From positions 1 through 32,753 of the IMG/VR virus record IMGVR_UViG_3300037245_000653: a stretch of DNA of 32,753 nucleotides, one strand, 5' to 3'. Made by a program: the position numbers and the translations under genes. The notes under the pieces were generated by a model. It saw only the letters and a list, made by a program, of their open reading frames with translations. It had not been told where the DNA came from and ran no database searches. Below are positions 1 through 32,753 of this stretch, one piece after another (position 1 is the first letter of the stretch; every line of letters starts with the position of its first letter). Origin of the DNA: a virus.

Positions 1-260
1 CAAGCGAAGCAGCGGACTTGAATGAGTCTGCTCAGGCAACGCTGAAAGACGCTCAAGGTCGTCGAGACGCAGCGCAGGAAAAATTCGCAGAGACGCAACG
101 CACTGAGCAAGCACTCGTACAGCGTGAACAGACCATTGAAAATATGGAAGCGAAGTTGGAACGCCAACTCGCTGATGTTGACGAACTTCAAACACAACTT
201 CTGCAGGAGAAGTCCAGACTCGCGACGGTAAGCGAGACCCTAAAGCAAGCAGTGGGGTGA
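1..260 (+). CDS. C-terminal part of a coiled-coil protein (5' end outside window)
   Basis: The reading frame is open from the first bases of the window and ends at TGA 258-260. The first possible initiation codon inside the window is TTG at 18, but codons upstream of it are open and equally protein-like, so the true start is probably outside. The visible ~85 residues are rich in Gln, Glu, Ala, Arg and Lys with regularly spaced Leu, which is typical of a long coiled coil. No catalytic motif is visible. It lies 4 nt before the first fibre-like gene, so it may be a structural or accessory virion protein, but this is inferred from position only. Function unknown. Confidence 0.6.
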   Translation, partial: SEAADLNESAQATLKDAQGRRDAAQEKFAETQRTEQALVQREQTIENMEAKLERQLADVDELQTQLLQEKSRLATVSETLKQAVG

Positions 261-264
261 CTCT

Positions 265-2703
265 ATGCCGCAATCAGGCTTAGGCACCGCTGGGATCGTA
301 GCGATCCCCATCCCTGCTGGTGGTGCTGTAGGGGAAGTACTAACAAAGCAGTCAGGTGACAACTACGACTTCGACTGGGCTGCGGGTGGAGGTGGTGGCG
401 CACCCGACAACGCTGAGTACGTCGTCCTTGCCCTAGACGCTACCCTCACTGATGAACGCGTCCTGACACCCGGTACGAGCGTGCAGCTCACCGATGGTGG
501 TGCTGGTGGTCTCGTCACGCTCGACGTTGAGCATCTAGAGTTCGTAGCCGTAGCAGCCAACCCTGGTGGTGTGCCAGCGAACACTCTTTACCAGGACGAC
601 GGCACCAACTTCAATGTAAACACTGTCGCCATGGGGGATCTTACAATCCCCATGCTGCTGACCGGAGACATTGGCTTTGGTAATCCAGGTACCGAGCAAA
701 GCGGAATCAACATCGCTGGCTTCAACTTCGATGCGACAGCGAAGATCAACGACTTCGGTGGCTCAATTGATGGGATGCTGGTGTTGCATCGGCATTCAAC
801 ATCGTTTGGTTCGAACCTCATCATGTCGCGTGCGAACAGTGACACGTCTGCGCACATTGCATTGACACCCGGACAGGTGATCTCGCAGATAGTGAATGTC
901 GGCTGGAGCGGCACTCACTACGACATCGCTGGCATCATGCAGTTGGGGGTTCCGTCAGGATCAACAGTCAGCCCGACCTCACTTGCGGGTGAGTATTCAT
1001 TCTTCACGACGCCTGATGGATCCAACACTGCTCTGCTCGCGCTCCTAATAGGCAGTGATCAGAGCATACAGTTCTCAGGAGCGTACACGTTCCCCACAGT
1101 CGATGGCACGCTAGATCAGATGCTGTCTACGGATGGAGCTGGACAACTATCGTTTGTTGATAGGTCTGAAGTCACGAGTCTGTTTCTGAGTGGTCTTTTC
1201 GGAACGATACTGAACTTGACGCAGACATTCGGAGCGTCTCCCATCAGTGTAGATCTTGCCGCTGCTCTGGGCTTGAGCAGTTTGCAGACTCTGTACGATG
1301 TCGATCCAGCAGTTCCACAGATTACTGTCAATGCTGCTGATGAGTTGACGATTGACGCATCAGTCGCAGGTGATGTCTTCGCAGTAAGAGATGAGTCGAA
1401 CGTTGATCTGATGCGCATGAATACGACCGGCAGTGAAATCTTCGGTGGTACAGGTGCGAGCGATATACTGGATCTTCAAGGAGCGAACGCTGCGAATCGT
1501 GGCACGGTCAACATCCATGGTACGACTCTTCTAGATTTTGATTGGACCAGTGACCTCGGTTTCTATGCAATCCAATGGGCGAACACTATCCCCGCTTCCG
1601 GACCCGGAGTGGTTGGTCTTTTCCAAGTTTCTAACGTCATCACTGTTGACAACAGTGTGTTCATCTCTTCTACGGTTGACGACTTCAGTACTATCTCATG
1701 GACGGTCGCTCCCGGTTTCGCGGTACAGACTCTGTTCTTTGCGAGACCGACGTATCAATCAACGACTGCAGCCATTGCACCTTCACAAGCATTCATCTTT
1801 GGAGCCCAAGCTCAGTACCGACTGACTGGCGCAGGATCCGTCACAGTTCCCACTTATCGTGCGCTCAGCTTCGCGCCGATCATTCGTGTCGATAACGCTG
1901 GCGACGAACTGCATCTCACCACTACTGAGGGATTAACTCTTCAGCCGCTTTTCAACACGCGCAACGCAACGGCAGTCGCTGATTACGGAGTTATCCGTGG
2001 CGTTCATATGCTCAATGCCTCGCAAATCTTATTCGGTCAGGGACTCGGCTCTGAGATCGCAGACGACTGGATCGGTCTCGACGTTGAACTGTTGTCGGGA
2101 CTCATCGTTTCGGGCACGCGGGTAGCAGTTCGCTCAGCTATCGTGAACTTCGCATCGAACTACCTCATACAGAATCTAGGTGGCGCACAATCCGAATTTG
2201 GTGACGGCGACGTTCATGTCAACGATGACGTATCTTTCTCACTAGGGAATACAATCGCTGCACCTGATGCTGAGGTTCAGTGGCTACCGGCAAACAACGC
2301 ACTTGATTTCAGTGGTGGTCGTGTCCGTGTTCGAGGCGCGGTGGAGTATCCGCCGATTGTTCCTGCAGCACTCGGCGCAGGGAACACCAACGACTGGACG
2401 GGCTTGTTGACGGATGCGTTCAGCGCAGCGATGCGACATTGGGCTCGTATCAGTGGCAACGTGGTCACATCGGTATTGACGGGCATCGATGCAACTGCTG
2501 CCGAAGATGGTGATACATTCGAGTTGACGAACGTCAGCGCAAACACCATCGAGATTACACACGAAGACGCTGCTTCTGCTGCCGCTAATCGGATCATCAC
2601 CCCGACGGGTGTGACCTACTTGCTAGCCGCAGATGAATCTGTGATCGTTCGATACGACACGACAACTTCCCGCTGGAGATTACTGGGAGGTACCGGTGCG
2701 TAG
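265..2703 (+). CDS. Tail-fibre-like structural protein 1
   Basis: An 812-residue protein dominated by Gly, Ala, Thr, Ser, Asn and Asp with alternating beta-type segments, as in phage fibres and baseplate appendages. Near the N-terminus is a five-Gly stretch (DWAAGGGGGAP) followed by a segment of the type DATLTDERVLTPGTS and TDGGAGG, a module I associate with phage fibre or appendage proteins. The last ~100 residues form a compact domain ending in TTSRWRLLGGTGA, which resembles a fibre tip or trimerisation domain. No enzymatic motif was recognised. The ATG at 265 follows the previous stop by 4 nt. The next gene starts at GTG 2696 inside its 3' end (8-nt overlap). Likely role: host recognition or virion appendage. 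The exact place in the particle cannot be told from sequence. Confidence 0.72.
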   Translation: MPQSGLGTAGIVAIPIPAGGAVGEVLTKQSGDNYDFDWAAGGGGGAPDNAEYVVLALDATLTDERVLTPGTSVQLTDGGAGGLVTLDVEHLEFVAVAANPGGVPANTLYQDDGTNFNVNTVAMGDLTIPMLLTGDIGFGNPGTEQSGINIAGFNFDATAKINDFGGSIDGMLVLHRHSTSFGSNLIMSRANSDTSAHIALTPGQVISQIVNVGWSGTHYDIAGIMQLGVPSGSTVSPTSLAGEYSFFTTPDGSNTALLALLIGSDQSIQFSGAYTFPTVDGTLDQMLSTDGAGQLSFVDRSEVTSLFLSGLFGTILNLTQTFGASPISVDLAAALGLSSLQTLYDVDPAVPQITVNAADELTIDASVAGDVFAVRDESNVDLMRMNTTGSEIFGGTGASDILDLQGANAANRGTVNIHGTTLLDFDWTSDLGFYAIQWANTIPASGPGVVGLFQVSNVITVDNSVFISSTVDDFSTISWTVAPGFAVQTLFFARPTYQSTTAAIAPSQAFIFGAQAQYRLTGAGSVTVPTYRALSFAPIIRVDNAGDELHLTTTEGLTLQPLFNTRNATAVADYGVIRGVHMLNASQILFGQGLGSEIADDWIGLDVELLSGLIVSGTRVAVRSAIVNFASNYLIQNLGGAQSEFGDGDVHVNDDVSFSLGNTIAAPDAEVQWLPANNALDFSGGRVRVRGAVEYPPIVPAALGAGNTNDWTGLLTDAFSAAMRHWARISGNVVTSVLTGIDATAAEDGDTFELTNVSANTIEITHEDAASAAANRIITPTGVTYLLAADESVIVRYDTTTSRWRLLGGTGA

Positions 2704-3022
2704 ACTGGACACAATATTCAGGAACATCAAAGTATTCCAGCCGGTGTCGGTCAACTTCCCGAATGTTGGTTCTATCGCAACGATCTCAGGTGACATCACC
2801 ACCGTGACCAGTTTCCCGTTGGGCACCGCGCTGATCGCGTGGGGGTTCCTCGAAGATGCCAGCGTCATTGAGGACTTGCAGATTCAGTTCATTTTCATCA
2901 ATGCTGATACGCTTCGGTTCACCCTTTCAAATCCAACGGCGGGAGCTATCGATGCTGGCGCATTGGACATGTGGTTCGTGACTGGCGAACTCAATCCTGA
3001 CATAGATGACACACCAATATGA
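2696..3022 (+). CDS. Hypothetical small protein downstream of fibre 1
   Basis: A 108-residue protein starting at GTG 2696, with a good Shine-Dalgarno (GGGAGG at 2685-2690) and an 8-nt overlap with the fibre gene. The N-terminus is basic (RRLDTIFRNIK). The remainder is hydrophobic and beta-rich, with segments such as TTVTSFPLGTALIAWGF and LQIQFIFINADTLRFTLSN. This pattern resembles small beta-sandwich proteins that pack next to fibres. It is not a recognised family. Coupling to the fibre gene suggests a fibre-associated or assembly role, which is inference from context only. Confidence 0.6.
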   Translation: MRRLDTIFRNIKVFQPVSVNFPNVGSIATISGDITTVTSFPLGTALIAWGFLEDASVIEDLQIQFIFINADTLRFTLSNPTAGAIDAGALDMWFVTGELNPDIDDTPI

Positions 3023-3306
3023 GTTACACGGACGCACAGTGGGACAACGTGATGGCTTTCCTCAACGATGAAGCTGAGAAGAGGCCTCCTAATGGCATCG
3101 GCAAGACCATCGATACCGCTGAAGAGTTTGTCGAAATATTACGCACGGTCGAAGCGATCAAACCGACCATCGTCAGCAGCAACGCGAACGAAACTCGTGA
3201 GTTTGCTCAGCTTGAGCAACAACGGATTATTAATGCACGGGCAGCTCAAGCTATCCAAGATCAGATCGACAATCATCCGGGGAATCCCAATCCGCCCGGA
3301 CCGTAG
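3019..3306 (+). CDS. Hypothetical protein, helical
   Basis: A 95-residue protein whose ATG (3019) overlaps the previous stop as ATGA, indicating translational coupling. The sequence is predicted mostly helical and charged, with an N-terminal MSYTDAQWDNVMAFL segment and a Gln/Ala-rich helix near residues 60-85. It ends in a Pro/Gly/Asn tail (NHPGNPNPPGP). No membrane segment, cysteine motif or known domain is visible. It is followed 9 nt later by the basic Gly-Gly-motif gene. Function unknown. Confidence 0.6.
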   Translation: MSYTDAQWDNVMAFLNDEAEKRPPNGIGKTIDTAEEFVEILRTVEAIKPTIVSSNANETREFAQLEQQRIINARAAQAIQDQIDNHPGNPNPPGP

Positions 3307-3315
3307 GAGATAGAG

Positions 3316-4146
3316 ATGACTAAGAAAGTAGGAATGCAATACGTCAAAGAGTTCTCGTTCCCAGCGGAGCAGGGGTTCACGGGATCCGCAGGCAAGTCAC
3401 CCGTGAAGGGTTACATGCGGGGTGGTGCGGTGAAGGCGACGCAGGAGACTGCGAACGCTAATAAGCACCGTGCACCGAGTGTTGGCGCTTCTCGCGGCGG
3501 CACTGTCGGTGTGACCACCAAGCGTGGACCGAAGTCGAGGCGACCGAAGAACACCATGACCAAGGCTGCGCAAGGCGGCTCTGTGCACGACAAGTTGTAC
3601 GCAGCTGGCGACGAGATGGGCTACATGCGCGGTGGTGCGGTGAAGAACACCTCTGCTGAGTTCGTGCAGAAAGCAGGACCGCAAGCTTCCATGGACGAAG
3701 GTGTGCAGCCTGCACGTCGTGGTCGCACTCAAGCCGATGTCGAAGCCGGTGGCACGAAGCGACTGAAGCCGAGACTTGCACGTGGTGGTGGCGTTCACAA
3801 GACGCGCCCCTACGTCGGCAAGGCGAAGAAGAAAGGCGGACTCGCCAAGTATGCTTCGGGTGGGTCAGTCAGTCCCCCGTCGGTAGGGATGCTGGGTAAA
3901 GGTCAAGCTGCCGCTGCTGCTCGTGGAATCCGTGAGAGAGAAGAGCGTGTTCGTTCAACGGTAGATGAAGCACTGGCAGGTCAGCGAAGGTCTCAACAAG
4001 CCAGCCCACGTCCGAAGGCACGGGTGCAGGACAAGCCTGCTCCGAAGAAGGACCGCATCTATCGCGAGGACAAAGAGGGTGTGCCCACCTTCACGGACGT
4101 GCCGAAGGTAGGTAGACGCATGGGAAAGCGCGGGGCGGCAAGGTAG
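3316..4146 (+). CDS. Basic Gly-Gly-motif virion-type protein (0-frame product)
   Basis: A 276-residue, strongly basic, low-complexity protein built around repeats of the form x-x-GG-[small]-V: YMRGGAVK (twice), SRGGTVG, AQGGSVH, ARGGGVH and ASGGSVS. The same motif recurs in the large virion proteins encoded at 14950, 16935, 18268 and 22249. Near the C-terminus, DRIYREDKEGVPTFTDVP looks like the short DUF4124 type (IY..D..G...F.D.P); this is a pattern resemblance only. SD-like GGAGATAGAG precedes ATG 3316. The 0-frame stop at 4144-4146 is probably not the only end: a G GGA AAG heptamer at 4122-4128 allows a -1 shift into an open 46-codon extension. Likely a minor virion or nucleic-acid-associated protein, inferred from its basic composition and position. 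Confidence 0.65.
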   Translation: MTKKVGMQYVKEFSFPAEQGFTGSAGKSPVKGYMRGGAVKATQETANANKHRAPSVGASRGGTVGVTTKRGPKSRRPKNTMTKAAQGGSVHDKLYAAGDEMGYMRGGAVKNTSAEFVQKAGPQASMDEGVQPARRGRTQADVEAGGTKRLKPRLARGGGVHKTRPYVGKAKKKGGLAKYASGGSVSPPSVGMLGKGQAAAAARGIREREERVRSTVDEALAGQRRSQQASPRPKARVQDKPAPKKDRIYREDKEGVPTFTDVPKVGRRMGKRGAAR

Positions 4147-4162
4147 AGCGCACAGCTCGCCG
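4122..4162 (+). promoter_or_regulatory. Candidate -1 ribosomal frameshift signal 1 (GGGAAAG plus stem)
   Basis: The heptamer GGGAAAG at 4122-4128 lies in the register G GGA AAG of the 3316 gene, so both tRNAs can re-pair in the -1 frame (GGG AAA). After a 7-nt spacer a stem can form: CGGC 4136-4139 with GCCG 4159-4162, a 6-nt bulge containing most of the 0-frame stop, then GAGC 4146-4149 with GCTC 4155-4158 around a 5-nt loop. Lambda uses the same heptamer for gpG/gpGT (established). The stem was drawn by eye and no energy was computed. Confidence 0.58.
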
Positions 4163-4268
4163 GGTCGCTAACGACGTGATGGATAGACATGTGCGATCAC
4201 CGAGACCGAAGGGTCACGGCACGTCCCCGCGTGGTGGTAGAAGCAGAGTTCGAGGAGCCAAATACTAA
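4122..4268 (+). CDS. -1 frame extension of the 3316 gene (trans-frame product of about 317 aa)
   Basis: Frame -1 relative to the 3316 gene has a TAG at 4113-4115, is then open, and ends at TAA 4266-4268. That stop overlaps the next gene's ATG (TAATG). A slip on G GGA AAG (4122-4128) joins K271 to 46 further residues beginning ARGGKVERTARR and ending RGAKY. The extension continues the basic Gly-Gly motif of the parent (ARGGKV, SPRGGR), as expected of a genuine C-terminus. A free-standing 29-codon ORF from ATG 4179 (or GTG 4176) is possible, but it lacks a clear ribosome binding site and would leave the conserved-looking ARGGKV part untranslated. A sequencing indel is the main alternative. Confidence 0.6.
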   Translation, partial: GKARGGKVERTARRVANDVMDRHVRSPRPKGHGTSPRGGRSRVRGAKY

Positions 4269-5344
4269 TGGCAACGAGCGGAACAGTTGGTCAGACGATC
4301 TTCCTGAATCAGCAGATCATCGATCACGCCTTCAGGCGTTGCAAGATGGTTGAGCAGGAGATCACAGGTGAGCACCTGCAGATTGCTCTGGAGTGTTTGT
4401 GGTTGTTCTGCATGAGCCTCGTCAACAAAGGCATCAAGCTGTGGAACATCGACCGGATCATCCTGCCTATCTATGCGGGTGAGTTCACTGTGCCGCTGCC
4501 ACTGGGCACGGAAGAGATCCTCGACATCAACCTGCGCACTCAGAACCGATTGAGTAGTGGCACTGCCACTGCATCTGAAGGTGTAGCAGATAACGCATTT
4601 GACAGCGACCTGCTCACGGCATGCACCCAGACATTGGTGGACGGCAACATCCAGCTGCAGTTGGAGACCGCGACCGCAGCGACGACGTTCGGGATCTTGC
4701 CGAACTCTTTACCCTCAGGATCTCCATGGGGCTTCGTGATCGAAGGATCGAACGACGGCATCAGTTACACCACGCTGATTGATCGCACGTCGGGTCAGGT
4801 GGTTGTCGCAGGTGAGTGGGTCTGGTACGACATCCAGAACGCGAACGCATTCGAGTACTACCGGCTGCGTGCGAACGACGGGGTCACGATCTTTGATGTG
4901 ATCGAGTTTGTGATCCAGAACGCACCTCAAGAGATTCCGTTCTACCACACGCTGAACCGGACCGATTACTCGAACCTGCCCGACAAGACGTCACCGGGGC
5001 GACCGACGCAGCTGTGGTACGACCGACAGCGCACGATCCCTGAGCTGGAGATCTGGCCCAGCCCGGAGGAGCAGTTCACGTTCGCCCAGATCACCGGGTA
5101 CGTGCACTCTCAGATCCAAGACGTCGGTGCGATGACCGATGAGCTGGAGGTGCCTGATCGCTGGTACATGGCAATTGAGTCGAATCTGGCGAAGCAGCTG
5201 GCACGGAAGATCAAGGAAGTGAAGATCGAGTTGATCCCACAGATCGATATCGATGCGAGCGCAGACCTTAACGATGCATGGACTGGTGAGGGCGACGGCT
5301 CTGACACCTTCCTGCGTCCTAACATATCGCCGTACACGAGGTAG
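4268..5344 (+). CDS. Adaptor-like head-tail protein with discoidin-like insert
   Basis: A 358-residue protein. The N-terminal ~95 residues are helical (NQQIIDHAFRRCKMVEQEI..., LWNIDRIILPIYAGEF) and the C-terminal ~130 residues contain a segment of the form GRPTQLWYDRQ...ELEIWPSPEE. Both patterns are typical of phage connector/adaptor proteins that join the portal to the tail. Between them, roughly residues 95-220, lies an inserted beta domain with WGFVIEGSNDGISYTTL and ANAFEYYRLRA. This matches the F5/8 type C (discoidin) pattern seen in carbohydrate-binding modules. ATG 4268 overlaps the stop of the preceding -1 frame extension (TAATG), which supports translation of that frame. A second, simpler adaptor is at 10545. 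Exact position in the particle is inferred. Confidence 0.6.
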   Translation: MATSGTVGQTIFLNQQIIDHAFRRCKMVEQEITGEHLQIALECLWLFCMSLVNKGIKLWNIDRIILPIYAGEFTVPLPLGTEEILDINLRTQNRLSSGTATASEGVADNAFDSDLLTACTQTLVDGNIQLQLETATAATTFGILPNSLPSGSPWGFVIEGSNDGISYTTLIDRTSGQVVVAGEWVWYDIQNANAFEYYRLRANDGVTIFDVIEFVIQNAPQEIPFYHTLNRTDYSNLPDKTSPGRPTQLWYDRQRTIPELEIWPSPEEQFTFAQITGYVHSQIQDVGAMTDELEVPDRWYMAIESNLAKQLARKIKEVKIELIPQIDIDASADLNDAWTGEGDGSDTFLRPNISPYTR

Positions 5345-5346
5345 TC

Positions 5347-5694
5347 ATGCCTATTTTCCTAGATCCATCAGGCAGGTCAACTTTCGGCATCGGTGTGTGC
5401 GCACGCTGCTGGCAGAAGTTCTCGTTGGAAGACCTGTTCTCGGACCCTAACTCACCTGGGTTGAAGGTCTGCAAAGATGATCTCGATGATTACGATCCGT
5501 ACCGACTGCCAGCACGTCGGACGGAGGACGTGACGTTGCGCTTCTACCGACCTGACGAAGACCTGAGTGCGGGTGGTGCGGTACCGAACAACACGTCGCT
5601 GTTTGGAGTTCGTGGAACGGTAGGTGGGAATCCACGAATCACCGCAGGAGGTGACCTTCGAGTCATCGAAAGCGCTACATTGGGAACGGATTAA
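5347..5694 (+). CDS. Small putative zinc-binding protein
   Basis: A 115-residue protein starting at ATG 5347, 2 nt after the previous stop. The N-terminal half has CARCWQKFSLEDLF followed by a single further Cys (KVCKDDLDDYDP) with acidic residues, reminiscent of a small zinc-binding knuckle with Cys/Asp ligands. The C-terminal half is Gly/Thr-rich and could be flexible or bind a partner. It is placed between the adaptor-like gene and fibre 2, and a comparable Cys-containing small protein (8174) follows fibre 2. The family is not recognised. Zinc binding is inferred from only three cysteines and is uncertain. Confidence 0.55.
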   Translation: MPIFLDPSGRSTFGIGVCARCWQKFSLEDLFSDPNSPGLKVCKDDLDDYDPYRLPARRTEDVTLRFYRPDEDLSAGGAVPNNTSLFGVRGTVGGNPRITAGGDLRVIESATLGTD

Positions 5695-5696
5695 GC

Positions 5697-8174
5697 ATGC
5701 CAAACGTAACAATTTCAGAGCTGCCAGATGCGGTACTCCCCTTAGACGGTCCTAACTCATTCTTTGAGGTGCAGACCACTGAGAGTGGTGTAGTCGTCAG
5801 CCGCAAGGTTGCGTCCGACAACATCTCAATCACTGCCGATCTGCCCTTGGGCACTCTTGGACAGACGATCTACAACAGTGATGGGTCACGGGGCTACACA
5901 GCGACTGACGGGCTCACCATAGACCCCAACGGTGAAGTTCAGCTGACTTGGAATGCTGCAGCCTCAGCTGATATCACGTTTCGGCTGACTACCGATGGTG
6001 CGATCCTGCGGAGACCTTCAGCTCCAACTCCGAATGATCTTCGGTTGCTCTTCACCGAAGGCACCTTCATCGAAGTCACCATGGCGAGCATTGGCTTCGA
6101 CGGCTCTGACATCTTCACCATTAATGGTCTCGGTCTTCAGACGGACATCAACACGAATAGTTCGGGTGGGGTGACCATCTCGCAGGTTGGGATACCTGTA
6201 TTCCAAACGCTCGCTACTTCGGTCAAGGTTCTCAACGCCCGGTTCGATGTAGACAACGATGGTTTAGACACACTGACAAGTTCACGGGTACGCAATCTTA
6301 CTGGTGGCGTTGACCTCCGTATCCTCACTGGTGGTGATGCTGCAATCTCCCAACTTGTCGGAACCACGGGTGGCTTTGAGGACGACTGGCTGGAGTTTGC
6401 TAGAAACCTGGGCGTCACGATCAACCACAACAACATCAGCATGGCACGCAGCGTTGCCATCGGCTCTGGTGGCTTCGAGGTAAACAACACTGTCACGGGT
6501 GCTGGCTTCGAACGCGTACTGACCGTATCGGATTTAGGTGGAGGCGTAGGCTTCCCCATCCAAGCACTGGACAACGATCAGATTCAGTGGGGCACCGGCA
6601 ACGATGTCCAGCAGTTCTTCAACGGCACTGACCTGCTCTTCACCGCAGTCGCTGGTGTGGACTTCCGTTTCAGCAGTGCCAGTACTGCGCTCCTTGAGTT
6701 AGTGGGCACCGGTCTCAATCTCGATGCCACCCTTGGAACACGAGCGGACAGTGGAGGGGTTGCATGGTATTGGGATGAGAGCGTAACAACCGGAAAGATC
6801 CGGCAGACGTCAGCAGCAGGGGTGCTCGAAGACGACTGGATCACCATGGTCATCAATGGTGCGGTCGCGCTCTTCTTCAACGGTGTGAATGTCGCCCAAA
6901 CGATGGCGGCTGCTAGTGGCGGACTGCAAGTCAACAACACGCTCACGGGCGCAGGATTTGAACGAGTCCTGACCATTGGGGATTTGTTCACGCTCGCTGA
7001 CCCCCTGACTATCGGTCAGATCATTATTTCCAATACCAATCTGATTGATCTGGTAGACACCAACACTGCGCTCAACATCGGTTCATCGGACCCGGACAAC
7101 AATCCCCACGTTGAGCTGGGGCTCTTCGGTCTTGGGGCAGGTATCCAGGCGAAGGCGACTGCCACGACCATTGATACGTTGGAGATCCAACCGCTGGGTG
7201 GAACCCTAAACCTCGGTCCGCCTGGATCTGCTGCCGTTGCAGGTGGAGCCAACCTCAGGTTTGCCAACGGTGGTGGAGCGGGGGGCAACATCGTCGAGAC
7301 AACGATCTCAGGGATCATCCTTGAAGGTCGCACTGGCTCGAACACGATCCTCGACTTCCATCAGGTCAATGGCAACCTCGCCATGCGGGTAGTGCACAAC
7401 GGTGGAAACTTCCAGTTCGAGGGTTTCATTAACAGCCAGGAGATTCGGTTTCAATCGCGTGATTCGGGGAGCACCGTTCGACAGCTCCTGCATTTGGATC
7501 CGGACGACGACATCGCCATGTTCGATCAGGGCACGGAAGTGGCTCACACGCTGCCCGCAGCGTCAGGTGGCTTCGCGGCGAACAACACATTAACGGGCGC
7601 GGGCTTCGAGCGTGTGCTCACGACGAGTGACCTTGGTGCTGGTGATCCCAGCGGGTGGGACTACGTCGCGGAACTGCTGACCGATACGTCTGTGGTTACT
7701 TCTACGACTCTCGTGGAGATCACGGACTTCACCGTTGACGACACGATCTACCCGACCGACTTGAGTGGTACCGAGAAGTATCTGTGCCGTTACTACGTGG
7801 ACGGCTTCGTCAGTGGTGGTGCTGGTGGTGGTGCCCGCCTCGGCCATAGATATATCAACTCGGCTCACATCGTCGAGGCGAGAGGTCTGCACCGCTTGAT
7901 GCTGGACACGACCAGTTCGGTTGCTCACGCAGCTGCGACGGAGGAAGCCAGAGGTGACATTGGTACCTCTGCAACTGCGACTGCCTTTACGCTCAACAAC
8001 GGGGTGAGCGGGGCGCAGTACACTTTGCGTTCGCAATTTTCGCTGACATCCAATACGCAATCCGGCGATGAGTTCACACTGGAGATCGCGCAACAAAGCT
8101 CCGATGCCCAGCCCACGATCTTCGAGCGTGCTGGCTTCGTGAAATTCCACTTCGGCACCTTGGTGGCAGTGTAA
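5697..8174 (+). CDS. Tail-fibre-like structural protein 2 with three internal repeats
   Basis: An 825-residue beta-rich protein high in Gly, Thr, Asn, Asp and Leu. Three copies of a ~24-residue repeat, centred on NNTxTGAGFERVLTxxDL, occur near residues 258-281, 407-430 and 623-646, separated by variable beta-type segments. This looks like a modular shaft with exchangeable inserts. The last ~170 residues (from SGWDYVAELL) form a distinct domain with Gly-rich loops, probably the distal tip that contacts host or environment. No depolymerase catalytic motif is evident. ATG 5697 is 2 nt after the previous stop; its TAA overlaps the next ATG (TAATG). Likely an appendage or receptor-binding protein. 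Confidence 0.7.
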   Translation: MPNVTISELPDAVLPLDGPNSFFEVQTTESGVVVSRKVASDNISITADLPLGTLGQTIYNSDGSRGYTATDGLTIDPNGEVQLTWNAAASADITFRLTTDGAILRRPSAPTPNDLRLLFTEGTFIEVTMASIGFDGSDIFTINGLGLQTDINTNSSGGVTISQVGIPVFQTLATSVKVLNARFDVDNDGLDTLTSSRVRNLTGGVDLRILTGGDAAISQLVGTTGGFEDDWLEFARNLGVTINHNNISMARSVAIGSGGFEVNNTVTGAGFERVLTVSDLGGGVGFPIQALDNDQIQWGTGNDVQQFFNGTDLLFTAVAGVDFRFSSASTALLELVGTGLNLDATLGTRADSGGVAWYWDESVTTGKIRQTSAAGVLEDDWITMVINGAVALFFNGVNVAQTMAAASGGLQVNNTLTGAGFERVLTIGDLFTLADPLTIGQIIISNTNLIDLVDTNTALNIGSSDPDNNPHVELGLFGLGAGIQAKATATTIDTLEIQPLGGTLNLGPPGSAAVAGGANLRFANGGGAGGNIVETTISGIILEGRTGSNTILDFHQVNGNLAMRVVHNGGNFQFEGFINSQEIRFQSRDSGSTVRQLLHLDPDDDIAMFDQGTEVAHTLPAASGGFAANNTLTGAGFERVLTTSDLGAGDPSGWDYVAELLTDTSVVTSTTLVEITDFTVDDTIYPTDLSGTEKYLCRYYVDGFVSGGAGGGARLGHRYINSAHIVEARGLHRLMLDTTSSVAHAAATEEARGDIGTSATATAFTLNNGVSGAQYTLRSQFSLTSNTQSGDEFTLEIAQQSSDAQPTIFERAGFVKFHFGTLVAV
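6468..7635 (+). repeat. Three dispersed repeats inside fibre 2
   Basis: Three 73-nt units at 6468-6540, 6915-6987 and 7563-7635 encode near-identical protein segments (NNTVTGAGFERVL, NNTLTGAGFERVL, NNTLTGAGFERVL) followed by T-x-x-D-L. The nucleotide copies have diverged at many third codon positions (for example ACGGGTGCTGGCTTCGAACG versus ACGGGCGCAGGATTTGAACG). The protein sequence is therefore under selection and the duplication is old. The units may be hinges or trimerisation collars between fibre modules, or recombination points for module exchange; both are inference. Confidence 0.75.
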
Positions 8175-8539
8175 TGAGCGAGACTTTTCAATACATCCCG
8201 CAGCTCTTCCCGAGAGAGTTCGCTCCGCTGGTTGATCAGCCTCGTGATTTGCATTACACGAGTACCCGGTACTACGACCGACGCAGTGGCTCGCTCATGT
8301 GGCCTGTGTTTCATCGTGAGTGTGCTGAGGTTGCGTTCTTCATGACGAAGGATCCACGCCTCGTTACTAACATCCGCTCGTTCATGGTCTTTGATCGGGA
8401 AGGCAAGCACCCGCCACCCAACACAGAGATGATCTGCGGGAGCTGCCATGAACGAATTCTAAAAACTGATCTTCTTGCGGAGCCGCCACCCCGTAAGAAA
8501 ATTATCTCGATACCCATGGTGGCACCAAAGGAGAATTAG
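8174..8539 (+). CDS. Small Cys-containing protein downstream of fibre 2
   Basis: A 121-residue protein coupled to fibre 2 by TAATG. It contains FHRECAEVAFFM near the middle and ICGSCHERIL near residue 95. The His and Cys of the first with the two Cys of the second could form a single zinc site (H-x3-C ... C-x2-C). Aromatic and basic residues are frequent in the N-terminal half (YTSTRYYDRR). The C-terminus is Pro/Lys-rich. The domain is not recognised. It could be a fibre assembly factor or a small structural protein, by position only. Confidence 0.58.
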   Translation: MSETFQYIPQLFPREFAPLVDQPRDLHYTSTRYYDRRSGSLMWPVFHRECAEVAFFMTKDPRLVTNIRSFMVFDREGKHPPPNTEMICGSCHERILKTDLLAEPPPRKKIISIPMVAPKEN

Positions 8540-8542
8540 AAA

Positions 8543-8833
8543 ATGCAATCACAGCAAGTAACCCCAGTTCAGATCCAAATGGCGGCATCTGCAGGGGTCG
8601 AGCTTCTAGCAATTAAGGATCTGCCAGTGCCGATGAGCATTGCAAAGTCCGGTGCACTGTCAGTGCTCGAAGGAATGTTGCAAGCCATCGCACGTGGGGA
8701 GCTGGTCGTTGCTCCCAACCCAGAGATGCAGAAAGCCATACCTGTACCTGATGGGGATGGTCCCGACGGTGGCGAGTCGGCGCAACCTCCGGGTGTTGAA
8801 CGAATCGACGGAGGCAAAGGTAAGGCGGGCTAA
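8543..8833 (+). CDS. Hypothetical protein at start of lysis region
   Basis: A 96-residue protein with a strong Shine-Dalgarno (AAAGGAG at about 8526-8532) ahead of ATG 8543. The N-terminal 55 residues are moderately hydrophobic and helical (VTPVQIQMAASAGVELLA, LSVLEGMLQAIARGELVV). The rest is a Gly/Pro/Asp-rich disordered tail ending in GGKGKAG. No convincing transmembrane helix and no known motif. It precedes a membrane/coiled-coil protein, endolysin and holin by 2 nt, so it may belong to the lysis transcript. Function unknown. Confidence 0.55.
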   Translation: MQSQQVTPVQIQMAASAGVELLAIKDLPVPMSIAKSGALSVLEGMLQAIARGELVVAPNPEMQKAIPVPDGDGPDGGESAQPPGVERIDGGKGKAG

Positions 8834-8835
8834 CT

Positions 8836-9102
8836 ATGAGCGGCATGGACATCAGCAAGGCGAGTCTTCCGATCACTGTAGTCGCAGGCATTGTGCTGCT
8901 TGGGCTGGGGTACTGGGTGAACGCTCAGGACGCGAAGATCGAGAAGAACGCAGAGGCTATCGAGGAAGTCGAGGAGGAAGTCATAGAGCAGAAGCTCGAA
9001 GTGAAAGACGAACTCTCCGACATCAAGACGGTGCAGGCAATCAACGTGATACTGCTGCAGCAGATTGCTGATGACATCAAGAAGATCGCAGACGATGGGT
9101 GA
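8836..9102 (+). CDS. Single-TM coiled-coil protein, candidate inner-membrane spanin (Rz-like)
   Basis: An 88-residue protein with one clear N-terminal transmembrane helix (about residues 11-28, LPITVVAGIVLLGLGYWV). It is followed by a charged heptad-type coiled coil rich in Glu, Lys, Ile and Val to the C-terminus (KIEKNAEAIEEVEEEV..., IADDIKKIADDG). A membrane anchor plus long periplasmic coiled coil next to endolysin and holin is the usual build of i-spanins such as lambda Rz, and this suggests a Gram-negative host. No overlapping o-spanin lipoprotein was recognised. The last 8 nt overlap the endolysin start at 9095. It could instead be a holin-like or structural membrane protein. Confidence 0.5.
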   Translation: MSGMDISKASLPITVVAGIVLLGLGYWVNAQDAKIEKNAEAIEEVEEEVIEQKLEVKDELSDIKTVQAINVILLQQIADDIKKIADDG

Positions 9103-9538
9103 CTTCGTCTACGGCAGTAAGTCAGCTGGTCGCATCGCGACGTGCCACGTGAAGATGCAAGACGTGGCAATGCGTGCGATCAAGCTGACGCCTGTGGACT
9201 ACACCATCATCCACGGTTGGCGTGGCGAAGAGATACAAACAGTATTGTTCGAGTCGGGGGCATCGTTGACACCCTGGCCCGAGTCGCAGCACAACAACGA
9301 AGAAGACGAAGGTGACGGTGTGCTCATGCCGTGCTCACTCGCCATCGACTTCGGTGTGTTGATCAACGGCAAGATTCCGTGGGGCGATACGCACGCGTTC
9401 GCGGTGGTAGCGGGGGTATGGTTCGCCGCAGCAGAGGAGTTGGGAGCAACTCTTCGCTGGGGTGGTGATTGGGATATGGACGGCAGTACTGAAGATCAGA
9501 CGTTCATGGACTGGGGACATATGGAGATCAGGTTATGA
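9095..9538 (+). CDS. Endolysin, M15-family peptidase (L-alanyl-D-glutamate / D-Ala-D-Ala type)
   Basis: 147 residues from ATG 9095, which overlaps the preceding gene by 8 nt; an upstream TTG-type start at 9065 would lengthen the protein into the neighbouring gene and is not favoured. The M15 zinc triad is visible: SQH at residues 64-66, AIDF with Asp85, and DWGHMEI with His142 (Asp139 as likely catalytic residue). The N-terminal region carries the family pattern of helices before the active site, and WGGDW resembles the W-GGDW segment before the last ligand. Such enzymes cut peptidoglycan stem peptides. The interval between His66 and Asp85 is longer than the usual 7-8 residues and holds an acidic stretch (NNEEDEGDG). 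No signal peptide, so export would depend on the holin at 9702. Confidence 0.85.
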   Translation: MGDFVYGSKSAGRIATCHVKMQDVAMRAIKLTPVDYTIIHGWRGEEIQTVLFESGASLTPWPESQHNNEEDEGDGVLMPCSLAIDFGVLINGKIPWGDTHAFAVVAGVWFAAAEELGATLRWGGDWDMDGSTEDQTFMDWGHMEIRL

Positions 9539-9705
9539 AGATCAAATTGAACAACCCACTTCCACTTGTGTCGGTCGCCTTGTTGGGCATCGGAGTGGAG
9601 GTGCAGTACGCACGTAATGACAAAGGTCATCAGATCTGTATGTCGGTAGAAGCCGTCGTGTGGGAGTGGTGCAAAGAGTGGACAGTGAGGAAGACTGAGA
9701 AGTGA
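9535..9705 (+). CDS. 56-residue hypothetical protein in lysis cluster
   Basis: A short gene whose ATG (9535) overlaps the endolysin stop as ATGA, and whose TGA (9703-9705) overlaps the holin GTG start (GTGA). The product begins MKIKLNNPLPLVSVALLGIG and ends CKEWTVRKTEK. It has a short hydrophobic stretch near residues 9-20, too polar overall for a confident membrane helix, and three Trp in the C-terminal half. Perfect coupling on both sides is the main support. It may regulate lysis or bridge translation from endolysin to holin. Function unknown. Confidence 0.6.
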   Translation: MKIKLNNPLPLVSVALLGIGVEVQYARNDKGHQICMSVEAVVWEWCKEWTVRKTEK

Positions 9706-10184
9706 GTGTCATCACAGCCATAGCCGGTGCCGTCAAAGGCATCATGGGCGGCAAGGGTGTCGGGGATCTGGTGTCGGAGTTCATCACCGACAAAGACAAG
9801 GCAGCTGAGTTCGTCCACAAGATGGAGCTGGCTGTGCTCGCGGACAAGGATCTCGAACGTCAAACCGAGATCGCGTTTGAAGAAACGATGACCAATCGCA
9901 TCACCGCTGAGCTGCACCAGTCAGATGTGTACACGAAACAGACACGCCCGAAGATTGCGAGGCAGTCGTGGTACCTCACCATTGCGTACGCGATCTTCTC
10001 GACCATCGGGGCTCCGTTGCTGGCGCACTTTACTGCGCAGGCGGGTCCGGATGGTGTAGTGGTTGCCGGTGTATTCGCGGACCTCACTTTCCAGTGGGAA
10101 GTGTTCATCGCGATTGCATCACCCGCGCTTGCCTACATGGGTGTGCGTACTTTTGATAAATGGAAAAACGGAGGCTCTTCATGA
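9702..10184 (+). CDS. Holin, three-TM GTA type
   Basis: A 160-residue protein starting at GTG 9702 with a GAGGAAG Shine-Dalgarno just upstream. Layout: a soluble N-terminal half (GIMGGKGVGDLVSEFI..., charged helix), then TRPKIARQSWYLTIAYAIF leading into hydrophobic helices at about residues 89-110 and 117-150. This arrangement, with the R-P-x-I/L-A-R-x-x-W/L segment before the first helix, fits the 3-TM holin family of gene transfer agents and many proteophages (GTA_holin_3TM). It would form the inner-membrane lesion that releases the M15 endolysin. ATGA overlap with the next gene. Confidence 0.75.
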   Translation: MSVITAIAGAVKGIMGGKGVGDLVSEFITDKDKAAEFVHKMELAVLADKDLERQTEIAFEETMTNRITAELHQSDVYTKQTRPKIARQSWYLTIAYAIFSTIGAPLLAHFTAQAGPDGVVVAGVFADLTFQWEVFIAIASPALAYMGVRTFDKWKNGGSS

Positions 10185-10534
10185 GCGTACTAGCTGCACT
10201 GAGTGAACTGACCTACTGCACCAGAATAGGTGGGGGCAGTGTCCTAACTTTACCTCAGCTTGCTGAACTGATGACACATCTGGATTCAGGTGCCTGTTCG
10301 GAAAGCTTGATCAATGCGATGGCAGAAGTGCCACGAGCACCCAGCCCTGATGAGTGGGACGCGATGCGTGCGGGAGAAACACCGAGTGTGCCAGAACCAA
10401 CCCCCGAGCCCGAACCACAACCCGAGCCAGAGCCCGAGCCGGTTGCGGAAACGCCGACAGAAGAGCCGGTTGCTGAGACTGAAGAGGCGACGGAAGAAGC
10501 GGCTGACGACGATACGGAAGCCACCCCCGTCTGA
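10181..10534 (+). CDS. Acidic Pro-Glu-repeat protein
   Basis: 117 residues from ATG 10181, which overlaps the holin stop (ATGA) and has GGAG a few bases upstream; the in-frame ATG at 10160 lies inside the holin gene and is less likely. The N-terminal ~65 residues form a small helical domain (LPQLAELMTHLDSG...). The rest is a disordered Pro-Glu ladder (PEPTPEPEPQPEPEPEP) passing into Glu/Ala/Thr/Asp. Such acidic tails are common in small virion or spacer proteins. Function unknown. Confidence 0.6.
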   Translation: MSVLAALSELTYCTRIGGGSVLTLPQLAELMTHLDSGACSESLINAMAEVPRAPSPDEWDAMRAGETPSVPEPTPEPEPQPEPEPEPVAETPTEEPVAETEEATEEAADDDTEATPV

Positions 10535-10544
10535 GGAGTGACCG

Positions 10545-11189
10545 ATGGCTGAGACACTAACATTCAATTCGCTGCAGACTGACATGCGTCAGTATCTGGA
10601 GCGTGGTACGTCTGTTGATCCTACCGTGTTTGAGCAGCTGCCAAGGCTGATCAACCTCGCTGAACGACAGCTTGCGAACTCGCTCAAGATTCTGGGCTTC
10701 ATACGCGTTGTCACAGACACGTTAGGTATCGGCCAATCGGTGATCCCGAAGCCTGATCGTTGGAGGGATACGGTCTCGATCAACTTTGGTGTGGGCGCAA
10801 CACAGATACGCACGCCACTGTTCCTGCGCTCGTACGAATACATGCGACGCTACTGGCCCGATGAAGATCTCACTGACCAGCCAAAGTTCTACGGGGACTA
10901 CGATTACTTCAACTGGCTGATCGCACCCTCAGCGGACTTCGCGTATCCGTTCGAGGTCAATTACTGGGAGTTGCCTGCGCTGTTAGATAACACGAACCAA
11001 ACGAACTGGACGACGGACTTTGCCCCGAACGCGCTGCTTCATGGTTGCCTTCTACAGGCAACTCCCTTTTTGAAAAACGATGACCGCATCCAGATATGGC
11101 AGGGCATCTACGACCGTGACGTCATGATCCTCGAAGCGCAGGACGTGAAACGCATTATCGACCGACAGGTTACGAGGGAGAACGTCTGA
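10545..11189 (+). CDS. SU10-type head-tail adaptor protein
   Basis: A 214-residue protein with the features of the adaptor (first connector) of phiEco32/SU10-like podoviruses. An N-terminal helical part (LINLAERQLANSLKILGF) is followed by a beta-rich middle with RWRDTVSINFG and LFLRSYEYMRRYWPDE, then YDYFNWLIAPSADFAYPFEV, and a C-terminal helix (LLHGCLLQATPFLKND...). The adaptor ring sits under the portal and connects it to the nozzle. A GAGGAG Shine-Dalgarno precedes ATG 10545. It is coupled to the fibre-like gene at 11189 (TGATG). The presence of this and the 4268 protein gives two adaptor-like genes. Confidence 0.72.
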   Translation: MAETLTFNSLQTDMRQYLERGTSVDPTVFEQLPRLINLAERQLANSLKILGFIRVVTDTLGIGQSVIPKPDRWRDTVSINFGVGATQIRTPLFLRSYEYMRRYWPDEDLTDQPKFYGDYDYFNWLIAPSADFAYPFEVNYWELPALLDNTNQTNWTTDFAPNALLHGCLLQATPFLKNDDRIQIWQGIYDRDVMILEAQDVKRIIDRQVTRENV

Positions 11190-13141
11190 TGCCTTATACC
11201 GACATCTTTGGTGGAGAGCTGATCTTCCCATCGATCACGAGCTACAACTCGATCAACACCGCTGTGGATGTCGTACTGCAGTGGGCGAGAGAGCAGCAGA
11301 TCGAAGGGGTCAACGTTGTCGCTGACTGGATGGACGTCGATGCCACGGTGATATCACTGAACATCGATATGCCGTCTGCGTCGCAGGCATCTACTGGCAA
11401 CAAGGTCACGTTCAATAACATCGGTGCGAACTCGTACACCGTGCGTGACAACACAGGTGGCACGATCCAAACCGTAGCACCGGGTGAGCAGTGGGTACTG
11501 ATCCTGACAGACAACACCACGCAAGCAGGTGTGTGGATCACCTCCCAGCTGGGTGCGACGGTCTCGGTCGCATCTGCTGGTGCACTGGCAGGTGCGGGGA
11601 TCAAAGCGATCACCACCACGTTGAACCAGAAGATCGACTCCGACGTCGAGGGAGCAACTCCGTTCACTGTGGTAGATGGTGACCGAGCGAAGTGTTTGGT
11701 CTACACCGCTGGCGCAGGTACCTGTAACTTGCCGTCACCGGGTGCTGTGGGTAACGACTGGTTCTTCATGCTGAGGAACTCTGGCAGTGGCACGCTCAAC
11801 GTCTTGCCTCCGTCTGGTGTGATCGACGGTGGTGCGAGCATCAACCTTGACCCGAACGACAGCGCATTCATCTTCACGGATGGCACTGACTTCTTCACCG
11901 TCGGCTTGAGCACAGGCTCGACCATCGCGTTCGACTTCGTCTCGATTGCGATCCCCGGCTCTGGTGACTTCGTGCTCAGCGGTGCAAACCTAAACAGGAT
12001 CTCCTACCGTTTCACGGGTGCGCTGACTGGTAACCGAACGATTGTAGTACCCAACACAACTCAGCAGTACTGGGTAGACAACCAGACATCAGGCGCTTTT
12101 GATCTGGACGTCAACACAGCTGCCGGTTCGGGTCAGACAATTGCGCAGGGTCAGAGTGTGATCGTGTACTGCGACGGCACCGACGTGATCAACGCGACAT
12201 CATCCACCAGTGTGTCGTTCCCGATCACCGTTGGTCAGGGGGGCACGGGTGCTACCGACGCAGCGACTGCGCGAGGGAATCTCTCTGCTGCGTTCAGCGG
12301 TCAGGACATGATCGCAGGAGCGGGGATGACCGGAGGTGGAACGCTCTCAGCAGATCGCACGTTCAACGTGATCGCAGGCATCGGTCTCGTGGTCAACGCC
12401 AACGACATCGATGTTCTCCAGGCAACGGAAGGCGCACTCGGTGGTGCAGAGCTGGCGACTCAGGCTGAGACAGATGCAGGTGTCGATGATACGAGGATCG
12501 TCACGCCTCTGAAGTTGGCTAACTTCCCCATCAGCGCAGGTTCGTTGGGAGGCTTGTCAGACGTCACGCTTACGGCACCACCAACAGGTGCGGTGCTCTA
12601 CAAGAGTGCAGGCGACTGGTTGGATGGAAATAACGCAATCCAAGTTGACCCTGCGGGTCCGATTACCCTGCAGCACAACGCAGTAGACACTGCTCAGACT
12701 GCAACACAAGTCAACGGTGGCTTACTAGCTAACTGGAGCGCAGGGCTCGAACCCGTCGCAACTATCACTTCCGGATCGTTCGTGGCTGACTTCTCTGGCG
12801 ACTTCAGCGGCACCGTGCAGCGTACGGTCGATTGGGTAAAAGTTAGCACCTTCCTGATCAGCATGGTCACTCTGGCACTGCCAACTGTTACAGGAACGAG
12901 CAACACTCAAGGCTTTGCTTCGGGTGGTGGCGATATCCCTAACAACCTCAGACCTATTGGAGGCAACCTCGTCCAGCAACTCCAGTACGCAACAGATAGC
13001 GGTGCACGAGTGATTTGCCGAATGACCATCATGAGTGGGGGGTTTGAATTCTTCGTCGGGAACGACGTTGCAGCCAACTCATGGACGAACACAGGGACCA
13101 AAGGCTGTGACGACATCAACTTCACGTATCAGGTTGCCTAA
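11189..13141 (+). CDS. Tail-fibre-like structural protein 3
   Basis: A 650-residue beta-rich protein starting in a TGATG overlap with the adaptor. The first ~330 residues contain three degenerate copies of a module reading roughly N-x-G...V...G....V...DGT: around TGNKVTFNNIGANSYTVRD, then NDWFFMLRNSGSGTLNVLP with SAFIFTDGTDFF, then QYWVDNQTSGAFDLDV with QSVIVYCDGTD. A fibre hallmark follows (VGQGGTGATDAATARGNL), then a Gly-rich stretch (GAGMTGGGTLSADRTFNV) and a C-terminal domain from about residue 510. These patterns are typical of phage fibre and side-appendage proteins. It is coupled by TAATG to the nozzle-like gene, so it probably attaches near the tail nozzle. Confidence 0.7.
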   Translation: MPYTDIFGGELIFPSITSYNSINTAVDVVLQWAREQQIEGVNVVADWMDVDATVISLNIDMPSASQASTGNKVTFNNIGANSYTVRDNTGGTIQTVAPGEQWVLILTDNTTQAGVWITSQLGATVSVASAGALAGAGIKAITTTLNQKIDSDVEGATPFTVVDGDRAKCLVYTAGAGTCNLPSPGAVGNDWFFMLRNSGSGTLNVLPPSGVIDGGASINLDPNDSAFIFTDGTDFFTVGLSTGSTIAFDFVSIAIPGSGDFVLSGANLNRISYRFTGALTGNRTIVVPNTTQQYWVDNQTSGAFDLDVNTAAGSGQTIAQGQSVIVYCDGTDVINATSSTSVSFPITVGQGGTGATDAATARGNLSAAFSGQDMIAGAGMTGGGTLSADRTFNVIAGIGLVVNANDIDVLQATEGALGGAELATQAETDAGVDDTRIVTPLKLANFPISAGSLGGLSDVTLTAPPTGAVLYKSAGDWLDGNNAIQVDPAGPITLQHNAVDTAQTATQVNGGLLANWSAGLEPVATITSGSFVADFSGDFSGTVQRTVDWVKVSTFLISMVTLALPTVTGTSNTQGFASGGGDIPNNLRPIGGNLVQQLQYATDSGARVICRMTIMSGGFEFFVGNDVAANSWTNTGTKGCDDINFTYQVA

Positions 13142-14706
13142 TGGCTGAGACACCCGCACCCATCTGGTCGCAACCCGGTATCAAACGGGACGGTACCAAA
13201 TTCGAAGGCAACAACTATGTTGATGGTCGCTGGTGCCGGTTCCAACGTGGCAAACCTCAGAAGATGGGCGGCTACCAGCAGGTCACTGACACGGTGCCTG
13301 AAGTTACGCGTGGCATGCACTCGTTCTCGAAAGATGACATCCAATACCTGCACCTTGGGCACCCCGACACCGTCGGTCAGTATCAAGTCTCTAACGGGTC
13401 GCTCAACCTGTTTACTGATCGAACTCCTGCAGGCTTTGTAACTGACCTCAACAACATGTGGCAGTTCGACGTCTTCGCGGACACGGCAGGCACAGGTAAC
13501 CACCTCCTGATCGCACATGCCGCACCGAACGCAGCCAACATCGATAACTCGATAGGTGGCAACATCTACATCGATACCATTGATGCGGGTGCTGCGTTGA
13601 ACGTCGTAGGTCTCAACATTGATGCCGCAGTAGGATGGAACACGGGAACAGCGGGACCAGTCAGTGGTGGCATCGTTGTGACACAGCAGTTTCTGTTCAT
13701 CTTTGGTAGCGATGGGATCGTCCGTTATAACGGTACGCCCAATGACCTCTCAGCTTTACCTGTTGAGTTCAACAGTGGCACACAGAAATTTGTGAAGGGG
13801 TTTCCTCTTCGCGGTGCGGGTAACGGTCCTGCGGTACTCCTGTGGTCTCTTGATTCATTAGTTCGCGGTACATTCTTAAGCAGTGGTCCATCGACTTTCA
13901 CCTTTGACACCATCGCACGAGGCATCTCGATTCTTTCGTCGCAAGGCATCGTCGAGTACGACGGCATCTACTACTGGCCCGGTAACGACCGGTTCCTGTT
14001 GTTCAACGGTGTCGTGCGTGAGATGCCCAACGAGATGAACGAGAACTTCTTCTTCAACAACCTGAACTTCGCCGCACGACAGAAGGTGTTCGGCTTCAAG
14101 ATCCCGCGCTACGGTGAGATCTGGTGGTGCTATCCGAGAGGCAGTGCTACCGAGTGCACGCACGCGATCATCTACAACGTGCGGAAGGGATTCTGGTACG
14201 ACACTGAGCTGCCTGATGCAGATTCAGTTGACCAAGGACGCACAGCGGGTATCTTCGCCAACGTTTACCAGAAGCCATTCATGGTGGACAACGAGGTGAC
14301 TGCAAACGGGCGTACGCTCTGGCAGCACGAGACGACCAAGGACAAGGTGCGCTCCAGTCAGATCAGCGCGATCCAGTCGTTCTTCGAGACCCATGAGCTG
14401 TCGTTGCTGGAGAGCGGGCAGAGCGACAAGTCGATCAGGGTTGCGAGGATCGAGCCTGACTTCGTGCAGGTCGGTGACATGACGCTGACGGTGAAGGGGC
14501 GAGCGAACGCGAAAGCTCCGCAGGTGGATGAGGCTCCCGTGACATTCGTGGCGAACCCTACGGAAGGCACGGACGAGACCATCAAGCTGAAAGACATCAA
14601 GCGGTTGATGAGCTTCCGCTTCGAATCTAACACAGGGTCGGGTGACTACGAGTACGGTGACACCTACGCGCACATCGGACCAGCGGATGGGAGGATCGAA
14701 TCATGA
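13141..14706 (+). CDS. Tail nozzle / packaged-DNA stabilisation-like protein (P22 gp10 / T7 gp12 role)
   Basis: A 521-residue beta-rich protein with repeated blade-like segments (FIFGSDGIVRYNG, IVEYDGIYYWPGNDRFLLFNG, AIIYNVRKGFWYDTELP), in keeping with a beta-propeller nozzle. It opens with APIWSQPGIKRDGTKFEGN...YVDGRWCRFQRGKPQKMGGY, a start shared by P22 gp10-like and related podoviral nozzle proteins. Near the C-terminus it has RLMSFRFESNTGSGDYEYGD, a signature of the same group. In the particle it would form the end of the short tail and hold packaged DNA. Position after the adaptor and fibre fits. Assignment by pattern only, without a search. Confidence 0.65.
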   Translation: MAETPAPIWSQPGIKRDGTKFEGNNYVDGRWCRFQRGKPQKMGGYQQVTDTVPEVTRGMHSFSKDDIQYLHLGHPDTVGQYQVSNGSLNLFTDRTPAGFVTDLNNMWQFDVFADTAGTGNHLLIAHAAPNAANIDNSIGGNIYIDTIDAGAALNVVGLNIDAAVGWNTGTAGPVSGGIVVTQQFLFIFGSDGIVRYNGTPNDLSALPVEFNSGTQKFVKGFPLRGAGNGPAVLLWSLDSLVRGTFLSSGPSTFTFDTIARGISILSSQGIVEYDGIYYWPGNDRFLLFNGVVREMPNEMNENFFFNNLNFAARQKVFGFKIPRYGEIWWCYPRGSATECTHAIIYNVRKGFWYDTELPDADSVDQGRTAGIFANVYQKPFMVDNEVTANGRTLWQHETTKDKVRSSQISAIQSFFETHELSLLESGQSDKSIRVARIEPDFVQVGDMTLTVKGRANAKAPQVDEAPVTFVANPTEGTDETIKLKDIKRLMSFRFESNTGSGDYEYGDTYAHIGPADGRIES

Positions 14707-14945
14707 TCATCGATCCGCGAGGCTTCGACAACGTGATGCAATGGGCAGACTTCATGGTGCCCCTGTTTGAGGTTGAGTCAGAGAACTTCCCCCGGCTCGA
14801 AAGAGAAGAGGATTGGCAGGACTGGGCAGCGACAATATTCGGAGATGTAGATCCGATTGGACAGGACGCACCTGATCCACACACATATGACAACTGGCGA
14901 GAGTGGGCGCAACGCCTCTTCGCTACAACGAATTTTGAAGGGTAG
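14703..14945 (+). CDS. Small Trp-rich hypothetical protein
   Basis: An 80-residue acidic protein coupled by ATGA to the nozzle-like gene. Six Trp residues are spaced along it in D/E-x-W-x-x-W-A patterns (EEDWQDWAATIF, YDNWREWAQRLF), giving two similar halves. It begins MIIDPRGFDNVMQWADFM. This composition suggests a small packing or scaffold partner of neighbouring virion proteins. No known domain recognised. The next gene begins 4 nt later at ATG 14950. Confidence 0.6.
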   Translation: MIIDPRGFDNVMQWADFMVPLFEVESENFPRLEREEDWQDWAATIFGDVDPIGQDAPDPHTYDNWREWAQRLFATTNFEG

Positions 14946-14949
14946 GAAC

Positions 14950-16935
14950 ATGCCAGCAGCACAAGGTGGACTAGCACAGATGCTCGCTCAACAGGGCGGG
15001 TCGGAAGAACTCATCGACACCGCTCGTGCAATTGAGCTGGTGCCCGGAGGTCCGGAGCTGCTCTACACCGTCGCCGCCGAACAGATGATGACGGACCAGG
15101 GTATCCCGAAGAAAGATGCCAAGAAGGTCAGGCTCTACTGCATCGGTGGGTCGGTGAAGAAGGCACGCGGTGGTGTTGCCAGCGCTGCTGAGAAGACCCG
15201 AGCTGCAGGTCGTGGTGACGACTCGATGATGCTCCACATGAGCCCGGAGGAGTACGAAGCGATCACTGCGATGTGGGGCGAGCCTGAGGTCAACCCGAAG
15301 ACCGGCATCGGTGAGTACGGCTTCCTGTCCAAGGTGTGGAAGAAGATCAAAAAGGGTGTCAAGAAAATCGTCAAGTCGCCCATCTTCCGGATGGTCGCTC
15401 CCATTGCCCTGTCGGTGTTCATGCCGGGGCTTGGGACTGCCATCGGCCTGAAGATGGGCCTGAGTGGTGCTGCAGCGTCCGTGGCGGGCAACGCTATCGT
15501 GCAGGGTGGACTGGGTGCCGTGACCGGTGGCAAGGAAGGAGCGCTCACAGGAGCCATCTCTGGGGGTCTGGGAGCTGCTGCTGGTGCGTACGGGTCGAAG
15601 GTGGGTGCAGCTCTGGGCTTGGAGGCTGGCAGCAAGACCGCGAACGTCGTCGGAAGCGCTGTGATCCGGGGTGCGGGAGCTGGGCTGACTGGAGGCGACG
15701 TCGTCGAAGGTGCGCTTACAGGTGCGCTCACCGCAGGCACCCAACCGATGAGCGAGCGGTTCTCAGCGGATGCACGAAGCGCAATGGGCATGAAGCCTGC
15801 GAGCGAGACGGCAATGGGACGGTACATAGCTGCCGAGCAAGGCCTCACAGCGCCTCCTGACCCCGGTATCGATGCAGGGGGTGACGAGTACACCCCGACC
15901 CTAGATCGTCCTGTGACGGGACAGGAGGTGCTAGCTGGAGCCGATCCGGGGCGTGTCGCCCGGACGGCAAGCCCTGCACCCGCCGCGATGGATCCACTGG
16001 CACCCACTGCTGCGGCACCTGCTGCGGCACCCACGAGAACCCAGAGCTTGATGGCTCTGGCAGGTAAGTACGCTATCCCTGCAATGACTGCTTTGGGCGC
16101 AGCGAGTTCGGGTAGCTACGAAGACGATGGACCTCCGGAGCTGCCACCCGAGTGGGGCGAGCGTCTGCCGGTCTTCAAGATGAATCGCCAGTTCCGGGGG
16201 CTCAAAGACCCATCGGATTATTTCACCTACGGTCAGGCAGGCTCACCGATGTCGGGGCAGCACCTGTTCATGGCACCGGAACCTTTCCCTGGTGACACGA
16301 GTCCTCTGGCGGCAGCTGCGGGCGCGACTGGACCTCAACCCGTGCCGCTACCTCCGGGTCGTGAAGGGATGACCCAGCGGCGTACTCTGGAGCAGCAGGG
16401 CTGGACGTACAATCCAGGGAACAACAGCATGATGCCCCCCGCTCAGGCAGCGGGTCAGCTGGGAGCAGCTCAGTCGCCGGGAGGTGAGAATTTCGTAGCA
16501 CGTGGTGGCTACCAGCGTGGTGGCGAGTTCGACTACTGGGAACAGAATCAAGATGTACCCAACGCAGCACCGGCAGTCAGTCGGGAAGGAGGTCATCATG
16601 TGCAGGGTCCGGGCTCAGGTCGATCAGACGATATCCCAGCGTACTTAAGCGACGGGGAGTATGTCATCGATGCTGAGTCCGTCTCCCTGCTGGGTGATGG
16701 TTCTGGATCTGAAGGCGCACGACGACTCGACGAGATGCGACGTGAGCTGCGCAAGCACAAGGCGGGCAAAATGAAGAAGGGTGAGTTCACTAACAAGGCG
16801 AAGAACCCCCGTGCCTACATGAACAACGTCAAGAAGCTGAGGCGTACGGTGAAGTACGAACATGGGGGTCTACACAACGTGGGTGGGACCAGTCCCGTGC
16901 CACCTAATCGCCCAGCAGCAGGAGGGAATGCCTGA
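14950..16935 (+). CDS. Large internal virion / DNA-ejection-type membrane-active protein 1
   Basis: 661 residues from ATG 14950; the frame is open to 14857, but that start would overlap the previous gene by ~90 nt. N-terminus AQGGLAQMLAQQGG, then CIGGSVKKARGGVA, both instances of the Gly-Gly motif. Residues ~125-147 form a cationic amphipathic helix (KVWKKIKKGVKKIVKSP). It is followed to about residue 270 by a glycine-zipper stretch rich in Gly and Ala, typical of proteins that insert into membranes during DNA ejection. The C-terminal part has GPGSGRSDDIPAYLSDGEYV and IDAESVSLLGDGS, a segment recurrent in phage virion proteins, then a Lys-rich tail with YEHGGLHNVGG. TGATG overlap with the next gene. 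Ejection role is inferred. Confidence 0.6.
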   Translation: MPAAQGGLAQMLAQQGGSEELIDTARAIELVPGGPELLYTVAAEQMMTDQGIPKKDAKKVRLYCIGGSVKKARGGVASAAEKTRAAGRGDDSMMLHMSPEEYEAITAMWGEPEVNPKTGIGEYGFLSKVWKKIKKGVKKIVKSPIFRMVAPIALSVFMPGLGTAIGLKMGLSGAAASVAGNAIVQGGLGAVTGGKEGALTGAISGGLGAAAGAYGSKVGAALGLEAGSKTANVVGSAVIRGAGAGLTGGDVVEGALTGALTAGTQPMSERFSADARSAMGMKPASETAMGRYIAAEQGLTAPPDPGIDAGGDEYTPTLDRPVTGQEVLAGADPGRVARTASPAPAAMDPLAPTAAAPAAAPTRTQSLMALAGKYAIPAMTALGAASSGSYEDDGPPELPPEWGERLPVFKMNRQFRGLKDPSDYFTYGQAGSPMSGQHLFMAPEPFPGDTSPLAAAAGATGPQPVPLPPGREGMTQRRTLEQQGWTYNPGNNSMMPPAQAAGQLGAAQSPGGENFVARGGYQRGGEFDYWEQNQDVPNAAPAVSREGGHHVQGPGSGRSDDIPAYLSDGEYVIDAESVSLLGDGSGSEGARRLDEMRRELRKHKAGKMKKGEFTNKAKNPRAYMNNVKKLRRTVKYEHGGLHNVGGTSPVPPNRPAAGGNA

Positions 16936-18065
16936 TGGGAAGCGTCACTGATTTCTTGTTCGAAGGGAAGCCGCCCAAGTCGGTCAACACCTACGGACAG
17001 ACCATCGAGAACGTCCCGAAGTGGATGTCAGATTACACGCAGGGTCTGATCGCGAGAGCGAACGCTGCGGCAGCTGAGCCATACATCCCCTACGGTGGTC
17101 CGCGCATCGCGCCGTTCGCTCCGGAGGAGGAAGCTGGCTTCGGACTGGCCGAAGAAAACGTCGGTGCCTACCAGCCATGGCTCGAAGCAGGTGCTGAAGG
17201 CGTACGCGGTGGACTGGATGAGTTCTCTCAAGATTACGATCCGAGAGGTGTCGCAGACCCCTACCTCGCAGGAGGTACTGAGGAATTTCCTGAAGGCGTG
17301 GATCGCTACATGGACCCGTACGTTCAGAACGTGCTCGACCGTCAAGAGAGCCTCGCTACACGCTCGCTCGAAGAGAAATTCCTACCCGGTCTGCAGAAGT
17401 CATTCACGGGTGCAGGTCAGTTCGGTTCGCGAGGTGGCGAAGGGTCCATGGAGCAGATCGGCATGAGGGGTATCAGGGATATCTCTGAAGGTCTGGAAGA
17501 ACAGCGGTTGGCGACACTATCCGGTGCCTACGGTCAGGCGGGTGAGTTGTTCGGTGCAGACCGAGCACGGCAGCTCCAAGCGGGTGAGATCAGAGGTGGT
17601 CTCGAAGAAGCAGGCGGACGACTCGGTGTTCAACAAGGACTGGGCATGCTGCAAGGAGCTGAGACAGCTGGTCGTCTGGGTGAGCAAGCGTCGAAGCTGG
17701 GCTACGGTGACGCCGCTGCGATGGAAGCAGTCGGTAAGTCTCGACGTGGCATGGGTCAAGCCAGCCTCGATCAGGCATACCAAGACTTCCTCGAACAGCG
17801 AGACCTGCCGATGGATCGCACTCGTTTCATGAGCGAGATGATTCGTGGTCTGCCATCGTCAGCGATAGGACGAACGACGCAGCGACAAGACTACGGACCG
17901 GCAGACATCTACCAGCCCTCTGGTCTGTCGCAGATCGTCGGTGCCTACGGCACGTACAAAGGTCTTACGGAAGCTGAAGGTGGGTACATCGACAACGAGA
18001 GCGGTGAGTATTTCGAACCTAACGGGTACGCACACGGGGGCTTGGCACTAGCGGGAAAGTACTAA
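16935..18065 (+). CDS. Virion-type protein with Gly-Gly C-terminus (0-frame product)
   Basis: A 376-residue protein starting in a TGATG overlap. The N-terminal third is acidic and Gly/Pro-rich (YIPYGGPRIAPFAPEEEAGF). The middle is helical with repeated Ala, Gln, Glu and Arg (RGIRDISEGLEEQRLATLSG, ARQLQAGEIRGGLEEAGGRL). The C-terminal ~40 residues include GLTEAEGGYIDNESGEYFEP and YAHGGLALAGKY. The pattern DPYVQNVLDRQE...FLPGLQ and AGQFGSRGGEG resembles a conserved but uncharacterised group of virion-associated phage proteins. The final codons read GCG GGA AAG TAC TAA, which embeds the G GGA AAG heptamer of the second frameshift candidate. Probably an internal or minor virion protein. Confidence 0.6.
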   Translation: MGSVTDFLFEGKPPKSVNTYGQTIENVPKWMSDYTQGLIARANAAAAEPYIPYGGPRIAPFAPEEEAGFGLAEENVGAYQPWLEAGAEGVRGGLDEFSQDYDPRGVADPYLAGGTEEFPEGVDRYMDPYVQNVLDRQESLATRSLEEKFLPGLQKSFTGAGQFGSRGGEGSMEQIGMRGIRDISEGLEEQRLATLSGAYGQAGELFGADRARQLQAGEIRGGLEEAGGRLGVQQGLGMLQGAETAGRLGEQASKLGYGDAAAMEAVGKSRRGMGQASLDQAYQDFLEQRDLPMDRTRFMSEMIRGLPSSAIGRTTQRQDYGPADIYQPSGLSQIVGAYGTYKGLTEAEGGYIDNESGEYFEPNGYAHGGLALAGKY

Positions 18066-18098
18066 GCGCTGAGCCCTATGCATTAGGTGGCTTGGCGC
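18053..18098 (+). promoter_or_regulatory. Candidate -1 ribosomal frameshift signal 2 (GGGAAAG, 6-nt spacer, 10-bp stem)
   Basis: GGGAAAG at 18053-18059 lies in the 0-frame register G GGA AAG. The spacer TACTAA (18060-18065) contains the 0-frame stop. Immediately after it GCGCTGAGCC (18066-18075) can pair with GGCTTGGCGC (18089-18098), giving 10 bp with two G-U pairs around a 13-nt loop. An alternative inner CCTA/TAGG hairpin (18075-18078 with 18084-18087) is mutually exclusive with part of it. Slippery heptamer, 5-9 nt spacer and stable stem is the canonical layout of -1 frameshift elements. Pairing was found by eye. Confidence 0.68.
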
Positions 18099-18268
18099 AG
18101 GCAGCAAAAGCTGGATGGCAAAAGGTGAAGGGGTGGTGGCGTGGACTCACTGGGCAAAACACGGGGCGAGAGAATCCGGGGTTCGCCCGAGCTGCTAACG
18201 AGCTGTACGAGAAATGTGATATGCGCAGCCGAGCACGAGGTGGCGTTCGGATTGAGGATGAAGACTGA
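18053..18268 (+). CDS. -1 frame extension of the 16935 gene (trans-frame product of about 444 aa)
   Basis: After TAA 18020-18022 the -1 frame is open to TGA 18266-18268, and that stop overlaps the next gene's ATG (TGATG). A slip at 18053-18059 fuses K375 to 69 residues starting VLSAEPYALGGLAQAAKAGW and ending RGGVRIEDED. The extension has a Trp-rich basic helix (QKVKGWWRGL), a helix ANELYEKCDM, and two more Gly-Gly motifs (YALGGLAQ, RARGGVRI). There is no ATG in this frame before 18218, too late to explain most of the protein-like sequence by independent initiation. This explains the otherwise empty 202-base interval in a genome where genes overlap. Sequencing error is the alternative. Confidence 0.65.
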   Translation, partial: GKVLSAEPYALGGLAQAAKAGWQKVKGWWRGLTGQNTGRENPGFARAANELYEKCDMRSRARGGVRIEDED

Positions 18269-19584
18269 TGGCTAATTATCAAGCAGGTGGGCTGGCAGCA
18301 GCAACCGGTGTAGATCCTGACGAACTGGGCGACCCCTCCATGGTCGAAGTTCCCGGTGCACTGGAAGCAGCGACGACGAGTGAGAGACAACCCTCTAACT
18401 TGCCTACGCAGTCCACGCGGGCAGGCAAAAAAATGACCAGCTCGATTGCAATGAAACGGTTGGAAGAAGCACGCCAAACTTTGATGGACCGACGCGATAA
18501 AATCGAAGCTGATAAGAGTGGTCAGTGGCTTGCTCTTGCACAGGGCATGCTGGCACCTACTCGTACAGGTGGGTTCGGTGAGTCCGTGGGCGTTGCTGCA
18601 GGTCTGGTAGGAGTCGCTCGCTCAAAGAAGCGAGAGCAGCTGACTAAGATTGAAACAGATCTCCTCGACTCTGAGACGAAGCAGCAACAGATTGCTCTGC
18701 AATCACGTGCCCGTCTGGGTTCAAGGTCAACCGTGTACCACCCGGATGATGTCGCTGAGTTCCCAGACAGCCCAGAGCAGTGGCGGCATATCGAGAAACA
18801 AACCATCGTGCACAACGATGGAACGACGGAGCACATCTTCACGGGAACGGATACCGGAGAACTTCTGCAGGTAGTATCCTCCGCGAATCCCATCACCGTA
18901 CGTGAGAGAGACGCGGCTAAGGTTGCGGGAACCCTTGAGACTCGACGTGCCCAGCACGACATCGATCAGGGACTGATCGCAACCATTGCGCAAGACAAGC
19001 TGCGTGATGCGCGAGCGATCTTTGCAGATATAGAGACCGGCGGGCTCAAAGCGGGCATCGCACGTATGGGTGAGTTCCTCAACATTAGAATCGCAGACGA
19101 CGCAGATCTCAGAGTGGTCCGAAGGCTCATCGGTGATGAGGTTCTCAACCAGTTGTCACGCTTGACGGGTACGAAGACCGACTTCGAGTACAAGAAGATC
19201 GAGTCGCTCAACGCGAGCCCAGATGCGAGTCAGGAAGCTAACCTACGCATCATCGATGAAATGCTTAATCGTTACGACAACATCATCAATATCGGAGAGC
19301 GAGCAGCTCTCGCCCAAGCTAAGAATCCCGATGACGATCTGTCAGTATTCAGGTACCGAGAGTACCGTCAGGAAGAGTCTGCGAGAAAAGAAATGGAGGC
19401 GATGGCAGGGCAGGCAGCGGCTAGGGTTCCAACTCCTGAGCACAACGACATTCTGGTTGAGAATTTTGATCTCAACAATCCAAACAACGGCAGGCTGATC
19501 GAGTTCTATCGGACTCACTACGGTTGGCCTCCAGTCGATCCTGATGTGCTCTCTGAGCTGCGCAAGAAGGGGTTTAAAGACTGA
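18268..19584 (+). CDS. Virion-type helical protein (putative internal protein)
   Basis: A 438-residue protein whose ATG overlaps the stop of the preceding -1 frame extension (TGATG). The N-terminus has the Gly-Gly motif (ANYQAGGLAAATG), followed by a long helical, charged region with SQWLALAQGMLAPTRTGGFGESVG-like Gly turns near residues 90-110 and a coiled-coil segment (KKREQLTKIETDLLDSETKQQQ). The C-terminal half has HYGWPPVDPDVLSELRKKGF at the end. No catalytic motif recognised. Its place between ejection-type proteins suggests an internal or ejection component. TGATG coupling to 19584. The A7 run at 18428-18434 is not in a usable frameshift register. Confidence 0.58.
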   Translation: MANYQAGGLAAATGVDPDELGDPSMVEVPGALEAATTSERQPSNLPTQSTRAGKKMTSSIAMKRLEEARQTLMDRRDKIEADKSGQWLALAQGMLAPTRTGGFGESVGVAAGLVGVARSKKREQLTKIETDLLDSETKQQQIALQSRARLGSRSTVYHPDDVAEFPDSPEQWRHIEKQTIVHNDGTTEHIFTGTDTGELLQVVSSANPITVRERDAAKVAGTLETRRAQHDIDQGLIATIAQDKLRDARAIFADIETGGLKAGIARMGEFLNIRIADDADLRVVRRLIGDEVLNQLSRLTGTKTDFEYKKIESLNASPDASQEANLRIIDEMLNRYDNIINIGERAALAQAKNPDDDLSVFRYREYRQEESARKEMEAMAGQAAARVPTPEHNDILVENFDLNNPNNGRLIEFYRTHYGWPPVDPDVLSELRKKGFKD

Positions 19585-21680
19585 TGGCTGAAACAAATTA
19601 CACGACGGAAGAAGACCTCCTCCGAATGCAGGCTGAGATGCAGGCGAAAGACCAAGCGCTGATGGCACAAGGGTACGCACCGGGAGAAACTCCACCCGAA
19701 GAAGCGTTACTGGCACAAGCTGAGCAGCTCCCCGAGCCAGACATGTCGTTCGCCAACGATCCGTTTACGGATCCGTTTGCGGATGCCCCCGGTCTCGCTG
19801 ATCCTTTCGCTGACGCTGGAGAAGAACTAGCAAACCCACTAGCTCAGTTCCCGAGTGAGTTTCCTGATGAGCCGGGAACGTCACGTGCATCGCGAGAGAT
19901 GGGTGAGATGTTCGTGCCGCCGATGCTTGGTGGTGACGCTCCGACGGTGGGACCGGGACGTACGACACCCGAGACGGGTGGTGGTGTTGGTGCCACGCTG
20001 ACCACGGGGCAGCAAGCAGCGATGGCAACAGCTGCGATGACGATGACCGATCCAGAAGAGATCGCGAAGATGCTGAGGCAGTTCCCTGAGATTGGCATCA
20101 CCTATGCACCTGATGGTGCGATCATCGCAACCAACAACGAGACCGGTGCGCGTGGACTCGTCAACCGTCCTGGCGCGAGCGGCATGGACCTGATGCAGCT
20201 GCTGGGACTCGGTGCAGCGTTCTCACCTGCAGGCAAGATTGCATCGCTAGGTGTGAAGACAGCGCTGCCTGCAGTAGCCAGTGCAACGATGCGTAAGCAG
20301 CTGGAGAAAGCAGCTGTTCGTCGAGCAGGGTTTCAGGCTGCAGGCACCTTTGGTGCCACTCAAGCCCTGATTGAGGCGGGTCACGAAGTGGCAGGTGGCG
20401 ACTTCGATCCAGAAGACATCGCGTTCACTGCAGCAGCGGGTAAGGTGGGTGAGCACCTCGCGAAGCCACTGGCGAACGTCGCTACCAAAACCAAGGAGCT
20501 GATGGGGAAGGTTGCTGACGTTGTACCTAAAGGTGTCCAGCAAGCACTGGATTATGCAGAGTCAACGGGGCGGAAAATCTACACCTCCGATGCTCTCTCG
20601 CAGTACATAACTCCTATCCAAAATATCTTCATAAAAACGATTGAACGTATCCCGATCACAGGTATCGGTCGCGCACGAATCAGACAGAAAGCAGCGAGAA
20701 CAGATGCACTCATCGATATCGCTAACAAGTACGGCATCAACATCGAGACTGAGCTGGGTCAAGACATCGCTGACAATTTCATTACGCGGATGATCAAGCA
20801 GCGCTTCTGGGGTAAGAACAAGGAGATCATGGACCCGGCGAACTGGCCTTCAGCAGTCACGCGACCGCATGAACATCGACAAGCTGCGGCAAAGGCGCAG
20901 GAGCTACTTGAACGTGCATACGTGAAGGAGTCTGAACAGGTTGTTGACGCTGCGATAGCTAAGCAACTGCGAGAAGGCAACCTTGACGATGAGATCGTCG
21001 AGCGCGTTCTAGATCAAGGCGTGCCCAAACGTATCGATGATCTGTTTAACAAGCTGATGCCCGAAGGGAAGCAAGCAGTGAAGCAGCGCTTCCTCACCAA
21101 GGGACTGGAGAAAGCAGGTTGGACTCCTGACGCTCCGCAGATCGCTGATCCGGATGGCTTCGTGAAGTACCTCAGCACTCCTAAGAACAAGAAGATGCTG
21201 AAGGTCTTCTTCGACGAGGGTGAACAAGAGCTGCTCGAAGGGGCTCGTGAGTATATGCGGATCACTGCGTTAGCTGCCCAGACAGGTAAGGGTTCGGGCA
21301 TGGTTGCTGCGATGGGTGGTGGCGCTGCTGTCGGACTCGCTGTCCTGAATGGTTTGTGGGGGGTAGCTGCAGCCTCGGCACTCGCAGGGCGAGTCATTCA
21401 AGGTCAGACGATCCGTGACCTCCTTTTGAAGCTGACGTATGCCAAAGGAGACCCTGCAAAAGCTCAGCTCATCATGCAGGAGCTTCGCCCTCTGGTCGTC
21501 GCTGCGGAGAACCAGTACTTCGAAAGTGGTGGTCCCCCTGAGTTACCTGAGATTGAGTTCAGCAAGGACATGATGAAAGACTTGGGCGACTACGGTATGC
21601 AGTACCTTCGTACTCTGGGCGAGCGAGGTATGGACAAGTTCGAGGACGTGACTGGCGAATTGAGCAGGATGTTGGAATGA
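19584..21680 (+). CDS. Large internal virion / ejection-type protein 2
   Basis: A 698-residue protein. The N-terminal ~130 residues are acidic and disordered, with repeated DPF units (NDPFTDPFADAPGLADPFAD). Residues ~210-290 contain Gly/Ala-rich hydrophobic stretches (LLGLGAAFSPAGKIASLGVK). A long helical basic/acidic region follows (about 300-560). Near residue 570-600 there is a strong hydrophobic Gly/Ala segment (GSGMVAAMGGGAAVGLAVL, GVAAASALAGRVIQG) likely to enter membranes. The C-terminus is helical. This build resembles phage inner-core proteins that form a trans-envelope conduit during DNA ejection. No lytic transglycosylase motif was found. Overlaps the terminase gene by 4 nt (ATGA). 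Confidence 0.58.
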   Translation: MAETNYTTEEDLLRMQAEMQAKDQALMAQGYAPGETPPEEALLAQAEQLPEPDMSFANDPFTDPFADAPGLADPFADAGEELANPLAQFPSEFPDEPGTSRASREMGEMFVPPMLGGDAPTVGPGRTTPETGGGVGATLTTGQQAAMATAAMTMTDPEEIAKMLRQFPEIGITYAPDGAIIATNNETGARGLVNRPGASGMDLMQLLGLGAAFSPAGKIASLGVKTALPAVASATMRKQLEKAAVRRAGFQAAGTFGATQALIEAGHEVAGGDFDPEDIAFTAAAGKVGEHLAKPLANVATKTKELMGKVADVVPKGVQQALDYAESTGRKIYTSDALSQYITPIQNIFIKTIERIPITGIGRARIRQKAARTDALIDIANKYGINIETELGQDIADNFITRMIKQRFWGKNKEIMDPANWPSAVTRPHEHRQAAAKAQELLERAYVKESEQVVDAAIAKQLREGNLDDEIVERVLDQGVPKRIDDLFNKLMPEGKQAVKQRFLTKGLEKAGWTPDAPQIADPDGFVKYLSTPKNKKMLKVFFDEGEQELLEGAREYMRITALAAQTGKGSGMVAAMGGGAAVGLAVLNGLWGVAAASALAGRVIQGQTIRDLLLKLTYAKGDPAKAQLIMQELRPLVVAAENQYFESGGPPELPEIEFSKDMMKDLGDYGMQYLRTLGERGMDKFEDVTGELSRMLE

Positions 21681-22246
21681 GCGCAACCTACCTGGGCAAA
21701 CGCACACGCAATCAATCAGGTGCACTGCTGGCAGAGGGCAAACGCCTGTTCCTGCCTGACCACCTCGATCAGGTGCGTGCGATTGCCATGCGTGGTGTGA
21801 GTGAGAAGGAGATGTGTGACATCTTCGACATCCACCCGCGCATGATAAAGCTCTGGAAGAAACAGTACCCCCTGTTTCAGGATGCCCTCGCTGAGGGCTA
21901 CACCGATGCTGATGCAGCTGTGCTGTCAGCTCTGTACCAGAGTGCGGTCGGCTACACCCATGACGAGGAGAAGATCTTCCAGTGGGACGGTGACATCATC
22001 CGAGCTGACACGACCAAGCATTACAAACCAGACATCGCTGCGATCAAGTTGTGGCTGACCAACAGGCAGCGTGAGCACTGGAAGGATCGTCAGCAGGTGG
22101 GTATGCATGGTGGTGCGGATGACAACGCTCCGTTGGGTCTGCGTGACGAGACGAGAATGGAAGTGATGTCGAGCATCCTCGCACTGATCAAACCGAAGCC
22201 CGACAACGTTCTCATCGATGGTAACACTGGCGAGGTGGAGGAGTAG
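21677..22246 (+). CDS. terS: Terminase small subunit
   Basis: A 189-residue protein with a helix-turn-helix in the N-terminal third (ATYLGKRTRN..., then RAIAMRGVSEKEMCDIFDIH and PRMIKLWKKQ). A family-typical segment follows (AVGYTHDEEKIF, TKHYKPDIAAIKLWLTNRQR, EHWKDRQQVG), and a C-terminal helix and tail. The YKPDxxAIKxWLTNRQ...WKD pattern is highly characteristic of phage TerS proteins, which recognise the packaging site and activate the large subunit. Unusually, it sits inside the run of internal virion genes, coupled to them by overlap, and no large subunit is present in the window. It is 2 nt from the following gene. Confidence 0.85.
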   Translation: MSATYLGKRTRNQSGALLAEGKRLFLPDHLDQVRAIAMRGVSEKEMCDIFDIHPRMIKLWKKQYPLFQDALAEGYTDADAAVLSALYQSAVGYTHDEEKIFQWDGDIIRADTTKHYKPDIAAIKLWLTNRQREHWKDRQQVGMHGGADDNAPLGLRDETRMEVMSSILALIKPKPDNVLIDGNTGEVEE

Positions 22247-22248
22247 TT

Positions 22249-24336
22249 ATGCACCCCGGACCCGAACAAGCTTACCCACACATGGGACTTGGAGGCTTCC
22301 TCAAGAAGGTGCTGAAGTTCGAGAAGTCTCACCTCAAAAATCTCTGGAGGGGGATCAAGAAAGATCCGAAGCGTTTGATCCTGGGTGTCGATCCAATCAG
22401 CACCAAGGGGTGGAACAAGATCCTTGGTCGAGACGACCGTGCGCTAGTTAATCAACTGGGTGGTGCAACTGCACACGACTACCAGCAGGCAATGTCAGAA
22501 GGGATCGACATCGGTCCCGGTAAGCAAATGCAAGATGTAGCAGGGATGATCGCTGGTGTCGTGGGTGGAGGTGCAGCTGCGTCGGGATTGGGAGCGGCTG
22601 CAGGTTCTGTTAGTGGTTCCGCGATAGCACCTGCAACGCAGACAGCTATCGGTGCCGCAACGAAGGTAGGGACAGCGTATGCAGCAGGCATGGACGAACC
22701 CGGTGACGAGCTGACTGAAATTGTGCGGGGCTTCAACTCTGGACCGGGAGAGCAGCTAGGTCAGGCGCAGAATTTGCTCAGGAGTTTCCAAGCGCTGGAC
22801 GATCCGTACACCTACGGACTGTCCGGTATGGAACACATGTTTTTTCAACCTAAAGGCAAAGCGGAGGGTGGAAGAGTGCCATCAAAATCACCAGCGCAGG
22901 CGAAGCTCATGCGAGCTGTTGCGCACGGATGGAAGAAGCCCGGTGGCGGACCGTCACGTAGTGTAGCGAGAGAGTTCGTTGCTGCTGACAAGAAAGCTAA
23001 GGGGTATCAAATCGGAGGTCTGGTCGAAAGGGCTCTTGAGGAGCTGAAGAAGCAGCAGAATCCTGACTACAATCCAATCACAGATAGGTACGGCACCGAG
23101 CCCATCACAGGTGCGCAAGCGAAGAAGATGAGCGGCAAGAAAGGAATCCCTGGCACCCTCGGATCCTTTCAACAATTGACAGGGGCTGGGTGGACGGGTG
23201 TCCCTGGTCCTGAGGGAGATTTCAGCGGGATGATGTGGTACCCGCCACAGCCTACGATAACGGGCGGGCTGGAAGGTGCAACACAGGTGGGTGGCTACGC
23301 AGTACCCAACCCCAGTACGCGCACCGGCACTGACTTCGACGAGGACTCCATCGCTGCGGAGATCTACAACAAGTACGGCATCATCGATCCGACGTGGACA
23401 TCGTACGACCGAACCTCGCAGGCGAAGATGAAAGAGGATCCGCTCGCACACTTGGGCGCTGATGACCCTGCACGAGCAGAGTACGAGGGGTGGGACCAGC
23501 AACGTGCAGATGAAGCTGCACGACAAGAGAGATTAGCTTCCTTTACTGCCTACCCGGAGATGGCTGGGAAACAATCACCCCAACGTGAACAGTTACGACA
23601 GCACAAGGCGAGAGTGTCTGACATCCTGAGCGGTGGTGGTGGTGGAGGTGGCAACGTCGTTGCCGGTGGCACACCGGGGTTCTACACAGAAGCACCAGAA
23701 CTACTTGAGGAGGAGCCCGTGGAGATGCAATTCGGTGGACTGGCACAAGCGATGCAAGGTCAACGAGGATCGATGGGCAGGAGAGGCTCCCCTCAGATGA
23801 TGCAAGCAATGCAACGCCAGACCGGCATGGCACCACCCCAGCGTGGTGGCTTCCGTGGGCGCGGTCCTCAACGTATGCCCGGTGGTCGTGGTCGCGGTCG
23901 AGGTCCGCAGCGGCAGATGATGCAGCAAATGGCGCAGCGTCGAGGTCGTGGACCCGGTGGTGGTCGTGGCAATCCTCAGAGGCAAGCGATGATGCAGAGG
24001 ATGCAGGCAGGGCGACGAGGTATGCCTCAGCGTGGTCCGATGAAGCAGTTGGGAGGTCCGCAGCCGCAGCCGGGTCGTGTGCAGCCGGGTGGACCCGGTG
24101 GCATGCCGGGGGGTCGCGGCGAGATGCTCAGTCCTGGCGACGCAAGAATGCCGGGAGGTCGAGCGATGCCTCTCCGTGGCTTCCAGCAGAAGCAGGCGAT
24201 GATGCGTCGAGGAAATCTTGGTGGGAATCGCGTGGGACAGTCTGATCAACAGGGCGGGCTTTCCCGAGCGCTTCAGAAGGGGACGGGTCGTCCTCCCATG
24301 TCGAGAAGGTCTGCCTTCCCTGGTCGCGCAGGATAA
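22249..24336 (+). CDS. Large virion-type protein with cationic helix, Gly-zipper and RGG-rich tail
   Basis: A 695-residue protein. N-terminus: cationic amphipathic segment (GGFLKKVLKFEKSHLKNLWR) then a Gly/Ala-rich hydrophobic stretch at about residues 95-145 (GMIAGVVGGGAAASGLGAAA), parallel in layout to the 14950 protein. Middle: KSPAQAKLMRAVAHGWKKPG followed by SRSVAREFVAADKK, a segment recurrent in phage virion proteins, and YQIGGLVERALEEL. C-terminal ~200 residues: low-complexity RGG/Met/Gln-rich region (RGGFRGRGPQRMPGGRGRGR) introduced by QFGGLAQAMQ. The RGG tail suggests nucleic-acid binding, perhaps to the packaged genome; this is inference. ATG 22249 is 2 nt after terS. It ends 89 nt before the convergent minus-strand genes. 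Confidence 0.62.
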   Translation: MHPGPEQAYPHMGLGGFLKKVLKFEKSHLKNLWRGIKKDPKRLILGVDPISTKGWNKILGRDDRALVNQLGGATAHDYQQAMSEGIDIGPGKQMQDVAGMIAGVVGGGAAASGLGAAAGSVSGSAIAPATQTAIGAATKVGTAYAAGMDEPGDELTEIVRGFNSGPGEQLGQAQNLLRSFQALDDPYTYGLSGMEHMFFQPKGKAEGGRVPSKSPAQAKLMRAVAHGWKKPGGGPSRSVAREFVAADKKAKGYQIGGLVERALEELKKQQNPDYNPITDRYGTEPITGAQAKKMSGKKGIPGTLGSFQQLTGAGWTGVPGPEGDFSGMMWYPPQPTITGGLEGATQVGGYAVPNPSTRTGTDFDEDSIAAEIYNKYGIIDPTWTSYDRTSQAKMKEDPLAHLGADDPARAEYEGWDQQRADEAARQERLASFTAYPEMAGKQSPQREQLRQHKARVSDILSGGGGGGGNVVAGGTPGFYTEAPELLEEEPVEMQFGGLAQAMQGQRGSMGRRGSPQMMQAMQRQTGMAPPQRGGFRGRGPQRMPGGRGRGRGPQRQMMQQMAQRRGRGPGGGRGNPQRQAMMQRMQAGRRGMPQRGPMKQLGGPQPQPGRVQPGGPGGMPGGRGEMLSPGDARMPGGRAMPLRGFQQKQAMMRRGNLGGNRVGQSDQQGGLSRALQKGTGRPPMSRRSAFPGRAG

Positions 24337-24425
24337 CTCCAGTATTGCACCGAGTGCACCGGTACATAGCGCCTATCGCCTGACTCCATGTGCGTTCACG
24401 ATTCCAGTAGTGGAATAGAAAGCCG
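24337..24425. other. Convergent intergenic interval, small hairpins only
   Basis: This is the gap between the plus-strand late module and the minus-strand module. It contains two short inverted repeats: TGCAC-CGA-GTGCA at 24346-24358 and ATTCCA-GTAG-TGGAAT at 24401-24416. Neither is GC-rich and neither is followed by a T tract on either strand, so no convincing intrinsic terminator is present. They may act as weak bidirectional terminators or RNA end-protecting hairpins. A minus-strand ORF also crosses the interval (see findings). Confidence 0.5.
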
Positions 24426-24893
24426 TCAGTGCACTTCGCGTCCATGAAAGTCCTCCGGTCCTAGCACAGTGGTGGCAGGTGAGTGTTCTCTCACGAGGGC
24501 TCGTACGTCTTCTCGATCATCGACGAGGATCTCAGGCTTGATCGAACCAGCCCAGATGGCAACGAGGTTCGGGCCTTTGATCTGAGTCTCCGTAGGCTCT
24601 CGCTGCAGTAGCTCGATGTGCTCCCACAGATCGTGACCTTTCAGCCACTCCTCCTCGTGTCTGTACTTGTTAGCGAATCGTGTGCTGTAGACCAGCACGA
24701 AATGTTCCCTGCGAATCCACTCCCGAACAGCGCGGATGACATCCATGCGGGGCTCGTCATCGGGGAGCCCTTTGTAGTACGCCTTCCACGCTTCTCGGTT
24801 CTTGGGATCAGCTGCAGTGGTCGCCTCAAGGACACGCAAGCGGTCAGTGTGATCGCTCATCGTGCCTTCGAGGTCAACCATGATCGTCTTCAT
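24426..24893 (-). CDS. HAD-superfamily phosphatase (polynucleotide 3'-phosphatase-like)
   Basis: A 155-residue protein with HAD motif I near the N-terminus (MVDLEGTMSDHTDR), motif II VYSTR near residue 70, and motif IV VDDREDVRAL near residue 122. The motif II/IV arrangement and length fit the phosphatase half of phage T4-type polynucleotide kinase/phosphatase and related stand-alone phage phosphatases that repair nucleic acid ends. Motif I reads DLEGT rather than DxDGT, so the usual second aspartate (general acid/base) is Glu; activity may be altered. Its ATG overlaps the stop of the 24890 gene (ATGA). Last gene of the leftward operon. Confidence 0.7.
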   Translation of the reverse strand: MKTIMVDLEGTMSDHTDRLRVLEATTAADPKNREAWKAYYKGLPDDEPRMDVIRAVREWIRREHFVLVYSTRFANKYRHEEEWLKGHDLWEHIELLQREPTETQIKGPNLVAIWAGSIKPEILVDDREDVRALVREHSPATTVLGPEDFHGREVH

Positions 24894-25120
24894 CTTTGCT
24901 TGCGACGTTTCCCTGCTGCCTTCTTCTTGGCTGGACCCGTGGGCTTACGCTTCGCAACCTTCGAGGGGTCGAACACCCTGAGCTGCTTGCGACATTCATT
25001 GATCACCTCGACCAATGTCTCACGGTCTCCTTGATTGGTGAGACTGACCTCGAACCTACCAGTGAGCTTGCGCCCCTTGAGTTCGAGACTTGCTTTCCTA
25101 TGCTGCTTCAACACTGTCAT
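24890..25120 (-). CDS. Small basic protein
   Basis: A 76-residue protein with pI clearly basic. The N-terminal ~50 residues look like a small alpha/beta fold (KASLELKGRKLTGRFEVSLT, then ETLVEVINECRKQL). The C-terminal ~25 residues are a Lys/Arg/Ala/Pro tail (KRKPTGPAKKKAAGKRRKQR), as in histone-like nucleic-acid-binding tails; similar tails occur on the Sak4-like and SSB-like proteins in the same module. SD-like AGGAAC precedes ATG 25120. Probably binds DNA or RNA. Family not recognised. Confidence 0.6.
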   Translation of the reverse strand: MTVLKQHRKASLELKGRKLTGRFEVSLTNQGDRETLVEVINECRKQLRVFDPSKVAKRKPTGPAKKKAAGKRRKQR

Positions 25121-25130
25121 TTCTTAGTTC

Positions 25131-25346
25131 CTATTTTCCCGCTTCGACCTCACGTCGGCGCAGGTACGCAGCCCTGAACCGGCACTCGTCCGAGCAGTAG
25201 TTGGTGATCGCGAGTCCTTTGAATTTCTTACCGCACTCAGGGTTCTCGCAGTTCTTCGATCCACGCTTGCGCATCATTGCAAGCTGGGCACCGACGCTAT
25301 CGCTAGTTGCCTTTACTTTGGGGCTTTTGCGTACTGCAGGCATCAT
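25131..25346 (-). CDS. Small zinc-finger protein
   Basis: 71 residues with four cysteines in C-x4-C...C-x3-C order (NCENPECGKKF, then NYCSDECRFRAAYLRRREV). This is a treble-clef or MYND/ribbon-like zinc site followed by a basic helix. The N-terminal 30 residues are basic. This build is typical of small phage DNA- or RNA-binding zinc fingers. It is the first gene downstream of a consensus-like promoter (25373-25400), with a strong AAGGAGA Shine-Dalgarno 3-4 nt before ATG 25346. Could be an early regulator; inference. The gene ends GCG GGA AAA TAG, which contains a GGGAAAA slippery heptamer (see findings). Confidence 0.68.
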   Translation of the reverse strand: MMPAVRKSPKVKATSDSVGAQLAMMRKRGSKNCENPECGKKFKGLAITNYCSDECRFRAAYLRRREVEAGK

Positions 25347-25372
25347 GGGTCTCCTTACTTTAGTCAGCCCCC

Positions 25373-25400
25373 ATTATACACGGATTCGGTCCCGTGTAAA
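25373..25400 (-). promoter_or_regulatory. Sigma70-like promoter with inverted repeat in the spacer
   Basis: Read on the minus strand: TTTACA (-35, 25400-25395), 16-nt spacer, TATAAT (-10, 25378-25373; exact consensus). An inverted repeat ACACGG-N8-CCGTGT (25397-25392 and 25383-25378) fills the spacer and overlaps both hexamers, a good operator candidate or an accidental palindrome. Transcription would begin near 25366, about 20 nt before the ATG of the zinc-finger gene, and run through the basic protein and HAD phosphatase. The promoter indicates use of host RNA polymerase. Confidence 0.72.
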
Positions 25401-25403
25401 ACG

Positions 25404-25610
25404 TCAGTGTTTCCGCTGATCTATGACCTCACGAGCCCTTTTGATCACGGTCCTGCCGAACTCAAGAGCCGCCTCTGGCGGGAGTCCTAGCCATGCGACG
25501 GGTTTCGGGAACATAATGATGACGTTGTCGTCCTTGATGCCGATAGCAATACCAACCTCACCTTCATCATCTTCGCTTAGCTTCCCGTCAGGGTAGTTCG
25601 GCTCGCTCAT
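25404..25610 (-). CDS. Conserved-type hypothetical phage protein
   Basis: 68 residues with an acidic N-terminus (GKLSEDDEGEVG) and a compact core IAIGIKDDNVIIMFPKPVAW followed by LGLPPEAALEFGRTVIKRAR. I recognise this as a pattern found in small phage/prophage proteins of unknown function (GIKDxxVxxxFPKPVAWLGLPPExA). The fold looks like one beta hairpin plus a helix. Its ATG overlaps the upstream gene stop (ATGA at 25607-25610). Its stop lies 4 nt upstream of the promoter's -35 element. Function unknown. Confidence 0.65.
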   Translation of the reverse strand: MSEPNYPDGKLSEDDEGEVGIAIGIKDDNVIIMFPKPVAWLGLPPEAALEFGRTVIKRAREVIDQRKH

Positions 25611-25888
25611 TCGTCTCTCTCCGGATTAAGATCAGCGGTCGCTCTCTCCAAGAGCAGCGGTACCTCGAATCGTTTGGGGTCCAGACCTTTGTCATGCTGC
25701 GAGCATGCCTCAGTCCATGTCCAACCAATAGCTTCCGCTCGAACGCTCCCGAGTAACTCTACCATCTTTCCAGCCAAAGGTACTAGAGCTGCTATGTTCA
25801 GGGGGGTTAGGTTCGCATCCTTCCCAGCCTGAATGATGAGTTCACTCACTCTCTCCCGATCCCAGCTGCTCTTTTCTGATTCGCTCAT
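25607..25888 (-). CDS. Hypothetical protein overlapping csrA
   Basis: 93 residues from ATG 25888, preceded by AGGGAAG at a good distance. This start overlaps csrA by 47 nt. GTG 25849 (codon 14), preceded by GGGAG, would give an 80-residue protein with only an 8-nt overlap and is a realistic alternative. The protein is helical with a hydrophobic segment [20 protein letters not shown] and a Trp pair ([13 protein letters not shown]). No known motif. ATGA coupling with the next gene. Confidence 0.58.
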
Positions 25889-26030
25889 AGATTTCTTCCC
25901 TATGTACCGACACCTCTCTCGGTGCGTTGATGCCCAGCCTCACTTGGTTACCTTTGACACCGAGCACCGTGACCGTGACGTTGTCACCAATGCAAATGGC
26001 TTCCCCGGTCTTCCTCGTTAGAATTAGCAT
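25842..26030 (-). CDS. csrA: CsrA/RsmA translational regulator
   Basis: 62 residues matching CsrA over the full length: [20 protein letters not shown], then [19 protein letters not shown] and [11 protein letters not shown]. The RNA-binding residues of beta1 (LTRK, equivalent to Arg6 and neighbours) and of beta5 (V-H-R-E-E, with Arg44) are intact, so it should form the dimer that binds GGA hairpins in 5' leaders. In bacteria CsrA represses or activates central carbon, motility and virulence genes. A phage copy could reprogram host mRNA translation or time phage genes. The start is certain: GGAGG lies 6 nt upstream. It sits between MazG-like and unknown genes. Confidence 0.93.
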
Positions 26031-26043
26031 CCGTTGCCTCCAT
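26030..26043 (-). promoter_or_regulatory. Two ANGGA motifs over the csrA ribosome binding site
   Basis: On the minus strand, ATGGA (26043-26039) overlaps the GGAGG Shine-Dalgarno (26041-26037), and ACGGA (26034-26030) overlaps the start codon; the two GGA cores are 9 nt apart. ANGGA is the core CsrA recognition sequence, and bacterial csrA is known to repress its own translation through such sites. Autoregulation here is inference from motif placement; both motifs could be by-products of a GGAGG ribosome site. Confidence 0.4.
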
Positions 26044-26459
26044 CAGTCGTAGCGTCCCCCGACTGGCCCGCGAGGTAGGTCTGCCTCCACGACGGGGAAC
26101 TCATACACAAAATTCTCATCTCCTTCTGCAGCAACCCTGATCGCCATGGCGGCTACCTGCACGGCTTCTCGCAGCACCTCCTGTGTGGTCTGACTGCCGT
26201 CCCTGTCGTGCTCCATCAGAGCTTGCGCCAACTCACCTACTTCTTCCATCAGCGCTGCCAGCATGTGCGTGGTCTCAGGGAACTTACCGCGAGCTGCGTC
26301 CAGCTCACCTCTGACCATCGAGATGATCTGTCCGTCTGCACTGTTCAGTCGTTGGTGCGCTGAGAGATCGACGTTCGCACACAGGCACAGGTCGAGTGAG
26401 ACTCCGCACTCGGTGCATCGTTCGATATTCTGTGGATCCAAAAAAGTACACGTCCTCAT
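26043..26459 (-). CDS. MazG-like nucleotide pyrophosphohydrolase with N-terminal Cys cluster
   Basis: 138 residues from ATG 26459, chosen because it overlaps the upstream stop as ATGA and has GGAG 9 nt before it; an ATG five codons upstream (26474) is possible. The N-terminal ~35 residues hold five cysteines (CTFLDPQNIERCTECG, then LDLCLCANV), probably a zinc ribbon. The C-terminal domain is MazG-like: HMLAALMEEVGELAQALMEH with the E-E-x-x-E metal motif, then EVLREAVQVAAMAIRVAAEG. The EAVQVAAMAIR form replaces the classical ExxD by ExxQ, as I recall from phage relatives. The family hydrolyses NTPs/dNTPs or (p)ppGpp-related substrates. Next to csrA it suggests host physiology control. Confidence 0.78.
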   Translation of the reverse strand: MRTCTFLDPQNIERCTECGVSLDLCLCANVDLSAHQRLNSADGQIISMVRGELDAARGKFPETTHMLAALMEEVGELAQALMEHDRDGSQTTQEVLREAVQVAAMAIRVAAEGDENFVYEFPVVEADLPRGPVGGRYD

Positions 26460-26887
26460 TTGTCGTATCTCCATGTGTTGAAAATGTTGTGCAGCTGGTA
26501 GTGAGCGTCTTTGGGATCCTCTCGATTCAAAATACCCACAGAAATTTTCGACAGCTTTTCTCGATCTGCACCATTGATTTCCTCAGCAACGTTGCCGGGG
26601 ATCACGTAGATGTCTGGAGGTGCCTCTGCGATGACGAACACGTAGCCTTGAAACTTGACTCGCTTGCGGATCCAGATGAGCTGCGTCTTCCGCAGTCCAG
26701 GCTTGCCGGGGAAAGGGATCTCCTTGAGCTTCGAGTACTTCAACTCGATGGTGCCACTGACGTTCAGCCCGAGCTGGTAGTCCACGTCGGGGAATCCTGG
26801 CGACGTGTACGCAGACTCGACTCTAGAATAGTGACCGTTGGGCAGGCTCACGTCCCTCAACCACTCCCACAGACTGTCCTCGTTCAT
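26456..26887 (-). CDS. PD-(D/E)XK nuclease (VRR-NUC / resolvase-like)
   Basis: A 143-residue protein with the nuclease core SRVESAYTSPGFPDVDYQLG and GTIELKYSKLKEIPF: a Glu in the first helix, G-x-P-D, and E-x-K (ELK). A conserved segment then reads LRKTQLIWIRKRVKFQGYVF. Size and pattern fit the small phage VRR-NUC/Holliday-junction-resolvase-like enzymes found beside SNF2 helicases. It probably trims or resolves branched DNA during replication or recombination. ATG 26887 overlaps the helicase stop (ATGA), so the two are probably co-translated. Substrate not determinable. Confidence 0.78.
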   Translation of the reverse strand: MNEDSLWEWLRDVSLPNGHYSRVESAYTSPGFPDVDYQLGLNVSGTIELKYSKLKEIPFPGKPGLRKTQLIWIRKRVKFQGYVFVIAEAPPDIYVIPGNVAEEINGADREKLSKISVGILNREDPKDAHYQLHNIFNTWRYDK

Positions 26888-28296
26888 GCTGTTGCACGAC
26901 GGGCTTTTCGAACTCGCCTCTTACGACCGCTAACTGTTGTCGCACGCTCTTCACGTCGCCGGGTGTCGAGGACGAGGGTTGAGAATTCTTTCTTCTTCGC
27001 AACTGCCGTGTAGTACTCTTCTTCAATGGTGTTCCTCGCGATCAAGAATATGTAGTTGACCTTCTTCGTCGTCTCCATGTTCATCACTCGGAAGCGTGAC
27101 TGCTCGAACGTGATGTAGCTGTGATCCCAGCTGTAGAAGACGATGGTTGCTGACTCGCTCAGGTCGAAGCCGAGCCCGCTGCGCACTTGCAGGATCACGA
27201 AGTCTGTGTCGAACACACCGTCCCACTCGGAGCTGCCACTGATCACCTTGTAGGTCCAGTTGAACTCCTCGAACTTCTTGGAAATCGCTTCGATCTCGTG
27301 CGTGTAGCGGCAGATGATGACGACCTTCTCGTCACCAATCCCTGAGCATACGTTCATGAGGTGATCGAGCTTTTCACTTCCGAGCTTGACGACGATGCGC
27401 CTGCGCTTCTTCTCTCCGGGGATGCGCTGCTGGTGGAGCAGGAAGCCTCCGCAGATCTGTTGCAGTTTCTGGATCAGAGTGATGGGTAATGCAGATTCGA
27501 TGGTCAGGTCGTCGAGCACGACTTCGAGATCTTCTTTCATTTCGTTGTAGATGTCTTGACTCGCCTCACTGAGATCGAAGTACGCTTTCTTCCGGTGGAT
27601 ACGCACGGGTGCTTTGCCTATTGATTGACGGGCTTCGTTGAAGGTCACCCGGAAGCTGTACTTGTGGATGATCTTCAACATCTGGTCTTCGTGGTTGTAG
27701 CCTACGAGTTCAGGCCAGGACTTTGTCTTGCTTCTGTTGAACACGGTCTCGTAGTCGCAGTAGATTTTTTTGAAGCCCTCAGATGTGCGAGGGAAGGCAT
27801 TGCCATGTTGAATGAAATCCATGATTGCCCAGAACTGTTCGTAGTTCTTGTCGATGGGCGTGCCGGTGAGTGCCAGACGATAGAAGGCTCGCTTGCCTAG
27901 TGTTCTAACAACTCGACTCTGCGCTGATCCTGGCTTCTTGATGTAGTGTGCTTCGTCTGCGATCACCATCAGGCGACCGTCGTGCTTGACGTACTCCAGT
28001 GACCACTTGTACCACTGTGCACGCAGCGCTTTGTTCTTGACCAGCTCCTGATAGGTCAGGATGAAAATGTCGCAATCCCAGTCGAGGTCGAGATGCAGAT
28101 CGATCTCTTCCTCCCACGTGAGCACTGCCTTCTTCGGACAGATGATGACCAGCGTCTCTGGCTTCATCCGATCCATGATGGCGAGAGAGATCAGGCACTT
28201 CCCTGTGCGCTGTTCTGGGAACAGGGCGAAGCCGTCGTATGCGCAAGCAGTACGAGCAGCGACGTCCTGATATGGTCGGAGTTTAGTGCGAATCAT
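26884..28296 (-). CDS. SNF2-type (superfamily 2) DEAH helicase
   Basis: 470 residues. Motif Q/I: LRPYQDVAARTACAYDGFAL then PEQRTGKC (Walker A with Cys in place of Thr/Ser). Ia: LVIICPKKAVLTWEEE. II: VIADEAHYIKKP (DEAH). III: ALTGTPI. The C-terminal lobe has VVIICRYTHEIEAI (IV), FVILQVRSGLGFDLSESATI (V) and FEQSRFRV (VI, with the expected Q-x-x-R-x-x-R changed to Q-S-R-F-R). The basic C-tail (RRREERATTVSGRKRRVRKA) may bind DNA. Such phage SNF2 proteins remodel replication or recombination intermediates. It starts 14 nt inside the preceding 60-residue gene. The Walker A change is unusual and deserves an activity caveat. Confidence 0.85.
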   Translation of the reverse strand: MIRTKLRPYQDVAARTACAYDGFALFPEQRTGKCLISLAIMDRMKPETLVIICPKKAVLTWEEEIDLHLDLDWDCDIFILTYQELVKNKALRAQWYKWSLEYVKHDGRLMVIADEAHYIKKPGSAQSRVVRTLGKRAFYRLALTGTPIDKNYEQFWAIMDFIQHGNAFPRTSEGFKKIYCDYETVFNRSKTKSWPELVGYNHEDQMLKIIHKYSFRVTFNEARQSIGKAPVRIHRKKAYFDLSEASQDIYNEMKEDLEVVLDDLTIESALPITLIQKLQQICGGFLLHQQRIPGEKKRRRIVVKLGSEKLDHLMNVCSGIGDEKVVIICRYTHEIEAISKKFEEFNWTYKVISGSSEWDGVFDTDFVILQVRSGLGFDLSESATIVFYSWDHSYITFEQSRFRVMNMETTKKVNYIFLIARNTIEEEYYTAVAKKKEFSTLVLDTRRREERATTVSGRKRRVRKARRATA

Positions 28297-28465
28297 GTTG
28301 TTGTTGTTTCGCTATCCCGTAGTAGAAACGCCACCCGATTTCCATTGACTCAAAGTAGTGGGGTTCCCCTGCAATTATGAGCTTCTGAAAATCGAGTGGT
28401 GCTATGCGAGTGAACGGACCCTCGATGGTACGAGGATCCAGCCACCCTGGAGAGTACTGACTCAC
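28283..28465 (-). CDS. 60-residue hypothetical protein between SSB-like and helicase genes
   Basis: The start chosen is GTG 28465, which overlaps the stop of the SSB-like gene as GTGA; an ATG at 28498 in the same frame would lie 37 nt inside that gene. The product begins with SQYSPGWLDPRTIEGP and includes APLDFQKLIIAG and YFESMEIGWRFYYGIAKQQQ. The balanced, aromatic-rich composition looks like a genuine small protein. The 3' end overlaps the helicase start by 14 nt. It fills the only gap between two replication genes. Function unknown. Confidence 0.6.
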   Translation of the reverse strand: MSQYSPGWLDPRTIEGPFTRIAPLDFQKLIIAGEPHYFESMEIGWRFYYGIAKQQQHDSH

Positions 28466-29271
28466 GCCTTGGTCAGTTCCCCAACCGGGATCTCCCACTC
28501 ACCCTCTTCGTCGTCCACGACTGTGGCGACACCGTCATCGATGCTCTCGATCACGCCGCCATACTCATCGTCTTCGTCTTCGAAGGTGACACGTGCACCC
28601 GGACGCAGTGCGCCCCTTTTCTTGGCGGGTGCTTTTTTCTTGCGAGGTGCTTTTTTCGGTGGAGGCTCCTCTTCCTCTTCTTCTTCCTCTTCTTCGCCGC
28701 CCTCTTCTTCCTCCTCCTCTTCCTCTTCTTCAACGGCGGCTTTGCGAGCGCGACGTTTTTTCGGTGGAGGATCTTCCTCTTCTTCCTCTTCCTCAGCTGC
28801 AGGCAGTTCGGCTTGCTCTTCCGCAGCGTCGTACGTGAGGTAACCTGTTACACGAGGCTGGTCCTTCTCTTCGTACTCCTCGTTGGTGATCTCGATGCCG
28901 AGCTGCTGCCCGACCAGATCATCAGGGTCGAAGTCGAACGGACCGTCCGGTGTGTCGTAGCCCATGCAGTTCAGTGCGGTGCGGAGTACCCACAACGACT
29001 GAGGCAGCAGCATGAACCGGTCGAACACCGTAGAGCCGATCTGCGTCTTGTAACGCACGACGACCATCTCGTTGCCGTTGGAACTCACGTCCTTCTCAGC
29101 GCTCTTCACCTCAGCGGTGTAGATGCCATCAGGCGTGGGCATCATCCCACCAGCATCGACGTCAGTGAAGTCCACGCTGATCATGTTCGCGTTGCGACGA
29201 CTTCGCCTCTTAGCTGGTGTTTTCTTACCAGCAGCGGGAGCCCGTTTCGCAGGCGCTTTCTTTCTAGGCAT
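28462..29271 (-). CDS. SSB-like (DUF669-type) protein with polyglutamate stretch and C-terminal SH3/KOW-like domain
   Basis: 269 residues in four parts. Residues 1-28 are a Lys/Arg/Ala/Pro tail. Residues ~30-148 resemble phage single-strand-binding proteins of the DUF669 type (VDFTDVDAGGMMPTPDGIYT, KDVSSNGNEMVVVRYKT). About 149-212 are mostly Glu runs broken by PPPKK. About 213-269 carry a basic linker and a small barrel (LRPGARVTFEDEDDEYGGVI, VVDDEEGEWEIPVGELTKA) like KOW/Tudor domains. Context with Sak4-like ATPase, exonuclease and polymerase supports a recombination/replication SSB. Acidic tails normally recruit partners, but here the tail is internal and capped by a domain. Overlaps the Sak4 gene by 8 nt. 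Confidence 0.68.
   Translation of the reverse strand: MPRKKAPAKRAPAAGKKTPAKRRSRRNANMISVDFTDVDAGGMMPTPDGIYTAEVKSAEKDVSSNGNEMVVVRYKTQIGSTVFDRFMLLPQSLWVLRTALNCMGYDTPDGPFDFDPDDLVGQQLGIEITNEEYEEKDQPRVTGYLTYDAAEEQAELPAAEEEEEEEDPPPKKRRARKAAVEEEEEEEEEEGGEEEEEEEEEEPPPKKAPRKKKAPAKKRGALRPGARVTFEDEDDEYGGVIESIDDGVATVVDDEEGEWEIPVGELTKA
28653..28795 (-). repeat. GAA/GAG triplet-rich tract encoding polyglutamate
   Basis: On the minus strand this stretch is almost purely GAA/GAG codons in three runs separated by Pro-Pro-Lys-Lys and Arg/Lys-rich codons. On the plus strand it appears as TTC/CTC repeats. It is a simple-sequence tract likely to vary in length by slippage, so read errors or natural length variation are to be expected. 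The long homopurine strand could also adopt non-B structure. It lies inside the SSB-like gene. Confidence 0.8.
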
Positions 29272-30103
29272 TTGCCTTTCTCCTTACTTTACGTTTTGGT
29301 TTTGTTCCTGCGATCAGGTTCCGAATCTTGTCGAACGTCGCGTCTACGATGAACTCAGGAATCGGACCTGCTGTCGGAGGTCTGCGGATCTTCGTCGAAT
29401 AAAATGCGTGTGGACCGAGCCGCATACAATAGTCCACGTGGCGCACCTCCTCCTTGTCTTCTGTCTCCCACCGTTCTTTGATGTACATCGAACCGATGGA
29501 ATCGACTGCCCCGTCAAGGAAGGAGCCCACGGACGGCATGACACGAGCACCAATGCTGGGCTCGATCATTTCGTCCTCGTCGTCACCCGGCTCATCGATG
29601 CGCTCGTGCGCGATGAACAGGATGTGGTAGCGGTCGGCAAGCTCACGCCAATCGCTGATTGCCTGTTTGATCATTCCACTGAGCTGTCCCCACATCTTCT
29701 GAGTGAACAACTCATCTCTACCCTTGCGTGCTCGACGCCGCACTTCAGCCATGCCGATGTCCTGCAGGTTGGTGACCTGATCGACTACGATGCTGGCGTA
29801 CTCAGTCTCGGTCTTGTCGTCCATCAGTGCCCAGTACAGCTCATCGAACTCAGCCCATTCGGTGATGCGCACAACGTCAACACCCTCGACCTGCTTGATG
29901 GTCTCGGTGCCTCGCTCGTTGGTGTCGATGAACAGGCAGGGCTTCGGGAACGTCGAACCGAAGTATGTCTTGCCAGTGCCACTGCGTCCGTACACGAGCA
30001 TCACGAGGTTGGTCTCCAGCTCACTGACTGGCTGAATCTTGTCGAGGATGCTTGTAGGCTTTTTCCTACGCTTCTTCGGGGCGGGTTTCTTTTTCGCTAC
30101 CAT
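29264..30103 (-). CDS. Sak4-like RecA-family recombinase ATPase
   Basis: 279 residues. A basic N-terminal tail (AKKKPAPKKRRKKP) precedes the P-loop VYGRSGTGKTYFGSTFPKP. Then come FIDTNERGTETI, Walker B ASIVVDQVTNLQDI, a sensor-type segment YHILFIAHERIDEP, and a basic C-tail (KPKRKVRRKANA). The GxSGTGKT...FID..GTE layout and length match phage Sak4-type single-strand annealing/RecA-core proteins (also annotated AAA_24). Together with the downstream SSB-like gene and upstream Cas4-like exonuclease it forms a probable recombination set. ATG overlaps the exonuclease stop (ATG at 30103, 1-nt overlap). Confidence 0.82.
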   Translation of the reverse strand: MVAKKKPAPKKRRKKPTSILDKIQPVSELETNLVMLVYGRSGTGKTYFGSTFPKPCLFIDTNERGTETIKQVEGVDVVRITEWAEFDELYWALMDDKTETEYASIVVDQVTNLQDIGMAEVRRRARKGRDELFTQKMWGQLSGMIKQAISDWRELADRYHILFIAHERIDEPGDDEDEMIEPSIGARVMPSVGSFLDGAVDSIGSMYIKERWETEDKEEVRHVDYCMRLGPHAFYSTKIRRPPTAGPIPEFIVDATFDKIRNLIAGTKPKRKVRRKANA

Positions 30104-31104
30104 TAGTCGTCTCCGATCTCTCGTTGGGTGAACTCCGACTTGATGATGAACTCAGCATCGAGTCCACGGACTTCAGCCTCGCAGACAGGTCGGTACTCAC
30201 AGGTGTTGCAGTTGAAAGGGCTCATGCTGCGGGTGCAGTGTGCCTTCGGTTTTTTCTTCTCTTGGATCTCACGCGTGGTTTCGAGGAAGTCATCGGTGAT
30301 GATTGCGATCATCTTCTTGGTCGGCTTCGGCAGGAACACGCGCTCGTAGAACGTGGTCTCCTTCCCATCGAGATGCCTGAGCATGTCGGCGTAATCGTTG
30401 ACATCGAGCTGGTTGTCAGCGATGGCTTTCTGGTAGGTGTAGACGTCGGTGTCGATGTTCTTGGCTTGGGATAGTTTCCCTGACTTCAGGACGTCGGGTA
30501 CACGTGGTGCCTTCGAGCGGGCGTAGTCCCAGCACACACCATCGAGCGGCTCATCAGGGTGCGTCTCGTTCCACGCCCACACGTAGAGGAGCAGCTGTAA
30601 CTCGCTGAACCTATCCTCGGCAGTCGGAATCGTGGCGACGAACTTGTGGTCCATCAGCCAGCGGCGATCTTGCTGATCGATTGCAACCTTGTCAATGAAT
30701 CCAGTGAAGCGCGGCAGCTTACCCGGCAGATCGAAGTACACATTCTGCTCGCTCGCTTCGTAGCGCAGCGGATCCTTCCGGTACATGCGCAGATAGCCCT
30801 CGAAGATCTTGCCGCAGTCACCGATGATGTCACCACCTTCCTCCCGCTCTTCTGCGAAGTAGGTGGCGTACTCCTCTTCGTATTTGGCGAGCACATCCCA
30901 GGCGTCACCTCCCGTGGACTTGCCCTTGGACATCTTCATCCTGACGTGCGCGTCCAACATGTCGTGCAGGATGCTGCCCTTGAACATGCGCACGAACTTC
31001 CGCTTGCGCTTCAACCCCTGAACATATTTGTAGTGCCATGCCTGTTGGCATCGTCGGTACTTGTCTACCTGCGAGAAGCTAGTTGTTGCTGACATAATTA
31101 TCAC
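30103..31104 (-). CDS. Cas4/RecB-type PD-(D/E)XK exonuclease with Fe-S cysteines
   Basis: 333 residues from GTG 31104, which overlaps the polymerase stop as GTGA; ATG 31095 is an alternative start (three residues shorter). Nuclease motifs: RMFKGSILHDMLDAHV, then RFTGFIDKVAIDQQDRRWLM with DHK (D-x-K), then ELQLLLYVWAW (Q-x3-Y). Iron-sulphur ligands: Cys in RRCQQAWHYKY plus HCTRSMSPFNCNTCEYRPVC near the C-terminus, the one-plus-three layout of Cas4 and AddB nucleases. It probably resects DNA ends to make single strands for the Sak4-like and SSB-like proteins. No CRISPR array or cas1/cas2 is present, so a CRISPR adaptation role is not indicated. Confidence 0.85.
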   Translation of the reverse strand: MIIMSATTSFSQVDKYRRCQQAWHYKYVQGLKRKRKFVRMFKGSILHDMLDAHVRMKMSKGKSTGGDAWDVLAKYEEEYATYFAEEREEGGDIIGDCGKIFEGYLRMYRKDPLRYEASEQNVYFDLPGKLPRFTGFIDKVAIDQQDRRWLMDHKFVATIPTAEDRFSELQLLLYVWAWNETHPDEPLDGVCWDYARSKAPRVPDVLKSGKLSQAKNIDTDVYTYQKAIADNQLDVNDYADMLRHLDGKETTFYERVFLPKPTKKMIAIITDDFLETTREIQEKKKPKAHCTRSMSPFNCNTCEYRPVCEAEVRGLDAEFIIKSEFTQREIGDD

Positions 31105-32753
31105 GCTGCATATTTTTCTCCTGCTCCCCAGCGTCCGAGTTCGGCTTCGCCTTCCATCGGTACGTCGAGGGTAATTTTGAATGTGTCCATCAGTTTCGGT
31201 CGCTCTGCGATCTTCAACATCTTCGGCACGACCTCATCGAGATGCTCGTTCTTCACGATCTGCAGCACAGAGTCGTGGTGCTCGCCCACCAACCTGAGCT
31301 TCGAGCGCGGGAACGTCTGGTGGATCTCGATGAGACACATGACTTTGTAGTCGCCAATCATTGCCTGCACACCGCTGTTCACAGCCTGCCTCTCGGCTTC
31401 TGAGCGGATCATCCGATCCTTGGCACGGATCCCAGGCAGACGTCTCAGACGTCCTGTGAGGCAGCGTACGTGCCCGTTCAGGCGTGCTAGCTTCTTCACC
31501 TTCCTGTGCCACGCTTCGAGGCTGGCGTACAGCAGGAAGTACGCGGCACGCGACGACTTCGCCTCCGTCACCGACGGTGACCATCCGTAGTCCTTCTCGG
31601 ATTGCTCGATGAACTTCTTGTACTGCATGCCGTAGATGTATCCAAAGTTGATTGCCTTGGCACGCGTGCGTCCCTCGTACCAGCGAGGCTCCATTTTTAT
31701 GCACATGCCCGGTCCTTCGGAGAGCATCATGTCCAACGCAACGGAGTAGGTGAACTCCTTCTTGTAGGCTGGGTTGAGTTTGTGTGCCGTCTCGCGCACG
31801 AGACCGGCGAACTCACCCTGCGTACCGACAGCGAGCGTCTCCATGAGCGTGCGCCAGTGGATGTCTTCGTGGTTCTGGAAGACGCGCATCATCTCCGGGT
31901 CTTTTGACATGTGTGCAGCGATGCGCATCTCTGCGGTAGCGAGGTCCATGGCGACCAACGTCCAGCCTTCAGGTGCGGTGACCAGATTGCGGATGGATCC
32001 ATCGCGAGGGATTGGGTGCAGCGGTGAGCTGTAGCGTCCGGTGACGGTGCCGTGCAGCTTGTAATCGAAGTGGTACTTGTTGCCGATCCGGTACTGCTCC
32101 CAGCCCTTGATGTAGGTGTTGAAAAATTTATCGGCTTCCCGGTACTCCAGCAATTTGTTGACGATGGGGTGTTTGCCTTTCAGGTGGAGCAGGGCTTGCT
32201 CAGACGTGCTCTTTTGTTTTTTCTTGGTAAGAATTTTGCAGGGTAGTTTGAGATCGTCATATAGGAGTTCCCCGATCTGCTTGGGTGAGTTCCAGTTGAC
32301 TGGATCCTCGTACCCCACCAGCTCGTTCAACTCTTCATTCAGCGTGATGCGTCTGGAGAGCAGTTCGAGCCCGATCTCTTTGCGAGCATCCCCGTCAATG
32401 GTCATGCCTTCCATCTCGGCATCTTCCATCGCACGCGCTCCAGGCATCGTGAGCTTCCAGAAGAGCCGGTGCAGTTCAGGTTGGTCTCGTAGCATCTCCT
32501 CGAACAGCTTGCCCAGCCTGAGCGTGTACGCACCGTCTTGAGCGCAGTACTTGTAGTTGCGCACGGGCTTCTTGGACTTGCCCTGCTTCTCTGCCAGTGG
32601 AATGTCGTACTCAGGCTCATCGAGGTAGGTGCGGCACATCGCTGTCAAGTCATGGGCGACGTTTTCATCGAGCAGGTGGTGCGCTAGCATGATGTCGAAG
32701 GAGAGCCGGAAGCTGCCACCGAACTGACAGCGCATCCACTTGTTGTCGAACTT
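31101..32753 (-). CDS. DNA polymerase, family A (5' end outside window)
   Basis: At least 550 residues; the frame is open to the window edge. N-terminal part: end of a DnaQ-like 3'-5' exonuclease domain (KFDNKWMRCQFGG, SFDIMLAHHLLDENVAHDL, YCAQDGAYTLRL with the last exonuclease Asp). Polymerase: TVTGRYSSPLHPIPRDGSIR, motif A MDLATAEMRIAAHMSKD (catalytic Asp present, DYSQIE written as DLATAE), motif B RTRAKAINFGYIYG, motif C EHHDSVLQI (Asp present, usual following Glu replaced by Ser). The residue equivalent to E. coli Pol I Phe762 is Phe (codon at about 31644-31646). Replicative polymerase of the phage, first gene of the visible leftward module. Confidence 0.93.
   Translation of the reverse strand, partial: KFDNKWMRCQFGGSFRLSFDIMLAHHLLDENVAHDLTAMCRTYLDEPEYDIPLAEKQGKSKKPVRNYKYCAQDGAYTLRLGKLFEEMLRDQPELHRLFWKLTMPGARAMEDAEMEGMTIDGDARKEIGLELLSRRITLNEELNELVGYEDPVNWNSPKQIGELLYDDLKLPCKILTKKKQKSTSEQALLHLKGKHPIVNKLLEYREADKFFNTYIKGWEQYRIGNKYHFDYKLHGTVTGRYSSPLHPIPRDGSIRNLVTAPEGWTLVAMDLATAEMRIAAHMSKDPEMMRVFQNHEDIHWRTLMETLAVGTQGEFAGLVRETAHKLNPAYKKEFTYSVALDMMLSEGPGMCIKMEPRWYEGRTRAKAINFGYIYGMQYKKFIEQSEKDYGWSPSVTEAKSSRAAYFLLYASLEAWHRKVKKLARLNGHVRCLTGRLRRLPGIRAKDRMIRSEAERQAVNSGVQAMIGDYKVMCLIEIHQTFPRSKLRLVGEHHDSVLQIVKNEHLDEVVPKMLKIAERPKLMDTFKITLDVPMEGEAELGRWGAGEKYAA

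Follow-up and report, generated by a model that had tools for sequence, protein, structure and literature searches.

The 32.8 kb viral record analysed here, from an uncultured tailed phage (IMG/VR IMGVR_UViG_3300037245_000653; all 32,753 nt of it are referred to as the window), contains two open reading frames (ORFs), genes A and B, 14 kb apart, each of which very probably carries a conventional programmed −1 ribosomal frameshift site yielding two isoforms with the same N terminus. Judging from sequence comparisons, the two sites evolve independently and gene B apparently keeps both isoforms whichever frame is longer. Tandem P- and A-site slippage on X_XXY_YYZ would be aided by a downstream hairpin, and probably also by an upstream Shine-Dalgarno (SD)-like sequence, with unshifted ribosomes releasing a product that ends at the 0-frame stop and shifted ribosomes a longer one with Gly-Gly motifs in its C-terminal extension. 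A likely role is the supply of mixed isoforms to the virion, because B seems to be an ejection protein and A is a basic Gly-Gly-repeat protein encoded beside a tail adaptor. The computational evidence covers register, conservation, heptamer turnover, the coding constraint of both extensions, and hairpins, from which we infer slippage in vivo, its efficiency, the entry of both isoforms into virions, and the function of the tails.

The first-pass annotation had proposed a recoding architecture common to the two genes, and the agreement was confirmed for heptamer, register, distance to the stop (3–15 nt), Gly-Gly extension, and the overlap between the extension stop and the next start, with a downstream stem also predicted at both sites (Table 1). 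At site A, the 0-frame codons GGA (4123) and AAG (4126) set the heptamer as X_XXY_YYZ, 15 nt lie between it and the 0-frame TAG (4144), and the extension continues for 41 codons beyond that stop, through the motifs ARGGKV and PRGGR, to a TAA (4266–4268) overlapping the ATG at 4268 by one base. Heptamer B is separated by 3 nt (TAC) from the 0-frame TAA (18063), beyond which extension B has 68 codons, with the motifs YALGGLAQ and ARGGV, and ends at a TGA (18266–18268) that overlaps the ATG at 18268 by one base. GGGAAAG occurs only three times on the plus strand of the window. The whole window was also scanned blind for this layout, the requirements being an ORF of 100 codons or more, an in-register heptamer close to its stop, and a −1 frame that stays open well beyond; the scan returned sites A and B plus two other matches, a TTTTTTC in a spurious ORF (28349–28841) opposite minus-strand genes and a GGGTTTG on the minus strand. 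Given the base composition of the window, an in-register heptamer would arise by chance within the available overlap with a probability of 0.011 (A) and 0.017 (B).

Table 1. Coordinates of sites A and B in the window and of in-register heptamers in relatives with a fused gene B (locus:position).
Feature	Position	Strand	Details
Gene A, 0-frame product	3316..4146	+	276 aa; pI 11; nine Gly-Gly pairs (YMRGGAVK repeats)
SD-like AAGGTAGG	4105..4112	+	9 nt 5' of heptamer A; anti-SD duplex −6.9 kcal/mol
Slippery heptamer A, GGGAAAG (G_GGA_AAG)	4122..4128	+	In register; homologous in-register heptamers in 31/31 extension-bearing relatives
−1 frame extension A	4129..4268	+	46 codons after slip + TAA; 14 K+R, 3 D+E; basic, RG-rich
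Predicted hairpin A	4134..4169	+	5 nt 3' of heptamer A; z −3.3 for 45 nt
Gene after A	4268..5344	+	Related to proteins annotated 'tail adaptor'; start codon overlapped by extension stop; SD-like GAGGAG of its own
Gene B, 0-frame product	16935..18065	+	376 aa; family matches PHROG 4287 'DNA ejection protein'
Slippery heptamer B, GGGAAAG (G_GGA_AAG)	18053..18059	+	In register
−1 frame extension B	18060..18268	+	69 codons after slip + TGA; contains YALGGLAQ
Predicted hairpin B	18066..18098	+	6 nt 3' of heptamer B; z only −1.2 in window; kept in relatives
Gene after B	18268..19584	+	438 aa; N terminus MANYQAGGLAA; start overlaps extension stop; own SD-like TTGAGGAT
Fused B with in-register G_GGA_AAA	L161:5104, L176:5107, L179:5149, L181:5152		−1 stop after 8–9 codons
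Fused B with in-register C_CCA_AAA	L158:5020, L166:5074, L167:5062, L168:5023, L178:5077, L182:5083, L185:5083		−1 stop after 5–10 codons

Gene B appears, on the basis of profile matches and gene order, to encode a DNA ejection (internal virion) protein. PHROG 4287 was matched by 29 of 50 members of the gene B family (best E 4e-14), the window's protein alone falling below the threshold, and the gene sits 3' of a tape-measure-like gene (14857–16935) in the same order as in Caulobacter phage GB2A. Gene B is likely to be of virion type and A, which had no family match, plausibly so; neither matched a capsid or major tail profile, and the head-protein match in the relative L062 belongs to a separate gene upstream of A. 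The gene after B likewise had no family match, solved structures searched by sequence with gene B profiles returned nothing relevant, and an AlphaFold model of gene B built from eight sequences (mean pLDDT, 40) was not used. The motif [YF]xxGG[LVAS] recurs in gene A (3316–4146), the tape-measure-like C terminus (16868–16935), the C terminus and extension of B (18020–18268), and the N terminus of the next protein (18268–18300), and may act as a common tag for assembly or packaging.

The search of related phages for heptamers near stop codons that the first-pass annotation had recommended gave a positive result in many uncultured phages. Searching IMG/VR with the extension A peptide returned 31 contigs, and in every one the extension lies −1 relative to the upstream ORF and follows a heptamer in register, which is AAAAAAA in most (including L062 and L138), GGGAAAG in L055, GGGAAAA in L123, and AAAAAAG, immediately 5' of TAG, in L076; an in-frame fused extension occurred in none of the 31. 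The extension (consensus RGGSVEK.ARRVA..VMDRHVRSPRPKGHGT.PRGGRSRVRGGGY) is kept while the 0-frame C-terminal modules of gene A differ widely among relatives, and in most extension-A relatives its stop overlaps or touches the next ATG (TAATG, TGATG, TAGATG). Among close relatives (L062, L064, L068, L071, L075, L138, and L147) the 0-frame modules are strongly shuffled; such modules beside a conserved frameshifted tail suggest recombination near the slippery site. Several relatives lack extension A (L056–L061, L065–L067), and at L061:2600–2660 deletion has left only its final codons (VRGASY) ahead of the next start.

A survey of 67 site B loci identified 15 contigs besides the window in which extension B is −1 to the gene B frame and follows an in-register heptamer, namely GGGAAAG (L153–L157, L174, and L211), GGGAAAA (L160, L163, L173, and L191), and CCCAAAA (L165, L170, L171, and L175). 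Elsewhere extension B is fused in frame (for example, L158, L161, L164, L166–L168, L176–L179, and L181–L185), and distant gene B homologues (about 50% identity or less), Caulobacter phage GB2A included, lack it. A suspected third site at position 5625 of L211 proved to be a fortuitous overlap involving a spurious ORF. None of the INPHARED isolates carries extension A or extension B, and no relatives were found among GTDB genome contigs, hence no host was obtained by that route. Slippage on AAG depends on tRNA-Lys UUU; tRNA genes were found neither in the window nor in 28 relatives.

Across ORF ends, an in-register heptamer was present at 34 of the 37 A/B-type ends versus 18 of 1205 other ends with an open −1 frame, and one of these 18 was a true site B; the background is about 1.4%. 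Estimates of dN/dS (NG86) were 0.10–0.26 for extension A (window versus 11 relatives) and 0.16–0.21 for extension B (three sequences). Summed over extension A, the −1 frame had a pS of 0.558 and a pN of 0.134, and the opposite pattern appeared in the other two frames (pS/pN, 0.188/0.268 and 0.149/0.267). Both extension peptides are clearly under purifying selection, and the extended isoform that had been suggested at the outset would be the most likely product. Four contigs (L138, L160, L163, and L191) have a −1 frame stop 6 nt 5' of the heptamer and a 0-frame stop 7–22 nt past the heptamer start; these two stops bracket the heptamer and rule out a separate upstream start codon for the extension.

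Predicted hairpins begin 5–7 nt after the heptamer at many sites, and several sites have none. The strongest at site A (window, L055, L075, L076, and L148) have z-scores of about −3.3 to −4.2 and the strongest at site B belong to the G_GGA_AAA group (−21.1 to −26.5 kcal/mol in 45 nt), while z-scores are weak or near zero at L123, L157, L211, and in the C_CCA_AAA group, so that hairpins are not universal. The GGCGGC/GUCGCY core of hairpin A is kept across relatives, and the aligned relatives showed no covariation at the window site. Compensatory changes were seen, among few sequences, in B and in one A group, with pairing lost when the structure was slid; in the four-sequence alignment of hairpin B, 97.9% of cells were paired (33–43% when slid) with one compensatory pair. 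With few sequences per alignment, covariation did not exceed that of shuffles (80/500, 20/500, 129/500, and 110/500). SD-like GGAGG or GGTGG lies 4–14 nt 5' of the heptamer at many sites, often coinciding with Gly-Gly codons, and AAGGTAGG upstream of heptamer A is a possible frameshift stimulator. Synonymous conservation over the 11 codons around the site in the C_CCA_AAA group was 0.910, compared to a gene mean of 0.611, the highest of any 11-codon window (0 of 354 others matched it); these codons include the upstream GCGGAGGGTGGG (GCG GAG GGT GGG), which played no part in selecting the sequences.

The first-pass annotation had held that homologues in several phages without any slippery site, having a clean intergenic region or a single fused ORF, would count against its reading. 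This applies only in part: distant homologues such as GB2A have neither the site nor the extension, and fusion is seen in some close homologues of B, but most fused genes retain an in-register heptamer (11 of 14 distinct sequences; L164, L177, and L183 have no C-terminal heptamer), after which the −1 frame stops within 5–10 codons (Table 1). Downstream of the G_GGA_AAA in fused genes lies a predicted hairpin of −21.7 to −23.5 kcal/mol (45 nt), and the C_CCA_AAA, with weaker hairpins, occupies a position homologous to that in L165 and L170. Read as a frameshift signal, this layout would yield a short isoform, as in bacterial dnaX, which suggests selection on gene B for two isoforms, whichever frame is longer. 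On the tree of the gene B body, the extension-type L160 and L173 fall within a 100/100 clade with the truncation-type L161 and L176, and the intermixing of the two G_GGA_AAA polarities is strongly supported, from which we infer that two isoforms were kept while the frame of the long one changed. Recombination of C termini could also generate this pattern, and the heptamers of fused genes encode conserved dipeptides (GK, PK), so their retention could be partly at the protein level.

What had been presented as a linked pair of sites resolves into two sites that were gained, lost, and changed in heptamer independently. Among contigs covering both loci, extension-type frameshifts occur at both (the window and, as A/B loci, L055/L153, L062/L170, L077/L165, and L078/L163), at A only (L075/L162, L071/L216, L142/L159, L147/L182, and others), and at B only (L056/L211 and L060/L157), such that A and B are not a pair but independent uses of one common device. 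Since all of these combinations occur, the GGGAAAG common to A and B in the window is a coincidental convergence on a good heptamer.

Translational coupling, the other purpose first proposed, would have shifted ribosomes reload at the 4268 and 18268 starts and so set expression of the downstream genes, with the extension peptide incidental. The contact between extension stop and next ATG at A, at B, and in most extension-A relatives fits such a role, but tight gene packing alone explains that overlap, both downstream genes have SD-like sequences of their own, relatives without extension A (L056, L060, and L061) start the same next gene ordinarily, and selection acts on the extension peptides; coupling is unlikely as the main purpose and possible as a side effect. 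That the extensions are separate small genes translated by reinitiation after the 0-frame stop is very improbable. Some −1 frames do hold a downstream ATG or GTG, yet the conserved part begins 5' of the first start codon, the −1 frame of L123, L160, and L165 is free of ATG, GTG, and TTG from its upstream stop to well past the 0-frame stop, and in several relatives extension B is fused in frame to the body.

Extended products could also arise from slippage of RNA polymerase, and not of the ribosome, on runs of A, such as the seven consecutive A in several site A relatives (L062, L138, and others). This is improbable given that long runs are missing from the GGGAAAG sites of the window and from the CCCAAAA and GGGAAAA sites, that every heptamer is set as X_XXY_YYZ against the 0 frame, a register that polymerase slippage would not require, and that hairpins lie downstream. 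Assembly or sequencing indels, or decaying genes, mimicking a frameshift have a negligible probability: although all of the data come from metagenomic contigs and fused B homologues exist, the layout recurs across many samples, in 31 contigs for A (four heptamer types) and 15 for B (three types), the 0-frame stops are conserved, and dN/dS of the extensions is well under 1 (0.10–0.26), which upholds the initial judgement that sequencing errors are not responsible.

The G_GGA_AAG heptamer of sites A and B is also that of lambda gpG/gpGT, whose products are chaperones encoded upstream of the tape measure gene and absent from the virion, whereas B is downstream of a tape-measure-like gene, A precedes a tail adaptor relative, and neither lies between the major tail protein and tape measure genes, the placement of tail assembly chaperones. 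G_GGA_AAG is shift-prone in E. coli (PMC5009743), and PRFect surveys mostly tail assembly chaperones (PMC10274946). A described system with two such sites does exist, contrary to the first-pass annotation: the Listeria phages PSA, A118, and A500 have two frameshifts in structural genes (PMC5009743, citing Zimmer 2003 and Dorscht et al.). As here, two separate sites in one phage each yield a second, C-terminally different isoform, but the genes concerned in Listeria phages encode the major capsid and major tail proteins, as opposed to what appear to be an ejection-type protein and an unassigned basic protein, and their shifts are +1 in the tail gene and +1 (PSA) or −1 (A118/A500) in the capsid gene, as opposed to two −1 tandem slips; no sequence relation was seen. 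In T7/T3 gene 10A/10B and the head protein of Lactobacillus phage A2, a −1 frameshift extends the capsid protein (PMC5009743), similarly adding a C-terminal extension near the 3' end of a virion gene, though in a major capsid gene, with a different extension and a single site in the gene. The short isoform of bacterial dnaX results from a −1 slip to an early stop, with a heptamer, upstream SD, and downstream hairpin, a layout matched by the fused B genes of L161, L176, L179, and L181 and, with weaker hairpins, by the C_CCA_AAA group; dnaX is an unrelated gene, and the gene B family also has the opposite polarity, in which the slip gives the long form. No report of frameshifting in ejection proteins was found in the open-access literature. 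The device is therefore known in kind, and the genes, the clade, and the apparent inversion of polarity in B are new.

A tentative extension of these results, which we hold to be possible and somewhat short of probable, is that the ejection protein needs two C-terminal lengths, both kept by frameshift signals despite flips of frame, with the heptamer and hairpin retained as −1 frameshifting switches between the extension and truncation types, and that the Gly-Gly tails of adjacent virion proteins, of which some are accessible only through a frameshift, serve as a common tag for assembly or packaging. Ordinary gene callers miss both C termini, a warning for the annotation of such genomes. An ejection-type protein and a basic Gly-Gly-repeat protein, apparently undescribed in isolates in this respect, are added to the phage virion genes with programmed frameshifting, and the natural series of extension, fusion, truncation, and loss bears on whether a fixed ratio of ejection-protein isoforms matters for DNA delivery.

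Follow-up and report, generated by a model that had tools for sequence, protein, structure and literature searches.

A podovirus DNA-ejection protein gene that very probably ends in a programmed −1 ribosomal frameshift site

The end of a DNA-ejection protein gene in a viral DNA of 32,753 nucleotides (IMG/VR record IMGVR_UViG_3300037245_000653; the whole stretch analysed is called the window here) is very probably a programmed −1 ribosomal frameshift site, as judged from the sequence and its comparison with related phages. Most ribosomes would stop at 18063 and release a protein of 376 residues. A fraction would slip one base back on G_GGA_AAG, with tRNA-Gly and tRNA-Lys re-pairing with GGG AAA, and in the window phage this slippage would be aided by a hairpin 6 nt downstream. 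The slipped ribosomes would then read 69 codons to 18268 and yield an ejection protein of 444 residues, the added domain of which would comprise a YAxGGLA repeat, a probable helix with Trp residues, and an acidic end. We infer the slippage in vivo and its rate, as well as the presence of both protein lengths in the virion or the ejection apparatus. The features concerned are as follows.

16935 to 18065, plus strand: zero-frame gene encoding the predicted short isoform, a 376-aa open reading frame assigned to the podovirus DNA-ejection (internal virion) protein family
18036 to 18040, plus strand: GGGGG, which may act as a weak internal stimulator of the Shine-Dalgarno type; 12 nt separate it from the heptamer
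18053 to 18059, plus strand: slippery heptamer G_GGA_AAG, in phase, with its first base at a third codon position
18060 to 18268, plus strand: −1-frame extension, 69 codons from 18059 plus TGA
18063 to 18065, plus strand: zero-frame stop TAA, one codon past the heptamer
18066 to 18098, plus strand: hairpin with a 10-bp stem (18066-18075 with 18089-18098), folding at −19.2 kcal/mol, 6 nt past the heptamer
18266 to 18270, plus strand: TGATG, made up of the extension stop and the ATG of the next gene, with the A at 18268 belonging to both
18268 to 19584, plus strand: next gene, 438 aa, a second candidate internal virion protein

The sequence and its translations agree with an earlier sequence-only reading in giving GCG GGA AAG TAC TAA as the 3' end of the gene that begins at 16935, and in the −1 frame 69 codons follow the re-paired GGG AAA up to the TGA at 18266-18268. 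The gap left by the zero frame (18066-18267) is 202 bases long and is filled by the extension, and the joined product has the 444 residues claimed for it; the junction peptide of the predicted long isoform would be AGKVLSAEPYALGGLAQAAK. Two Gly-Gly motifs lie within the extension, LGGLA and RARGGV, also as read before. The Trp-rich helix that had been proposed there does contain three Trp residues, but the helix itself is predicted at low confidence, the predicted structure (pLDDT 53 for the extension and 40 for the core) being too low in quality for fold comparison. Across the 23 structural-module genes of the window there are just three in-phase X_XXY_YYZ heptamers. Two of these, both GGGAAAG, lie at most 8 codons from the end of a gene, and each opens a long −1 frame (48 and 71 codons) that ends on the start codon of the next gene.

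The other of these two gene-end sites belongs to the gene at 3316-4146, near whose end GGGAAAG stands in phase at 4122. Its −1 frame gives a 48-residue extension (window 3316-4268) that ends on the following ATG as TAATG; the site is kept in the relative L001 (L067, with the extension 96% identical) and not in L008.

Comparison of relatives supports the C-terminally extended isoform that had been predicted to arise by −1 frameshifting. GGGAAAG in the same register, followed by a homologous −1 extension, was found in L001, L002, and L008, with core identities to the window gene of 91%, 86%, and 75%, respectively, and in the more distant L061 (63%), L063 (66%), and L071/L072 (~64%). The heptamer stands at phase 2 in six of the six genomes compared, and its register in L071 is identical. 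The zero-frame stop comes one codon past the heptamer in the window, L001, L002, and L061; in L008, L063, and L071 it comes later, after about 11 or 12 codons. Within the extension, G-K, LGGLA, W, L-G, Y, C, G, and E-D-x-D are invariant across the GGGAAAG group. The GGA codon of the heptamer is unchanged in five divergent lineages at high synonymous divergence; by comparison, a single codon is used in all five lineages at only 2 of 31 other invariant Gly columns. Since the window and six different phages have the same heptamer and open −1 frame, a sequencing error at the heptamer is excluded, and the −1 frame is both present and constrained in relatives, two points on which the earlier proposal could have failed. 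Two scans of bacterial and archaeal genomes returned no relatives, and a comparison of the extension with deposited phages gave no match.

The extension is under selection at the protein level, much as the core is. In the three closest pairs its dN/dS is 0.16 to 0.21, compared with 0.17 to 0.20 for the core, and in the other unsaturated pairs it is 0.19 to 0.29; table values of 0.0 reflect saturated pS and were excluded. Among the variable columns of the extension, 24 of 40 are at third positions of the −1 frame (p = 0.0005).

By way of its homologues, the 16935 gene belongs to the podovirus DNA-ejection protein family (PHROG 4287). The profile phrog_4287, "DNA ejection protein," is matched by 25 of 31 aligned family members (best E value, 8.8e-23), and the window protein searched alone did not reach the threshold E value of 0.01 against it and had no family match. 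Upstream, the 13141 gene matches podovirus nozzle proteins in PDB, and the 14857 gene has weak tape-measure profile matches over about 36 to 95 residues only; the gene for a small terminase subunit lies at 21677. This gene order and content point to a podovirus.

In at least eight relatives the counterpart of the extension is the in-frame C terminus of the same protein (L074/L075, L076, L077, L081, L082, L108/L109, L110, and L117/L118), with fused tails such as GGLARAAG...WARSLYPD...VGVAGG...LKHKQD. The fused and the shifted groups differ in the later half of the domain, so that homology rests on position, the Y-x-x-GG-L motif, and a W-A-x-S-L stretch. In two further arrangements the domain would be entered through −1 slippage: at C_CCA_AAA in L078/L079 (two identical contigs) and, further in, at G_GGA_AAA in L083 (one contig). 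The latter may be an error or a recent mutation, because L083 has one base fewer than L108, its fused relative, apparently close to a run of A. In a tree of the core protein all shifted and fused forms make up one clade (support, 97/99), in which the GGGAAAG forms fall outside a clade (97/96) of fused, CCCAAAA, and GGGAAAA forms; the tree gives no order between shift and fusion as the older state. The domain is missing within the 97/99 clade in L119 only, and the outgroups also are without it. In L119 (at 5794) the extension is absent altogether and the zero-frame stop overlaps the next start.

These relatives bear on how the extension would be reached. It could be a separate small gene, with a start of its own or with reinitiation after the TAA, and coupling of this kind is frequent among phage genes. 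The −1 frame does have downstream starts, an ATG in L001 and in L002, whereas the window (at 18092) and L061 have only a TTG, which falls within LGGLA. Upstream of the heptamer, back to the preceding −1-frame stop, there is no ATG, GTG, or TTG in any of the six genomes, and in L008 and L063 no −1-frame start codon appears until past the conserved LGGLA motif; the L071 sequence likewise has none ahead of it. The in-frame start near 18090 that would have told against a shift is thus not conserved, and because three relatives are without a start before LGGLA, independent initiation cannot account for the conserved first part of the extension. With the counterpart domain also C-terminal in the same protein in the fused relatives, we give a separate gene very little chance. 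The existence of the fused form in sister phages suggests another origin, in which an indel, real or artefactual, broke a formerly fused gene and the −1 frame is now decaying or reflects a sequencing error; L083 apparently lies one base away from its fused relative. Against this stand the same heptamer and open frame in seven distinct genomes and the strong purifying selection on the extension, and for the window we regard an indel as highly improbable.

A reading that keeps the frameshift but not its product is that slippage serves chiefly to feed ribosomes to the start of the next gene, with the longer protein a by-product. The TGATG overlap, which is found in L001, L002, L061, and L063 as well as in the window (five of the six genomes examined), is in its favor, but the extension is conserved as a protein sequence, and the counterpart is retained in fused phages, in which the next gene begins past the stop; we consider this reading unlikely. 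Slippage of the RNA polymerase rather than the ribosome would likewise yield −1-frame products. Polymerase slippage usually needs runs of about nine A or T, however, and the longest run in GGGAAAG is three (five G in some relatives), which leaves transcriptional slippage with hardly any probability at all. Programmed ribosomal frameshifting, the reading that we prefer, has points against it too: the fused relatives show that some members of the group can do without a two-length arrangement, the hairpin has a z-score of only about −1 in the window, and L008 and L063 have either no such hairpin or a different one.

The stem pairs at 10 of 10 positions (one U-G and one G-U included) and lies 6 nt after the heptamer, as had been claimed, but calling it a textbook stem was too strong, because it is kept in four phages only and rests on one compensatory pair. 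All ten pairs form in the window, L001, L002, and L061. Synonymous changes (GAG/GAA with GGC/GGT) make one of them G-C in two of these phages and A-U in the other two, and another varies between U-G and U-A; the A-U pair is common to L001 and L061, although the window is the nearer relative of L001. Covariation across the four sequences was not significant against shuffling (78 of 500), nor was suppression at synonymous sites over the stem. The folding energy in the window is ordinary for its composition (z-score, −0.88 to −1.3), with shuffled sequences folding nearly as well, and the phages with the conserved stem range from −1.2 to −2.9. Since low folding z-scores occur elsewhere in these genes too, for example in L117 at 4986 and in L081 at codon 9, stem strength was not taken as decisive evidence. 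Canonical bacterial −1 sites have a conserved RNA structure at about 5 to 9 nt. In L071 a 10-bp stem lies 14 nt past the heptamer; the stem is weaker in L008, and L063 has none of note. The hairpin is probably a stimulator in the lineage of the window and no general requirement. Shine-Dalgarno-like stimulators of −1 shifts are placed 9 to 14 nt upstream (PMC5009743), a range into which the GGGGG of the window falls; the spacing of this element differs in L008, L061, and L063, and it is not a conserved stimulator.

The heptamer of the window is that of lambda gpG/gpGT. G_GGA_AAG is listed as highly shift-prone in Escherichia coli, and the mechanism itself is ordinary for phages, with lambda G/GT, T7/T3 10A/10B, and the A2 capsid as examples (PMC5009743). 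As in lambda and other tail assembly chaperones, the predicted shift lies near the 3' end of the gene and would produce a C-terminally extended minor form (PMC5009743). In the lambda case, however, a chaperone gene of long-tailed phages precedes the tape measure, whereas here an ejection-family gene follows the nozzle gene, with the terminase beyond, and there is no family match between the two. T7/T3 10A/10B and the A2 capsid are similar in gaining a C-terminal domain through a −1 shift late in a virion protein gene (PMC5009743); theirs is the major capsid protein, with an Ig-like domain in T3 and A2, in contrast to an ejection protein with a motif-repeat extension that is probably helical. 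In its place after the nozzle and before the terminase, and in the match of its relatives to phrog_4287, the gene is like T7 gp14-gp16, but a review of ejection proteins mentions no frameshift or two-length form (PMC8954989), and the comparison with solved ejection proteins gave no sequence match. A literature search, incomplete in its coverage, found no published frameshift in an ejection-protein gene. Ejection proteins, a poorly understood part of the virions of short-tailed phages, would thereby join the few phage proteins for which frameshifting appears to give products of two lengths. The prediction is that each virion would hold two forms of one ejection protein, which bears on the construction of ejection assemblies whose copy numbers are uncertain. 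In automatic annotation the 69-residue domain would be lost. The relatives display naturally occurring fused, shifted, and missing states.

Some fused relatives also carry slippery heptamers. In L074 (at 6104) and L117 (at 5864) a very stable hairpin (−26.6 kcal/mol; z-score, about −4) lies only a few nucleotides past an in-phase GGGAAAA, at the same place, and a ribosome shifting to the −1 frame there would terminate within 8 to 9 residues and so shorten the protein. C_CCA_AAA is in phase, at the same PK dipeptide, in L077 (6023), L082 (6083), L108 (5764), L110 (5766), and L078 (6086); from it the −1 frame leads to the long form in L078 and ends after 5 codons in the other four. The heptamers in fused relatives may be due to chance, since in-phase heptamers also occur near the gene start in some relatives (at EGK and VPK motifs). 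In dnaX, a heptamer and a hairpin give two lengths of one protein, tau and gamma. The fused L074 and L117 suggest a similar arrangement in keeping an in-phase GGGAAAA and hairpin where a −1 shift would truncate; the predicted shift in the window, unlike that in dnaX, extends the protein. It is possible, if rather doubtful, that the podovirus ejection proteins of this group come in two lengths set by ribosomal frameshifting and that the polarity of the switch flips in evolution, such that a −1 shift extends the protein in the lineage of the window and truncates it in fused relatives, for which the candidates are L074 and L117 (GGGAAAA with a strong hairpin) and L077, L082, L108, and L110 (CCCAAAA). 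Were this so, selection would act on the two-length mixture and not on which frame encodes which form.

The YAxGGLA motif is repeated across the shift site, as YAHGGLALAGK at the end of the short form and as YALGGLAQAAK at the start of the extension, and the next gene begins with NYQAGGLA, which echoes the motif on both sides of the site. Because the motif recurs at these three places, we suggest that the extension may provide the ejection complex with another docking site, a second one. More broadly, Y-x-x-GG-[LAVS] recurs in neighbouring structural proteins (window 3316-4146 and 14857-19584), often near their ends, and in some of them it exceeds the shuffled expectation, with 3 occurrences versus 0.16 in the product of 3316-4146.
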